Origin: Gammaproteobacteria bacterium
Lineage (GTDB): Bacteria > Pseudomonadota > Gammaproteobacteria > Enterobacterales > Neiellaceae
DNA: 57,494 nt
Assembly: GCA_017425245.1 (NCBI GenBank)
Contig: JAFOOX010000017.1
Coordinates: 1-57,494, forward strand
Direction: 5' to 3'
Each line of letters opens with the position of its first letter. Position 1 is the stretch's first letter. Both the position numbers and the translations under genes were made by a program. Of this stretch, positions 1 to 57,494 are shown in pieces. The notes below the pieces were generated by a model. The model saw only the letters and a list, made by a program, of their open reading frames with translations. It did not search any database and was not told where the DNA came from.

Positions 1-123
1 CAATGGATCCTCAACATCCTCAAGCAGAACACATCGCGCAAGCTGTCGATGGCCAACAAGCGAAAGCTGTGCTGCTTGAATGAGGACTACCTGTTTGAAT
101 GCATGGGCATGTTCAATTTATGA
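1..123 (+). CDS. ISAs1-family transposase, C-terminal fragment (cut by window edge)
   Basis: Frame 1 is open from the first base and encodes about 40 residues before TGA. The fragment contains NILKQNTSRK and a later NEDYLFECM, resembling the conserved basic tail of ISAs1/H-repeat DDE transposases (typically N-L-K-x-D-x-S-x-K followed by W-x-x-D-Y-L). The catalytic DDE domain would lie upstream, outside the window. The assignment rests on this short motif plus the matching inverted repeat just downstream. Whether the full transposase is functional is unknown. Confidence 0.65.
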   Translation, partial: QWILNILKQNTSRKLSMANKRKLCCLNEDYLFECMGMFNL

Positions 124-139
124 ACATGCGTTAGCCCTG
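1..139 (+). mobile_element. Right end of an ISAs1-family insertion sequence
   Basis: The window opens inside an insertion sequence. A reading frame with the character of an ISAs1-family transposase C-terminus stops at 121-123. It is followed directly by TGAACATGCGTTAGCCCTG (121-139), whose reverse complement begins CAGGGCTAACGCATG, the kind of terminal inverted repeat ISAs1/H-repeat elements carry. The left end lies outside the window, so intactness and target duplication cannot be judged. Confidence 0.75.
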
Positions 140-390
140 AAAAGGATAGAGCGAACCCCCCGTCACAGTAATGAACTCGGGGCACCGAGCTACTAAATGC
201 CGCGACCGAAAGTTACCAATACAAGAAAGGAGACCAAGCGAAATACAACTTTAATAAGGTGGCCGCCCTCCAACACTAGCGGAGTCGAGAGCATTACGAC
301 AACGTCCTCGATTAATCTAAAAATGGACAGCTGTAGAATAACTGTTAGTTCAGCTGTCCCTCTTAAACGCTCGCAATAGCGCCAGCACCA
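140..390. other. Non-coding stretch after the insertion sequence; one long hairpin
   Basis: No convincing gene is visible; a 60-codon plus-strand frame at 197-379 lacks a ribosome site and any recognisable motif. At 326-360 there is a palindrome with arms GGACAGCTG / CAGCTGTCC around a 17-nt centre. Read on the minus strand it follows the VOC gene stop and is preceded by GCGTTTAAGAGGGACAG, which resembles the start of Vibrio-type integron attC sites. The remainder is unremarkable. Confidence 0.4.
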
Positions 391-789
391 CTACGCCGAA
401 GGAACGAAATGTGTTCCGCACAACTTATTTCCGGATGGATCCCGCAAATAAGCCAAATACAACACCATGTCTCCATTGGTACGAAAACCTGGCGGGTCTT
501 CACAGGGAGTGCCACCATTCGCCACGCCTGCCGCATACCAAGCATCCACCAAATCAGGGCTACTCAATTTAAAACCTACAGTCATACCATTGCCATGAGT
601 AGCAGGCTCACCGTTAATCGGCTTAGTAATGCCTAACAGGCCGTCTTTACTCAAATAGAAACAACGCCCCTTAGCATCAACCACCCCTTCTGAATAACCT
701 GAAACAGCCATAATCGCATCATAGAACTGCTTTGACTTGGCAATATCATTTGAGCCAACCATAACATGGCTAAACATCGACGTTTCCAT
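391..789 (-). CDS. VOC (glyoxalase/bleomycin resistance-fold) family protein
   Basis: A 132-residue protein with the vicinal-oxygen-chelate fold signature: N-terminal MFSHVMVGSNDIAKSKQFYD and a C-terminal half ending in AYLRDPSGNKLCGTHF, the usual strand with the metal-ligand region. VOC proteins form paired beta-alpha-beta-beta-beta modules and act as metal-dependent lyases, dioxygenases or drug-binding proteins; the substrate cannot be read from sequence. Most relatives begin at the MFSHV methionine, so the true start may be at 777 rather than 789; neither has a strong ribosome site. Small VOC genes are common integron cassette cargo, and the sequence past its stop has an attC-like look, so it may be a captured cassette. 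It sits alone between an insertion sequence end and repeat copy A. Confidence 0.8.
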   Translation of the reverse strand: METSMFSHVMVGSNDIAKSKQFYDAIMAVSGYSEGVVDAKGRCFYLSKDGLLGITKPINGEPATHGNGMTVGFKLSSPDLVDAWYAAGVANGGTPCEDPPGFRTNGDMVLYLAYLRDPSGNKLCGTHFVPSA

Positions 790-935
790 TGTGTCACAAA
801 CAGACCTTTACTCTGGACCATAGACTCGTTATCTGTCTAGACCGAATTATTCAGTAGGCCATAAAAATCTGAACGCGAGCGCCAAGACAGCAACGAAATC
901 TGGCCCCCATTTTGTTGTTCGCCTCGCGCGGCGGT

Positions 936-1304
936 TTGGAGATGCGGCTGCGCCGCAGGCATTGAGACAAATCGCGTGGCGATTTGTGTAGGAGCGCCGA
1001 CCGGCCGGCGCGGGCCAGGGCTTGAATTGCCGCTGCGCGGCTGCTGCGCCTGCGGCGCCCGGATGCGGGCTTTCGCGCCCGCGCGACGAGCCAAGCGAGG
1101 GTCGCCGAACCCTCCCTTGGCGAACCCTGTCGGCCCCCACGATCACCACCATCAATATCTGGCTGGCGTTCTGCCGGGCTACGGGGTCGCCACAATGTGC
1201 CATCCATGGCCCATAGTGGCTTTCGGCAACGTCCTGTTGCCTCAACCCCTCCGCCCGACTGGCCGTGGGTTAGCTGGCGTGGGTGTGGGTGGTGATCAAG
1301 GGGG
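936..1304 (-). repeat. Structured repeat, type 1, copy A
   Basis: The strand given is the one on which the hairpin loops read GGA. The core 1141-1297 is bounded by the perfect inverted repeat GATCACCACC / GGTGGTGATC. Inside, GGGGT pairs with ACCCC and encloses two hairpins: GGCAAC/GTTGCC with loop AGGAC, and one closed by GCCAC/GTGGC with apical ATGGAT. On the same strand follow a larger hairpin (arms GCCAAG.../...CTTGGC, 1090-1121), a GCGGGC/GCCCGC hairpin (1065-1082), and the AAATCGC/GCGATTT hairpin near 967-987 that is also in copies G and H. It starts 49 nt beyond the DUF2750 stop codon, on the same strand. Confidence 0.85.
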
Positions 1305-1345
1305 GGATGCGGCGATGGTGCTGATAATAAAGCGTGTGTTCCAAA

Positions 1346-1702
1346 TCACCGGTTTCGCAGGGCCTCCACGTTCCGTTTTAACTCATTGGGAGAAATGTCA
1401 AAACCGGAGGCTGAAGAGCCAGACCAGTTAACTCCAGCCAGCAAATTGTCGCCTGTTAAACCGGGAACCCAGCGGTCGCAAAAGATTTGCCACTGAATAG
1501 GCACTGGGTTGAAGCCGCTATAAGCAGGAACTCCAGAAATGACACTGAGAGCGCGTGATTCCGATGACCAAAATGGCATCGCACGGTTGCCACCACTTGC
1601 AACCGGGGCGGGGAAGCCCGAGGCATCCTTGATACTCCAAATAACGCCTGCTTCTGCGACCTCGCGATAGAACGTTGCTGCATTTGCGGCTGCGATACTC
1701 AT
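1346..1702 (-). CDS. DUF2750 family protein (repeat-flanked cargo)
   Basis: A 118-residue protein of unknown function matching DUF2750: AATFYREVAEAGVIWSI near the N-terminus, then MPFWSSESRA, then IQWQIFCDRWVPGL and AGVNWSG. This order (FY, VW, PFWSS, FxxxWxPxL, GVNW) is the family hallmark. No enzymatic role is established that I know of. The chosen ATG (1700-1702) lies five bases after GTTAGGT (1708-1714 on the complement), an integron-type GTTRRRY core. The same GTTAGGTGCCA block precedes the cargo gene at 36488. An upstream in-frame ATG at 1726 would read through that core and is unlikely. The gene lies between inverted repeat copies A and B. Confidence 0.8.
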   Translation of the reverse strand: MSIAAANAATFYREVAEAGVIWSIKDASGFPAPVASGGNRAMPFWSSESRALSVISGVPAYSGFNPVPIQWQIFCDRWVPGLTGDNLLAGVNWSGSSASGFDISPNELKRNVEALRNR

Positions 1703-1707
1703 CTGGC

Positions 1708-1714
1708 ACCTAAC
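1708..1714 (-). other. Integron attC-like core (GTTRRRY) at cargo gene start
   Basis: GTTAGGT on the minus strand, five bases before the DUF2750 ATG. The block GTTAGGTGCCAGATG is matched at the 36488-37036 cargo gene by GTTAGGTGCCACATG. Core position and spacing fit the 5' boundary of an integron gene cassette. A complete paired attC is not evident upstream, so only the right half-site is supported. Confidence 0.45.
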
Positions 1715-1865
1715 TGTTTTTTTCAACCACCCGGCTTGTTTTCACGTAGCAGTGATCAGCAGCGGTGGGTTCCATGTGTCTGATTTTTATACCGCATCAG
1801 CGCTGAAGTCCAGCAGGCGCTGCGTGAAAAGCGCGAGCGCCAGCAGTGCATGGCCTCGGCTCCTA

Positions 1866-2238
1866 CCCCTCGATCACCACCCGCACGGCGGTAAGCCAAT
1901 GCACGGCCAGCCGGCCGTAGGGGTTGAGGCAACAGGACGTTGCCGAAAGCCACTATGGGCCATGGATGGCACATTGTGGCGACCCCGCAGGCCGGCAGAA
2001 CGGGCAACTGTGGCCAATTGTGGTGATCGTTGGGGGCCGGCTGGAGGTGCAGGAGGAGGGTCCGGCCACCCTCCTCCTGCTCGTCGCGCGGGCGCGAAAG
2101 CCCGCATCCGGGCGCCACAGGCGCATCTGCCGCCATGCAGTGGCATCCGGGCGGCGTAGCCGCAATCTGACGCCGCAGCCGCAATCTGACGCCGCGGCCG
2201 CAATCTCGCGCCACAGGCGCGCCGCCAACGCAGTTGGC
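1866..2238 (+). repeat. Structured repeat, type 1, copy B
   Basis: Inverted partner of copy A. The core 1872-2028 is closed by GATCACCAC / GTGGTGATC. Twin hairpins: GGCAAC-AGGAC-GTTGCC (1928-1944) and the GCCAC/GTGGC hairpin (1949-1980) with apical ATGGAT, separated by CGAAAGC. GGCCGG and GGGGT/ACCCC helices surround them. Downstream comes a hairpin with arms AGGAGGAGGGT / ACCCTCCTCCT, then GCGGGC/GCCCGC, then a run of mini-hairpins ending in GCCAACGCAGTTGGC (2224-2238). It ends about 70 nt before cvrA and would be co-linear with it, so it could form part of its leader if transcription starts upstream. Confidence 0.85.
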
Positions 2239-2286
2239 AAAACCAGCCACCACCAACGCAGTTAACGCCGCCACGCACGTGGCAGG

Positions 2287-2306
2287 TATACTCCGGCTAA
2301 CGGAGG
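2287..2306 (+). promoter_or_regulatory. Candidate -10 and ribosome binding site of cvrA
   Basis: TATACT (2287-2292) resembles a sigma-70 -10 hexamer; the only -35 candidate, TTAACG at 2262-2267, is 19 bp away and weak. GGAGG (2302-2306) lies five bases before the ATG at 2312 and decides that start. Confidence 0.35.
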
Positions 2307-2311
2307 GCGCC

Positions 2312-4042
2312 ATGGACATGACCAACCACCTGCTGTTTCTGGGTGGCCTGCTGATCTTTATCAGCGTGCTGGCCAGCACCATCTCGGCCCGCTTCGGTCT
2401 GCCGCTGCTGCTGGTATTCCTAGGGGTGGGGATGGCGGCCGGGCCAGAAGGGCCGGGCGGCATTCAGTTCAACGACTTTCCGCGCGCCTTTTTCATCGGC
2501 AACCTGGCGCTGGCGGTGATCCTGCTCGATGGCGGCCTGCGCACCCGCATGCACACCTTCCGTGTCGCTCTTAAACCGGCGCTGTCACTGGCCACGCTTG
2601 GCGTAGTAGTAACCGCCGGCGCGGTGGGGCTGTTCGCCTGTCTGCTGCTTGATTTCGACTGGCGCTACGGGCTGCTGCTGGGGGCCATTGTCGGCTCAAC
2701 CGACGCGGCGGCGGTGTTCTCATTGCTGCGCCAGTCGGGCATCAACCTCAACGAGCGGGTGGGCGCCACCCTGGAGATCGAGTCGGGCGCCAACGATCCC
2801 ATGGCGATCTTTCTGGTAATGACGCTGGTGGCCATGCTCAGTGGCGAGACCGCCCCCGGCCCCGGCAACCTGCTGCTCAATTTTGCCCAGCAGTTCAGCG
2901 TCGGTATCGCCGGTGGCGTCGCCGGTGGCTGGCTGCTGGCCCAGTTGCTGCGCCGGGTGCAGCTGGCCGAAGGGCTCTATGCCCTGCTCATTGTCTCGGG
3001 CGGGCTGATCCTGTTTAGCCTGGTCAACAACCTGGGTGGCAGCGGCTTTCTGGCGATCTATCTGTGCGGGCTGATGGTGGGCAACAGCAAGAGCCACGCC
3101 ACCGACCATGTACTCAAGGTGATGGATGGGCTGGCCTGGCTGGCTCAGGCCGGTATGTTCCTCATTCTTGGTTTTCTGGTCACCCCGACGCGGTTGTTTG
3201 CCGATGCTCTGCCCAGCCTGCTGATTGGCCTCTTTATCATCGTGGCTGCGCGGCCACTGGCGGTGTTCATCGGCTTGTTGCCGTTCAAGTTTCCAAAGCG
3301 CGAGCAGCTGTTTGTCTCCTGGGTGGGGTTGCGCGGGGCGGTGCCCATTGTGCTGGCGGTGTTCCCGTTGCTGGCTGGCCTACCCCACAGCGAAACCATC
3401 TTCTCCATCACCTGTTCGGTGGTGGTGATGTCGATGCTGATCCAGGGCAGTAGCCTGCCGTGGATGGCGCGCTTGCTGCGGGTTGAGGTGCCCGCCGATC
3501 CGGCACCGCTGGACCTGCGTCAGGTGCTGGCTACTGATCACCAGCAGTTTGCCCTGATGCAGTTCAGGGTGGCGGCCGAGGCACCGGTGATCGGTTATGG
3601 CTTCGACATTCTCAAGCCCCCCGGCGACGACCATCCGCCGCTACGCGGGGTGGCGGTGGTGCGCGAAGGGCGGCTGCTATTTGCCGACCAGCAGCCGCTG
3701 CTGCAGGCCGGCGATGGCGTGGTGGTGCTGGCCCCTGAGGATGACGGCGCACGACTGGCTCAGCTATTTGTCGACCACCCGACCACTGGCTCACTGGCCG
3801 AGAACCAGTTCTTCGGCGAGTTTGTGGTCAGTGGTGACGTACTGGCCGGCGATCTGGCCGCCGTCTATGGTCTGGAACTGCCGCCGGGGCTGGGTGAACA
3901 GAGTCTGGCGGCGCTGATCTGCACCAGCCTCAACCGTGCCCCGATTGTCGGCGAGCGAGTCAGGGTGGGCGTGGTGCTGTTGACGGTGCGCAGCATGGCG
4001 GCCGGGGCCATCGATCAGGTGGGTCTCAAAGTGGTGGCCTGA
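2312..4042 (+). CDS. cvrA: CvrA/NhaP2-type K(+)/H(+) antiporter
   Basis: A 576-residue inner-membrane cation/proton antiporter of the CPA1/NhaP2 group, almost the length of E. coli CvrA (578). About twelve hydrophobic segments span roughly residues 1-395, with conserved LLDGGLRT, GSTDAAAVFSLL and ESGANDPMAI, the ion-binding region of this family. A soluble C-terminus follows, with an RCK_C/TrkA_C-like part (about 410-480) and a transporter-associated domain (about 490-576). The family exports K+ (in some hosts Na+) in exchange for protons and helps at low osmolarity or alkaline pH. The start is fixed by GGAGG five bases upstream; in-frame ATGs further 5' lie inside repeat copy B. It is transcribed convergently with parC. 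Confidence 0.9.
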   Translation: MDMTNHLLFLGGLLIFISVLASTISARFGLPLLLVFLGVGMAAGPEGPGGIQFNDFPRAFFIGNLALAVILLDGGLRTRMHTFRVALKPALSLATLGVVVTAGAVGLFACLLLDFDWRYGLLLGAIVGSTDAAAVFSLLRQSGINLNERVGATLEIESGANDPMAIFLVMTLVAMLSGETAPGPGNLLLNFAQQFSVGIAGGVAGGWLLAQLLRRVQLAEGLYALLIVSGGLILFSLVNNLGGSGFLAIYLCGLMVGNSKSHATDHVLKVMDGLAWLAQAGMFLILGFLVTPTRLFADALPSLLIGLFIIVAARPLAVFIGLLPFKFPKREQLFVSWVGLRGAVPIVLAVFPLLAGLPHSETIFSITCSVVVMSMLIQGSSLPWMARLLRVEVPADPAPLDLRQVLATDHQQFALMQFRVAAEAPVIGYGFDILKPPGDDHPPLRGVAVVREGRLLFADQQPLLQAGDGVVVLAPEDDGARLAQLFVDHPTTGSLAENQFFGEFVVSGDVLAGDLAAVYGLELPPGLGEQSLAALICTSLNRAPIVGERVRVGVVLLTVRSMAAGAIDQVGLKVVA

Positions 4043-4072
4043 GCAAACGGCCACCACTGCCGGGTTTAAGGC

Positions 4073-6328
4073 TTACCCTTCGGCCACCTCCACCCGGTCG
4101 ACCCGTTGCAGGCCACGGGGCAATTTGGAGCCACGACGGCCACGTTCACCACGGTAATAGTCGAGATCCGAGGCATTAAGCTGCAGCTTGCGCTTGCCCG
4201 CCCACAGCACCACCGCCCGCCCGGCGGGCACCACCGTCAACACCCGCACCACCTCTTCGCGGCTGGCGGCCCGCTCGCCAGGAATGGCAATGATCTTGTT
4301 GCCCTTGCCCTTGGCCAGCTCTGGCAGCTGATCCAACGGGAACAGCAGCATACGCCCATCGCTGGTCACCGCCAGCACCAGCCGGCTGTCGGCGGCTTCC
4401 AGCGCCACCGGTGGCAGCACCTTGGCGCCACTGGGCAGTGACAGCAACGCCTTGCCGGCCTTGTTGCGGCCAGTCATGTCGGCGAAGGTGCAGACAAAGC
4501 CGTAGCCAGCATCACTGGCCAGCAGATAACGCTGCTCCGGCTCGGCCAACAGCAGATGGTCGAAGGTCTCACCGGCGACCGGGGTGAAGCGGCTGGTGAG
4601 CGGCTCGCCCTGGGTACGCGCCGACGGCAGTGAAATGGCGTCGGTGGTGAAGCTGCGACCACTGGAGTCGATAAACACCACATCCTGATTGCTGCGGCCA
4701 CAGGCGGCCGCCTTGAAGCCGTCACCGGCGCGATAGCTGAGCTGATCGGCAGCCACATCATGGCCCTTGGCACAGCGCACCCAGCCTTTCTCCGACAGCA
4801 CCACGGTCACCGCTTCGCTCGGGGTCAGTTCGCGCTCGGTCAGGGCGCGAGCCTCGACCCGTTCGATCAGCGGGCTGCGGCGCGCATCACCATACTTGTC
4901 AGCGGCGGCCTTGATCTCATCTTTCATCAGCTGGCGCAGCTTGGCCGGGTTAGCCAGCAAGGCTTCCAGGGCGTCGCGCTCAAGCGCCAGTTCATCCTGC
5001 TCACCACGGATCTTCATCTCTTCCAGCTTGGCCAAGTGGCGCAGCTTGAGTTCGAGGATCGCTTCCGCCTGACGGTCACTCAGGGCAAAGGTGCGCATCA
5101 GCTCGGCCTTGGGTTCATCCTCATAACGGATGATGCGGATCACCTCGTCGAGATTGAGGAAGGCGATCAGCAAACCTTCGAGGATATGCAGCCGCGCCAG
5201 CACCTTGTCGAGGCGATATTCGAGACGGCGGATCACCGTCTGGCGACGGAACTCAACCCACTCCGACAGCAGGTTGTGCAGATCGCGCACCTGCGGCCGC
5301 CCATTGAGGCCGATGATGTTGAGGTTGATCCGGTAGCTCTTTTCCAGCTCGGTGGTGGCGAACAGGTGGGCCATCAGCGGCTCCACCTCGACGCGGTTGG
5401 AGCGCAGCACGATCACCAGCCGCACCGGGCTTTCATGGTCGGACTCATCGCGCAGATCGGTGACCAGCGGCAGCTTCTTGGCCTGCATCTGACCGGCGAT
5501 CTGCTCGAGGATCTTGCCGCTTGACGCCTGATGCGGCAGGGCGCTGATGATCACCTCATTGCCGTCGACCTGATAGACGGCGCGCATTTTGACCGAGCCA
5601 CGGCCGCTCTCGTAGATCTTGGCCAGCTCGCTGGTGGGGGTGATGATCTCGGCTTCGGTCGGGTAATCGGGCCCCGGCAGATAGGCCATCAGCTCGCTGA
5701 CGGTGGCACCGGGGTGATCGAGCAGGTGAACGCAGGCGTTGGCCACTTCGCGCGCATTGTGCGGCGGAATGTCAGTGGCCATACCCACGGCGATGCCGGT
5801 GACGCCGTTGAGGAGCACATGGGGCAAGCGCGCCGGCAGTACCTTGGGCTCTTCCAAGGTGCCGTCGAAATTGGGCACCCAGTCAACGGTGCCCTGACCC
5901 AGCTCGTCGAGCAGCAGTTCAGAGAATTTGGACAGCCGCGCTTCGGTGTAGCGCATGGCGGCGAACGACTTGGGATCGTCCGGCGCCCCCCAGTTGCCCT
6001 GACCGTCGATCAGCGGGTAGCGGTAACTGAACGGCTGGGCCATCAGTACCATCGCCTCATAACAGGCGCTGTCCCCATGGGGGTGGAATTTACCCAGCAC
6101 GTCACCCACGGTGCGCGCCGATTTCTTGTACTTGGCGGCAGCCGACAACCCCAGCTCGCTCATGGCGTAGACGATGCGCCGCTGCACTGGCTTGAGGCCA
6201 TCGCCGATATGGGGCAGAGCGCGATCCATGATCACGTACATCGAATAGTTGAGGTAGGCCTGTTCGGTGAACTGGTGCAGCGGCAGGCGCTCCACCCCTT
6301 CGAGGCTCAGACTGGCTTCATCACTCAT
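4073..6328 (-). CDS. parC: DNA topoisomerase IV subunit A
   Basis: A 751-residue ParC, close to the 752 of E. coli. It forms the ParC2ParE2 enzyme that decatenates replicated chromosomes. The N-terminal breakage-reunion domain contains [25 protein letters not shown] and the catalytic tyrosine in [10 protein letters not shown]. The quinolone-determining positions equivalent to E. coli Ser80 and Glu84 are unchanged (Ser87 and Glu91 here, shifted by a longer N-terminus). The C-terminal part carries degenerate beta-pinwheel repeats. It lies downstream of parE but is separated from it by three c-di-GMP genes, an arrangement I do not know from E. coli. Confidence 0.97.
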
Positions 6329-6492
6329 GACTTTCTCGTGCTGCTATCAGCGGGACCGGGGCGATTCCGCCCGCTACCTTGCCAGAAGCCGGGGCCGAGA
6401 TAAACGGCCGGGCGCAGGAACTGTGCATCAGACCGAGGTAGCGGCAACAACCAACGGCGGTCAACACCACGGAGCCACCTGAGAAACAGACA

Positions 6493-6510
6493 GGGGCGCC
6501 GCAGCGCCCC
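6493..6510 (-). terminator. Hairpin after the GGDEF-EAL gene
   Basis: Stem GGGGCGC / GCGCCCC with a four-base loop, just past the stop at 6533 on the minus strand, followed by TGTCTGTTTC. The T-run is weak, so this is a possible intrinsic terminator only. Confidence 0.45.
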
Positions 6511-6532
6511 CGCTCTCCCTGCCCGACCAGCC

Positions 6533-8974
6533 TCAGCTGGCGGCCGCACGCTGGCCGTCGATCGGATAGAGCAGACTCTCCGGGCGGCCGATGTGGTAAC
6601 CCTGACAGTAGTCGATACCCAGCGCCTTGAGCAGCTCGTACTGGGCTTCGGTTTCCACATATTCGGCCACGGTGCGATAACCGAAGTGATCGGCGATCTC
6701 GATTAGGGCGCGGATAAACACCCGATCGGCCGGCTTGTGCAGCAGATCCTTGATGAAAGAACCGTCGATCTTGATGAAGTCGATCGGCAGCTCCTTGAGC
6801 GAATGGAAGCTGGAGAAGCCCACGCCAAAATCGTCGAGAGCAAAGCGGCATCCATGCAGCCGCAGCTGCTCGATCACCCGCCGCGCCAGCTGCAGGTTAG
6901 ACAGCGCTGCCGTCTCGGTGATCTCAAACACCAGTCCGCTTGCCAGATCGCCAGCACGCGACAGTTCCTGATCGAGCTGGCGGATCAGCCAGTCGTCGCA
7001 GAACGAGCGGGCCGACAGGTTAACTGCCAGGGTGATCTCCGGGTCGCGCAGGCGGAAGGCCCGCAGTGCAGTCATCGCCTGGCGCACCACCCACAGGTCA
7101 ATCCGGCTGATCTGGCCACTCTCTTCCGCCGCCAGAATCAGCGGGTAGGCCGAGATCAGCTGGCCATCATCATCACGGTAGCGCAGCAGCACTTCATAAT
7201 GGCTGTTGCGGCCGCTGCCGCAATGGCGCAACGGCTGGAACACAATCGACAACCGCTCCTCTTCATCAGCGCGGCGTACCAGATTGTGCCAGTAGGCACG
7301 GTGTTCGCCCCCCAGCTCGCTGCGCTTGCTCTGGTAAACGGCAAAGCAGTTCTTGCCCTTCTGCTTGGCCTGGAACATCGCCAGATCAGCTTTGGCCAGC
7401 AACTGTTCGATGGTCAGGCCATGCTGCGGATAGGCGACAATACCGAGGCTGCCAGAGACGTTGTGCAGTTCACGCTCGCCCCCCAGCTTCAGTCCGCGCA
7501 GGGCACGCAACACGCGATTGCCGATGATCTCGGCCATCTCGGTGCTGACCCGTGGCAGGTAGAAGGCAAACTCGTCACCACCGAAGCGGGCACACAGCAC
7601 CTTGGCCGAGAGCACCTCGGTGAGCATGTTGGCCACTGCCACCAGCACCTTGTCGCCCATGCCGTGGCCGCTGAAGTCATTGATGTATTTAAAGTTGTCC
7701 AGATCAATGAAAAACAGGCAGCCGGTGCGGTGGAGGGCCAGCTGGGTTGGCAGCTCGCGCTCGAAACTCTGGCGATTGGCCAGCCGGGTCAGCGGGTCGT
7801 GGTTGGTCAGCCACTCCAGCTCTTCGGCACGGCGGGTCAGCTGTTGCTCCATGTTCTGTAGCTGGCCAGCCAACTGCAACGTGGCGGCGGCCAGATCATC
7901 GCTCTCATCCGATAGCGTGCCCTGACGGGGCGCCGTCGCCAGATCATCAATCACCGCCCGGTAATCAGACTCCGCCAGCCGCGGCAACAGACGAATGACG
8001 CGGCGCACCCTGCTCAGCGGCCCACTGACCACCCACAGCAGTACCAGCTGAATCGCCAGTACACACAGGATGGCGATGATCAGGTTGTTGCGTTGAGCAT
8101 TGGTGACGGCCTTGGTGACGGTATCGACATCAGCCAGATAGGCAACAAATAGCCCCGGATCTTCCTCAAGACGCGACAGACGCTCGAAGCGCAGCTCAAA
8201 CTGCCGGTCACCCAGAGTCAGCTGGCGTGGTTGTTCTCGCCAGTAGCTGGCTGGTTGTTCAGCCAGCGCCTGTTCCAGCGGCGAGCGCAACACTGCAGGG
8301 CTATTCATCAGCTCAAAGCGGTTACCGCGCTGCAATACCCACATCAGCTGGGCATCAAGGGCTTTTTCATACTGGGGCAACAGACTAGACAGATTAATGC
8401 CGTAGACCAGGGCGATCTGGCGGATGGCGCCGAAGCCAGTATCAAAACGGAAGGGCACATACACCAGCAACTGGCACTGCTGGGTGCAGTAAACGGCGGT
8501 GTGAGTCATGGTGGCGCCGGCCACGAAATCGGCCAGCTGGCGTGGCTCGACTGCGTAGTAGCCCCAGGCGTTGACGAACCTGTTGCTGTCGTCGAGCAGC
8601 ACCAGATATTCGATGCCATAGGGCAGGTTGGCGCGCAGTGAGGACCAAAAGCGCGACATGCGCGCATCCACTTCGGCGTTGGCCAGATCGTCATGGCCAC
8701 CCTGCACCATCTGACGCAGGTTTTCCGATGACATCGCCTGCAGCCGATCGGCAACCGCCTGCTCCACCGCCAGCCGTTTGCTGATGTGCAACAGGTGCTG
8801 ATTGTTACGTTCGAGGGCGAAATAGGCAGACAGATGCTGATGGTTGAACGCGGCCACCACAGCGAACAACACCATCGACAGAATGCTAATCAGGCCAACC
8901 ACTTTCCAGCTCAGGCCGAACCTGAAACCACTGTGCTGCACGCGCCCTACCCCTCGCCAGAATGCGGCGGCCAT
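6533..8974 (-). CDS. Membrane-anchored GGDEF-EAL protein (c-di-GMP turnover)
   Basis: An 813-residue inner-membrane signalling protein. A hydrophobic segment at about 22-44, a periplasmic sensor region of some 250 residues (unrecognised), and a second segment at about 296-318 precede a HAMP-like linker. The GGDEF domain has an intact ARFGGDEF (near 465), so diguanylate cyclase activity is plausible. The EAL domain has YEVLLR (EVL in place of EAL, near 593) but keeps NLSARSF, DDFGVGFSS and the KID motif, so phosphodiesterase activity is also possible. The ATG at 8974 is preferred over a GTG at 9043. First of three adjacent c-di-GMP genes between parC and parE, all on the same strand; the periplasmic ligand is unknown. 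Confidence 0.85.
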   Translation of the reverse strand: MAAAFWRGVGRVQHSGFRFGLSWKVVGLISILSMVLFAVVAAFNHQHLSAYFALERNNQHLLHISKRLAVEQAVADRLQAMSSENLRQMVQGGHDDLANAEVDARMSRFWSSLRANLPYGIEYLVLLDDSNRFVNAWGYYAVEPRQLADFVAGATMTHTAVYCTQQCQLLVYVPFRFDTGFGAIRQIALVYGINLSSLLPQYEKALDAQLMWVLQRGNRFELMNSPAVLRSPLEQALAEQPASYWREQPRQLTLGDRQFELRFERLSRLEEDPGLFVAYLADVDTVTKAVTNAQRNNLIIAILCVLAIQLVLLWVVSGPLSRVRRVIRLLPRLAESDYRAVIDDLATAPRQGTLSDESDDLAAATLQLAGQLQNMEQQLTRRAEELEWLTNHDPLTRLANRQSFERELPTQLALHRTGCLFFIDLDNFKYINDFSGHGMGDKVLVAVANMLTEVLSAKVLCARFGGDEFAFYLPRVSTEMAEIIGNRVLRALRGLKLGGERELHNVSGSLGIVAYPQHGLTIEQLLAKADLAMFQAKQKGKNCFAVYQSKRSELGGEHRAYWHNLVRRADEEERLSIVFQPLRHCGSGRNSHYEVLLRYRDDDGQLISAYPLILAAEESGQISRIDLWVVRQAMTALRAFRLRDPEITLAVNLSARSFCDDWLIRQLDQELSRAGDLASGLVFEITETAALSNLQLARRVIEQLRLHGCRFALDDFGVGFSSFHSLKELPIDFIKIDGSFIKDLLHKPADRVFIRALIEIADHFGYRTVAEYVETEAQYELLKALGIDYCQGYHIGRPESLLYPIDGQRAAAS

Positions 8975-9084
8975 TATCCGGGCGCTGTGTATTTTTTCAA
9001 CAGCCTTTTGTGATCTTGCGCATGCTTTTGGTGACACTGGCACTCTCTTTGCTCTAATTATGTTGCCGGCTTACACCGATGAGA

Positions 9085-11019
9085 TCAGTCCTGTTTGTCA
9101 TCCATTTCGACCCTGTTGCGTCCAGCGGCCCGCGCTGCCAGCAACAGCACCTCGGCCCTGCCGAGCAGCGCCTCAAGCGTTTCGCCGGGGTTGCGACAGG
9201 TCACGCCAAAGCTGGCAGTCACCTGCAGGCCCGCGGCCAACGCGCTGAAATCCGCTTGCTCCAGTTCGCCCCGCAAGCGCTGGGCAATCGCCCCCGCACC
9301 AGCCAGATCGCAATCCACCAGCAGTACAGCAAACTCCCCGCCGCCGATCCGCCCCATCAGGGCATCAGCGGGCAATTGCCCCCGGATCTGACTTATTACC
9401 CGCGACAACAGGCGATCACCCGCGTCATAACCAAAATGGCTGTTGACCTGACGAAGGCGGTCAATGTCGAACAGTATCAATGCCCAAGGCCGCTCAGTTT
9501 GGGGGCCAGCAAAAGCCTTCTCCGCCTGAACGAAAAAGGTGGCGCGGTGGGCTACGCCGGTTAGGGGATCCATGCTCAGCCCCTTCAACCAACGCCGTCG
9601 GGCACGCCAGGCAACCAAGGCCACGATGCTCGCCAGCGATGCGGCGGCGGTGGCGCCGATTCCAGCCGCCGTCCAGATGCGCTGGCGCTCGCTGGCCTGC
9701 TCAAGGGCGGTGCGCTGCAACTGGTTTTGTTTGGCCAGCAAGCGGTATTCGGACTGCTGACGCTCAACGTCAAAAGCCACCCGCAAGCGGGTTTCATGTT
9801 CGCGCGAACGCTTGTCGAAATGGGCGCGCAGATTATCGGTGTAGCGCTGCATCAACTGATAGGCCAGCAGGTGATTACCTTGAGCAGCACGGACCGCTGC
9901 CTCCACCTTGTCCGGGTAACCGGTAGTGTAAAGCGCAGCGATCTCGCTGTTACTGGTCAACAGCCGGCGCGCTTCGGTCATCGCCAGTTCAGCGTCGGCA
10001 TTACGCCCCAGCGCCAGCAATACCTCGGCGCGCAGCAGAAAGTTACCAATGGCAAATTCCGCATCGCTACTGCCGTATTCAAGCTTGGCCAGCTCCTCAA
10101 GCCAGCGCCATGCCTCTTGTGGCTGCTGACGTTGCAGTTCGACATCGGCGATCGCCTGCAGCGCTGACGCCTGATCTTCCACTGAACCCAGATCGCGGGC
10201 CAGTCGCAACACCTCGCTGAAGCGCTGCTGTGCTTCGTCATAACGCTGCAGATCACGCAGGGTACCGGCCAGGTTGTAAAGCGACACCATTGCTTCCACC
10301 AGCTCTCCCTGCTGCCAGCTCAATTCAAAGCTCTGTTGGTAGTAGGTGAGCGCTGTCTCAGCCTGACCCATATAGGCGTAGAGGGTCGCCATCTCATTGG
10401 CCACCAACGCTCGGGTACGCAGATCATCCAGCCCTTGGGACAATTCATGGGCAGCGCGGATCTGGGTCAGTGCCGGTTCAAACTGGTCGAGAGTGGCATA
10501 GAGAGTGGCCGCACCGGTATGGGCTTCGGCTTTGAGACGGGTTAACTCAAGTTGCTCGGCCAGGGTTACAACCTCGTCATAGATAACCAGCGCGCCATGG
10601 ACATCGCCCCGATCTGCCATGATAAAGGCCCGCACCATCAGCAACTCGCCACGGGGTTCGGAGGGGGCATCCGGCAGCCGCAGCAGGGCACGATCAACGA
10701 CCCGTAAAGCATCATCCCATCTGCGCAGACCGGTGTAAGCACCACCCAACAAGGCACTGAGTAAACCATAATCCTCAGCGGTGTGCAGTCGGTGGTCCAG
10801 CCGCTCATTAAGTAGCGCCGCCGCTAGCTTGGGCTCGCGGAACGTCATGGTCCGCAGTTCAGAATAGTCCTCTAACGCAGCCGCAGGCCACGCCATCAGG
10901 ATCATCAACCATATCCTCCACTGCTGTCGCAACTTGCCCTGCTCCGCCGCGCTTGCCCTCGACCACTCTAAACCAGTGGCCAAGAGCAAGACCAACGAAG
11001 ACCACCAAGGTTGCGACAT
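9085..11019 (-). CDS. TPR-repeat GGDEF protein with altered signature (GGGEF)
   Basis: A 644-residue protein: N-terminal export signal, about 350 residues of tetratricopeptide-like helical repeats (roughly 60-400, probably periplasmic), one membrane segment near 455-475, and a C-terminal GGDEF domain. The signature reads RIGGGEF instead of RIGGDEF (near 560). The replaced residue normally helps bind metal and is essential in most active diguanylate cyclases, so this domain may be inactive or act as a binding module. Two in-frame signal-like segments occur (from 11019, and about 35 codons later near MILMAWPAAALE). The second start has GGAGG nearby, so the true N-terminus is uncertain. It lies 38 bp downstream of the next c-di-GMP gene and is probably co-transcribed with it. 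Confidence 0.8.
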   Translation of the reverse strand: MSQPWWSSLVLLLATGLEWSRASAAEQGKLRQQWRIWLMILMAWPAAALEDYSELRTMTFREPKLAAALLNERLDHRLHTAEDYGLLSALLGGAYTGLRRWDDALRVVDRALLRLPDAPSEPRGELLMVRAFIMADRGDVHGALVIYDEVVTLAEQLELTRLKAEAHTGAATLYATLDQFEPALTQIRAAHELSQGLDDLRTRALVANEMATLYAYMGQAETALTYYQQSFELSWQQGELVEAMVSLYNLAGTLRDLQRYDEAQQRFSEVLRLARDLGSVEDQASALQAIADVELQRQQPQEAWRWLEELAKLEYGSSDAEFAIGNFLLRAEVLLALGRNADAELAMTEARRLLTSNSEIAALYTTGYPDKVEAAVRAAQGNHLLAYQLMQRYTDNLRAHFDKRSREHETRLRVAFDVERQQSEYRLLAKQNQLQRTALEQASERQRIWTAAGIGATAAASLASIVALVAWRARRRWLKGLSMDPLTGVAHRATFFVQAEKAFAGPQTERPWALILFDIDRLRQVNSHFGYDAGDRLLSRVISQIRGQLPADALMGRIGGGEFAVLLVDCDLAGAGAIAQRLRGELEQADFSALAAGLQVTASFGVTCRNPGETLEALLGRAEVLLLAARAAGRNRVEMDDKQD

Positions 11020-11057
11020 AAGCCGACTTTTGTGCCACCAACGCCCCTTTGGCGCGG

Positions 11058-13352
11058 CTAGTGCAGCCCGCGCATCAGCTGCTTAAGTTCGCCGAATGCC
11101 ATTGGCCGGTAGAAATAGTAGCCCTGGGCCCCAGTACAGCCGTGGGCACTGAGCGATGGCAGCCAACCGGCTTCCTCTACCCCTTCGGCCACAATCTGTT
11201 TGCCCAATTCGGTACCCACAGCGCACACCGCCGCCACCAGCGCGGCACCGCCGTTGAGTGCCGCCCGCCGCACCAGTCGGCCATCAACCTTGAGGGTATC
11301 GATCGGCATCGCTTCCAGCCAGGCCAGCGGCAACCAGCCACTGCCTACATCATCAAGTGAGATGCCGATGCGCGCTTCACCGAAATCACGCAGCACTCCC
11401 TCCAGCTGGCGGGGTGCCAGCCGCAGCGCTGATTCAGACAGATCGACACGAATCACGCCATCATGGCTGCCCTCAGCCAGACGCTCCAGCAAGCGCTGCA
11501 TCATACGTCGGTTGGTAAGCTCCGGCAGCGACAGGTTAAAACTGAGGAATGCACTGTTATCGCCCAGCTCTCGGCGATCGATGCAGACCTGACGCCCCAC
11601 CCAATCGCCCAGCCGAGGCCACAGACCACCGCGCTCAGCTTCAGCGGCAAACTCATGAGGCGCCAGCAACCCACGCTGAGGATGTTGCCAACGCAGCAGA
11701 GCCTCTGCGCCTGCAATACGGCCTCCGGACAGATCGACCTGCGGCAGATATTGCAAGTTAAATTGCCCTTCTTCGAGAGCCCGCAACAGTTCATGGCTGA
11801 GGGTCTGGCTGCGCAGAGCTTGGGCACCGCGCTCACCATCGGCAAAGGCATAACCGCCAATGCCGCCGCGCTTGGCCTTGTACATGGCAGTATCAGCGAG
11901 CCGCAGCAAGGCGCCCACATCCTGGCTGTCCTCGGGTGCTATAGCGATGCCAATGCTGACCTGCAGCCGCAGCACCACCCCTTCAAGCTGGAAGGGCACA
12001 GCAATAGCATCGACCAGCTTGCGAGCCACCTCCGCCGCTGCCAGATTGTCGCGGATCTGATGGAGCATGATGACAAACTCGTCGCCGCCGAGGCGGGCGC
12101 AATGGTCGGTGCCGCGCACCACCCCTTTGAGGCGACGGGCGACTGCGGCTAGCAGCCGGTCGCCCATTTCATGGCCATGTTGATCATTGATCTGCTTGAA
12201 ACCGTCCAGATCCATAAACAGTAACGCCAGCTTGAACCCTTCTCGCCGCTGGCGAACCAAGGCATCCTGCAACTGTTGCAAAAACAGGCGCCGATTTTCC
12301 AGCTGGGTCAGCGGGTCGAAGTAGGCCAGCTGCGACAGCTGGTGACGCGCCTGGCGGGCATCCAGCCGCTCCAGCAACAAGGTCAACATCAAACCGACGG
12401 CGGTCAGACCGAGCTGCTCCTCCGGCTGTAGCGCGGCCCCCCCTTTACGCTGGACCAGCAGGCCGCCGCAGGGCAACGGTAGCAGCAGCCAATTGCCTGC
12501 CTCAGTGGTGCTGATGCCGGCTGCTCCCAGTTCGGCCGCCAAGCCAAGATTGGTAGGGGCGACAAAGGTCATTACCATGCCGTCGTTGAGCGCCCTGAAC
12601 AGCAATGGCGCTTGGCTTGCAGTCAGCGTCACACCGACACCGATGCCAGAGCGGATCACCGGTTGCAGCACGCTTCGATCGGGGGAAAGGCGCCACCAGT
12701 GGGCCTGCCCCAACTGCAGTGCCTCGGCCACCGCCACCAGCGCCTCCTCCGGTACTCCATCGTTGAGCGCTTCGGGCTGTTCCAGCAACTGCTGCCAGCG
12801 TTGTACCTGCTTGAGCAGGGCACGCATCCGCCGCTGGCGTTGATCGGAGCGGATCTCCAGCTCTGCCAGTTGCGCCGACAGCTGGCTCACCTGAGAGGTC
12901 AGTTCTTGCTGTAGCTGACGGCGCTGTCCGAGCTCAGCAGCCATGCCCTGCAGCTGGTCAACCTGGGCGGAAACATCCGTCAGATAGCCACAAACACCAC
13001 GTAGTTGACCGCGCTCATCGCACCAAGCCACTCCGCCTTCATCAATGGTGATTGCTTCGCCATCGGCGCGCCGCAACTGGTAACGCACCTGATAGCCCTG
13101 CCGGCCTGCCAGTTGGCTACGAATTTCGACGTTAACGCGCTGCCGCTCATCGTCGCTCATAAAACCGGCAAGACCATCATGGCGCCCCATCAAGACGGTA
13201 CGTTCAACGCCAAGGAGCTCTCGACAAGCAGCCGACAAGTAAACGATGGCGCCGTCGAGAGGGCGCACACAGAGCATACCCGGCAACCCTTGCAGTAGCG
13301 GGGTAAGGGCGCAATCACAGCGCCCGAAGAGAGACTGACTGGCCTCAGACAC
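11058..13352 (-). CDS. Cytoplasmic PAS-GGDEF-EAL protein
   Basis: A 764-residue protein without membrane segments. Order: PAS sensor (about 18-125), a coiled coil rich in Gln and Leu (about 125-180), a GAF-like region (about 190-300), GGDEF with intact ARLGGDEF (near 421), and EAL with intact AEALLRW (near 561). The EAL domain keeps NLSLPEL but has DDVGSG where DDFGTG is usual, and a YYFYRP ending in place of QGY. It probably makes and/or degrades c-di-GMP in response to a small ligand. The GTG start at 13352 is chosen because AGGAG lies eight bases upstream; a TTG two codons earlier is too close to that site. It follows parE by about 70 bp on the same strand. Confidence 0.85.
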   Translation of the reverse strand: MSEASQSLFGRCDCALTPLLQGLPGMLCVRPLDGAIVYLSAACRELLGVERTVLMGRHDGLAGFMSDDERQRVNVEIRSQLAGRQGYQVRYQLRRADGEAITIDEGGVAWCDERGQLRGVCGYLTDVSAQVDQLQGMAAELGQRRQLQQELTSQVSQLSAQLAELEIRSDQRQRRMRALLKQVQRWQQLLEQPEALNDGVPEEALVAVAEALQLGQAHWWRLSPDRSVLQPVIRSGIGVGVTLTASQAPLLFRALNDGMVMTFVAPTNLGLAAELGAAGISTTEAGNWLLLPLPCGGLLVQRKGGAALQPEEQLGLTAVGLMLTLLLERLDARQARHQLSQLAYFDPLTQLENRRLFLQQLQDALVRQRREGFKLALLFMDLDGFKQINDQHGHEMGDRLLAAVARRLKGVVRGTDHCARLGGDEFVIMLHQIRDNLAAAEVARKLVDAIAVPFQLEGVVLRLQVSIGIAIAPEDSQDVGALLRLADTAMYKAKRGGIGGYAFADGERGAQALRSQTLSHELLRALEEGQFNLQYLPQVDLSGGRIAGAEALLRWQHPQRGLLAPHEFAAEAERGGLWPRLGDWVGRQVCIDRRELGDNSAFLSFNLSLPELTNRRMMQRLLERLAEGSHDGVIRVDLSESALRLAPRQLEGVLRDFGEARIGISLDDVGSGWLPLAWLEAMPIDTLKVDGRLVRRAALNGGAALVAAVCAVGTELGKQIVAEGVEEAGWLPSLSAHGCTGAQGYYFYRPMAFGELKQLMRGLH

Positions 13353-13422
13353 CGACAACTCTCCTCTGTCAACGGTGATTCAAGCACTGCTGCCAGTATA
13401 GCTGTCGAATTGCTGACGCGCG

Positions 13423-15309
13423 TCAGATTTCTGCCATGTCGCCCTTCTGCTCCAACCAGTCGCGACGGTCAGACGCCCGTTTTTTGGCCAGCAGCATATC
13501 CATCAGCGCATCAGCGGCACTGCTGTCATCGATGGTCAGCTGCACCAGTCGCCGGGTATTGGGGTCCATGGTGGTTTCGCGCAGTTGCAGCGGGTTCATC
13601 TCGCCCAGACCTTTGAAGCGCTGGACATTGATCTTGCCCTTGCGCCCCTCGGCGTGAATACGGTCGAGAATGCCCTGCTTTTCCGCCTCATCAAGGGCGT
13701 AATAAACCTCTTTGGCCACATCGATGCGATACAGCGGCGGCATCGCCACAAACACATGGCCGCGCGCCACCAGTGGCCGGAAGTGACGCAGGAACAGGGC
13801 GCACAGCAGGGTGGCGATGTGCAGGCCATCGGAGTCTGCATCGGCCAGAATGCACACCTTGCCGTAGCGCAGCTCGGCCAGGTCATCGCTGTCCGGATCG
13901 ATGCCAATGGCCACCGAGATGTTGTGCACCTCCTGCGAGGCCAGCAGCTCGGCTGCATCCACCTCCCAGGTGTTGAGGATCTTGCCGCGCAGCGGCATCA
14001 CCGCCTGAAACTCGCGATCGCGGGCCTGCTTGGCCGAGCCACCAGCCGAGTCGCCCTCCACCAGAAACAGCTCGGTGCGGGCTGGATCGTCGCTGGTGCA
14101 GTCGGTCAGCTTGCCGGGCAAGGCCGGGCCGCTGGTGACTTTCTTACGCACCACCTGCTTGGCCTTGCGCATCCGCGCCTGGGCGCTGTTGATGCACAGC
14201 TCGCCCAGCTGCTGGGCGATATCGGTATGCTCATTCAACCACAGGCTGAAGGCGTCTTTGACCACCCCGGCGACAAAGGCCGCGCTCTGACGCGATGACA
14301 GCCGCTCTTTGGTCTGGCCGGCAAACTGCGGATCTTGCATCTTGACGCTGAGCACGAAACTGCAGCGATCCCAGATATCTTCAGGCGCCAATTTTACGCC
14401 GCGTGGCAGCAGGTTACGAAACTCGCAGAACTCACGCATCGCCTCCAGCAGCCCCTGACGCAAGCCGTTGACGTGGGTGCCACCCTGCGGGGTCGGGATC
14501 AGGTTGACGTAGCTTTCGGTGATCGCTGAGCCTCCGTCAGGCAGCCACACCACCGCCCAGTCGGCGGTTTCGGTCGCCGCAGCAAATGCCCCAGTGAAAG
14601 GCTCGGCCGGCAACGTGGTCCACTCTTTGAGTGCCACTTTCAGGTAATCGCGCAAGCCATCCTGGTAGCACCAGCTGTGCTGCTCTTTCTCCACCCGGTC
14701 ATCAAAATCGATCCGCAGGCCTGGGCAGAGCACAGCCTTGGCGCGCAGCAGATGCACCAGTTTGGTGGATGAGAAACGGGGGGCGTCGAAGAAACTGACA
14801 TCCGGCCAGAAGTGGACGCGGGTACCGGTGTTGCGCTTGCCCACAGTGCCGGTGACGGCCAACTCGCGCACCTTGTCGCCATTGGCAAAACCGATTTCAT
14901 ACTGCTGGCCATCGCGCCACACCGTCACCTCGACCCGGGTCGACAGCGCATTGACCACGCTGATGCCAACGCCATGCAAGCCGCCAGAGAACTGGTAATT
15001 CTTGTTGGAAAACTTGCCGCCCGCATGCAGCTTGCACAGGATCAGCTCGACCCCGCTCACCCCATATTCAGGATGGATGTCGACCGGCATACCGCGACCG
15101 TCATCGGTCACCTCCAGCGACTGGTCCTCATGCAGCACCACGGTGATCTTGCGGGCGTGGCCAGCCAGCGCTTCATCCACGCTGTTGTCGATCACCTCCT
15201 GACCCAGATGGTTGGGGCGGCTGGTGTCGGTGTACATGCCCGGACGGCGGCGCACCGGCTCAAGGCCAGTGAGGACTTCCAGGGCTTCGGCTGTGTAGTT
15301 TTCGCTCAT
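13423..15309 (-). CDS. parE: DNA topoisomerase IV subunit B
   Basis: A 628-residue ParE, the ATPase subunit of topoisomerase IV. The N-terminal GHKL ATPase is clear: ALEVLTGLEPVRRRPGMYTD, then VIDNSVDEALAGHA and GGLHGVGISVVNAL. The transducer domain carries PTPQGGTHVNGLRQGL. The TOPRIM domain shows LVEGDSAGGSAKQ and DADSDGLHIATLL, with the Glu and Asp pair that hold Mg2+. A start two codons upstream (15315) is possible, but MSENYTAEALEVL aligns with the E. coli N-terminus. It follows yqiA closely, as in the enterobacterial nudF-yqiB-cpdA-yqiA-parE cluster. Confidence 0.97.
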   Translation of the reverse strand: MSENYTAEALEVLTGLEPVRRRPGMYTDTSRPNHLGQEVIDNSVDEALAGHARKITVVLHEDQSLEVTDDGRGMPVDIHPEYGVSGVELILCKLHAGGKFSNKNYQFSGGLHGVGISVVNALSTRVEVTVWRDGQQYEIGFANGDKVRELAVTGTVGKRNTGTRVHFWPDVSFFDAPRFSSTKLVHLLRAKAVLCPGLRIDFDDRVEKEQHSWCYQDGLRDYLKVALKEWTTLPAEPFTGAFAAATETADWAVVWLPDGGSAITESYVNLIPTPQGGTHVNGLRQGLLEAMREFCEFRNLLPRGVKLAPEDIWDRCSFVLSVKMQDPQFAGQTKERLSSRQSAAFVAGVVKDAFSLWLNEHTDIAQQLGELCINSAQARMRKAKQVVRKKVTSGPALPGKLTDCTSDDPARTELFLVEGDSAGGSAKQARDREFQAVMPLRGKILNTWEVDAAELLASQEVHNISVAIGIDPDSDDLAELRYGKVCILADADSDGLHIATLLCALFLRHFRPLVARGHVFVAMPPLYRIDVAKEVYYALDEAEKQGILDRIHAEGRKGKINVQRFKGLGEMNPLQLRETTMDPNTRRLVQLTIDDSSAADALMDMLLAKKRASDRRDWLEQKGDMAEI

Positions 15310-15345
15310 GATCAACTCGCGCGGCGACGGCCTGGGGCCGCATTG

Positions 15346-15921
15346 TCAGGGAGAGGGAAAGAGGAAGTCCACCAACGCCGGCAAATGGCGTGGAAAATGG
15401 CGCAGGGCATGGTCATCACCCTGTTCAATCTCGGCGGGCGACGGTCCATACCAGGCCAGCGCATCACGGTAATCGAGCACGTCATCGGCAGTGCCAAGCA
15501 GCAGCCAGTAGCGCCCCATCCACGGCGCGGCTGGCATCAGCTCTTCCAGCACCGCCAGCTGGCTGTCATCGAGCAGGTACTGCTCGCCGGTATAGGGGTT
15601 GTGCTGAACGCCAAGATAGCCGGCCAGCAGCCGGTGGGGGGCCACCGCCGGATTTACGAGCACCGTTGGCAGCTGATGACGTTCAGCCACCACCGTGGCA
15701 TAAAAGCCGCCGAGCGAACTGCCCACCAGCCCCACCGGGCCATCCCAGTTACTGGCCAGCGCCTCGACCAAGGCCACTGCGGTCAGCGCATCCCCAGGCA
15801 GCTGCGGCACCTGATAGTCAATATCGGGATGGCGCTGGCGCAGATACTGACCGAGGGTCAGCGCTTTCGCCGAGTGGGGCGAGCTATTGAAACCGTGAAC
15901 ATAGATGATGCGCCGGCCCAT
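15346..15921 (-). CDS. yqiA: YqiA-type alpha/beta-hydrolase (esterase)
   Basis: A 191-residue UPF0227-type serine esterase. IIYVHGFNSSP supplies the oxyanion-hole strand, GSSLGGFYA the nucleophile elbow (Ser near 68), and GDDHALRHF the Asp/His end of the triad. E. coli YqiA hydrolyses short acyl esters; the physiological substrate is unknown to me. The ATG overlaps the cpdA stop by one base (TGATG), implying translational coupling; a TTG one codon upstream is the only alternative. The conserved position between cpdA and parE supports the name. Confidence 0.9.
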   Translation of the reverse strand: MGRRIIYVHGFNSSPHSAKALTLGQYLRQRHPDIDYQVPQLPGDALTAVALVEALASNWDGPVGLVGSSLGGFYATVVAERHQLPTVLVNPAVAPHRLLAGYLGVQHNPYTGEQYLLDDSQLAVLEELMPAAPWMGRYWLLLGTADDVLDYRDALAWYGPSPAEIEQGDDHALRHFPRHLPALVDFLFPSP

Positions 15922-16751
15922 CAATAGCCAGCACTGTCAAACTGGGGGCTGAAGCGGTGATCCGCCAGCCGTTTCACCTGGGTCTGCCAACGGCCGTCGG
16001 GCCACAACTCAAAGGTGCGGTAACCGGGGCTGACACTGTCGAGCTTGAACTGCACCGAGCGGGGCAGAAACTGGATACAGGTCGAGGGGGTGGTCAGCAC
16101 CTCAACCCCTCTCACCAGCGCCCGGAAGTCCTGATGGACGTGACCGCTGACGATGGCCACCACGCCGAGCTGGGCGGCAAGTTCCAGCAACTCCTCGCCA
16201 TTGCGCAGGCGGTGCTGATCCAGCCAGTTACAGCCGACCGGCAACGGCGGGTGGTGGAGAAACAGCATGGTGCGACGCTGTGGCTGGCTAGCCACGGCGG
16301 CGCGTACAAATTCCAGCTCATCCGGGCTAACCCGGCCATAGGTGTGGCCTTCAACCTGACTTTCCAGCAGCAGCAGTTGCCAGCCCGGCAGCAGTAATTG
16401 GCGAATACGCCAGTGACGCAGCGGATCGAGACACAGAGCCATGCCATCGCGATCATCATGGTTGCCGGCGAAGCAGGCGACCGGGCAGTCAAAACTGGCC
16501 ATCGTGTCAGCGAAGGCACGGTAGGAATCGCGGCTGTCATCCTGGGAGATATCACCGGTGACCACAATCAGGTCGGGAACCCCCTCGTCGGCGCGCACCT
16601 GTTCGACCACGGCGGCAAAACTGGCGGCAGTAGGCACGCCAAGCAGTGCCCGCTCTGGCTCGCCAAAGAGGTGGCTATCGGTGATCTGAACGACCCGCGC
16701 CGGCGCGAGGCCAGCTGTCGCAGCGTCCAGGTTCAGACTTGGTCGGTTCAC
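15921..16751 (-). CDS. cpdA: 3',5'-cyclic AMP phosphodiesterase
   Basis: A 276-residue class III cAMP phosphodiesterase of the metallophosphoesterase superfamily. All metal-binding blocks are present in order: QITDSHLF, VTGDISQDDS, AGNHDDRDG, LFLHHPPLPVG and VSGHVHQDF, forming the dinuclear Fe/Mn centre. CpdA lowers cellular cAMP and so tunes CRP-dependent genes. The start is GTG at 16751; the distance to a weak AGGA is about 12 bases, so a nearby alternative is possible. Flanked by yqiB upstream (70 bp gap) and overlapping yqiA downstream. Confidence 0.93.
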   Translation of the reverse strand: MNRPSLNLDAATAGLAPARVVQITDSHLFGEPERALLGVPTAASFAAVVEQVRADEGVPDLIVVTGDISQDDSRDSYRAFADTMASFDCPVACFAGNHDDRDGMALCLDPLRHWRIRQLLLPGWQLLLLESQVEGHTYGRVSPDELEFVRAAVASQPQRRTMLFLHHPPLPVGCNWLDQHRLRNGEELLELAAQLGVVAIVSGHVHQDFRALVRGVEVLTTPSTCIQFLPRSVQFKLDSVSPGYRTFELWPDGRWQTQVKRLADHRFSPQFDSAGY

Positions 16752-16822
16752 GCGCTGTCAATCGTCCTGTGTCAGTGCAGGCGCAATCCGCAGTCATACC
16801 ACATCAGTCCCGCTGGCAGCGC

Positions 16823-17260
16823 TCACTCCGCGCTCTGGCAGTAACCGATACGATGGCTCACAGCGAGCCATTCGCCGAGGAAATGGTTGACCCGGTATTT
16901 CTCATCGCGCTGGTGCATCTTGGCATTAGGATAATCATACCGTGGAGCCAAGCTACTGATCTGTTGACTGGTTAACACTTCCGCCAGCCGCGCATCGTGG
17001 TACATGCGCACCCGCATCGCCGGCAGCAGCCAATCGGGCGTGCCCGCGCGCTGCTGGTGCAGGCTAATCAAGGCGGTGTAACGGGTGATTTCATCAACGA
17101 CCGCGACCACCAGAGTCTCACCATCGAGCGCCCACGACTGACTCTGCCCGGCCTGCTCCAAAGGCCGCAACAACTGGTGCAGGCGCACATAGTTCAGCTC
17201 GCAGCAGCGCAATAGCGCAGCCAAATCTGGCACATAGCGACGGACCAGGGTGCGGCTCAT
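16823..17260 (-). CDS. yqiB: DUF1249 (YqiB) family protein
   Basis: A 145-residue conserved protein of unknown biochemical role, with the family blocks LVRRYVPDLAALLRCCELNY, VVDEITRYTALISL and MRVRMYHDARLAEVL, and a C-terminal NHFLGEWLAVS. Its ATG overlaps the nudF stop (ATGA at 17257-17260), so translation is probably coupled. It is nearly always found with nudF and cpdA in gammaproteobacteria, as here. No catalytic motif is visible. Confidence 0.9.
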   Translation of the reverse strand: MSRTLVRRYVPDLAALLRCCELNYVRLHQLLRPLEQAGQSQSWALDGETLVVAVVDEITRYTALISLHQQRAGTPDWLLPAMRVRMYHDARLAEVLTSQQISSLAPRYDYPNAKMHQRDEKYRVNHFLGEWLAVSHRIGYCQSAE

Positions 17261-17874
17261 CGCTCCGCCAGCCAGCGGGCACGCAGCGCCTCACCGTTGA
17301 CCTGCAGCCACTGCAGGCCAATCAGGGTAGCGGCATTGTCGATGGTGCCTGCGGCCAGCAACGCTAATGCCTGCTGGCGACTAACCACCTCGACACGAAT
17401 ATCTTCGGCCTCGCTCGCCAGGCCATGAATGCCGCCCGCGTTGCTGGCATCCACTTCGCCGATAAAGAGATCGATACGCTCGGTGGTGCCGCCGGGGCTG
17501 ACCAGATAGCTAAACAGCTTCTCAACCCGGCCCACCTCGAGACCGGCTTCCTCCATCGCCTCGCGGCGCACCACCTGTTCGGCCGTCTCTCCTTCATCAA
17601 TGATGCCGGCCACCAGCTCCTTAAGCCAGGGCCGCTCGCTGGTGGCCAGCGCCCCAACCCTGAACTGTTCCTGCATCACCAGTTCATCGCGTACCGGGTC
17701 GTAGGGCAACATCACTGCCGCATGGCCGCGTTCAAACACTTCACGGGTGATCACGGGTGACCAGCCGCCACCGTAAAGGCGATGGCTGAGGTGATAACGC
17801 ACCATGCGAAAAAAGCCCTGAAACAGGGTCTCAATTGCCGTGACTTTGACATCATCATCGCGGTTAAACGCCAT
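17257..17874 (-). CDS. nudF: ADP-ribose pyrophosphatase
   Basis: A 205-residue Nudix hydrolase that splits ADP-ribose to AMP and ribose 5-phosphate, limiting toxic ADP-ribose. The Nudix box is intact: GIIDEGE, then RREAMEEAGLEV, giving the GX5EX7REUXEEXGU pattern. The N-terminal region (MAFNRDDDVKV, then FERGHAAVMLPYDPVRDE) matches the NudF swapped-domain part. The frame stays open far upstream, but those codons run antisense to tolC. The ATG at 17874 with GGAG eight bases upstream is the sensible start. Divergent from tolC with a 168 bp intergenic region. Confidence 0.93.
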   Translation of the reverse strand: MAFNRDDDVKVTAIETLFQGFFRMVRYHLSHRLYGGGWSPVITREVFERGHAAVMLPYDPVRDELVMQEQFRVGALATSERPWLKELVAGIIDEGETAEQVVRREAMEEAGLEVGRVEKLFSYLVSPGGTTERIDLFIGEVDASNAGGIHGLASEAEDIRVEVVSRQQALALLAAGTIDNAATLIGLQWLQVNGEALRARWLAER

Positions 17875-18042
17875 CCCCTGTCTCCTGCTGTGGTGCTGAC
17901 CGATTATGGCCATGACCACCGATTTGTCACAACCGGAAGCCGCCGCGACTGTTACACTTTTTGGCATGTTGGTCGGGCGCGTCCGGGTATAGCATGGGCG
18001 CATGACAACTGATTTGAATTTTCGTTCACGAGGAGAGCGCCG

Positions 18043-19356
18043 ATGCGTTTGCGTACGCTGGTGGCCATGATGGTCGCCGCTGGATTGAACGGCCCAGTGC
18101 TGGCTGACGATCTCTGGGGTATTTATCAATCCGCGGTCAAGGCTGATCCGGTGCTGCTGCAGGCTGCCGCTGAGAAAGAGCGGGCGATGGAAGCGGTCAG
18201 CGGTACCCGGGCGCCACTGCTGCCACAGATCAATTTGGCCGCCGATTACACTCGCGTTTATTCCAGCGAGGATGTGCGCGAGAGCAAAGGCCCATCGGTT
18301 GGTATCAACCTGGTGCAGTCGATCTATGACCGTAGCAACTGGGTCACCCTGTCGCAGAGCGAAAAGAGCGCCCACTTCGCCGATCTGGGTTACAACCTGG
18401 CGCTGCAGGATCTGATGGTGCGCACCACCAGTGCCTATTTCGAAGTGCTTAAAGCCTATGACGATGTCGAGTTCGCGGTGGCCGAAAAGGCCGCCATCGC
18501 CCGTCAGCTGGAACAGACCAAACAGCGCTTTGAGGTCGGCTTGTCGGCCATCACCGATGTGCATGAGGCCCAAGCCGAATATGACCTGTCGGTGGCCAAC
18601 GAGATCACCCTGCGCAACGCGCTGGAGAGTGCCTATCAGGGGCTGCGCCAGATCACCGGTCAGGATCATCGCACGCTGAACGTGCTGGACACCAACCGCT
18701 TTGCCCCCGCCATTCCAGCGCCAACCAGAGCTACTGACTGGTACAAACTGGCCGAAGAAAGCAGCCTCGCGCTGGCCCGCGCCAAGGTGCAAACCGATAT
18801 CGCCAAAGAACAGATCGATCTGGCCCAAACCGGCCACTACCCAACGCTGGATCTGGTCGCCGGAACCAAGTACAGCGATATCGACGCGCAGATGACCGAC
18901 ACTGACGCCACCGATACCAGCATCGGCCTACAGCTAAATGTGCCGATCTACAGCGGCGGTGGTACCAGTTCGGCGGTCAAGCAGGCCCAGCACCAGTACG
19001 TGGCAGCCAGTGAAGTGCTGAACGAGACCCAGCGTTCGGTCTACCGCAACACGCTCGATTCGTTCAACACCCTGTCGGCCGCCACCAGCGCCATCCGCGC
19101 CTACGAGCAGACCGTGGTATCGCGTCAGAGTGCGCTGGATGCCACCACCGCCGGTTTTGAGGTGGGCACCCGCACCATCGTTGACGTGCTCAATTCGACC
19201 CGTGCTCTTTATGACGCCAAGCGTAACCTGTCAGGCGCGCGCTATGCCTTCGTGGTAGCGGTGTTCCGTCTGAAACTGGCCGCCGGCACCCTGACCGAGA
19301 ACGATCTGGTAGACGTTAACAAGGCGCTGATGCCGTTGCCGACCAGCGCCAGCTAA
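18043..19356 (+). CDS. tolC: TolC family outer-membrane efflux channel
   Basis: A 437-residue outer-membrane factor. A signal peptide ends near ...LNGPVLA, and the mature protein starts DDLWGIYQSAVKADP, the classic TolC N-terminus. Two homologous halves of coiled helices and beta strands follow. Conserved GIQL-like segments are present (SVGINLVQSIYD; SIGLQLNVPIYSGG), as is the second-half VGTRTIVDVLNSTRALYDAKRN. TolC trimers form the exit duct for tripartite drug pumps and type I secretion. AGGAG lies seven bases before the ATG. Divergent from nudF as in E. coli and convergent with waaA, only 7 bp apart. Confidence 0.95.
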   Translation: MRLRTLVAMMVAAGLNGPVLADDLWGIYQSAVKADPVLLQAAAEKERAMEAVSGTRAPLLPQINLAADYTRVYSSEDVRESKGPSVGINLVQSIYDRSNWVTLSQSEKSAHFADLGYNLALQDLMVRTTSAYFEVLKAYDDVEFAVAEKAAIARQLEQTKQRFEVGLSAITDVHEAQAEYDLSVANEITLRNALESAYQGLRQITGQDHRTLNVLDTNRFAPAIPAPTRATDWYKLAEESSLALARAKVQTDIAKEQIDLAQTGHYPTLDLVAGTKYSDIDAQMTDTDATDTSIGLQLNVPIYSGGGTSSAVKQAQHQYVAASEVLNETQRSVYRNTLDSFNTLSAATSAIRAYEQTVVSRQSALDATTAGFEVGTRTIVDVLNSTRALYDAKRNLSGARYAFVVAVFRLKLAAGTLTENDLVDVNKALMPLPTSAS

Positions 19357-19363
19357 ATCGCCT

Positions 19364-20641
19364 TTATTCCTGCGGCGCTGCGGGCAACCACAGCTCCAGC
19401 GCCTGCAGGCTACGCCCGAGCGCGCCACTGTTGGCCGCCACTACCGCCTTGCCCCGCTCACCCAGCTGTTGCGCCCTGTGCGGCTCAGCCAGCCACTGAT
19501 TAAATAGCTGTTCAAGATCGCTCACCCGCTGACATTGATGGGCCGCTCTGGCCGCCAGCAACAGCGTTACCGCCTCACGGAAGTTGTAAACCGACGGCCC
19601 CAGCAGCAGCGGTTTGCCCAGTGCCGCCGCCTCCAGCGGGTTCTGGCCACCGTGGTCAATAAAGGTGCCACCCACCACCACCAGATCAGCGCAGCCCTGC
19701 AGCAGCAGCAGCTCACCCATGGTGTCGCCCAGGTAGACCGCAGTTTGGCCGTCTACCGGCTGGCCGAGACTACGGCGGGCCAAGCGCATATCGCACTGAG
19801 CCACCAGCTCGGCTACGGCGTCAAAACGCTGCGGGTGACGGGGCACCAGCACCAACAGCAGTGTTGGCCACTGCTGGCGCAAGCGCTGGTGCAATTGCAG
19901 CAGCTGAGCTTCCTCATCGTCATGGGTGCTGGCCGCCAACCATACCGGACGCTCACCCCAGCTGTGGCGCAGGTTGGCCGCCCGCGCCAGCAGTCCATCG
20001 TCGATGGTCAGATCAAATTTGAGATTGCCGACCTGCTGCAAGGCTTCCGGCCGTACGCCAAGGGTATGCAGCCGGCGGCTCACCGCCCGGCTCTGGGTCA
20101 GCACCAGTGACAGGCTGGCCAGCGCCGGTGCCAGCAGCGGCTTGAGCCGGCCATAACCGCGGGCCGAGCGGGCCGACATGCGAGCGTTGACCAAACCACA
20201 AGGGATGCCGATGGCCGCCAACTGCAGCAGCAGCTCGGGCCACAGCTCCATCTCGGTCAGCAGGCAGCTACGCGGGTGGTGGCGGGCGATAAAACGGGCG
20301 ACCACCCACGGTTGGTCGAGTGGTTGAAAGCGGTGGTGCAGACCATCGATGGCCAGCGCAGCCACCCGCTCTGCACCGGTGGCACTGGTGGTAGTGACCA
20401 GCAATGGCAGCTGGGGCCAGCGCTGGCGCATGGCCCGCAGCAACGGCAACAGGGCATTGACCTCGCCAACACTGGCCGCATGCAACCACAACGGGCGGCC
20501 GGCGACCGCCGTGCCACCACCCAGATACTCGCCCAGTCGCCGGCCAACCTTGGGCACCCCAGCACGCGGCCAGCTGAACCATAGCAGCACCAGTGGCAAC
20601 AGCAGGGTGACAAGCAGCCGGTAACCCCAGCGCCACAGCAT
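19364..20641 (-). CDS. waaA: 3-deoxy-D-manno-octulosonic acid (Kdo) transferase
   Basis: A 425-residue GT30 glycosyltransferase that adds Kdo to lipid IVA on the cytoplasmic face of the inner membrane. One N-terminal membrane anchor (LLVTLLLPLVLLWF) is followed by LWLHAASVGEVNALLPL, with the putative catalytic Glu, then VTTTSATGAERV and LTEMELWPELL. Late in the protein, GGTFIDHGGQNPLE is the typical CMP-Kdo binding loop. It lies 10 bp downstream of hldE on the same strand, so inner-core genes are grouped. Confidence 0.95.
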   Translation of the reverse strand: MLWRWGYRLLVTLLLPLVLLWFSWPRAGVPKVGRRLGEYLGGGTAVAGRPLWLHAASVGEVNALLPLLRAMRQRWPQLPLLVTTTSATGAERVAALAIDGLHHRFQPLDQPWVVARFIARHHPRSCLLTEMELWPELLLQLAAIGIPCGLVNARMSARSARGYGRLKPLLAPALASLSLVLTQSRAVSRRLHTLGVRPEALQQVGNLKFDLTIDDGLLARAANLRHSWGERPVWLAASTHDDEEAQLLQLHQRLRQQWPTLLLVLVPRHPQRFDAVAELVAQCDMRLARRSLGQPVDGQTAVYLGDTMGELLLLQGCADLVVVGGTFIDHGGQNPLEAAALGKPLLLGPSVYNFREAVTLLLAARAAHQCQRVSDLEQLFNQWLAEPHRAQQLGERGKAVVAANSGALGRSLQALELWLPAAPQE

Positions 20642-20650
20642 CAGCTGCCC

Positions 20651-22075
20651 TTACTGGCGACGAATGGCGTTGATGATCTCGGTGGTGGAACAGCCATCGA
20701 GGAAATGCAGCACCCGCACCTCGCCGCCGTTGGCCCACACCGCATCGGCCCCGGCAATCTGGTCGGGCTGGTAATCACCGCCTTTGACCAGCATGTCCGG
20801 CAGCACCCGGCCAATCAGCCGGGCCGGGGTGTCTTCGCCAAAGGGCACCACCCAGTCGACGGCCTGCAACCCGGCCAGCACGCTCATGCGCCGATCCACC
20901 GGATTAACCGGACGACCATCGCCCTTGAGGCGGCGCACCGAATCATCATCGTTGACCGCCACAATCAGCCGGTCCCCCAGCTTGCGTGCTTCCGTTAGAT
21001 AGGCGACATGGCCAGCATGCAGGATGTCGAAACAGCCGTTGGTCATCACCACCTTTTCGCCGCGGGCCTTGGCCATGGTCACCGCCAGCAGCAGCTGCTC
21101 CTCGCCCACCACACCAAAGCCGCTCTCCAGCGCCCCGCCCACGGCGGCAGCCAGCTCCAGCGGCGATACGGTCGAGGTGCCGAGTTTGGCCACCACCACG
21201 CCGGCGGCGGCATTGGCCAGGGCACAAGCGACTGGCAGCGTGCTACCGGCGGCCAGCGAAGCAGCCAGGGTGGCAATGACAGTGTCACCGGCACCGGTGA
21301 CGTCAAAGACTTCTCGGGCGCGGGTGGGCTGATGGAACTCACCACCATCACGGGTGAGCAGGGTCATGCCATGCTCGCCACGGGTCACCAGCAGCGCATC
21401 GAGGCGGAGTTTCTCGCGCAGGGCATGGCCCTTGGCGGCCAGCTCCGCATCATCACGGCAGCGGCCCACCACCGCTTCAAACTCACCCATGTTGGGGGTG
21501 AGCAGGGTGGCACCGCTGTATTTGTCGAACTCTTTGCCTTTGGGGTCGACCAGCACCGCGATGCCCCGCTCACGGGCGGCGTGGATCAAGCCCCGCACCC
21601 CGGCCAAAGTGCCCTTGTCGTAATCGGAGACCACCACCACGCTGATGCCATCGAGCAGCCCCTCAAAGCGATCCTGCAGCGGCTGGGGATCAGCGTCATG
21701 GAATGACTCTTCAAAGTCGAGGCGTAGCAGCTGCTGATGGCTGGCCAGCACCCGCAATTTGGTGATGGTGGGCAGGGTCGGATGGCGTTCCAGCGCCGTG
21801 GTCACCTTGAGACCGCGCAGCGAGGCTTCGAGGGCATTGGCCGCTTCGTCATCACCAACCAGTCCAAGCAAGATCGCGTGGCCACCGAGCGAGGCGATAT
21901 TGAGGGCCACGTTGGCGGCGCCGCCGGCCCGTTGTTCCTGCAGCTCCACCTTGACCACCGGCACCGGAGCCTCGGGCGAGATGCGCCGCGCCGGCCCATG
22001 CCAGTAGCGATCCAGCATCACGTCACCAACGACGAGAACACGGGCACGGTTGTAGTCAGGCAGCGCTAAGGTCAT
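20651..22075 (-). CDS. hldE: Bifunctional heptose-7-phosphate kinase / heptose-1-phosphate adenylyltransferase
   Basis: A 474-residue two-domain enzyme for ADP-glycero-manno-heptose, the precursor of LPS inner-core heptose. The N-terminal PfkB-type kinase (about 1-315) has [16 protein letters not shown] and the ATP/catalytic [14 protein letters not shown]. The C-terminal nucleotidyltransferase (about 340-474) has [16 protein letters not shown] and [14 protein letters not shown]. The fused form is typical of gammaproteobacteria. Divergent from lpxL, about 100 bp away, and upstream of waaA. Confidence 0.96.
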
Positions 22076-22174
22076 GGCTCACCATTAGGTTTTGGAGAAG
22101 ACCGCGCTATTCTAGTCGGGCTGACCGGCGCTGACCATGACCGCGCCCGTCCCCAGCCTGTATCAGGAGATGTC

Positions 22175-23107
22175 GTGTCGATTGCCAAGCCCCGCCTCAC
22201 CACCGCCCACTTTGCCCCCCGTTACTGGCCCCACTGGCTGGGCACCGCCCTGCTATGGCTGACCGTGCAGCTGCTGCCCTTTGCCGTGTTGCTGTGGCTG
22301 GGCCGGGCGATTGGCTGGCTGTTGCCGGTGGTGGCTCGCGAACGGGTGACGATCGCCCGCCGCAATCTGGAGCTGTGCTTTCCTGAGCAGCACCCCGACG
22401 AACGCGAAGCCTGGCTGCGCGACCACTACGCCAACACCGGCATCGCCCTGTTTGAAACTGGCATGGCCTGGTGGTGGCCCGAGTGGCGGCTGCGCCGGGT
22501 GATGCAGATTCAGGGGTTGGAACATCTGCAGGCGGCGGAGAACGAAGGGCGCGGCATCATTTTACTCGCCTTCCATTTCCTGACGTTGGAGGTGGGCGCG
22601 ACAATCTTCGCCCTCGATCACCCTGGCGTCGGCTTTTATCGCCCCAACAAAAATCCGGTGATCGAATGGTTGCAGTTCCACGGCCGCACCCGTGGCCGCG
22701 CCAGCCTGATCGCCAAGAACGACATCCGCGAAGCGGTGCGCGCCGTCAAGGCCGGTCAGCGGCTGTGGTACGCGCCCGATCAGGACTACGGCCGCCGTTC
22801 ATCGATCTTCGTGCCCTTCTTTGCCGTGCCCGACTGTCCCACCGTCACCGCCACATCGGCACTGGCGAAACTCTCGGGCGCCGCCATAATTCCCTTTATC
22901 CAGCGCCGGCTGCCCGGTGCCCAGGGCTATGTGCTGGAGCTGAAACCGGCCCTGAGCGACTTTCCCTCAGGTGATCAGGCGGCGGACGCGTGGCGCATCA
23001 ACGCCCTGCTGGAGCAGGAGATCCTGCGCCAGCCCAGCCACTACATGTGGCTGCATCGGCGTTTCAAGACCCGCCCCGATCCACAGTTGCCTTCTTATTA
23101 TCAGTAA
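22175..23107 (+). CDS. lpxL: Lipid A biosynthesis lauroyl acyltransferase
   Basis: A 310-residue inner-membrane acyltransferase (HtrB/LpxL/LpxM family) that adds a secondary acyl chain to Kdo2-lipid IVA. One N-terminal membrane helix lies near 24-48. The catalytic H(X)4(D/E) motif is HFLTLE (near 131), followed by GFYRPNKNPVIEW and the conserved LWYAPDQDYGRRSSIFVPFF. The start is GTG at 22175 with AGGAG just upstream. LpxL rather than LpxM is preferred from the YAPDQDYG context; the actual acyl chain is unknown. Confidence 0.9.
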   Translation: MSIAKPRLTTAHFAPRYWPHWLGTALLWLTVQLLPFAVLLWLGRAIGWLLPVVARERVTIARRNLELCFPEQHPDEREAWLRDHYANTGIALFETGMAWWWPEWRLRRVMQIQGLEHLQAAENEGRGIILLAFHFLTLEVGATIFALDHPGVGFYRPNKNPVIEWLQFHGRTRGRASLIAKNDIREAVRAVKAGQRLWYAPDQDYGRRSSIFVPFFAVPDCPTVTATSALAKLSGAAIIPFIQRRLPGAQGYVLELKPALSDFPSGDQAADAWRINALLEQEILRQPSHYMWLHRRFKTRPDPQLPSYYQ

Positions 23108-23182
23108 CGATCCGATCACAAGCGGTTAGCGTACCACTGCTATCCTTAGGACTTATTTTCAGCGACAGGGAGTTGCCAGAGC

Positions 23183-25756
23183 ATGCGTCACGGCCTTTGG
23201 GGAGAGACACTCACCAACGTGTTGCGCGCCCGCTCGCTCAGCAGCTGGCTGGCCGAGGTGATGGCCGTACTCTCACCATTAGCCCAGCCTCAACGCTTGG
23301 TGGTCGTGCAGTGGCAGCAACACCAACCGCTGATCTATGGCGACCACGATGGCGCCAACTGCACCTTGATCATCGATCAGCCGCCGCGTCAGCTCTCACC
23401 GCCCTTGCCACTGCAGGAGATCATGCCGCTGGCCGATACTGGCGAACCCCAGGTGATCAGGCTTGAATCCTGTGGCCGCCAATGTCTGGTTGTTCCGCTG
23501 ACCCTAAGCGCAGATGCGCCAACCGTGTTGTGCATCTGCCTGCCCCAGGACGCATCACCCGAACTGCTGGCTCTGCTGATTCATGTGCAGCGACCACTGT
23601 CTGATACCTTCGCGCTGATGGTAGAGCTAGAGCGGTTACAGCAACTTCGTCAGCAGTCGGCCGGCCCAACGCGGCTGATCGATCTGCAGCCACTGATCGA
23701 CAACGCCCCGGCGCTTATCGCCGTCAAAGATCTGAGCGGCAACATGCTGCTCGTCAACCGCCGCTTTGAGCAGCTCAAGGCCCCCGCCCCCGACCAGATG
23801 GTCGGGGCCAATCTGTTCAAGCTGTTTGCCAAGGAGCGCGCTTCTGTCTACTGGCACAACGATCTGGAAGTGCTGCGTCAACGCCGGGCGCTGGAGTTTG
23901 AAGAGGATATCGAGCATGTCGACGGCTCAATCCACACCTACCTGTCGATGAAGTTTCCGCTGTTCGACAACAGCGGCGAGATCTGGGCCTTGGGGACGGT
24001 GTCGTTTGATATCACCAGCCGCAAGCAGGCCGAACAGCAGCTGCGCGAGAGCGAGCAACGGCTGCGCGTGCTGCTGCGTCACGCTCCCGACGCCATCCTG
24101 ATTTTCGATGTTGACCAGCAGCGCTATATCGATGCCAACCGCACTGCCGAGCGGCTGTTCGGACTGTCGCGGGACGCCCTGCTGGCCCTTGGCCCAGTGG
24201 CCCTGTCGCCACCAGTACAGGCAGACGGCAAAGAGTCTCAGCAACAGCGTCAGCGCTTTATCGACCAGACACTCAAGGGCGAGGCGCCGCGCTGCGAGTG
24301 GCAGTATCGCCATGCCGATGGCCATCTGATCAGCTGTGAAACCGCTTTTGTCACCCTGCCGATGGGGCGCAGGCGCATTGTGCGCGAGAGCCTGATCGAC
24401 GTTAGCAGCTACAAGTGTGCCGAACAGCAACTGCGTGAACAGGAGAAACGGCTCGCCCATCTGGCTCACCATGACCACCTCACCGGTTTACCCAATCGCC
24501 TACTGCTACAGGACCGCCTCAACCATTCGCTGGCCGTGGCTCGCCGCCATGGTAACCGGGTGGGGCTGATGTTATTTGATCTCGACAAATTCAAAGATAT
24601 CAACGACACCTTCGGCCATGACGTTGGCGATCAATATCTGGTCGCCATCGCCAAGCGCCTGCGCCACAGCCTGCGCGCCATGGACACCGCAGCACGCATC
24701 GGCGGCGATGAGTTTGTGGTCACGGTTGAGTCATTCTCGATGGTTGAGGATCTAGCTCGCATTGCCCAAAAATTGCTGGAGCTGATCAGTGAGACGCTGC
24801 AGCTGGCTGGCCAGGATTTCAACCCGGCGCTGTCGATTGGCATCAGCGTCTTCCCAGACGATGCCAGCGACGCCGAAACCCTGCTCAAACATGCCGACAT
24901 TGCCATGTATCGGGCCAAAGAGGCCGGTGGTCACCAATTTCGTCTCTACACCGGCCTGCTCGGCCAGCACCATCGTTACAGTGCCCAGCTGGAACACCAC
25001 CTACATCAAGCCGTAGCCCTTCAGCAGCTATCATTGGTCTATCAGCCCGTGGTCGAACTGGTAAGTGGTCGAGTCACCAGCATGGAGGCGCAGCTACGCT
25101 GGCACCACCCCCAGCGCGGCCAGCTTTACCCGCACGAGTTTCTACCGCTGGCTGAAGACAACGGCACCATCTGGGAGATCGACCGCTGGGTCGTACGCCA
25201 GCTGCACAGCCAGTGGCTGCAATGGCGTAACGGTGATGCCCCGTTGCCCCGCCTGTCACTCAACCTCAGCACCCACCAGAGCCTGCAACGTCAGACCCTA
25301 CGCCTGCTTGATGATCTGCTGGCCGAACAGCCGGAGTTTGCCCAGGTGCTGGATCTGGAGATGGGAGAACAGCTGCTGCTCGATGGCAGCGACGAAACCG
25401 AACGGCTGCTGCGCCAGCTGGCGGCGCGTGGTGTCAGCCTGACAATCGATGAGTTCGGCTGTGGTTGCATGTCATTGCTGCGGCTACAGCAGCTGCCGGT
25501 CAGCCGGCTCAAGATCAGTACCGTGCTGATTGGCCGTCTGCCTTCTGGACGTTCAGAAACGGCGATGGTCTGCGGCCTGTTGGCCATGGCCCGTCAACTC
25601 GGGCTCAAAACCGTGGCCAAAGGGGTGGAGCGGGAGGAGCAGCAGCAGTTCCTGTTGGCTCAGGGTTGTGACGAGATGCAGGGCAACCTGCTAACCAAGG
25701 CCCTGCTGCCCGGCGACTGTGGCCGCTGGTTGACGCCAGCGGCCCCTCTTCACTGA
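23183..25756 (+). CDS. PAS-PAS-GGDEF-EAL protein with degenerate EAL
   Basis: An 857-residue, apparently soluble protein: an N-terminal unrecognised region (1-165), two PAS domains (about 170-285 and 290-415), a GGDEF domain with intact ARIGGDEFVV (near 509), and an EAL-like domain. The EAL signature reads MEAQLRW (EAQ for EAL). The DDFG motif is IDEFGCG, and the lysine loop is LKISTVLI where LKID is usual. Several metal-binding residues are thus altered, so phosphodiesterase activity is unlikely and the module may sense c-di-GMP. Cyclase activity remains plausible. Converges on glnE with 15 bp between stops. Confidence 0.85.
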   Translation: MRHGLWGETLTNVLRARSLSSWLAEVMAVLSPLAQPQRLVVVQWQQHQPLIYGDHDGANCTLIIDQPPRQLSPPLPLQEIMPLADTGEPQVIRLESCGRQCLVVPLTLSADAPTVLCICLPQDASPELLALLIHVQRPLSDTFALMVELERLQQLRQQSAGPTRLIDLQPLIDNAPALIAVKDLSGNMLLVNRRFEQLKAPAPDQMVGANLFKLFAKERASVYWHNDLEVLRQRRALEFEEDIEHVDGSIHTYLSMKFPLFDNSGEIWALGTVSFDITSRKQAEQQLRESEQRLRVLLRHAPDAILIFDVDQQRYIDANRTAERLFGLSRDALLALGPVALSPPVQADGKESQQQRQRFIDQTLKGEAPRCEWQYRHADGHLISCETAFVTLPMGRRRIVRESLIDVSSYKCAEQQLREQEKRLAHLAHHDHLTGLPNRLLLQDRLNHSLAVARRHGNRVGLMLFDLDKFKDINDTFGHDVGDQYLVAIAKRLRHSLRAMDTAARIGGDEFVVTVESFSMVEDLARIAQKLLELISETLQLAGQDFNPALSIGISVFPDDASDAETLLKHADIAMYRAKEAGGHQFRLYTGLLGQHHRYSAQLEHHLHQAVALQQLSLVYQPVVELVSGRVTSMEAQLRWHHPQRGQLYPHEFLPLAEDNGTIWEIDRWVVRQLHSQWLQWRNGDAPLPRLSLNLSTHQSLQRQTLRLLDDLLAEQPEFAQVLDLEMGEQLLLDGSDETERLLRQLAARGVSLTIDEFGCGCMSLLRLQQLPVSRLKISTVLIGRLPSGRSETAMVCGLLAMARQLGLKTVAKGVEREEQQQFLLAQGCDEMQGNLLTKALLPGDCGRWLTPAAPLH

Positions 25757-25771
25757 GTGAACATCGCGCAC

Positions 25772-28672
25772 TCAGGAACGAATGACGTTGCCGCTCACCT
25801 CAACCGGCTGGAAGTCGGCTGCCAGGTAATCGGGTAGCCAGCGCAACCACAGTTCAGCCACCGCGGCCCGCTCCTCAACCATCTGCTCAACATCGATCAG
25901 ATTGGCGTCGCCCTGCAGCGCCAGCCGATGGGTGTGGTTGCGCAGCGCCAGATAGGCACGGGTAATGGCCTGACCATCACTGGCCGACATCAGCCCGGCT
26001 GCCACCATCTGCTCGAAGATACGCACGTTGTCGGACCACAGGGCCAAGTTCGGGTGCTTAGCGGCATGGGCCAGCACCAGGTATTGGGCCAGAAATTCGA
26101 TATCGACAATGCCACCGCGATCCTGCTTCAGATCGAAGCTGGCGCTGCTGCCTTTGGACAGGTGGCGCTGCATCTTCAGCCGCATCGAGGCTACGGCAGC
26201 GGCCAGGGCCGATTGCGGCCGGGGCAGGCAGAGCACCTGCTGACGGATCGCCTCAAACTGCTGCTGCAACTCGGCATCGCCATAGACCAGCCTCGCCCGC
26301 ACCAGCGCCTGATGCTCCCAGGTCCAGGCGTCCTCGCTCAGGTACTGGCCGTAACGAGCCAGCGGCGACACCAGCAGCCCGGACTCACCCGATGGCCGCA
26401 AGCGCATATCCACCTCATACAGCTGGCCACTGACGGTACGGGTGGTAAACAGGTGCATCAAGCGTTGAGCCAGACGGATATAGAACTGCTGGTTGTCGAT
26501 CTGCTTGGGGCCATCCTCGGTGTCACACGGCGGGCAGTTGTGCAGCAGCACCAGATCCAGATCCGAGCCATAGCCCAATTCGATACCGCCCAGTTTGCCG
26601 TAAGCGATCACGGCAAAACCATAGGCGTCGACCGCCAGTCCTGACGGCCGGCCGTAGCGTTCCACCGTCTGCTGCCAGGCCAGCCGCACTCCCTCATGGA
26701 TCAGAGCCTCAGCCAGCCAGGTCAGATGGTCACTGATCTTCATCAGCGGCAGGGCGCCGGCCACGTCACAGGCAGCAATACGCAGCAGCGCCGTCTGCTT
26801 GAACAGGCGCAGCGCCTCCATCACCTGCTCCAGATCGCTCTCATCAACCCGCAGCAGATACTCACGCAGCGCCGGCCCATAGCTGGAGAGCGCCGGCGGC
26901 GCATAGAGCTGGGCCGGGTCGATCAGTTCGTCAAGCAGCAGCGGATGGCGGGCGATCTGCTCGGCCAGCCACGGGCTGGCCGAGCACAGCCGGCACAGCT
27001 GCTGGATCACCCCAGGGTTTTCGGCCATCAGCTCCAGATAGGCGGTACGGCTGACCACCTTGACCAGCACCCGCTCCAGCCGCTCCAGCAGCCGGGCCGG
27101 TTCGCCGTAGGCAGGCAGATGGGTGAGCAGGCGCGGCATCAGCCGATCCAGCGCCTCGCGGCCGCGATTGCCGATAGGCCGGCGCAGCACGGTCTCACGC
27201 AGCGACAGCAGCCGGTTGGCCAACATCAGGGCCCCTTCGCCTTCCACCCCGCACTGCTGCCACAGTTCAGCCGACACTGCGGGCGGCAGGTCAGCCCCCC
27301 ACAGGTCGATAAAGGTGCCCGCCACCTCATCTTCGCTTTCGCTCTCCTCGCCGATGACGGCGATGAACTGGCGATGAACGATGGCCATCACCTCATCCAG
27401 CGCCTGGCGGTAATGGGGGTAGCTCTCAAAACCCATGGCAAAAGCCAGCCGCGCCTCGTCGAGGGGGTTGTCGGGCAGGCTCTGGGTCTGGTTGTCGCCG
27501 ATCTGCTGCAGCACATGCTCACTACGACGCAGGAACAGATAGGCCTGACGCAGTTCGCCAGCGGCGATATGGTCAAACAGCCCGGCGGCTTCCAGCCGGG
27601 TCAGGGTCTGCAGCAAGTTTCGGCACTGCAGCTTGGGATCGCGGCCACCACGGATCAGCTGGTGGACCTGGGCGATAAACTCGATTTCACGAATGCCGCC
27701 GGCACCCAGCTTGATGTTGTCGGCCATGTCGCGGCGCCGCACCTCGCGGGCGATCATCGCCTTCATATCACGCAACGCCTTGATCGCCCCGAAATCGAGG
27801 TAACGGCGATAGACGAAGGGCCGCACCATGGTTTCCAGTTCCTGGTGGTAGCGGCTTCTGGGGCCGAGCAGACGACCCTTGATCATGGCGTAGCGTTCCC
27901 AGTCTCGCCCCTGCTCCTGATAGTAATCCTCCAGCATGGCGAAGGTCACCACCAGCGGCCCACTGGCGCCAAAGGGGCGCAGACGCATGTCGACGCGATA
28001 AACAAATCCCTCACCGGTACGCTGATCGAGGATCTGGATCAGCCGTTGCCCGAGACGCGAGAAGAACTCCTGGTTGTCATAGCTGCGTCGGCCACCATCG
28101 GTCTCACCCCGTTCGGGATAGACAAAGATCAGGTCAACGTCAGAGGAAAAGTTGAGTTCGTCGCCGCCGAGCTTGCCCATGCCGATCACCAGCAACGGCT
28201 GGGGTTCGCCATCGGGGCTGCGCGGCGTGCCCATCACCGCAGCCTGCTGGTGATAGAGCCACTCGGCGGCCCCCATGATCAGCGCCTCCGCCAGCGCACT
28301 GATGGCAGCCAACCCGTGCTCCACCGACCACAGCCCGAGCAGATCATGAACAGCAATGGTCAGCCCCTGTTGACGGCGAAAACGGCGCAACAGGACACCG
28401 GCTGCGCCATCATCGGTACAGCCGACCAGCAGACGGTGCACCGCATCGGCCCAGGCGGCCGGATCGGGGGCCGCGCCCATCAGTGCGTTGTAGAGCCAGT
28501 CAGGGTGGTGCAGGCTGTTGTCACAAACAAAATCAGACAAGGCCAGCACGGTGGCGGCCTGGCGTTGCTGCTCGGGCGACCATTGACCGGCGCCAGGGTG
28601 GCGTTCACACAGATCAGCCCAGCGACTGCTGGCCAGCGGGGCGAGGCTATCGGGCAGGTTCTCGTCTCTCAT
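25772..28672 (-). CDS. glnE: Glutamine synthetase adenylyltransferase / deadenylylase
   Basis: A 966-residue bifunctional regulator that adds AMP to, or removes it from, glutamine synthetase in response to PII and glutamine (E. coli GlnE has 946). There are two nucleotidyltransferase domains: the N-terminal deadenylylase with GMGKLGGDELNFSSDVDLIF and the C-terminal adenylylase with AYGKLGGIELGYGSDLDLVL, each followed by a helical domain. The long upstream open frame reaches 28825, but MRDENLPDSLAPL at 28672 has GGAGAGG just upstream and fits the family N-terminus. It lies 43 bp downstream of the CYTH-CHAD gene. Confidence 0.95.
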   Translation of the reverse strand: MRDENLPDSLAPLASSRWADLCERHPGAGQWSPEQQRQAATVLALSDFVCDNSLHHPDWLYNALMGAAPDPAAWADAVHRLLVGCTDDGAAGVLLRRFRRQQGLTIAVHDLLGLWSVEHGLAAISALAEALIMGAAEWLYHQQAAVMGTPRSPDGEPQPLLVIGMGKLGGDELNFSSDVDLIFVYPERGETDGGRRSYDNQEFFSRLGQRLIQILDQRTGEGFVYRVDMRLRPFGASGPLVVTFAMLEDYYQEQGRDWERYAMIKGRLLGPRSRYHQELETMVRPFVYRRYLDFGAIKALRDMKAMIAREVRRRDMADNIKLGAGGIREIEFIAQVHQLIRGGRDPKLQCRNLLQTLTRLEAAGLFDHIAAGELRQAYLFLRRSEHVLQQIGDNQTQSLPDNPLDEARLAFAMGFESYPHYRQALDEVMAIVHRQFIAVIGEESESEDEVAGTFIDLWGADLPPAVSAELWQQCGVEGEGALMLANRLLSLRETVLRRPIGNRGREALDRLMPRLLTHLPAYGEPARLLERLERVLVKVVSRTAYLELMAENPGVIQQLCRLCSASPWLAEQIARHPLLLDELIDPAQLYAPPALSSYGPALREYLLRVDESDLEQVMEALRLFKQTALLRIAACDVAGALPLMKISDHLTWLAEALIHEGVRLAWQQTVERYGRPSGLAVDAYGFAVIAYGKLGGIELGYGSDLDLVLLHNCPPCDTEDGPKQIDNQQFYIRLAQRLMHLFTTRTVSGQLYEVDMRLRPSGESGLLVSPLARYGQYLSEDAWTWEHQALVRARLVYGDAELQQQFEAIRQQVLCLPRPQSALAAAVASMRLKMQRHLSKGSSASFDLKQDRGGIVDIEFLAQYLVLAHAAKHPNLALWSDNVRIFEQMVAAGLMSASDGQAITRAYLALRNHTHRLALQGDANLIDVEQMVEERAAVAELWLRWLPDYLAADFQPVEVSGNVIRS

Positions 28673-28715
28673 CAACCTCTCCGGCGGTACATCGGCTCCA
28701 CCGCCGGAGCGCACA

Positions 28716-30230
28716 TCAGTCCTGCCAGGGCAGGTCCAGACGCAGGGCGGCCAGACGAGACTGTTCGAGGGCGTGGCACAGGCTCTCCTGTTTACGTTCG
28801 AACCAGCGGTGGAAATGGTCAGCATCAGTCAGCGGCACAGTGTCCGCAACATCATGTAGATAGCGTAGCTGGGCCAGCTCAAAAATACCGCGCTGTACGT
28901 CATGCCAGGCACTGCGAAACTCATCCAGCGCCTGTTCGTTGCCCACGCCACCCAGCAGATAGAGGCTCCACAAGGCCTGCACCAGCGCTGGCCATTGGGC
29001 CAGATAAGTCTCCACCGCCAAGGGTTCGTCACCATCGAGGGCGGTCAGCAGCGGCTGCCAGTCGCGGTCCAGCCAGTCGCCGGCCACCGCCACCAGTGGC
29101 TGCACCAGCATGCCATTGCGGTTGACCAAGTAGCGACGCCAGGCTTGCTCAAACAGCCAGCGGCTCAGCTCGAGATTGATTGCCGCATCCCGGCCGCTGA
29201 TCAGCCGTTGGCGCACCGTATCAACCCCGGGCAGGGCGGTGCGGCGCGCTTCCAGCGCCTCAATCAACAGCTCCTGATCATCGAGCTTGCGCAGCAGGTG
29301 GCCGCGCTCGGCCAGCAGGCTGGCCAGAAAGGTGGCGTCGATCACCCACTCCAACCCCTCCACCAGTGGCGTCAGCGGCTTGCTCCAAGCCTGGGCAGCA
29401 TCCTGGCTGATGGCCGGAGCAAACACCCGCAGCGCCTGCACCAGTAGCTGGTAACCAAAGTGCAACTGACGCACCGCATCCAGCTCGCCGCCGCCACGCA
29501 GGCAGCTCTGATGGTGCTGAATCTGCTGTATGGCCACGCCAAAGGCCTGCTCAAAGGCGGCCTCGACCGTCTGCTCATCGTCGTGGACCATGGCCGGCAG
29601 TTCGCGCGCCTGAGGCATCTTGTCAGCCGCCAGCCGATAACCGCGAGCCGCCTTGCTGTCGCCGCCGATCTGGCAGGGGCAGAGGGCGCAGATCTCGGCG
29701 GCCAGTTCAAACAGGTAATCGGCACTGCCCGACAGCAATTCGAACTCGATCTCGCTGATCGCCTCGCGGCGGCCACCAGCGCTGATCTCGCCAGCATCCA
29801 GCGCCACTTCAACGGCGCTGCCATCGGCGTATTCGATCACCCATACCCGACGTTGAAAGTGGGTAGTGAACAGGGGTTGCAACTGTTGCTGCAACGCCGC
29901 CAAATCGCTGCCATCCGGCCAGATATCGCCCGGAAAGGCGCTGAGCTGCGGTTCTGGCTGAGCCACAGGGACGTTGTATTCAGGGCGTTGATGGAGGCCG
30001 CCCACTTCGCGGCCGGCGGTCTTGATGGTTTGCTCATGCTGGCCATCGCGGCTGCGCACCCGCAGGCCCATCTGCCACTGACGCAATTGCTGTTGCGGGG
30101 TGTCGTAATAGGTATTGGCCAGCGTCATGCGGCGACGGCTGCGCACATCGCTGCGCGCCTCGAATGCAGCCGCCAGCAGTTCCTGCTGTTCTGCGGCTAC
30201 CAGCAACTTGATCTCTATTTCTGTTTCCAT
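28716..30230 (-). CDS. ygiF: CYTH-CHAD domain inorganic triphosphatase (YgiF-like)
   Basis: A 504-residue protein. The N-terminal CYTH domain (about 1-200) starts METEIEIKLLV, the ExExK signature that binds the triphosphate and metals. Further charged strands follow (VRSRDGQHEQTIK; VEVALDAGEI; SEIEFELLSG). The C-terminal CHAD helical domain (about 215-500) is rich in conserved histidines and basic residues and may bind polyphosphate. E. coli YgiF hydrolyses inorganic triphosphate. Upstream of glnE as in E. coli. The nearby phosphate transport operon, on the opposite strand, fits a phosphate/polyphosphate theme, but that link is only inferred. Confidence 0.9.
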   Translation of the reverse strand: METEIEIKLLVAAEQQELLAAAFEARSDVRSRRRMTLANTYYDTPQQQLRQWQMGLRVRSRDGQHEQTIKTAGREVGGLHQRPEYNVPVAQPEPQLSAFPGDIWPDGSDLAALQQQLQPLFTTHFQRRVWVIEYADGSAVEVALDAGEISAGGRREAISEIEFELLSGSADYLFELAAEICALCPCQIGGDSKAARGYRLAADKMPQARELPAMVHDDEQTVEAAFEQAFGVAIQQIQHHQSCLRGGGELDAVRQLHFGYQLLVQALRVFAPAISQDAAQAWSKPLTPLVEGLEWVIDATFLASLLAERGHLLRKLDDQELLIEALEARRTALPGVDTVRQRLISGRDAAINLELSRWLFEQAWRRYLVNRNGMLVQPLVAVAGDWLDRDWQPLLTALDGDEPLAVETYLAQWPALVQALWSLYLLGGVGNEQALDEFRSAWHDVQRGIFELAQLRYLHDVADTVPLTDADHFHRWFERKQESLCHALEQSRLAALRLDLPWQD

Positions 30231-30254
30231 AACTGCCGACGCTGTGGCACTCCG

Positions 30255-30283
30255 TTGTCATCTAACTGAAAGATTTTGGTCAT
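30255..30283 (+). promoter_or_regulatory. Candidate PhoB box upstream of DUF47-pit
   Basis: Three 7-base half-sites spaced exactly 11 bp apart: TTGTCAT (30255), CTGAAAG (30266) and TGGTCAT (30277), with AT-rich spacers CTAA and ATTT. This matches the direct-repeat layout of CTGTCAY Pho boxes; the outer two units score 6/7 and 5/7. It is about 120 bp upstream of the start of the phosphate gene pair. Confidence 0.45.
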
Positions 30284-30402
30284 CACCTTGCAACAAACTT
30301 GAGGGCGGCGGTTCCGTGAACCAAGCTGATCCGCTAGCATCGCGCCCCGCAACCGTCCGACTCACCACGCACAGAATGTGCGCCGCCAAACAGGTACCGG
30401 TC

Positions 30403-31083
30403 ATGCCACTGAACAACATCATGGGGATCTTTGCCAAGTCCCCGATCAAACCGCTGGAAGAGCATATTAAGCGAGTTCACAGTTGCTGCGAAGAACTGCT
30501 GCCGTTCTTCGCAGCCGCACAGAAAGGGGATTGGCAGGAGGCCGCCACCATCCGCCAGCGCATCTGCCAGATGGAGCGCGAAGCCGACACCATCAAGCGC
30601 GAGATCCGTCTGTCGCTGCCGTCGAGCATCTTCATGCCGGTCGATCGCGGCAACCTGCTTGAGCTGCTGCGTCAGCAGGACAAGATCGCCAACCGCGCCA
30701 AGGATATCTCCGGCCGGGTTCTGGGCCGCGAGCTGCCGATCCCGACATTGATTGCCGAAGATCTGCAGGCCTATCTGGCCCGCACCCTGGATGCCGTGCG
30801 TTTGGCCCGCTCCGCCGTCAATGAACTCGATGATCTGCTGGAGACCGGCTTCCGTGGTCGCGAAGCGGTGATCGTCGAGAAGATGGTGAAAGAGCTGGAC
30901 CACATCGAGGACGACACCGACGGCATGCAGGTCGCCCTGCACCGCAAACTGCGCCAATGCGAAGCCGAGCTGTCGGCGGTGGATGTGGTGTTCCTTTACA
31001 GCGTGATCGAGTGGATCGGTGATCTCTCTGATCTGGCGGCGCGCGTGGGCGCCCGTCTGGAACTGATGCTGGCCCGCAGCTAA
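30403..31083 (+). CDS. DUF47/TIGR00153 PhoU-like protein, partner of Pit
   Basis: A 226-residue all-helical protein of the DUF47 (PhoU_div) family. It begins MPLNNIMGIFAKSPIKPLEE, typical for TIGR00153 members, and has acidic/metal-binding helices such as ELDHIEDDTDG and VVFLYSVIEWIGDLSDLA. These proteins are nearly always encoded directly before a Pit phosphate transporter, and are thought to control its activity as PhoU does for Pst. Here the pit gene starts 12 bp after its stop. The frame is open further upstream, but the family N-terminus fixes the ATG at 30403. Confidence 0.9.
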   Translation: MPLNNIMGIFAKSPIKPLEEHIKRVHSCCEELLPFFAAAQKGDWQEAATIRQRICQMEREADTIKREIRLSLPSSIFMPVDRGNLLELLRQQDKIANRAKDISGRVLGRELPIPTLIAEDLQAYLARTLDAVRLARSAVNELDDLLETGFRGREAVIVEKMVKELDHIEDDTDGMQVALHRKLRQCEAELSAVDVVFLYSVIEWIGDLSDLAARVGARLELMLARS

Positions 31084-31095
31084 GGAAGCTGTCTA

Positions 31096-32361
31096 ATGAA
31101 CCTGATTGCAGAGCATGCAACCCTGTTGATCGTGCTGGCTGGCGCCTTTGGCTTTTTGATGGCCTACGGCGTCGGCGCCAATGATACCGCCAATGCCATG
31201 GGTACCTCGGTCGGCGCCAAGGCACTGACCATCAAACAGGCAATTGTAGTCGCCATGGTGTTTGAATTCGCCGGCGCCTATCTGGCTGGCGGCGAAGTCA
31301 CCGAAACCATCCGTAGCGGCATCATCGATCCCGAAGCTTTTGCGGGCAAAGGCGACCTGCTGGCCATCGGCATGACTGCCTCGCTACTGGCCGCTGGCGT
31401 ATGGTTGTTGCTGGCTTCGTGGCTGGGCTGGCCGGTCTCCACCACCCACTCCATTGTCGGTGCCGTGATCGGCTTCGCCTGGGTGGGCATCGGCTCCGAT
31501 GCGGTTTCCTGGGGCAAGGTCACAGGTATCGTCGGTAGCTGGATCATTACCCCGGCCATCGCTGGTCTTGTCGCTTACCTACTATTTCAAAGTGCTCAGC
31601 GGCTGATATTCGATCATGACGACCCAATTAAGCGGGCCAAACGCTATGTGCCGGTGTACATGGCCCTGGCCGGTTACATCATGACCATGGTCACCGTCAG
31701 CAAAGGGCTGAAACATGTGGGCTTGCACCTAAGCATCGCCGAAGAGCAGCTGATATCCGTGGGAGTCGCCTTGCTGGTCGGTCTGGTTGGCACCATTGCT
31801 GTCAGCCGGGTCAAAATCGATCCGGATGCCGACCGCGAGATGCACTACAGCAACGTCGAACGGATCTTCGCCATCCTGATGATCGCCACCGCCTGCTGTA
31901 TGGCCTTTGCCCATGGCTCTAACGACGTGGCCAATGCGGTCGGCCCGATGGCCGCGGTGATCAGCGTGATCCAGCATGGCGGCGAGATTGTCGCTAAATC
32001 TCGCCTCGACAGCTGGGTGTTGTTGCTAGGTGCGGTCGGCATTGTCATCGGTCTGGCCACCCTTGGCCATCGCGTTATCGCTACCGTGGGCAGCGGCATC
32101 ACCCACCTGACCCCCAGCCGTGGTTTTGCCGCCGAGCTGGCCGCAGCCTCAACAGTGGTGATCGCCTCCGGCACCGGCCTGCCGATCTCCACCACCCAGA
32201 CCCTGGTGGGCGCCGTGGTCGGCGTGGGCATCGCCCGCGGTATTGCTGCGCTCAACATGAATGTGATCCGCAACATTGTGATCTCCTGGGTGATCACCCT
32301 GCCGGCCGGTGCCGGCCTGGCCATTGTCTTCTATTACGCCCTGCTTTTCATGCTGGCGTGA
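31096..32361 (+). CDS. pit: Low-affinity inorganic phosphate transporter, Pit family
   Basis: A 421-residue inner-membrane transporter of the PiT family that moves metal-phosphate with protons. Two inverted PD001131-type signatures are visible: GVGANDTANAMGTSVGAKAL near the N-terminus and AHGSNDVANAVGPMAAV in the second half. Around ten membrane segments are separated by a charged loop (about 170-260). ATG 12 bp after the DUF47 stop; the pair forms an operon, possibly under PhoB control from the box at 30255. A GC hairpin follows the stop. Confidence 0.94.
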   Translation: MNLIAEHATLLIVLAGAFGFLMAYGVGANDTANAMGTSVGAKALTIKQAIVVAMVFEFAGAYLAGGEVTETIRSGIIDPEAFAGKGDLLAIGMTASLLAAGVWLLLASWLGWPVSTTHSIVGAVIGFAWVGIGSDAVSWGKVTGIVGSWIITPAIAGLVAYLLFQSAQRLIFDHDDPIKRAKRYVPVYMALAGYIMTMVTVSKGLKHVGLHLSIAEEQLISVGVALLVGLVGTIAVSRVKIDPDADREMHYSNVERIFAILMIATACCMAFAHGSNDVANAVGPMAAVISVIQHGGEIVAKSRLDSWVLLLGAVGIVIGLATLGHRVIATVGSGITHLTPSRGFAAELAAASTVVIASGTGLPISTTQTLVGAVVGVGIARGIAALNMNVIRNIVISWVITLPAGAGLAIVFYYALLFMLA

Positions 32362-32373
32362 TAGCTCGCACAC

Positions 32374-32398
32374 TCCGCCCCTTGTCAAAAGGGGCGGA
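32374..32398 (+). terminator. Hairpin after pit
   Basis: A perfect 10-bp stem, TCCGCCCCTT / AAGGGGCGGA, with a five-base loop, 13 bp past the pit stop. No T-run follows, so it may terminate weakly or only stabilise the 3' end. Confidence 0.5.
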
Positions 32399-32454
32399 AG
32401 CTCCTAGCTTGGCCTGAGGAACTGCGGCACCAGCCGCCACACTCAGGAAATCTC

Positions 32455-33033
32455 ATGATCCGACTTCAACGTGCCCTGCTGCTCAGCCTGGTGCTCAGCT
32501 GCGGAGCAGCCCTTGCCGAACAGCAATACATCAGCGACGACCTGACCACCTGGCTGCACAGCGGCCCCACCAGTGACCACCGCATTCTCGGCACCGTGGT
32601 CGCTGGCGACGTCGTGGACGTGCATGAACAGGCTGCTAACGGCAAATTTGCCCGCATTACCGACAGCCGCGGCCGCGAAGGCTGGATCGATAGCAAACAC
32701 CTGACCACCATCCCCAGCCTGCGGACCCGGGTGCCAGATCTGGAAGGCACTGTGGCCGGCCTGCAGCAGGCGCTCAAGGCCCGCGACAGCGAAATCGCCA
32801 GCCTCAAAGGCGAACTGGCCGCGATCAACGAAAGCGGCAACAACCACGTCGAACGGTTGGCCCAGCTGGAGCACGACAAAGCCCAGCTGGTCAGCGAGCT
32901 GGCCGCCAAAGACAAGGCCAACGAGCTGGCGATGTTCGAGCGCGGCGCCATGGTGGCCGGTGGCGGGCTGGTACTGGGGGCGTTGATGACCCTGATCCCG
33001 TGGCGGCGCAAGCGCGACAAGCGCTGGATGTAA
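32455..33033 (+). CDS. ygiM: SH3-domain protein with C-terminal membrane anchor (YgiM-like)
   Basis: A 192-residue envelope protein of the TIGR04211 type. The signal peptide ends near ...CGAALA; a bacterial SH3 domain follows (about 22-90; YISDDLTTWLHSGPTSDH through REGWIDSKHL). Then come a Lys/Glu-rich coiled coil (about 100-160) and a C-terminal membrane helix (VAGGGLVLGALMTLIPW) with a basic tail. The role is unknown; the domain order suggests a periplasmic peptidoglycan- or protein-binding head tethered to the inner membrane. AGGA precedes the ATG, and a strong hairpin follows the stop. Confidence 0.85.
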   Translation: MIRLQRALLLSLVLSCGAALAEQQYISDDLTTWLHSGPTSDHRILGTVVAGDVVDVHEQAANGKFARITDSRGREGWIDSKHLTTIPSLRTRVPDLEGTVAGLQQALKARDSEIASLKGELAAINESGNNHVERLAQLEHDKAQLVSELAAKDKANELAMFERGAMVAGGGLVLGALMTLIPWRRKRDKRWM

Positions 33034-33062
33034 GCGCCACGCTACAGCCAAGATCCACAATC

Positions 33063-33086
33063 AAGGGGCAGCGCAGGCTGCCCCTT
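33063..33086 (+). terminator. Intrinsic terminator-like hairpin after ygiM
   Basis: A perfect 10-bp stem, AAGGGGCAGC / GCTGCCCCTT, with loop GCAG, 29 bp after the ygiM stop, followed by CCCGTT. The stem is strong and the T-run poor. Confidence 0.55.
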
Positions 33087-33135
33087 CCCGTTATCGCTTC
33101 TACAATCGCCCTGATACCGCCAACCGGGCCCCCTC

Positions 33136-36100
33136 ATGACCCTTGCCGAACTCTCTGATTTGCCCCTGCCCAGCGCCAGTGCGCCGCTGTGGCAGCTGCT
33201 GCAGCAGCAGATCCACACCGACGAAGCACAACTGGTGGCCGCCATCTGCGCCCTACTGCCCCTGACCGACAGCACCCTGACCGCCAGCGAAGAGCAGGCC
33301 AGCCGCTGGATCGATGAGGTGCGGCGCAGCCCCCGTCAGCCCCTGGCTCAGCAACTGCTGCACCACTACCGGCTGGATGGCGACGAAGGGCGGGCGCTGA
33401 TGACCTTGGCCGAAGCCCTGCCACGCATCAGCGACAGTGCCACCGCCAGCGCCTTTATTGCCGACCGCCTGCAGCGCGGCCAGTGGCAGCCAAGTGCCGA
33501 CCATCAGGGCTGGCTCAAGGCCGCTGGCCACGGTTTGGGGTTGGCCACCCGGCTGGTCAGCGCTGATCCTGAGCCGCGCTGGTGGCAGCGGCTGACCAGC
33601 CCCCTCACCGCCCGCATCATCCGCCGCGCCATCGGCCAGCTCGGCGGCCAGTTTGTCCTTGGCCAGCAGCTGCCGGCGGCGCTCAAGGCCGCAAGCCGCC
33701 AGCGGCGCGAGCTGCAGCTCAGCCACAGCTTCGACATGCTCGGCGAAGCCGCGCAAAGCGCCGCCGCTGCCCAGCGCTATGCCGAACGCTACCAGCAGGC
33801 GATCGCGGCCGTGGCCGCCAGCCGCAGCAGTGATGGGGTGGCCCCAGCCACGGTATCGATCAAGCTGTCGGCGCTCCACCCGCGCTATCAGGCCAGCCAG
33901 CAACCACGGGTGCTGGCCGAGCTGGGGGCCACCCTGACGGCACTGGTGACCCAGGCCCGCGCCCTGGATGTCAGCCTGCAGCTGGATGCCGAGGAGTGTG
34001 CCCGCCACAGCCTGCTGCTGCAGCTGTTCAGCCAGCAGCTGGAGGGGCCAGCGCGCGGCTGGGGGGGCCTCGGCATCGTGGTTCAGGCCTATGCCAAATG
34101 GGCGTTGCCGACGCTGGTGTGGCTGGCCAACCTCGGCCAGCAGACGCAAACCGCCATCCCGCTGCGGCTGGTCAAGGGCGCCTACTGGGACAGCGAGATC
34201 AAGCACGCCCAGGCCCACGGCCTCAGCCACTACCCGCTGTTCACCAACAAGCGCCATACCGATCTCAACTACCTGCTGTGTGCCCGCTACCTGCTGTGCC
34301 AGCCCGCCGCCCACTATCTGCAGCCAGCCTTTGCCACCCACAACGCCCAGACCCTGGCCAGCGTGCTGACCCTGGCCGGCGACCGGCCCTTTGAGTGGCA
34401 GCGGCTGTGGGGCATGGGTGATGAGCTAAGCGCCGTGGTGCGCGCCAGCCAACCGCAGCTGGTGCAGCGCATCTATGCACCTGTGGGTGAACACCGCGAC
34501 CTGCTGCCCTACCTGATCCGCCGCCTGCTGGAAAATGGCGCCAACAGCGCCTTTGTCCATCAGCTGGCCGACAGCAAAGTGGCCGTCGCCGAGCTGGCCC
34601 GCCACCCGCTGCGTCATACCGGGCCCAGTGCGCCACTGCTGCCCTTGCCGGCCGCCATCTTCGGCCAGCGCCAGCGCGCCCAAGGGCTGGACCCGGCACT
34701 GGCGGCGGAACGCCTGCCGCTGCAGGCGGCGCTAGCGCCGTGGCGCCAGCATCAATGGCAGGCCAGCGCCCCCGGTGACATCGACCAGCCGTGGCGCCCC
34801 TGCCGCTCGCCCCAAAACCCGCAGGACCTGGTAGGGCACTGCCGCGATACCGACCACGCCAGCCTACAGCAGGCCTTGGCGCGCAGTGCGCTAGCCTTTG
34901 GCAGCTGGCAGCAACGGCCGCTGACGGCGCGCGCCGCGCTACTGGAGCATGCCGCACTGTTGTTCGAGCAGCATCAGCCCGAGCTGCTGGCGCTGTGCGT
35001 GCGTGAAGCGGGCAAAACCCTGAGCAACGCCATCGACGAACTGCGCGAAGCGGTCGATTTTCTCCGTTACTACGCCAGCGAGGCGCGCAGCACCCTGGCC
35101 CCGCGCCAGCTGCCGGCGATCACCGGCGAGCGCAACGAACTGCGCTATGAGGGGCGCGGCCCGCTGCTGTGCATCAGCCCGTGGAACTTTCCGCTGGCGA
35201 TCTTCACCGGCCAGATCGCCGCCGCCCTGGTCGCTGGCAACACGGTGCTGGCCAAGCCAGCCGAGCAAACCCCGCTCATCGCCGCCCGGGCCATCGCCCT
35301 GCTGCATGAGGCCGGCGTCCCGGCCGAGGTGGTGCAACTGCTGCCGGGCCCCGGCGAGACCATCGGCGCCCAGCTGGTGCGCGATCCGCGCATCGCCGGG
35401 GTGATCTTCACCGGCAGCGAAGCCACAGCACGCGCCATCAATCTCAGCCTGGCCCAACGGCCGGGCCCCCTGCTGCCCTTGATCGCCGAAACCGGCGGGC
35501 TCAACGCCATGGTGGTGGATGAGACCGCGCTGGCCGAACAGGTGGTCAACGATCTGCTGCGCAGCGCCTTCGACAGCGCCGGCCAGCGCTGCTCCGCCTG
35601 CCGCCTGCTGCTGGTGCAGCAGGAGCTGGCCGAGCCGCTGATCACCGCACTGGGCGGCGCCATGGCGGAGCTGACCGTCGGCGATCCCTGGCTGCTGGAA
35701 ACCGATATCGGTCCGGTGATCGACGCCGACGCCCAAGCGGCGCTGGAAGCTCATATCAACGCCATGCGCAGCCAGGGCCGGCTGCTGAGCAGCAGCGCGG
35801 TACCGGCCAGCGACGGCCACTTTGTCGCCCCCACCCTGATCGAACTGGAGAGTCTGGCGCCGCTGCAGCAGGAGGTATTCGGCCCGGTGCTCCACCTGCT
35901 GCGCTACCCGCGCGACCAGCTACCGCTGCTGCTGGCCGAACTGCGGGCCACCGGCTTCGGCCTGACGCTGGCCATCCACAGCCGCAATCAGGGCTTTGCC
36001 GACCAGATCGCCGCCGCCATGCCGGTGGGCAATGTCTACATCAACCGCAATCAGGTGGGCGCCGAGGTGGAAGCCCAACCCTTCGGCGGTCGCGGCCGCT

Positions 36101-36297
36101 CCGGCACCGGCCCCAAAGCCGGCGGCCCCCACTACCTGCTGCGGCTGGTGCAGGAGAAGTGCATCACCACCAACCTCACCGCCGTGGGGGGGAATCTGGA
36201 TTTATTGATGAGCGGTGGAGCGGGGGGGCAGAGGGGCGTATCGCCAAGCCCCTCTGCACACCCGGGCGCCCCCAAGATCACCACTATCTATTACTGA
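33136..36297 (+). CDS. putA: Bifunctional proline dehydrogenase / P5C dehydrogenase
   Basis: A 1053-residue PutA that oxidises proline to glutamate. The FAD-binding proline dehydrogenase barrel spans about 110-470 (LQLDAEECARHS, RLVKGAYWDSEIKHAQAHG, FEWQRLWGMG). The aldehyde dehydrogenase spans about 545-1030, with catalytic Glu in LIAETGGLNAM and catalytic Cys in SAGQRCSACR. No ribbon-helix-helix DNA-binding domain is seen at the N-terminus, unlike E. coli PutA. The normal C-terminal motif ITTNLTAVGGN is followed by about 29 unusual residues encoded by repeat copy C (SGGAGGQRGV...); the stop codon lies within the repeat core. This suggests the repeat landed in the 3' end and replaced the original terminus, probably without damage. 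Confidence 0.93.
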   Translation: MTLAELSDLPLPSASAPLWQLLQQQIHTDEAQLVAAICALLPLTDSTLTASEEQASRWIDEVRRSPRQPLAQQLLHHYRLDGDEGRALMTLAEALPRISDSATASAFIADRLQRGQWQPSADHQGWLKAAGHGLGLATRLVSADPEPRWWQRLTSPLTARIIRRAIGQLGGQFVLGQQLPAALKAASRQRRELQLSHSFDMLGEAAQSAAAAQRYAERYQQAIAAVAASRSSDGVAPATVSIKLSALHPRYQASQQPRVLAELGATLTALVTQARALDVSLQLDAEECARHSLLLQLFSQQLEGPARGWGGLGIVVQAYAKWALPTLVWLANLGQQTQTAIPLRLVKGAYWDSEIKHAQAHGLSHYPLFTNKRHTDLNYLLCARYLLCQPAAHYLQPAFATHNAQTLASVLTLAGDRPFEWQRLWGMGDELSAVVRASQPQLVQRIYAPVGEHRDLLPYLIRRLLENGANSAFVHQLADSKVAVAELARHPLRHTGPSAPLLPLPAAIFGQRQRAQGLDPALAAERLPLQAALAPWRQHQWQASAPGDIDQPWRPCRSPQNPQDLVGHCRDTDHASLQQALARSALAFGSWQQRPLTARAALLEHAALLFEQHQPELLALCVREAGKTLSNAIDELREAVDFLRYYASEARSTLAPRQLPAITGERNELRYEGRGPLLCISPWNFPLAIFTGQIAAALVAGNTVLAKPAEQTPLIAARAIALLHEAGVPAEVVQLLPGPGETIGAQLVRDPRIAGVIFTGSEATARAINLSLAQRPGPLLPLIAETGGLNAMVVDETALAEQVVNDLLRSAFDSAGQRCSACRLLLVQQELAEPLITALGGAMAELTVGDPWLLETDIGPVIDADAQAALEAHINAMRSQGRLLSSSAVPASDGHFVAPTLIELESLAPLQQEVFGPVLHLLRYPRDQLPLLLAELRATGFGLTLAIHSRNQGFADQIAAAMPVGNVYINRNQVGAEVEAQPFGGRGRSGTGPKAGGPHYLLRLVQEKCITTNLTAVGGNLDLLMSGGAGGQRGVSPSPSAHPGAPKITTIYY

Positions 36298-36437
36298 CGA
36301 AGGTTCTGCCGGGCTACGGGGTCGCAAATATGGGCTGTCCTGCCCAGATTTGCTTTCGCTGGCATCCCTGCCAGCTCAACCCCTACACCCAGCTGGCTGT
36401 TCGTTGGCTGGCGTAAGTGCGGGTGGTGATCAAGGGG
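36222..36437 (-). repeat. Structured repeat, type 1, copy C (inside putA 3' end)
   Basis: The core 36276-36431 is closed by GATCACCAC / GTGGTGATC. On the minus strand the twin hairpins are GCTGGC-AGGGAT-GCCAGC and one with GCAAAT...TGGGC arms and loop AGGACA. These are quite different stems from copies A and B, but the NGGA loops are the same. The flanking helix is GCCGGG/CCCGGC here against GCCGGCC/GGCCGGC in B and D. The larger hairpin has GCAGAGGGGC / GCCCCTCTGC arms (36228-36257). It overlaps the last codons of putA and begins 57 nt past the stop of the 36488 cargo gene, on the same strand. Confidence 0.85.
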
Positions 36438-36487
36438 GGGAATGCGCTGCAGCCGACCTTCAGGTAGTTATCTCAAGCATTGCCCCG

Positions 36488-37036
36488 CTACCAGCCACAA
36501 ACTTCACCAGTTTGCGCAACCGTAAGTAGCCGAATACCGGAACGCTTAACAAGCGGAAACTCGCGCCATCGAGCAGCGAGCTTAACAAAACGCTCTCCGT
36601 GGGGTACTGCCACCGCCAAAACCGCATTGTCTGGGACGATCTCGAGTGTCAACAACTGCCCCATGGCCTCGCGAAGTAATGGGTACTCGCTTGAGCTCTT
36701 GCAGCTACAAATTGTCCCCTTCTTTGCCTCTACCACCAGGGGCTCACCAGTAGCGAGCATAGCGGTTACATCCCCGCGGCCAGACTGAGAGTGGATCACG
36801 ATTCGGTGTGCGTTAGAGGCATTTCGATACTTTCCCTGCCAGCGCACTGAATCGACCTCTGAAGTCCAACCGAGAGACCGAAGAAAGCCGATAACATCAA
36901 AGTGCTGACTGTGCCCTGTTTTCACCTGAGCGCCATCCAGCGCAACCTCAACATCGGACCTAACGAGGCCCGACAAGATTAGGTGAATTGCCAAACGCAA
37001 ACTGACTTCAGCTTCAGGCATGCGATTCAACGTCAT
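36488..37036 (-). CDS. Putative PD-(D/E)XK-fold protein (repeat-flanked cargo)
   Basis: A 182-residue protein I do not recognise by name. Residues around GRGDVTAMLATGEPLVVEAKKG form an Asp, a strand and E-x-K, the arrangement of PD-(D/E)XK nuclease cores. An upstream helix-rich part (MPEAEVSLRLAIHLILSGL; FDVIGFLRSLGW) would fit the fold. Holliday-junction resolvases, restriction enzymes and DUF-type nucleic-acid proteins share this core; the target is unknown. The ATG follows GTTAGGTGCCAC directly, an integron-cassette-like boundary. It sits between inverted repeat copies C and D. A restriction- or defence-related role is inference only. Confidence 0.6.
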   Translation of the reverse strand: MTLNRMPEAEVSLRLAIHLILSGLVRSDVEVALDGAQVKTGHSQHFDVIGFLRSLGWTSEVDSVRWQGKYRNASNAHRIVIHSQSGRGDVTAMLATGEPLVVEAKKGTICSCKSSSEYPLLREAMGQLLTLEIVPDNAVLAVAVPHGERFVKLAARWREFPLVKRSGIRLLTVAQTGEVCGW

Positions 37037-37041
37037 GTGGC

Positions 37042-37048
37042 ACCTAAC
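37042..37048 (-). other. Integron attC-like core (GTTRRRY) at cargo gene start
   Basis: GTTAGGT on the minus strand followed by GCCAC and the ATG of the cargo gene. Upstream on that strand TTGCCCAAATGAACT leads into the core, resembling the R'-L' side of attC sites, and GGGCAA / TTGCCC can pair around TCGAC. A matching RYYYAAC on the other side is not clear, so the site is at best a half or decayed attC. Confidence 0.45.
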
Positions 37049-37181
37049 AGTTCATTTGGGCAAGTCGATTGCCCCACGCAACGGTGATCATCCCCGTCAG
37101 GCGTAGAGGCACCTGATTCTGCTCCCGTCTTGTCTTGGTGTTCAAGCATGCCATGCTCAGAAAGCGAGCGCCTTTGTCCCA

Positions 37182-37457
37182 CCCCTCGATCACCACAAGC
37201 ACAGCCATGCACCAAGCACGGCCAGCCGGCCGTAGGGGTTGAGTCGCCTGGACGGCGACGAAAGCCACTAAGGCACATGGATGTGACTTTGTGGCGACCC
37301 CGCAGGCCGGCAGAACTAAAGCCATACATCAATGGTGGTGATCGTTGGGGGCCGCCGGTGGGTGCAGGGAGGCCGTGCGGAAACGGCCTTCCTGCTCGTC
37401 GCGCGGGCGCGAAAGCCCGCATCCGGGCGCCGCAGGCGCATCGTCAATGTAGTTGGC
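37182..37457 (+). repeat. Structured repeat, type 1, copy D
   Basis: Inverted partner of copy C. The core 37188-37343 is closed by GATCACCAC / GTGGTGATC. Twin hairpins: TCGCC-TGGAC-GGCGA (37244-37258) and GCCAC...CACATGGATGTG...GTGGC, with CGAAAGC between them. GCCGGC helices and GGGGT/ACCCC surround the pair. Downstream: hairpin GCAGGGAGGCCG/CGGCCTTCCTGC, GCGGGC/GCCCGC, and a terminal GTAGTTGGC unit. Confidence 0.85.
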
Positions 37458-37471
37458 TACACCGGCAATGG

Positions 37472-37505
37472 CGCAGATCAGGGACATCCGCAGATCAGGG
37501 ACATC
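37472..37505 (+). repeat. Two tandem copies of a 17-bp repeat between copies D and G
   Basis: CGCAGATCAGGGACATC occurs twice without spacer (37472-37488, 37489-37505). A near copy, CGCAGATCGGGGACACC, is found in opposite orientation at 42494-42510, on the cargo side of copy E. It appears to belong to the repeat system rather than to any gene. Confidence 0.6.
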
Positions 37506-37530
37506 CACCCCAACAGCACGGTCTCCTCAC

Positions 37531-37846
37531 CCGTTTGAGCAACGCCGCGATCACGCAGCAGCCAACCACGGCATCGGGGCTGGTGGTGGGTCGAGGTGAC
37601 AGGAAGTCACCGAGAGCGAGCCCGGCACAGGGAAGTGCCGTCGAGCGGCCCACCAGCAGCACCGGAACAGGCCACAGATCTGGATAGCGCTGCTCTACCG
37701 GGCCGCCGGGATTGGTAAGGGCCGGGCGGGTCCGGCCCTTACCCGGCCAGCGCCGGCCGGTCGGCGCTCTTATCAAATCGCCACGCGATTTGTCTGAATG
37801 TGCCCATCAGGGCGGCGTAGCCGCATCTGCCACTACGCAGTTGGCA
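37531..37846 (+). repeat. Structured repeat, type 2, copy G
   Basis: A related architecture with different primary sequence. TGGTGGG / CCCACCA closes two hairpins: GGTGAC-AGGAA-GTCACC (37595-37611) and CGGCAC-AGGGAA-GTGCCG (37623-37640), separated by CGAGAGC. Then come a 12-bp hairpin GGTAAGGGCCGG / CCGGCCCTTACC (37714-37743), the GCGCC/GGCGC region and the hairpin CAAATCGCCACGCGATTTG (37774-37792) shared with copies A and H, ending in GCAGTTGGC. Tandem behind copy D and reading towards the alkaline phosphatase gene. Confidence 0.85.
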
Positions 37847-37917
37847 TACACGGCCAGCCGCCATGCATTGGCAACTATCAATGACACGCAGTGGCCCATC
37901 CCCCCACCCCGTGCGCA

Positions 37918-37946
37918 ACGTCACAAATCTATAACGCTACTGTCAT
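37918..37946 (+). promoter_or_regulatory. Candidate PhoB box of the alkaline phosphatase operon
   Basis: Three half-sites at 11-bp steps: ACGTCAC (37918), CTATAAC (37929) and CTGTCAT (37940), with spacers AAAT and GCTA. The last is a perfect CTGTCAT; the other two match 5/7. It lies about 90 bp before the start of the first phosphatase gene, consistent with phosphate-starvation control by PhoB. Confidence 0.55.
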
Positions 37947-38032
37947 CTGATCTGCACACACTGCGCTGGCGCCTTACTGCGGCAACAGTAATGCGCATTC
38001 CCGTTTCAGGACTACCAATTGCGAGGATTGCC

Positions 38033-39562
38033 ATGAACAGAACTTCCCAGATCCTGACCGTGCTGGCTAAGGCAGTCGCTTCCGCGCTGCTGGCCAGTGC
38101 CGCTCAGGCGGCTGTGTTACCCGCCCATCAGACCAGCAGCAGCTGGTATACCAGCGCCGCCAGCGATATCAGCGCCAAAGCGATGACCACCCCACGTACC
38201 GGCACCGCCAAGAATGTCATCCTGTTTGTCGGCGACGGCATGGGGGTTTCCACCCTCACCGCCGCCCGCATCTATCAGGGTCAGAAGAAAGCCGGCAACC
38301 AGGGTGGTGAAGAGAACCGCCTGAGTTTCGAGACCTTCCCGTACAGCGCACTCTCCAAGACCTATTCGGTCAACCAGCAGACCCCCGATTCGGCACCGAC
38401 CATGACCGCCATGGTCACTGGCGTCAAAACCGAAGATGGCATGATCTCTGTCTCTGCTGATTCAATCCGCGCCAACTGCGAATCGAGCAAGGGCAATGAG
38501 CTAGTGTCCGCCCTTGAACTGGCGGAAGCCAAAGGCAAGGCCACCGGGGTGATCAGCACCGCCCGCGTCACCCATGCCACGCCGGCTGCCACCTACGCCA
38601 AGAGCCCGGAGCGCAACTGGGAAGCGGACAGCAACCTGACCGCCGAGGCCAAGGCTAACGGCTGCCATGACATCGCCTACCAGTTGGTGATGACCCCGCC
38701 CGGAGACGGCCTGGAAGTCGCCCTCGGCGGTGGCCGCAGCTACTTCCTGCCCAACACCACCACCGATGGCGAAGGCACCAAAGGACGGCGCAAGGACGAC
38801 ATGGACCTGACCAGTCAGTGGACCACCCGCTTTACCAATGCTGCTTATGTATGGAACGCCGAGCAGTTCGCCGCTGTGGATGTGGCCACCACCGACCATC
38901 TGCTGGGGCTGTTTGAAGGCTCGCACATGCAGTATGAAGCCGACCGCGCCGATGATCTCGGCGGTGAGCCGTCGCTGGCCGAGATGACCAGCAAGGCGCT
39001 GGATCTGCTGGCCAAAAATCAGAATGGCTACTTTCTGATGGTTGAAGCAGGGCGTATCGACCATGCCCACCATGCCGGCAATGCGGTCCGTGCGCTGGCC
39101 GACACCGTCGCACTGTCGGACGCCGTGGCTGCCGCTGTGGCCAAGGTCAATCTGGACGAAACCCTGATCATTGTCACTGCTGACCACAGCCATGTGTTCA
39201 CCATTGCCGGCTACCCGGCCCGCGGCAATCCGATCCTCGGCCTGGTCCACGATCCGGATGACACCGAGATCCGTCCTACCCCGTCACTGGCCGCCGATGG
39301 CCTGCCCTACACCACCCTTGGTTACACCAACGGCCCCGGTGCCAAAAATGGCCCGCGTGCCGACCTCTCTGTCATCGATACCGCCGGTCTCGACTTTATG
39401 CAGCAGGCCCAAGTACCGCTGGGCAGTGAAACCCATGCGGGTGAAGACGTCGCCATCTATGCGATCGGCCCCGGTGCCCACCTGTTCCAGGGCTCGGTCG
39501 AACAGCACCAGATCTTCCACGTCATCAATCAGGCCGGCGATCTCGGCGGCACCAAGTACTAA
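38033..39562 (+). CDS. Secreted alkaline phosphatase (PhoA superfamily)
   Basis: A 509-residue periplasmic or secreted alkaline phosphatase that releases phosphate from organic monoesters. The signal peptide ends near ...ASAAQA. Metal and catalytic blocks are all present: NVILFVGDGMGVSTL (Asp ligand), TPDSAPTMTAMVTG with the nucleophilic Ser, LMVEAGRIDHAHHAGN, VTADHSHVF and a late SETHAGEDVA His. The ATG at 38033 has AGGA upstream; the frame is open further back into repeat copy G, but that part is not coding. It overlaps nothing downstream; the second phosphatase starts 20 bp after its stop. A PhoB-like box lies about 90 bp upstream. Confidence 0.93.
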   Translation: MNRTSQILTVLAKAVASALLASAAQAAVLPAHQTSSSWYTSAASDISAKAMTTPRTGTAKNVILFVGDGMGVSTLTAARIYQGQKKAGNQGGEENRLSFETFPYSALSKTYSVNQQTPDSAPTMTAMVTGVKTEDGMISVSADSIRANCESSKGNELVSALELAEAKGKATGVISTARVTHATPAATYAKSPERNWEADSNLTAEAKANGCHDIAYQLVMTPPGDGLEVALGGGRSYFLPNTTTDGEGTKGRRKDDMDLTSQWTTRFTNAAYVWNAEQFAAVDVATTDHLLGLFEGSHMQYEADRADDLGGEPSLAEMTSKALDLLAKNQNGYFLMVEAGRIDHAHHAGNAVRALADTVALSDAVAAAVAKVNLDETLIIVTADHSHVFTIAGYPARGNPILGLVHDPDDTEIRPTPSLAADGLPYTTLGYTNGPGAKNGPRADLSVIDTAGLDFMQQAQVPLGSETHAGEDVAIYAIGPGAHLFQGSVEQHQIFHVINQAGDLGGTKY

Positions 39563-39582
39563 TGCAGGGGAAGGACATACTC

Positions 39583-41202
39583 ATGGAATTCAAGAAACTT
39601 GCTCTGGCATTGGCCATCGGCCTGAGCCTCGCCCTTAGCGGTTGCGGTGACGATGGTGACGACGGCGTGGCCGGTACCCCTGGTCAGAATGGCACCCCTG
39701 GCCAGGATGGCGCCCCTGGCCGTGACTACACCGAGGTCAACAGCTGGTACACCAGCGCCTCGGCGGCGGTCTCGCGCGCCAGCACCACCAACTTCAATGA
39801 AACGGCCGGAGCGGCCAAAAACGTCATCCTCTTTGTGGGCGACGGTATGGGGATCTCCACCCTGACCGCTGCCCGCATCCTCGAAGGCCAGCTGGCCGGC
39901 GAAATGGGCGAAGATCACCGCCTGAGCTTTGAGACCTTCCCTCATGTCGGGCTGGTCAAGACCTACAGCTCTAACCAGCAGACGCCCGACTCGGCCCCGA
40001 CCATGACCGCAATGGTCACCGGCGTTAAAACCAAGGATGGTCTGGTCAGCGTCAGCGACGCCGCTGTGCGCTCAAACTGCACATCGGGTCAGGGTCAGGA
40101 ACTGGTGACCAGCCTGATGCTGGCCGAGATGGCCGGCATGAGCACCGGCATCATCAGTACCGCCCGCCTGACCCACGCCACCCCGGCCGCCACCTACGCT
40201 CACAGCGTCAACCGCGACTGGGAGGCAGACAGCAATATGCCAGCTCAGGCGATCACAGATGGTTGTAAGGATATCGCTGCCCAGCTAATCGATTTCAGTT
40301 ACGGCGATGGTATCGAAGTGGCACTGGGTGGTGGCCGCAGCTACTTCACACCCAACACCACTCAAGACCCGGAATATGGCAGCAACGGCCGCCGCCGCGA
40401 TGGTCGCGACCTGACCGCAGAATGGACCAGCAAGTACAGCAACAGCGCCTATGTCTGGAACCGCGACCAGTTCCTGGCTGTGGATACCAGCACCACTGAC
40501 CACCTGTTGGGGTTGTTCGAACCTTCACATCTGCAGTACGAAGCCGACCGCGCCGACGACACCGCCGGTGAGCCGTCGCTGGCCGAGATGACCAGCCGCT
40601 CGCTGGATATCTTGAAACGCAACGACAACGGCTACTTCCTGATGGTGGAAGCGGGTCGTATCGACCACGCCCACCATGCCGGCAACGCCGCCCGTGCCCT
40701 GCACGACACCATTGCTCTGTCGGATGCGGTACGGGTGGCGATTGAAAAGGCCGGCCCGGATACCCTGATCCTGGTTACCGCCGACCACAGCCACGTGTTC
40801 ACCATTGCCGGATACCCGACCCGGGGCAACCCAATCCTCGGTCTGGTGCGTGGCAACAACGCCGACGGCAAGCCGGCCGCCGGCTACGACACCGATGCCA
40901 ACGGCATGCCTTACACCACCTTGGGCTACGCCAATGGTCCGGGCTTCGGCTTCGGCAGTGACCCGATGAATCAGGATGACCAGCGCCCGGATCTCAACCT
41001 CTACGACGTCACCAGCATCGACTTCCGCCAAGAAGCGACCGTACCCATGGGCAGCGAAACCCATGCCGGTGAAGACGTGGCGGTATTTGCCACAGGCCCG
41101 GGGGCCAGCCTGGTGAGCGGCTCGATCGAGCAGCATGCACTGTTCCATGTGATGGCGCGCGCAGCCAATCTGGTCGCCCGCGCCGAAGCCGCTCAGCCAT
41201 AA
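39583..41202 (+). CDS. Alkaline phosphatase lipoprotein with Gly-X-Y linker
   Basis: A 539-residue paralogue of the preceding phosphatase, with the same catalytic blocks: NVILFVGDGMGISTL, TPDSAPTMTAMVTG, LMVEAGRIDHAHHAGN, TADHSHVF and SETHAGEDVA. It differs at the N-terminus: a type II signal with lipobox LSGC, then an acidic stretch (GDDGDDG) and a short collagen-like Gly-X-Y run (GTPGQNGTPGQDGAPGRD) before the catalytic domain. It is therefore likely a membrane-tethered, possibly surface-exposed phosphatase on a flexible stalk. Asp residues after the lipid Cys may affect sorting. The ATG at 39583 follows an AAGGA site. A strong hairpin follows its stop. Confidence 0.92.
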   Translation: MEFKKLALALAIGLSLALSGCGDDGDDGVAGTPGQNGTPGQDGAPGRDYTEVNSWYTSASAAVSRASTTNFNETAGAAKNVILFVGDGMGISTLTAARILEGQLAGEMGEDHRLSFETFPHVGLVKTYSSNQQTPDSAPTMTAMVTGVKTKDGLVSVSDAAVRSNCTSGQGQELVTSLMLAEMAGMSTGIISTARLTHATPAATYAHSVNRDWEADSNMPAQAITDGCKDIAAQLIDFSYGDGIEVALGGGRSYFTPNTTQDPEYGSNGRRRDGRDLTAEWTSKYSNSAYVWNRDQFLAVDTSTTDHLLGLFEPSHLQYEADRADDTAGEPSLAEMTSRSLDILKRNDNGYFLMVEAGRIDHAHHAGNAARALHDTIALSDAVRVAIEKAGPDTLILVTADHSHVFTIAGYPTRGNPILGLVRGNNADGKPAAGYDTDANGMPYTTLGYANGPGFGFGSDPMNQDDQRPDLNLYDVTSIDFRQEATVPMGSETHAGEDVAVFATGPGASLVSGSIEQHALFHVMARAANLVARAEAAQP

Positions 41203-41220
41203 GGCTGAGTCGGCCCCAAG

Positions 41221-41246
41221 CTGCCCCGGCCAGCAGGCCGGGGCAG
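41221..41246 (+). terminator. Strong hairpin after the second phosphatase gene
   Basis: An 11-bp perfect stem, CTGCCCCGGCC / GGCCGGGGCAG, with loop AGCA, 18 bp past the stop and followed by TGCTGTTTA. It may attenuate transcription into the next gene, which starts 38 bp later. Confidence 0.6.
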
Positions 41247-41284
41247 TGCTGTTTACCACCCGATCCTGTACTTGGAGAATGACC

Positions 41285-42016
41285 ATGCTGCGTTCACTGC
41301 TTACCGCTACCAGCCTGCTGCTGGCCCTGCCAGCTGCTGCCAGCTTCTGCCCCGACCAGCCGGCCACCGGCAGCTGGGGGCTGAGCTACCAGCTCGACAA
41401 CAACGGCCAGCGCAGCGGCACCCTTGAGATCCTGCGCCACGGCAGCGATACCGCCCTTTACAATCCTGATCGCCAGATTGGCGAATGGTGGGTGCTGGCC
41501 GACAGCAAGCGACCGCGCTTTCACCGCCTGTTTGGCGAGCAGCAGCGGCGTATCGACTACACCACCGGCGACCTGCGCGCCCTTGGCGTTAACGTCAATA
41601 TCGACAGCATCGAGAGCTTCGCCATGGCGCCCCTGCTCAGCCATCTCAAAGCCGGTGACGCCGTCGCCGACTGCCCGGCCGCCCGCCACTACAGCGGCGA
41701 GATCAACGGCAGTCACTACGAGGTTAACTGGCATTCGGCGCTCAAGCTGCCGCTGCTGCTGGAGACCCGTAAAGCGGGCCAGGTACGCCGCTGGCAGGCC
41801 AACGCGCTAATCAACGAACCAACGGTAAATCAGCGCTTTGGCCAGTGGCTCGACTTTCAGCCAACCGATTTTGCCGATATCGGCGACATGGAAACCGACC
41901 CCTTTCTGGCCAAGCTGATCACCCAGGGCTTTATCGAACACGCCCACCCCACCGCCTACAACAGCGATGGCACGGTGATCAGCAGTGAAGGTGACCATGC
42001 TGGTCATGGCCATTGA
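41285..42016 (+). CDS. Exported protein of unknown function with His-rich tail
   Basis: A 243-residue protein I do not recognise. A signal peptide (MLRSLLTATSLLLALPAAAS) is followed by FCPDQPATGSWGLSYQLDNN, a beta-rich middle, and a tail ending HAGHGH with further histidines (IEHAHP), which could bind metal. Two cysteines (early FCPD and ADCPAA) may form a disulfide. It follows the two alkaline phosphatases on the same strand, so a periplasmic role in phosphate or metal (Zn) handling is possible but unproven. The start at 41285 has GGAG seven bases upstream. Repeat copy E begins within 10 bp of its stop. Confidence 0.65.
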   Translation: MLRSLLTATSLLLALPAAASFCPDQPATGSWGLSYQLDNNGQRSGTLEILRHGSDTALYNPDRQIGEWWVLADSKRPRFHRLFGEQQRRIDYTTGDLRALGVNVNIDSIESFAMAPLLSHLKAGDAVADCPAARHYSGEINGSHYEVNWHSALKLPLLLETRKAGQVRRWQANALINEPTVNQRFGQWLDFQPTDFADIGDMETDPFLAKLITQGFIEHAHPTAYNSDGTVISSEGDHAGHGH

Positions 42017-42020
42017 TTGA

Positions 42021-42460
42021 GCTGCCGCTGCGTGGCGGCAGGTTGTAGCTGCCAACGCCGTTGGCGATGCGCCTGCGGCGTGGCAGCAGAATGCGAGGCT
42101 CCCCGCCTCGTGCTGGGGCCGCGTTAATGCCGCTGCGCGGCAGATGCGGCTGCGCCGCCGGATTGCGGCTACGCCGCGCGGATGCCAACTGCGTTGGCCA
42201 TGCGGCTGCGCCGCGGCAGAGTGGGCTTTCGCGCCCACACGACGAGCCAAGGGAGGGTCGCCGAACCCTCCCTTGGCGAACCCTGTCGGCCCCCAAAGAT
42301 CACCACCATCACGATCTGGCTGTAGTTCTGCCGGGCTACGGGGTCGCAAATATGGGCTGTCCTGCCCAGATTTGCTTTCGCTGGCATCCCTGCCAGCTCA
42401 ACCCCTACACCCGGCTGGCCGTGGGTTGGCTGGCGTGGGTGCGGGTGGTGATCAAGGGGT
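42021..42460 (-). repeat. Structured repeat, type 1, copy E, with mini-hairpin array
   Basis: The core 42298-42453 is closed by GATCACCACC / GGTGGTGATC. The twin hairpins equal those of copy C (loops AGGGAT and AGGACA on the minus strand). The large hairpin GCCAAGGGAGGGT / ACCCTCCCTTGGC lies just outside the core. The 42021-42235 part is an array of roughly nine short palindromes with varied 5-6 bp stems and mostly three-base loops (for example GCGGC-TGC-GCCGC, GCGGC-TAC-GCCGC, GCCAAC-TGC-GTTGGC), including GTGGGC/GCCCAC. It starts directly after the upstream gene's stop. Confidence 0.85.
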
Positions 42461-42651
42461 GGATGGGGAATGCAGCACCAGTGCTAATGGTCAGGTGTCC
42501 CCGATCTGCGGATCGGGTTGGCTGCCTGATTAGCAACGGTGCAGGGAGATAGGGCAATAGCAGCTACTTACAGATCTTGGGCGCTTGGAACATCCCTTGT
42601 CGCATTGGCATCACCAGGGGCCTTGTTGATCAAATCGCCCTGCAGGCTCTG
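42461..42651. other. Intergenic stretch between copy E and its cargo
   Basis: Contains the inverted near copy of the 17-bp D/G repeat (42494-42510) and GATCTGCGGATC. No gene is visible. At its right edge, GTTAGAT (42655-42661, plus strand) overlaps the end of the small membrane protein gene and fits GTTRRRY, but no paired site was found. Confidence 0.4.
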
Positions 42652-42990
42652 TTAGTTAGATGTTTTACGAATCAGGCTTGCAAACAATGAACTCGCTATA
42701 ATCGACGTATAAAGGCCGCTATAACCTAAAACAATTACAAATGCAGCAACAATTAACAAAGATGGATTTTCGAATAAAAACCCTAAAAACTCACTCTCTT
42801 TCCCGACAAATAGCTCGCCTAAGGGCTTTAAAATCATCACCGAAATGTATGTGAACAAACCACAGAGTAGAAATCTAATCTCATACCTGATGCTTGATTC
42901 CCAATGAGACGATTGCAGCAGCAACAAGCCTGCAATCATAGAAATCTGAAATTTAATTTTTTCCATTTTCGAAGGCGTCCCCTTAAACAT
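42652..42990 (-). CDS. Small multi-pass membrane protein (AT-rich cargo)
   Basis: A protein of about 112 residues, not recognised. Three hydrophobic segments are visible: FQISMIAGLLLLQSS, a middle one around FLLCGLFTYISVMIL, and LLIVAAFVIVLGYSGLYTSI, with a basic C-terminus (LIRKTSN). Start options are ATG 42990 (AAGG nearby), ATG 42966 or a TTG at 43005; none is decisive. It follows the PIN-like gene on the same strand after about 100 bp and shares its low GC, so the two probably arrived together. A membrane effector or anchor for a defence pair is a hypothesis. Confidence 0.6.
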   Translation of the reverse strand: MFKGTPSKMEKIKFQISMIAGLLLLQSSHWESSIRYEIRFLLCGLFTYISVMILKPLGELFVGKESEFLGFLFENPSLLIVAAFVIVLGYSGLYTSIIASSLFASLIRKTSN

Positions 42991-43093
42991 AACCTTCAGG
43001 ATCAAGGACTTGTCGGATCTGTTGTTTTTGAGTGCTATAAAAAAGAACTCAAAAACGCTGCGGAGAGCAAGTCCATTGGAGCCAATTTCTAGC

Positions 43094-43906
43094 TCACGCC
43101 TCTAGCACCTTTTTAAGGTTAAAATGAAGATTTTGAACACTTTTCTCGTAACTAAGAATCCCATCAAAATAAGACCCTAGAATTACATAACTGTTATCCA
43201 GTAGCTCATTGGTAACCTTTTCAGGCTTATAGCCCTCAAAACCACCATTGGATATCCATTTAAAAGCTCTCAATAAACAAACATACAGATATCTTGCATT
43301 TATGGGATTTTCATTAACAAAATCGTTTGCTTTACTACCGGCATACCCCATTTCTGAGAAATACTTAGTAAATGCCGCCGGAACCAAGCTCCTAATTTCT
43401 TGATTGAGGGCATCGTCAGTAATTTGTTTCTTTACTAGCGCATTTTTAAAATCTGGGTTAATGTCATCTTTTATTCGTTCAATTAAGCCACCAAATGTTA
43501 ATTTGCACTGTTGGTGGTTTAGAATTCCCGACCTAAAAACATCCACATTCGCACTAAGTTTTGATTTTAATAGTGTAAATGACGTCCCAAACTCTTGCCT
43601 CTTTATCTCTCCCAGCAGGCCTTTAAAAAAGGCATTGTAATCTTCTCTCACTAAATCGTTTTTAGTAATGGCTCTATTATTACTATTCTCAAATGCCATT
43701 GCTTCATCAATAGATATGATGAAATCCACTTGATCCGGAATTTCAGAAATGGTTTTTAGTGAGGCTCTAATAGTAGATTCCCACTGTTCTGATTTGCTCA
43801 TTTCTAACAATGCGGAGTCAGTGACAATAAATCTATTGCTTGAATTATTTACCAAATTTTTTAAATCATCCTTCCTGAAATAATTTTGATCTACAACGTA
43901 TTCCAT
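43094..43906 (-). CDS. PIN-like domain protein (AT-rich cargo)
   Basis: A 270-residue protein with no name I can give. It starts MEYVVDQNYF, a strand with an early Asp as in PIN nucleases, followed by FIVTDSALLEM, which supplies the acidic helix. Near the C-terminus NELLDNSYVILGSYFDGILSYEK resembles the PIN motif D-x-x-Y-x-x-x-A-x-Y-x-D-x-x-x-T-D-D, but with SYEK in place of TDDK. A large helical insert (about 90-200) separates the parts. PIN proteins are usually Mg2+-dependent RNases, often toxins; the altered last acidic site leaves activity uncertain. The GC content is much lower than the host's, pointing to recent transfer. It lies between repeat copies E and H/F with a small membrane protein downstream. 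Confidence 0.55.
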   Translation of the reverse strand: MEYVVDQNYFRKDDLKNLVNNSSNRFIVTDSALLEMSKSEQWESTIRASLKTISEIPDQVDFIISIDEAMAFENSNNRAITKNDLVREDYNAFFKGLLGEIKRQEFGTSFTLLKSKLSANVDVFRSGILNHQQCKLTFGGLIERIKDDINPDFKNALVKKQITDDALNQEIRSLVPAAFTKYFSEMGYAGSKANDFVNENPINARYLYVCLLRAFKWISNGGFEGYKPEKVTNELLDNSYVILGSYFDGILSYEKSVQNLHFNLKKVLEA

Positions 43907-44056
43907 TTGAAAATTCCCTTATTGAGCCAACTTTTTAATTGCTCCGAGGACACCCACTCGAACCCACTCGAAACGCCGCAGAGAAAGCCTACCTTATCGG
44001 CAGCCCTGCAAAATGTGAACAAACGCCAAATCCAGGCTGCGGCTCAATCTGCCAAC

Positions 44057-44410
44057 CCCGTTTGAGCAGCGCCAAGATCACACAGCAGCCAAACACGGCA
44101 TCGGGGCTGGTGGTGGGTCGAGGTGACAGGAGGTCACCGAGAGCGAGCCCGGTACATGGATGTACCGTCGAGCGGCCCACCAGCAGCACCGGAACAGACC
44201 ACTGGCATCAATCGCGCTGCTCTACCGGGCCGCCGGGATTGGTAAGGGCCGGGCGGGTCCGGCTCTTGCCCGGCCTGCGCCGGCCGGTCGGCGCTCTTAT
44301 CAAATCGCCACGCGATTTGTCTGAATGTGCCCATCCGGGCGGCGCAGCCGCAATCTAACGCCACGCAGTGGCATCTACTGCGGCGCAGCCGCATCGCCAA
44401 CGCAGTTGGC
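44057..44410 (+). repeat. Structured repeat, type 2, copy H
   Basis: Sister of copy G. TGGTGGG/CCCACCA encloses GGTGAC-AGGAG-GTCACC (44122-44138) and GGTACATGGATGTACC (44151-44166). Compared with G, the second stem changed on both arms (GGCAC/GTGCC to GGTACAT/ATGTACC). The GGTAAGGGCCGG hairpin keeps pairing through G-T wobbles. The shared hairpin CAAATCGCCACGCGATTTG is at 44301-44319. Then four mini-hairpins with GCA loops follow, the last GCCAACGCAGTTGGC (44396-44410). Confidence 0.85.
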
Positions 44411-44426
44411 TACTGGGCCATCGCAG

Positions 44427-44453
44427 CCCTTCGACAAGCTCAGGGCGAACGGG
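44427..44453. repeat. Short palindromic repeat containing TTCGACAAGCTCAGGG
   Basis: CCCT and AGGG arms flank TCGACAAGCTC, followed by CGAACGGG. I recall nearly this sequence as a dispersed short repeat in many unrelated bacterial genomes; here a single copy lies between repeat copies H and F. Function unknown. Confidence 0.4.
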
Positions 44454-44483
44454 CCACGCAGCGGCACCATCTCCGTCTGCCCC

Positions 44484-44800
44484 ACCCCTCGATCACCACC
44501 GGCACGGCGGTCAGCCGACGCACGGCCAGTCGGCAGTAGGGGTTGAGTCGCCTGGACGGCGACGAAAGCCACTAAGGCACAGGGAGGTGCCTTTGTGGCG
44601 ACCCCGCAGGCCGGCAGAACGGACAAATGTTGTCGATGGTGGTGATCGCTGGGGGCGCCCGGGTGTGCAGAGGGGCGTGGCGATACGCCCCTCTGCCCCA
44701 GCGCGAGGCGGGGAGCCTCGCATTCTGCCGCCACGCAGTGGCATCTGCTGCGGCGCAGCCGCCATTCAGCGCTCCAGGCGCGACCGCCAGCGCAGTTGGC
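44484..44800 (+). repeat. Structured repeat, type 1, copy F
   Basis: Distal inverted partner of copy E. The core 44491-44647 is closed by GATCACCACC / GGTGGTGATC. Twin hairpins: TCGCC-TGGAC-GGCGA (as in D) and GCCAC...GGCAC-AGGGAG-GTGCC...GTGGC. The large hairpin is GCAGAGGGGCGT / ACGCCCCTCTGC, as in copy C. Next, GCGAGGC-GGGGA-GCCTCGC replaces the GCGGGC hairpin of other copies. GCA-loop mini-hairpins end at GCCAGCGCAGTTGGC (44786-44800). Confidence 0.85.
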
Positions 44801-44831
44801 ACAACCAACCATTGCCGCCAGCACGGCCAAC

Positions 44832-44860
44832 AAAAAGGGCAGCGTTACCGCTGCCCTTTC
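44832..44860 (-). terminator. Intrinsic terminator of pgi
   Basis: On the minus strand AAAGGGCAGCG pairs with CGCTGCCCTTT around a four-base loop, followed by TTG after a run of five T. It lies about 30 bp beyond the pgi stop. Confidence 0.8.
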
Positions 44861-44889
44861 GTCATTGGCCATCAGGCCCGCGTTGACGC

Positions 44890-46685
<1,796 letters not shown>

Positions 46686-46703
46686 TTTCATCCCGAAGGC
46701 AAT

Positions 46704-46717
46704 TTGATCGACATTAA
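46704..46717. promoter_or_regulatory. FNR-like box between pgi and the DUF3545 gene
   Basis: TTGAT-CGAC-ATTAA matches TTGAT-N4-ATCAA at nine of ten positions. It lies between divergent genes, so the target is ambiguous. The rest of the 320-bp gap (46540-46859) shows no gene. Confidence 0.45.
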
Positions 46718-46859
46718 CCCGGCAAGTCGCCAACGGCGGATCCAGGCCCCGGCCCCTGCTGCTTTTCCGCACAGGTCACAAAGCCGTCATCTGGCTGATT
46801 TATGGTCGATCTGCTTGTGATAGTGTTGACCCCGCGACCGAGCCAACCAGGAGGGTTAA

Positions 46860-47030
46860 ATGAGCAGTGCACACGCCGCCGAACTGGACCACCAGCGCGA
46901 CCATTCCGAACGTCAGGCCAAGCGCAAATGGCGTGAGATTGAGAGCATCAAGGATCGCCAGCGACTTCAACGTGAACTGGAGGAGCTGGATGGCTGCTTC
47001 GATATCGCGCTGGATGATCTGAAGTTCTGA
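46860..47030 (+). CDS. DUF3545 family small protein
   Basis: A 56-residue, highly charged, probably helical protein. KRKWREIESIKDRQRLQREL is the DUF3545 signature seen in Vibrio, Shewanella and Aeromonas relatives; a short acidic tail (ELDGCFDIALDDLKF) follows. Function unknown; charge and coil propensity suggest a protein- or nucleic-acid-binding partner. It has a near-ideal ribosome site (AGGAGGG, five bases from ATG) and a textbook terminator right after the stop, so it is almost certainly expressed despite its size. Confidence 0.8.
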   Translation: MSSAHAAELDHQRDHSERQAKRKWREIESIKDRQRLQRELEELDGCFDIALDDLKF

Positions 47031-47050
47031 CCAACGAGTGGATGGCACCA

Positions 47051-47077
47051 AAAGCGGCAGCTTCGGCTGCCGTTTTT
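47051..47077 (+). terminator. Intrinsic terminator with TTCG tetraloop
   Basis: CGGCAGC-TTCG-GCTGCCG followed by TTTTTG, about 25 bp past the DUF3545 stop. The C(UUCG)G tetraloop and T-run make this a strong terminator. AAAAG on the left side could give partial function for the opposite strand. Confidence 0.88.
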
Positions 47078-47101
47078 GTTAGCTGACGCGCCCCGCCAGA
47101 C

Positions 47102-47686
47102 TCAGGATTGCGGGATCGAGCGCTGCAGGCTAAGAGCCAGATCGCGATAGCGATGCGCCACTTCGTCACCGAACAGTGGGTCCATCCGGTGCACGGTCGA
47201 GGTGGCCGGCTCATCACCATCGTAGCCCGGCAGCGAGGCCGCTATCGCCTGCCAGTCAGCAAGGGTTAGGGTTTTCTCCAGCTCAGGCAGAATCTCCCGT
47301 TCCTCATGTTCCATATGGCGCAGCTGCTGATTGATAAAGGCTTCCAGTCGCTCCACGAAGGTGTCGCGCGGTACCACTGAGTCCAGCAGGATCATCTCAA
47401 TCAGCTCACGAAAGGCGGCAGTATCACTGGCGATGCGCTGGTGCTCCTGCTCCAGGCGGTTGATGGCGTCACTGGCGACCCCCATCTTGTGTTTGAGGTA
47501 ATAGTCATAAATGACGTCCTCAAACTTGTGATGGTAACGGTCAGCGTACTCCTGCATATAAGCCACCACATCACGGATCAGGCCATAATTAATCGGCTCG
47601 TCCTGACGCAGGCGGCCCAGTTTGTCCTGGAGCAGATGAATCAGAACCGTCAGATTCTTGTGATCATTGCGGATGAGTTGGAGCAT
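47102..47686 (-). CDS. Hemerythrin HHE-domain protein
   Basis: A 194-residue four-helix hemerythrin-like protein. Iron ligand positions are visible: LIRNDHKNL, ADRYHHKFEDVIYDYY, RLEQEHQRI and RHMEHEEREILPE. These bind a di-iron site and O2 or NO, or serve in iron or redox sensing. The extra C-terminal segment (DGDEPATSTVHRMDPLFGDEVAHRYRDL) is typical of YtfE-like or related single-domain members. The ATG at 47686 has GAGGA six bases upstream. It stands alone between DUF3545 and ung. Confidence 0.88.
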   Translation of the reverse strand: MLQLIRNDHKNLTVLIHLLQDKLGRLRQDEPINYGLIRDVVAYMQEYADRYHHKFEDVIYDYYLKHKMGVASDAINRLEQEHQRIASDTAAFRELIEMILLDSVVPRDTFVERLEAFINQQLRHMEHEEREILPELEKTLTLADWQAIAASLPGYDGDEPATSTVHRMDPLFGDEVAHRYRDLALSLQRSIPQS

Positions 47687-47812
47687 CAGCCTATCCTCGC
47701 CAGAAAGTGGATTCGTAAGCGTCAACCCGCGTTCTGGACTGCAGGAGCGCAATCAGGCGTTCCACCAGTGACGGGAATGGCCGCCATAGCAGCCATGCGT
47801 GATGTCAGGAAA

Positions 47813-48472
47813 CTACAGCCTCCAGTCGATGGGCGGAAGACCCTGATTGCCGAGAATTTGATTGGCCTTGGAAAAATGGCCACAACCGAGGAAACCACGA
47901 TGGGCCGACAGTGGTGACGGATGGGGCGCAGTCAGCACATGGTGACGCTGGCGATCGATACGCGCCCCCTTTTTCTGGGCGTGCGCTCCCCACAGCAGGA
48001 ACACCAGGCCATGGCAACTACCGTTGAGTTTGTCCACCACCACATCGGTGAATTGCTCCCAGCCCAACTTGGCGTGAGAGTGAGCGAGCCCCTCCTCGAC
48101 CGTCAGTACGGTGTTGAGCAACAGCACCCCCTGCTCAGCCCAACGCGTCAGACAGCCATGGTTGGGGGGGCGAAAATCGGGTAGATCACGGGCCAGTTCT
48201 TTGAACATGTTCTGCAACGACGGGGGTGGCGAAATACCGGGCAACACCGAAAAACACAGACCATGGGCCTGACCAGGGCCGTGATACGGATCCTGGCCTA
48301 GAATGACGACCCGCACCTGCTCCAGCGGGGTAGCGCGAAAAGCCTCAAACACCAGTTCTTTCGGGGGATATACGCGCGCACCGCGCTGGCGGGCGCTCTC
48401 CACCGCTTCCAGGGTTTTGACGAAATAGGGTTTGGCCTTCTCTTCGCCGAGTAGATCGCTCCAACTGCTCAT
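47813..48472 (-). CDS. ung: Uracil-DNA glycosylase, family 1
   Basis: A 219-residue Ung that removes uracil from DNA to start base-excision repair. Catalytic and binding blocks: [20 protein letters not shown] (Asp of the water-activating loop), [22 protein letters not shown], and [18 protein letters not shown] with the conserved His and the Ser/Pro loop. The ATG at 48472 has GGAG upstream and aligns with the E. coli N-terminus. grcA and a second repair gene, nfo, lie nearby; ung-grcA proximity is also seen in E. coli. Confidence 0.96.
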
Positions 48473-48620
48473 CCATTCTCCAACGCTGCTGAACAAGCCC
48501 GGCACCAGGGGTGATCAGCATCAGCAAGTTGTGAATTAATCGGGCACTATCATGGCATCTGACGGCACCGACGACCATTCTAGCGATCTGTTCCACCAGT
48601 ATGGCTACCCTGTCCTGCCG

Positions 48621-49598
48621 ATGCTGCAATGCCTGCTGCCGTTGCTGTTACTGTTGCAGCTACTGGCCCTGCCAGCGACTGCTGCCACCATCATGGTGGT
48701 CGATAGTTACGCCGACGATTTTGCCTGGGTGCGCAACTATCAGCGCGGCCTGCGTGAGGTGCTGCGCCAGCACCAGCTCATCAACATCGAACTGGACACC
48801 AAGAAGATCGCCCCAGCCGCCTTTGCCGAAGCCGCTGACCGCGCCTTTGAGCGGATCCGCAGCGAGCGGCCGGCACTGGTGATCCTGGCAGACGACAATG
48901 CCACCCAACTGCTGGGCAAACGGGTCGCCGATCTAGGGCTGCCGCTGGTCTATCTGGGGGTTAATGGCAACCCGCGCACCTATGACTTGCCGCTGTCGCG
49001 CCAGGTCACCGGGGTACTGGAGCGGCCGCTGTTCCGCCGCGCCATACTGTCGCTGCGCGACTTCATGACGCCGGCCCCCACGCGGGTGCTGGTATTGTTT
49101 GACGACAGCGAAACCAGCAACCGTATCCTCAGCGACGAGCTTAGCCCTCAGCGACTAATTCTACTGCCAGGCATGCATGTGGATGTAACCCAGTGTGATA
49201 GCCAAGAATGCTGGCAGCAGGCTGTCAGCTCATCACAGCAGCGCGGCTATCAAGCTATAGTCGTGGGTCTTTACCAGACCCTCAGGGCCAAAGGTGGACA
49301 GCCCGTACGCGATGAGGATGTAGCCCGCTGGACCCACAATCACAGTCCACTGCCTGCATTTGCCCTGTGGGACTTCAGCGTCGGCAGCGACCAACTGATT
49401 GGCGGGCTGGTGATGTCGGGGCGAGAACAGGGGCGCGAGGCCGGCAAACGCGCACTAATGCTGCTCAGCGGCTTTGATGTCACCTCCCTGCCCTCAACCC
49501 CCGATCAAGGCCAGCTGCTGTTTTCACGAGCGGCGTTGGCCCGCTGGAAGGTACAGTTGCCTGCGCGCATCGCCCAGCACGCCAGCTTCATCGAATAG
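48621..49598 (+). CDS. Orphan ABC-type substrate-binding-like protein
   Basis: About 325 residues, exported (MLQCLLPLLLLLQLLALPATA signal). The rest resembles the ABC_sub_bind/periplasmic-binding fold: ATIMVVDSYADDFAWVRNYQ at the start, PALVILADDNATQLLGKRV, LPLVYLGVNGNP, and a second lobe with TRVLVLFDDSETSNR and QLIGGLVMSGREQGREAGKR. No permease or ATPase gene is adjacent, so it may serve as a sensor module, as such folds do in the periplasmic part of signalling proteins, or work with distant genes. The start is uncertain: the frame is open from 48552, no clear ribosome site exists, and 48621 is chosen for the signal peptide. Confidence 0.7.
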   Translation: MLQCLLPLLLLLQLLALPATAATIMVVDSYADDFAWVRNYQRGLREVLRQHQLINIELDTKKIAPAAFAEAADRAFERIRSERPALVILADDNATQLLGKRVADLGLPLVYLGVNGNPRTYDLPLSRQVTGVLERPLFRRAILSLRDFMTPAPTRVLVLFDDSETSNRILSDELSPQRLILLPGMHVDVTQCDSQECWQQAVSSSQQRGYQAIVVGLYQTLRAKGGQPVRDEDVARWTHNHSPLPAFALWDFSVGSDQLIGGLVMSGREQGREAGKRALMLLSGFDVTSLPSTPDQGQLLFSRAALARWKVQLPARIAQHASFIE

Positions 49599-49665
49599 CC
49601 GACGCGATTTATTCGTACCGGCCTGAGCCGCTACACTGTCCTCCCTTGCTTAAGCAGACACGCTC

Positions 49666-50553
49666 ATGAAGTTTATCGGTGCCCATGTCAGTGCAGCCGG
49701 CGGTGTCGCCAATGCTCCCATCAATGCTCGCGCCATCGGCGCCAACGCCTTTGCTTTGTTTACCCGCAACCAGCGCCGCTGGGAAGCACCAGCGCTGACC
49801 AGCAAGGAGATCGACGCCTTCCAGCGCGAGCTGGCGAACTCCGGCATCAGTGCCGAGCAGGTACTACCTCACGACAGTTACCTGATCAACCTCGGCCATC
49901 CCGATGAAGAAGGGCTGACTCGTTCACGCGCCGCCTTTATTGAGGAGATGGAGCGCACCCGCCAGCTCGGCCTCAAGCTGCTCAACTTTCACCCCGGCAG
50001 CCACCTCAACCGTATCAGCGTCGATGCCTGTCTGGCGCGCATTGCGACCTCGATCAACATCGCTCATGACGCCTGCCCAGACGTGGTGGCGGTGATTGAG
50101 AACACCGCCGGCCAAGGCAGCAATCTGGGCCACAGCTTCGAGCAACTGGCGGCCATCATTGATGGCGTGGCCGACAAAGCCCGCGTCGGCATCTGTTTTG
50201 ATACCTGCCACGCCTTTGCCGCGGGCTACGATCTACGTACCCCGCAGGCCTGTGCGGCCACCTTTGCCCAGTTCGACCAGATCCTTGGCTTCAACTATCT
50301 GCGCGGCATGCATCTCAATGATTCAAAATCGAAGTTTGGCAGCCGGGTAGACCGCCACCACTGCCTTGGGCTGGGAGAAATGGGCACCGCGGTGTTCCGT
50401 TACATCATGAATGACCAGCGTTTTGACCAGATTCCGCTGGTATTGGAAACCATCGATGAGCAACGCTGGGCCAGCGAAATCTGCTGGCTAAGAGCCCTTG
50501 AGGGATTGGATGAAAAGGCTCCTGATCCGGATTTCATTGACCTGAGTCAATAA
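49666..50553 (+). CDS. nfo: Endonuclease IV (AP endonuclease)
   Basis: A 295-residue zinc-dependent AP endonuclease for base-excision repair. All three signature regions are present: [23 protein letters not shown] and [13 protein letters not shown], then [15 protein letters not shown] and [22 protein letters not shown], with LETIDE near the end; together they provide the tri-zinc ligands. Length and N-terminus ([18 protein letters not shown]) are normal. It probably works with Ung, encoded 1.2 kb away. Confidence 0.96.
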
Positions 50554-50568
50554 CCAGATCGGAATGGC

Positions 50569-50582
50569 GTGATAGAAATCAA
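50569..50582 (+). promoter_or_regulatory. FNR-like box upstream of grcA
   Basis: GTGAT-AGAA-ATCAA matches TTGAT-N4-ATCAA at nine of ten positions, about 40 bp before the grcA start. FNR activation of grcA (yfiD) is established in E. coli, which supports the reading. Confidence 0.6.
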
Positions 50583-50621
50583 TTCAGCTTGAGATCCCAT
50601 CTATTGCCATGAGGTCCCCCG

Positions 50622-50996
50622 ATGAAAGGTATTCAGATCACCAAAGCGGCCAATGACGTCCTGCTCAACTCTTTCTGGTTGCTCGATGATGCCGCTGGCC
50701 AGGCGCGCTGCCTGTGTGCCAAAGGCAACTACCAAGCCGACCAGCTGGTTCCGGTCGCCGATCTCGGCACCATTGAGTACCGTGAAGTGCCAGTGCAGGT
50801 CGAAGCCAAGGTGGAAGGTGGCCAGCACCTCAACGTCAACGTGCTGCGTCGCGAAACCTTGGAAGATGCCGTCAACCATCCGGAAAAGTATCCGCAGCTG
50901 ACCATCCGCGTCTCCGGTTATGCCGTGCGCTTCAACTCGCTGACCAGCGAGCAGCAGCGCGACGTCATCACCCGCACCTTCACCGAACGCCTGTAA
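50622..50996 (+). CDS. grcA: Autonomous glycyl radical cofactor
   Basis: A 124-residue GrcA (YfiD; 127 in E. coli), a spare C-terminal glycyl-radical domain that rescues oxygen-cleaved pyruvate formate-lyase. The radical site lies in [20 protein letters not shown], with the Gly of RVSGYA, followed by [12 protein letters not shown]. The N-terminal region ([20 protein letters not shown]) is the family's species-specific lead. It follows nfo and an FNR-like box and ends in a strong terminator. Expected to be induced under low oxygen or acid. Confidence 0.95.
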
Positions 50997-51016
50997 CAGG
51001 CTTCAGCCGGGTGCAG

Positions 51017-51041
51017 ACGGCAGCCAATGGCTGCCGTTTTT
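51017..51041 (+). terminator. Intrinsic terminator of grcA
   Basis: ACGGCAGCC-AAT-GGCTGCCGT stem followed by TTTT, 20 bp after the grcA stop. Confidence 0.88.
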
Positions 51042-51134
51042 ATATCCACTTTTGGGTCTTTGCGTGATCCGCTGCGGCAAGTTGGGGTCCCAGCGATAGC
51101 GGCCTGTGCCGCTGCCCGGCACAATCAGCATCCT

Positions 51135-51515
51135 ATGGCTGAAATACATGGCGATGTAACCGTTAATGCTGAAGGCCGGCTGTTGCTGGTGGTCGCCCAT
51201 GGCGCGTTCAATCTTGAGGGCACGCTTCGTGCCTATGCCGCCATTGAAGCGGCCGCCGCGCCGCTGCTTGCAGCCCCCTGGGTCAAAGTTACCGATTTTC
51301 GCGATTGCATGCTCGGCGGCCCAGAGTGCCTGGAATTGATCAGCCGTCATAACCAGTGGTGCATAACCCACAATTGCCAAGCCATGGCACTGGTGGTGGA
51401 AAATGCCGTGGTGCGCGACATCTACCGCGCCCGCACCGCCGCCTCTGGCCTGCCCCTGACCATTCACACCTCGCTCGACGAGGCCCGCCAGCAGGTGCTG
51501 ACGCTGCTGCTCTAA
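51135..51515 (+). CDS. Conserved hypothetical protein, possibly STAS/SpoIIAA-like
   Basis: A 126-residue protein not firmly recognised. Alternating strands and helices are suggested by MAEIHGDVTVNAEGRLLLVV, WVKVTDFRDCMLGGPECLELI, and CQAMALVVENAVVRDIYRAR near the C-terminus. The order (strand, strand, helix, VTDFRD strand, helix, ALVVEN strand, helix) resembles SpoIIAA/STAS-like folds used in signalling. No catalytic residue can be named. It lies just upstream of the remnant of a response-regulator gene on the opposite strand, which may hint at a former signalling locus. Confidence 0.55.
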   Translation: MAEIHGDVTVNAEGRLLLVVAHGAFNLEGTLRAYAAIEAAAAPLLAAPWVKVTDFRDCMLGGPECLELISRHNQWCITHNCQAMALVVENAVVRDIYRARTAASGLPLTIHTSLDEARQQVLTLLL

Positions 51516-51530
51516 GCGCCGTGTAGCAAG

Positions 51531-51596
51531 CTAGTTGCGGAGGAACATCCGCGATACGCTGTAGTCATCCACAATCAACACCCGTCGTTCCGTCAT
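51531..51596 (-). pseudogene. N-terminal remnant of a CheY-like response regulator
   Basis: A proper ribosome site (AGGAG, eight bases upstream) and ATG start 21 codons that include RVLIVDDYSVSRMFLRN, then a TAG stop. RVLIVDD is the acidic pocket strand of receiver domains, and SxxxxxxLR begins helix 1. The phospho-acceptor Asp and the rest of the domain are absent downstream. It is either a truncated gene or the scar of a deletion. The surrounding 51516-51710 region shows no other gene. Confidence 0.6.
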
Positions 51597-51710
51597 TGCA
51601 GCACTCCTAGGATCCATCGTCCGCAGCGAGCATTGTTGACGGGGCATTGACTACGAAGCGAAAGACGCGCCAGTAGTGGCGAAGCTAGCTTGGCGACGCT
51701 GGTCCAAGGT

Positions 51711-53438
51711 TCAGCAAGGCCACAGGTGGGCGACCCGCAGCTGCAGGCTGGTTATACCGCGAAACTGGTTGATGTCGAGCTGATAGGCGACCCGCACCCG
51801 GGTTACGGCAGGCGCCGGCCATTGTTTGAGATCGATGTTGAAAGCGATGGCATCAAACAGCCGACCGCTGCTGCTTTCCAGTTGCAACTTGAGATGGTTA
51901 CTGCCCACCAGCCGCTGCTGGCGGAGCAGGAACTCGCCGTCGAACAGTGGCTCGGGGAACCCCTGGCCCCAAGGGCCGCCATCGCGCAGCAGGGCGGCAT
52001 TGTCGAGGCTAAGCTCGTCATCGGCCAGTTCGCCATCGCTCCAGATCACGCCGTTGAGCTGTTCGCTGCTAAGCTGATTGGCCACCGCCTCATCAAACAG
52101 ACGGGCGAAATCGGCAAAACGCTGGCGATCGATGGTTAACCCTGCCGCCATGGCGTGACCGCCAAAACGGCGGATCAACCCAGGATGGCGGCTATTAAGC
52201 GACTCCAGCAGATCGCGCAGATGCAGCCCCTCGATGGAGCGACCAGAGCCTTTAAGTTCGTCATCGCTGCCACCAGCAGCGAAGGCCACCGTTGGCCGGT
52301 GAAAGCGCTCCTTGATGCGACCCGCGACAATGCCGATTACCCCCTGATGCCAGTCATCACGGAACAGGCAGATCCCTTGGGGAACCTGGCTATCGAGCCC
52401 CAGCTGTTCGAGGTGCGCCAGCGCCTCCTGTTGCATTCCCGCTTCGATCTCGCGCCGCTCGCGGTTGAGATCATCCAGCTGCAGCGCCAGTTCATCGGCC
52501 TGCAGTGGGTCATCACAGAGCAGCAGACGAATGCCAAGGCTCATGTCATCCAGGCGGCCGGCGGCATTGAGCCGTGGGCCGAGGGCGAATCCCAGATCAG
52601 TAGCACTAAGCACCGCCTGCTGACGCCTTGCAACGCGCACTAGGGCGGCAATACCGGGGCGGCAGCGGCCGGCACGAATGCGCGCCAACCCCTGATGAAC
52701 CAGCACTCGATTGTGGGCATCCAGCTTGACCACATCGGCCACAGTGCCCAGCGCCACCAGATCCAGCAGCTCGGCCAGATTGGGCTCAGCCAGTTGGCGC
52801 GCCACGAAGTAACCGCGTTGGCGCAGTTCGGCGCGCAATGCGCTCATCACATAAAAGGCCACCCCGACGCCCGCCATCACCTTGGAGGGAAACGAGCAGT
52901 CCGGGCGGTTGGGATTCACAATCGCAGCCGCCAGCGGCAGCCGCTCGCCGGGCAGATGGTGATCGGTCACCACCACCGCGATGCCAGCAGCATTAGCCGC
53001 CAAGACCCCAGCATGACAGGAGATGCCGGAATCGACGGTGATGATCAGCTCGGCTCCCAGAGCCACAGCATCAGCAACAATCTCGGGTGACAACCCATAG
53101 CCATATTCGAACCGGTTGGGCACAAGAAACTGGATGTGAGGGGCGCCCATGGCGCGCAGGGCCAGCACGCACAAAGCGGTGCTGGTGGCGCCATCGGCAT
53201 CAAAGTCACCAATGACTACCAGCTGCCGGCCGGCTTCAAGAGCATCGGCCAGCAGCCGGGCGGCGGTATCGCTGTCTTTGAGCAGGGCGGGGTTGAGCAG
53301 GGCGCTGGCCGAACGCTCCAGCTCGTTGGCGGTCTGCACGCCACGATTGGCGTAGAGCCGGCGTAGCAGAGGAGAAAGGGCTGTCGGCAGCTGATCCGCC
53401 GCCAGCAGTGGCCGGCGGCGTAGCTCGAAATCGGTCAC
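51711..53438 (-). CDS. recJ: Single-stranded-DNA-specific exonuclease RecJ
   Basis: A 575-residue 5'-3' exonuclease acting on single-stranded DNA in recombination and mismatch repair. DHH-family motifs: VIGDFDADGATSTAL, ITVDSGISCHAGV and VVTDHHLPGERLP; the DHHA1 part has IRRFGGHAMAAGL. The C-terminal OB-like region follows. The start is GTG at 53438, overlapping the dsbC stop (GTGA), a coupling also found in E. coli-like clusters. Confidence 0.95.
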   Translation of the reverse strand: MTDFELRRRPLLAADQLPTALSPLLRRLYANRGVQTANELERSASALLNPALLKDSDTAARLLADALEAGRQLVVIGDFDADGATSTALCVLALRAMGAPHIQFLVPNRFEYGYGLSPEIVADAVALGAELIITVDSGISCHAGVLAANAAGIAVVVTDHHLPGERLPLAAAIVNPNRPDCSFPSKVMAGVGVAFYVMSALRAELRQRGYFVARQLAEPNLAELLDLVALGTVADVVKLDAHNRVLVHQGLARIRAGRCRPGIAALVRVARRQQAVLSATDLGFALGPRLNAAGRLDDMSLGIRLLLCDDPLQADELALQLDDLNRERREIEAGMQQEALAHLEQLGLDSQVPQGICLFRDDWHQGVIGIVAGRIKERFHRPTVAFAAGGSDDELKGSGRSIEGLHLRDLLESLNSRHPGLIRRFGGHAMAAGLTIDRQRFADFARLFDEAVANQLSSEQLNGVIWSDGELADDELSLDNAALLRDGGPWGQGFPEPLFDGEFLLRQQRLVGSNHLKLQLESSSGRLFDAIAFNIDLKQWPAPAVTRVRVAYQLDINQFRGITSLQLRVAHLWPC

Positions 53439-54175
53439 TTGCCAGCCTTGGCTTCCGACTGCTGAGCGGCAATCAGCTTGACCAAGTCGTCCGGCGAGAT
53501 GTAGCCGCCGACCTGAACACCGTCATCCAGATAGACTGCCGGAGTGCCCCGCACTCCAAGCATACTGCCAGCAGCGTAATGTTCAGCCACAGGATTGGCG
53601 CAGTTTTTGGTTTTAATCGTCTGACCGCCCTTGGCTTTGTCCATCGCTTCGCGCGGGTCTTTAGCGCACCAGATCGCCTCCATCTCGGTAAAGGCTGGCG
53701 ATTGCTGGCCGCCACGGGGGAAAGCGAGGTAACGGACGGTAAAACCGAGCGCGTTGTATTGCTTCATCTGCTCATGGAACTTGCGGCAGTAGCCGCACGT
53801 TGGGTCAGTGAACACCGTCAATACATGCTTTGGTTTCTTGGCCGGATAGACGATGGCGGTGTCGGCCAGTTCAGCAAAGGTGGCCTGGCGCAGCTTGCTG
53901 TAGCTCTGCTCGGTCAGGTCGGTCACCGGCGCGGTCATCTTGAACAGCTTGCCGTACATCAGGTACTCGCCATCCTTGCTCACGTAAAAGATGCCGCCAT
54001 CGCTGATCGCCTCATAAAACCCCTCTACCGGCGATGGCGCCAACGCTCTCACCGGCGCCCCAACCAAGGCTTCGGCCCGAGCCTTAAGGGTCGCTTCATC
54101 CAGCGCTGGTGCTGCACTAACCGACACGGTCAACACTGTGGTGGCCAACGCCAATACCCAACCCTTGATGCTCAT
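53435..54175 (-). CDS. dsbC: Thiol:disulfide interchange protein DsbC
   Basis: A 246-residue periplasmic disulfide isomerase. The signal peptide ends near ...TVSVSAAPA; the N-terminal dimerisation domain contains GGIFYVSKDGEYLMYGKLF. The thioredoxin domain has the active-site CGYC in FTDPTCGYCRKFHEQM and the cis-Pro loop in RGTPAVYLDDG. A second Cys pair (AIWCAKD, KTKNCANP) is also typical. It lies between xerD and recJ as in E. coli; translation is coupled to recJ. Confidence 0.95.
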   Translation of the reverse strand: MSIKGWVLALATTVLTVSVSAAPALDEATLKARAEALVGAPVRALAPSPVEGFYEAISDGGIFYVSKDGEYLMYGKLFKMTAPVTDLTEQSYSKLRQATFAELADTAIVYPAKKPKHVLTVFTDPTCGYCRKFHEQMKQYNALGFTVRYLAFPRGGQQSPAFTEMEAIWCAKDPREAMDKAKGGQTIKTKNCANPVAEHYAAGSMLGVRGTPAVYLDDGVQVGGYISPDDLVKLIAAQQSEAKAGK

Positions 54176-54322
54176 CGTTACTCACCTGTTTGAACCATCA
54201 AAACAACGACGCAAGCTAGCAATGGCCTGCTGCGGGGCGCAACGCGCAAATGGTTGCACCATGTTTCCACTGCCCGTTGGCAGTAGCGGCGCTATGGTAA
54301 CGGCCAACACCAGCTGTGCAAG

Positions 54323-55216
54323 TCAGCCGCGCGGATGATGTGCGGCGTGTAACTGTTGTAGCCGGGCACGCGCCACCTGGGTGTAGATCTGGGTGGTCGA
54401 CAGATCGCTGTGGCCCAACAGCATCTGCACCACCCGCAGATCAGCGCCATGGTTGAGCAGATGAGTGGCGAAAGCATGCCGCAGGGTGTGGGGCGACAGC
54501 GGAGCGCTGATCGCCGCCTGGCGGGCGTGAAGCTTGATACGATGCCAGAAGGTCTGGCGGGTCATCATCTGGCCACGACGGCTGACAAAAAGCACCGCCG
54601 CCGGCTGGCCATCGAGCAGCAGCGGCCGGCTGTGGCGCAGATAACGATCCAGCCACAGCGCCGCCTCGTCACCGAACGGGATCAGGCGGGCCTTGTTGCC
54701 CTTGCCGGTGACCCGCAACACCCCTTGTGGCAGCGCCAGCTGGGCCATGGGCAGCGACACCAGCTCGCTGACGCGCAGGCCGCTGGCATAGATCAGTTCG
54801 AGCATGGCGCGGTCGCGCAACCCCAGCGGATCCTCGACATCCGGCGCCGCCAGCAAGGCCTCGACATCCTGCTCAGACAGACTCTTGGGCAATGGCCGGC
54901 CACGCTTGGGGCCGTCGATCAGCGCCGTCGGGTCCTGAGCCAGCCCCATGCTACGCACCCCATAGCGGTAAAACTGGCGCAACGCCGAGAGCTTGCGGGC
55001 CAGTGAGCGGGGGCCGATACGGGCGGCTTCAACTGCCAGATAGTGTTCAATGTCGCCGCGGCTGACCGTTTCGAAGGCCAATCCCGCCTGCTGTAGATGA
55101 TGGAAAAAGTGGCGCAGATCGGTGCGATAGGCAGCCAAGGTATGGCGACTGGCGCCCCGCTCCAGCATCAGGCTGTCGATGAAACGGGCCAGCAGCGGCG
55201 GTTCGCCTGTCACCAT
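54323..55216 (-). CDS. xerD: Tyrosine recombinase XerD
   Basis: A 297-residue site-specific recombinase that works with XerC and FtsK at dif to resolve chromosome dimers. The N-terminal SAM-like domain (LARFIDSLMLERGASRHTLA) precedes the catalytic domain. Catalytic residues are visible: Arg in YASGLRVSELVSL, Lys in VTGKGNKARLIPFG, HxxR in SPHTLRHAFATHLL, His in LLGHSDLSTTQIY and the nucleophile Tyr. Upstream of dsbC-recJ as in E. coli; it overlaps ogt by 7 bp. XerD could also act on mobile elements, but nothing here shows that. Confidence 0.95.
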   Translation of the reverse strand: MVTGEPPLLARFIDSLMLERGASRHTLAAYRTDLRHFFHHLQQAGLAFETVSRGDIEHYLAVEAARIGPRSLARKLSALRQFYRYGVRSMGLAQDPTALIDGPKRGRPLPKSLSEQDVEALLAAPDVEDPLGLRDRAMLELIYASGLRVSELVSLPMAQLALPQGVLRVTGKGNKARLIPFGDEAALWLDRYLRHSRPLLLDGQPAAVLFVSRRGQMMTRQTFWHRIKLHARQAAISAPLSPHTLRHAFATHLLNHGADLRVVQMLLGHSDLSTTQIYTQVARARLQQLHAAHHPRG

Positions 55217-55695
55217 GCGGCCTGTTCAAACTCCAGCAGCCAGCGCTTGATATCGAAGGTGTCGCCGCTGGTATGGCCGGCATAGCCGCCAAGACTGGTA
55301 CTTGCCACCACTCGGTGACAGGGGATAATCAGCGGCAGCGGGTTCGCCCGGCAGGCACCACCCACCGCCCGGGCGCTACTGCCCAACTGCTCGGCCAACT
55401 GGCCATAGGTGAGCACCGAACCGCGCGGGATCTGTTGCAATGCTGTCCACACCCGCTGCTGGAAGGCAGTGCCAACCGGTTTGACCGGCAAACTAAAAGC
55501 AAACCCAGGTTGAGCAAAAAACGAACGCAGCTGGCGCACGGCTTCACAGGTCAGGCGGGTTGGACGCGGACCAATGCAGTGGTGTGGACCAAAGGAGAGG
55601 GCCGTGACAAACTCGCCATCGTCATAGACGGCAAGAGGGCCGAAGGGAGCATGAAAATAGCCAGCGGGCACAGCCAGTTCGGCAACAGTCTGCAC
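55210..55695 (-). CDS. ogt: Methylated-DNA--protein-cysteine methyltransferase (Ogt-like)
   Basis: A 161-residue O6-alkylguanine DNA alkyltransferase. The active site is PLIIPCHRVVAS with the acceptor Cys. Helix-turn-helix residues lie in GSVLTYGQLAEQLG and AVGGACRANPLP, and a small N-terminal domain precedes. It repairs O6-methylguanine by irreversible transfer. The start is GTG at 55695, with GGGAG about 11 bases upstream. Placed between xerD and the divergent fldB. Confidence 0.93.
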   Translation of the reverse strand: MQTVAELAVPAGYFHAPFGPLAVYDDGEFVTALSFGPHHCIGPRPTRLTCEAVRQLRSFFAQPGFAFSLPVKPVGTAFQQRVWTALQQIPRGSVLTYGQLAEQLGSSARAVGGACRANPLPLIIPCHRVVASTSLGGYAGHTSGDTFDIKRWLLEFEQAAW

Positions 55696-55752
55696 GCAGT
55701 CGTACTCCCGATGGTTAGCCTGATGCCCCTGTTATACAGCGAATAACACCTG

Positions 55753-56283
55753 ATGAAAATCGGCCTTTTCTATGGTTCCAGCACCTGCTACACAGAAATG
55801 GCGGCAGAGAAGATCGCCGTCGCACTTTTTCCTCATCGCGTACTGCTGCACAACATCAAAGATGTGCCGCTGGCGATGGCCGAACGCTTCGAAGTACTGA
55901 TTTTTGGTATCAGCACTTGGGACTACGGCGAGCTGCAGGAAGACTGGGCCAGTCACTGGCCCGATGTGGAACGCATCGACTTGCAGGGGCGCGTTGTCGC
56001 TTTGTTTGGTCTGGGCGATCAGGCCGGTTACGGCGACTGGTTCCTCGACGCCATGGGCATGCTGCACGACCTGATCCTGCCCAAAGGGGCCCAACTCGTC
56101 GGCTTCTGGCCTAACAGCGCCGACTACAGTTTCTCGGCCTCGAAGGCACTGACCGCCAACGGCGAGTTTTTTGTCGGCCTGGCCCTTGATGAAGAGGGGC
56201 AGTACAGCGACAGCGATCGCCGCATTCAGCAATGGGCAGCGCAGCTTAAAGAGGAACTTGCCAGCCTTGGTCATCCGGGCTAA
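55753..56283 (+). CDS. fldB: Flavodoxin 2
   Basis: A 176-residue long-chain flavodoxin carrying FMN for low-potential electron transfer. The P-loop that binds the FMN phosphate is GLFYGSSTCYTEMAAEKIA, with the FldB-type SSTCYTE rather than the FldA-type sequence. Other flavin contacts are ISTWDYGELQEDW and GLGDQAGYGDWF. Divergent from ogt by 57 bp and near xerD-dsbC-recJ as in E. coli. Confidence 0.93.
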   Translation: MKIGLFYGSSTCYTEMAAEKIAVALFPHRVLLHNIKDVPLAMAERFEVLIFGISTWDYGELQEDWASHWPDVERIDLQGRVVALFGLGDQAGYGDWFLDAMGMLHDLILPKGAQLVGFWPNSADYSFSASKALTANGEFFVGLALDEEGQYSDSDRRIQQWAAQLKEELASLGHPG

Positions 56284-56391
56284 CGCTGAGACTGTGGCTG
56301 AAGACGCAGAAGCCAGGCATCGCTCGGCGTCACAATATCTACCTTGTGGGCGGCGCGAACGCCGCCTATCCCAACGATCAGGACTATTGCT

Positions 56392-57327
56392 ATGGCCACT
56401 ATCGTAACCCTGACCTTGAACCCCTCACTCGATAACGCCACTTCAACACCACGCCTCTATCCAGACGGCAAACTGCGTTGTGCCCGCCCTACCTATGAAC
56501 CGGGTGGTGGCGGCATCAATGTGGCGCGGGCCATTCGCAAACTGGGGGGCGAGGCGCTGGCCCTGTTTCCGGCTGGCGGCCCAACTGGTGACCATCTGGC
56601 CCGACTGCTCGAAGACGAAGGCGTCGCCAATCGGCCATTGCCGATCAGCGACTGGACCCGCGAGTGTTTCAATATTGTCGAGGAGCAGAGTGGCCAGCAA
56701 TACCGTTTCGTCATGCCCGGCGCCATGCTCAATGGCAGCGAGCAAGATGCGGTGGTGGCGGCGATCGGCGCCCTGCCCCAGCTCGACTATATGGTGATCT
56801 CCGGCAGCCTGCCCGATGGTGTTGATGGCGATTACCTGATCCGACTGGTGGAAGCCGGCCAAGCGCGGGGGGCAGATATCATTGTCGATAGCTCCGGCAA
56901 GCCGCTGCGCCAAGTAGTCAGTCATGGTGGGCTTGCCTTAATCAAACCCAATCTGGGCGAACTGGCCGTTCTGGCGGGGGTCGAGATCAACGATCAAGAT
57001 CAGATAGCCACGATCGCCCGCAGCCTGATCGACGCTGGCAAGAGCGAGGTGGTGTTGGTCTCCCTTGGCCCGCAGGGCGCGCTATTGGTGACCGCCAGTG
57101 ACGAATTGCAGATCGTGCCACCGACGGTGAAAAAACAGAGCACCGTGGGTGCCGGTGACAGCATGGTCGGAGCCGTTACCCTTAAGCGCAGTCAGGGTGC
57201 CAGCTGGCGCGATGCCGCCCGTTACGGCGTGGCCGCCGGCACCGCCGCCACCATGAACAAAGGCACCGAACTGTGCCGCAAGGCTGATGTTGAGCGCATC
57301 TTCGCCTGGCTGAGCGAAAAGCGCTGA
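56392..57327 (+). CDS. pfkB: 6-phosphofructokinase II (PfkB family)
   Basis: A 311-residue PfkB sugar kinase, likely fructose-6-phosphate 1-kinase. It starts MATIVTLTLNPSLDNATSTP, has the PfkB N-motif EPGGGGINVARAI, the family-specific EQSGQQYRFVMPGA and the ATP/anion-hole motif STVGAGDSMVGA with the catalytic Asp. The close match to E. coli PfkB around YRFVMPGA and KPNLGEL supports Pfk-2 over 1-phosphofructokinase or tagatose kinase, though substrate specificity is not certain. The frame is open upstream, but the family N-terminus fixes the ATG at 56392. Confidence 0.9.
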   Translation: MATIVTLTLNPSLDNATSTPRLYPDGKLRCARPTYEPGGGGINVARAIRKLGGEALALFPAGGPTGDHLARLLEDEGVANRPLPISDWTRECFNIVEEQSGQQYRFVMPGAMLNGSEQDAVVAAIGALPQLDYMVISGSLPDGVDGDYLIRLVEAGQARGADIIVDSSGKPLRQVVSHGGLALIKPNLGELAVLAGVEINDQDQIATIARSLIDAGKSEVVLVSLGPQGALLVTASDELQIVPPTVKKQSTVGAGDSMVGAVTLKRSQGASWRDAARYGVAAGTAATMNKGTELCRKADVERIFAWLSEKR

Positions 57328-57494
57328 GCAGCGCAAAGACGAAAGTGGCAAGTGAGAAGTGAGAAGTGAAAAATGCACAAAGACTTTCTAAAAATTTGAA
57401 CAATCTCATTTTTAAAATTCTTCCATATTTTTCATATGTGTTATTGGTCAGTGTTGCTTTTGAATTGACACAAGCACTCAACCATATTGACAAC
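57328..57494. other. AT-rich tail after pfkB
   Basis: A direct repeat of AAGTGAG (57350-57369) is followed by about 120 bp much richer in A and T than the host. No gene can be called before the window ends. The base composition suggests the edge of another accessory segment or a promoter region. Confidence 0.35.

Follow-up and report, generated by a model that had tools for sequence, protein, structure and literature searches.

Repeat arms and cargo genes in the window

The stretch of DNA analysed here (the window, 57,494 nt) carries eight copies of a structured repeat that lie around small groups of genes. Exactly eight full-length cores, the number claimed by a sequence-only reading of this DNA, were recovered by a profile search of the window, and the longer copy coordinates of that reading correspond to the cores together with their tail hairpins. 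The copies themselves were confirmed in this way, but the reading had missed that they bound cargo genes. The arms and the cargo are as follows.

936..1133, minus strand: tail of A, a larger hairpin followed by small GC-rich hairpins
1134..1303, minus strand: core A, type 1 (outer helix, P2, P3 and twin GGA hairpins); RF01731, 41.6 bits at 1181-1251
1346..1726, minus strand: cargo gene DUF2750 between A and B (PF11042, E 1e-20)
1693..1839, minus strand: Pc/attI-like platform, a promoter-like segment and GTTAGGT directly before the DUF2750 cargo start; resembles the platform beside intI on contig C1
1865..2035, plus strand: core B, type 1; RF01731, 41.7 bits
2036..2238, plus strand: tail of B, a portion of which also adjoins a type-2 core in genome G001
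36220..36268, minus strand: outer stem-loop of C, into which the PutA reading frame extends
36269..36437, minus strand: core C, type 1; RF01731, 37.6 bits
36488..37036, minus strand: cargo ORF, 182 aa, without family
37181..37350, plus strand: core D, type 1; RF01731, 30.4 bits
37351..37457, plus strand: tail of D
37530..37710, plus strand: core G, type 2; without Rfam match at E<=5
37711..37846, plus strand: tail of G
42021..42290, minus strand: tail of E, with small hairpins
42291..42460, minus strand: core E, type 1; RF01731, 37.1 bits
42652..43005, minus strand: cargo ORF, 117 aa, without family
43094..43906, minus strand: cargo ORF, 270 aa; weak PADLOC match to PDC-S34 (E 0.0009)
44057..44237, plus strand: core H, type 2; without Rfam match at E<=5
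44238..44410, plus strand: tail of H
44484..44653, plus strand: core F, type 1; without Rfam match at E<=5
44654..44800, plus strand: tail of F

The tails contain many C-GCA-G triloop hairpins. Arm C, located at the very end of putA, is without the small tail hairpins, so that the arm ends are not uniform.

Fold and covariation of the repeat family

In 573 kb of the host genome, we found 115 full-length copies, 73 of type 1 and 42 of type 2. The GGA reported for all 16 window loops was seen in each of them by eye, and it recurs across the family, namely in both hairpins of 70/70 scored type-1 copies (three of the 73, with an unrecognised linker, were left out), in hairpin 1 of 42/42 type-2 copies and in hairpin 2 of 41/42. 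The first hairpin has a stem of at least 4 bp in 69/70 type-1 and 39/42 type-2 copies, and the second a stem of at least 3 bp in 70/70 and 39/42 copies, respectively.

Covariation was evaluated in 71 aligned type-1 copies, the shortened copies L057 and L118 being left out. Standard pairs occupy 98.5% of the cells, against a shuffled mean of 86.9, and alignments slid out of register as controls are 32-55% paired. Both sides have changed in 17 of the 37 type-1 pairs, compared with a shuffled mean of 12.0 and a value as high in 1 of 500 shuffles, while the count of further pair types is 37 versus 34.2 shuffled (9/500), a small excess on that measure. Stems occur as a few whole-hairpin alleles, some of which are common to type 1 and type 2, and the double changes are therefore not independent events. 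The matched changes and the preserved pairing described by the sequence-only reading hold, but much of the covariation consists of swapped whole-hairpin alleles. The type-2 outer helix proposed there is also present, although a further helix, GAGCAGCGC/GCGCTGCTC, encloses it. In folding against shuffles, copy B gave z = -6.2 and copy G z = -2.9. The fold is supported as a comparative model, as is the view that selection acts on a folded strand, which is backed by the covariation and the slid controls; judged by sequence alone, this strand may be RNA or single-stranded DNA.

Type 1 and type 2b fold better on the forward strand, whereas the type 2a forward fold is slightly worse than the reverse (-48.9 vs -51.3), in a test from which five type-2 copies with an insertion were left out; in the pooled type-2 alignment the forward fold is also worse. 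The strand test is mixed, and the assignment of the folding strand is tentative for part of the subtypes. An excess of G.T over A.C (79 to 10), counted on the structure predicted for that same strand, was considered as a means of fixing the strand and dropped, since the reverse strand folds comparably.

Relationship to TwoAYGGAY RNAs

The repeats had been described as an unrecognised family. However, copies A, B, C, D and E match the Rfam family TwoAYGGAY (RF01731, clan CL00106) with 30.4-41.7 bits, and these alignments fall on the twin hairpins. None of the eight window copies reaches the gathering cut-off of 43 bits, and F, G and H gave no report at E<=5; likewise, 0 of the 24 RF01731 matches in the host genome (G000) reach 43 bits. 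In a congeneric Corallincola MAG, one of 12 matches lies above the cut-off (47.3 bits), and relatives from Pseudomonas exceed it. The hallmark of RF01731, two adjoining GGA-loop hairpins within a closing helix, is present, and in both cases the units are dispersed and form close outward pairs, also in other genera. The window copies differ in their scores below gathering and in the loops of type-1 hairpin 1, which are mostly 5-nt NGGAN (mostly NGGAC) or AGGGAT, unlike AYGGAY; the loops of hairpin 2 are mostly ANGGAN, with AGGACA/AGGAGA in 22/70 type-1 copies. The host repeats further have their own outer helix, modular tails and cargo between the arms. Judged by these alignments and shared features, the repeats are divergent relatives of TwoAYGGAY, which has been described as a family of unknown function (PMC4333381) and as relatively unexplored (PMC11661157). 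In one TwoAYGGAY paper (PMC2864571), the word "integron" has no occurrences.

Outward pairs and gene islets

The new element is the arrangement: the cores often form outward-facing pairs that bound small accessory-gene islets. Among 65 pairs of neighbouring cores, 28 are oriented -+ (outward), 24 ++, 9 -- and 4 +- (inward). The ++ neighbours are almost as frequent as the -+ ones. Predicted anti-phage, toxin-antitoxin, integron and unknown genes lie between the cores, and the GC content of this cargo is 0.539 (112 ORFs) vs 0.625 for host genes (21 genes). Cargo-free core pairs 43-46 nt apart also occur in the host genus; no clean empty site was found. The outward pair looks like the basic unit, with many pairs opened around cargo in the host genus, because cargo-free close outward pairs occur in this genus and in other genera. 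TwoAYGGAY thereby gains a context: in one genus, it borders integron islets and islets of accessory genes.

Close outward pairs without cargo were found in the host genus, Pseudomonas, Stutzerimonas and a fourth genus, which adds an anatomy to the family. In six other genomes, 19 of 22 close neighbours are -+ by hand count, and the gaps of the close pairs in Pseudomonas and others are 74-386 nt. One close pair of P. pseudonitroreducens is +-. Of 23 stretches from other genera, 12 show the closing helix and both hairpins and seven more show both hairpins, while the other four, which are incomplete, do not display the two folded hairpins; the cross-genus alignment is poor outside the GGA loops, and no pair counts were drawn from it.

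A scan of genome contigs yielded 25 stretches, with twin hairpins visible by eye in 21 (seven from the Corallincola MAG and 14 of Pseudomonas type), one doubtful (Porticoccaceae) and three chance-like; five of the eight genome-contig loci submitted to Rfam contain an above-cut-off RF01731 match. Three stretches from viral contigs were rejected, as the second hairpin is absent by eye. A distant blastn search of a plasmid collection with core B and L152, a TwoAYGGAY copy from a Pseudomonadales MAG, gave no match. The model R1, which has at least 69 matches in the host genome, was run on 40 genomes including the window's own, with up to 69 candidates scored in each, and matched in two, both from the host genus; other genomes of the same family gave 0/5. 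At E<=0.5, Rfam reported no RF01731 match in 14 stretches of family relatives and G001, the type-2 copy of L181 included.

Integron platforms

Approximately 15 Pc/attI platforms are present in the fetched DNA, one of them adjacent to the integrase gene of a complete integron; this intI (TIGR02249, 381.9 bits) lies between a type-2 and a type-1 core that each face outward. The Pc/attI profile derives from 14 core flanks on the 5' side and from the flank beside intI, and the direction of the core-backed matches, 14/14 pointing away, is thus built into it and is not evidence. Among its 17 matches, those on C61 (overlapping a type-2 core, E 2.6e-5) and at C74:118152 (64 nt) were not counted. These data suggest that a single intI is accompanied by many Pc/attI platforms that lack an integrase of their own.

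A predicted link to CsrA

The host encodes CsrA (G000:C47:203580-203735). The motif ACANGGANGT is carried on the sense strand by 56/115 cores and on the antisense strand by 0/115, compared with 11 occurrences outside cores in 573 kb on both strands. The CsrA SELEX consensus is RUACARGGAUGU (PMC4347634), and its two exact occurrences in 573 kb are both within cores. GGA hairpins near this consensus, as expected of a sponge RNA, are thus found here, and the spacing from the first to the last GGA of the hairpin region is 27 or 29 nt in 96/115 cores. CsrA binding by TwoAYGGAY has been predicted earlier (PMC4333381). The short conserved GGA might also suit a different protein, and the repeats may act at the level of DNA. 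Clan CL00106 is that of the CsrB/RsmX/RsmY/RsmZ sponge RNAs, which likewise have several GGA hairpins; the present repeats, as putative sponges, differ in their more than 100 dispersed copies with two sites each.

Proposed role and alternative explanations

We propose that these TwoAYGGAY relatives, often arranged as outward pairs around accessory-gene islets, are each likely an outward-read RNA predicted to hold one CsrA dimer via its two GGA hairpins, a reading to which we give about an even chance. Transcripts leaving an islet, such as integrase or cassette mRNAs, would carry the core in sense orientation at their 3' end, where CsrA is predicted to bind, and many such 3' ends could jointly titrate CsrA or shield the transcripts. 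The cargo would likely be exchanged by recombination in shared arms and, in islets with a Pc/attI platform, by the integron integrase. This would give an orphan RNA family a role at gene-islet edges that can be tested, namely predicted GGA-dependent CsrA binding. More tentatively, TwoAYGGAY may be a mobile outward pair of CsrA-binding RNA arms that was opened in the host genus for exchangeable cargo, with RNA-edged docking sites spread over the genome as the result. These sites would hold toxin-antitoxin and phage-defence genes as well as integron platforms on which a single integrase acts in trans, and all transcripts leaving them would end in a CsrA clamp that ties accessory genes to the global regulator of the host.

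It is rather unlikely that the arms are instead the ends of a MITE-like non-autonomous transposon acting as folded DNA, with the RNA form and the GGA loops being incidental. The more than 100 dispersed copies, the lower GC of the cargo than of host genes, the cargo-free pairs 43-46 nt apart and the tails rich in C-GCA-G triloop hairpins would suit such an element, and class 1 integrons of Acinetobacter are described as flanked by MITEs, inverted elements that border them as the arms do here (PMC10969869); the host arms, in contrast, are TwoAYGGAY-like units with mixed cargo. The varying arm ends (C without small tail hairpins) and the confinement of the ACANGGANGT signal of the cores to the sense strand also speak against it, as does the lack of any match to the Y1 transposase (PF01797), the one transposase type searched, in the 89% complete genome. 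The same result bears on REP/BIME elements, which are moved by RAYT and resemble the repeats as dispersed palindromic intergenic pairs, whereas the host core is much longer and structured.

The strong fold (z -6.2), the outward pointing of the cores and the position of arm C at the extreme end of putA would fit a plain RNA 3' end or an insulator that separates islet and host transcripts without CsrA; this is doubtful, as it leaves unexplained both the match to the CsrA consensus and the retention of GGA in two loops amid changing stems. It appears highly improbable that the integron integrase recombines the core itself as a large folded att site. Integron integrases are described as recognising folded DNA hairpins (PMC11641012), and the single intI between two cores and the roughly 15 platforms are in line with this. 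However, no RYYYAAC or GTTRRRY boxes were seen at the core ends in alignments inspected by eye, so that the cores lack the mark of attC, no RF01731 match at E<=0.1 was found in the stretches fetched around eight intI genes of relatives, and the close pairs in Pseudomonas and others, with their gaps of 74-386 nt, are too tight for a cassette.

Structure and copy number of the repeats

The eight repeat copies proposed in the sequence-only reading (A-F of type 1, G and H of type 2) were confirmed by a profile search and by reading of the window. Each core spans about 170-180 nt, with an outer helix, a closing helix inside it, and two GGA-loop hairpins linked by CGARAGC. The tail that follows, which together with the core forms an arm, contains a larger hairpin and, in most copies, subsequent small GC-rich hairpins. 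In 573 kb of the window's genome, the profile search identified 115 full-length cores, of which 73 belong to type 1 and 42 to type 2, as well as about 30 truncated cores, with the 5' part alone kept in 27. Often such a 5' part is followed, 5-113 nt downstream, by a complete core (L051 5104-5385, L070 10938-11333, and L111 7983-8258 of the fetched DNA), as if a new unit had displaced the remainder of an older one.

Small hairpins with at least 5 bp and a 3-nt loop number 418 in 118 tails versus 61.6 in base shuffles, and 239 of the 418 are C-GCA-G hairpins, whose loop is very stable in single-stranded DNA. Examples of tails rich in such hairpins are:

Window 2140-2238, small-hairpin-rich tail
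Window 44340-44410, small-hairpin-rich tail

The repeat CCCTTCGACAAGCTCAGGGCGAACGG occurs in 5' flanks directly upstream of several cores, for example at window 44425-44460, and short tandem repeats, among them GGGAAGT, TAGCGAG, and GAGATAC, adjoin several cores (L056, L061, L101).

Relation to the TwoAYGGAY RNA family

Rfam at standard cut-offs gave zero matches across the window. At relaxed thresholds, the top match for A, B, C, D, and E was RF01731 (TwoAYGGAY), with 41.6, 41.7, 37.6, 30.4, and 37.1 bits, respectively, against a cut-off of 43 bits; F (type 1) and both type-2 copies, G and H, had no RF01731 match at these thresholds. All three RF01731 alignments displayed lie on the twin hairpins. 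The family had been left unrecognised on first inspection; a relative has now been found in RF01731, and no window copy exceeds the 43-bit cut-off. The window's genome contains 24 RF01731 matches at E <= 0.001, none of them over the cut-off, and a congeneric Corallincola MAG contains 12, with one over it. Five of the eight pattern-scan loci submitted to Rfam exceed the cut-off, all of Pseudomonas type. When stretches from other genera were folded singly, the closing helix and both hairpins formed in 12 of 23, and both hairpins in 7 more. We call the window repeats a divergent variant of TwoAYGGAY that is not a member under the Rfam rule.

Covariation and strand of folding

Among 71 type-1 copies, 98.5% of the alignment cells pair, bearing out the earlier claim that pairing is kept; with the partner shifted by 1-3 columns, only 32-55% pair. 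Changes on both sides were found in 17 of 37 pairs versus 12.0 in shuffles. Despite differing stems, GGA is present in all scored loops of both types except one. Because the stems represent a handful of whole-hairpin alleles, some common to types 1 and 2, much of the covariation comes from module exchange and not from point mutation alone.

Predicted folds provide mixed evidence for the folding strand. The forward strand folds better for type 1 (-55.2 vs -49.1 for the reverse) and type 2b (-68.8 vs -62.7), and not for type 2a (-48.9 vs -51.3) or the pooled type-2 alignment (-38.1 vs -43.9).

Predicted interaction with CsrA

Of the 115 cores, 56 carry the sequence ACANGGANGT on the sense strand and none on the antisense strand; the rest of the 573 kb has 11 further occurrences. 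The only two occurrences of the full SELEX consensus RUACARGGAUGU in this DNA both lie within cores. The spacing from first to last GGA in the hairpin region is 27 or 29 nt in 96 of 115 cores, and the host has one match to CsrA, an RNA-binding global regulator. CsrA binding by TwoAYGGAY was predicted in a 2014 study (PMC4333381). On these sequence features, the best reading is that the core is an RNA, read outward, that is predicted to hold a CsrA dimer. Such an RNA may soak up CsrA or, alternatively, may shield the transcript end.

Orientation and pairing of cores

Near-full cores that follow one another within less than 6.5 kb form 65 neighbour pairs in the window's genome: 28 in the -+ orientation (the 5' ends face each other and the tails point outward), 24 ++, 9 --, and 4 +-. 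In five -+ pairs, which are empty, the cores stand 43-46 nt apart; the other -+ pairs have 0.56-5.1 kb between their cores. In six other genomes, 19 of 22 close RF01731 neighbours (matches less than 600 nt from each other, tallied by hand from match lists) are -+; many other matches there are solitary.

Close RF01731 neighbours in -+ orientation, by genome
Pseudomonas sp. N040, 11 of 11
Stutzerimonas azotifigens, 2 of 2
P. pseudonitroreducens, 2 of 3
Corallincola MAG, 2 of 2
Genome G060, 2 of 3
Genome G017, 0 of 1

Sequence was taken for 18 pairs, 17 in -+ orientation; they occur in mixed gene contexts with 74-386 nt between matched hairpins, which is no room for large cargo. From these observations, the close outward pair looks like the basic unit. 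In a literature search at the level of titles, with subscription journals largely outside it, none of the titles listed concerned paired TwoAYGGAY arms or a TwoAYGGAY-integron link. Structurally, the repeats are a variant of a known RNA; the apparent novelty lies in the outward pairing and in the cargo.

Cargo genes and integron

Accessory genes between cores form islets. For the cargo scan, 85 ORFs were chosen from 121 after removal of host genes lying between units and of ORFs that were short or doubtful. Pfam matches (among 25 of 37 families listed) include Fic, PIN, HipA, ParDE, and AHH nucleases, with 1-3 members each, and PADLOC matches (among 25 of 188 families listed) include at least two members of PtuA, at least one of PtuB, and at least two of SoFic; the AAA proteins behind the AriA, LmuB, and AbiLi matches may be identical to those matching PtuA. 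Mean GC content is 0.539 in cargo (112 ORFs) versus 0.625 in host genes (21, window). Two tandem ORFs between two islets (37991-39562 and 39562-41202) share 73-85% identity in their common stretches (38372-40847).

On another contig of the same genome, C1, cores of type 2 and type 1 bracket a complete integron (L101 321-5458):

C1 321-500, - strand, type-2 core (profile search)
C1 623-1630, - strand, integrase gene intI (TIGR02249, 381.9 bits vs cut-off 265)
C1 5291-5458, + strand, type-1 core (profile search)

The integron's other parts are a Pc/attI segment and roughly six cassettes, the GTTRRRY-type boundaries between the cassettes being identified by eye. A Pc/attI profile gave 17 matches in fetched DNA, of which 15 were retained, including window 1693-1839 adjoining core B; the profile was made from core flanks, so match position relative to cores is no independent test. 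The window's genome (89% complete) has a single intI over the cut-off and is one of 19 such genomes among the 26 examined.

Probable turnover at the arms

In the congeneric genome G001 (L181 630-980), the orthologue of the window gene at 2312, right of core B (91% identity), is accompanied by a tail like that of B (84% over 113 nt); the place of core B and DUF2750 is taken by a core of type 2, and the upstream genes differ, resembling a ParDE pair by eye. The similarity between the window and G001 begins at the core/tail boundary. Exchange by recombination in common arms would fit this pattern, which was observed at a single locus.

In five family relatives, the C-terminus of PutA reads GGNAxLL(S/T)LGD(A/G), followed by a stop; in the window (33136-36297), the stop is lost and the frame extends 24 residues into arm C. 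In two relatives of another genus (L175, L177), a stretch without an Rfam match, carrying a different twin-GGA arrangement by eye, directly follows putA.
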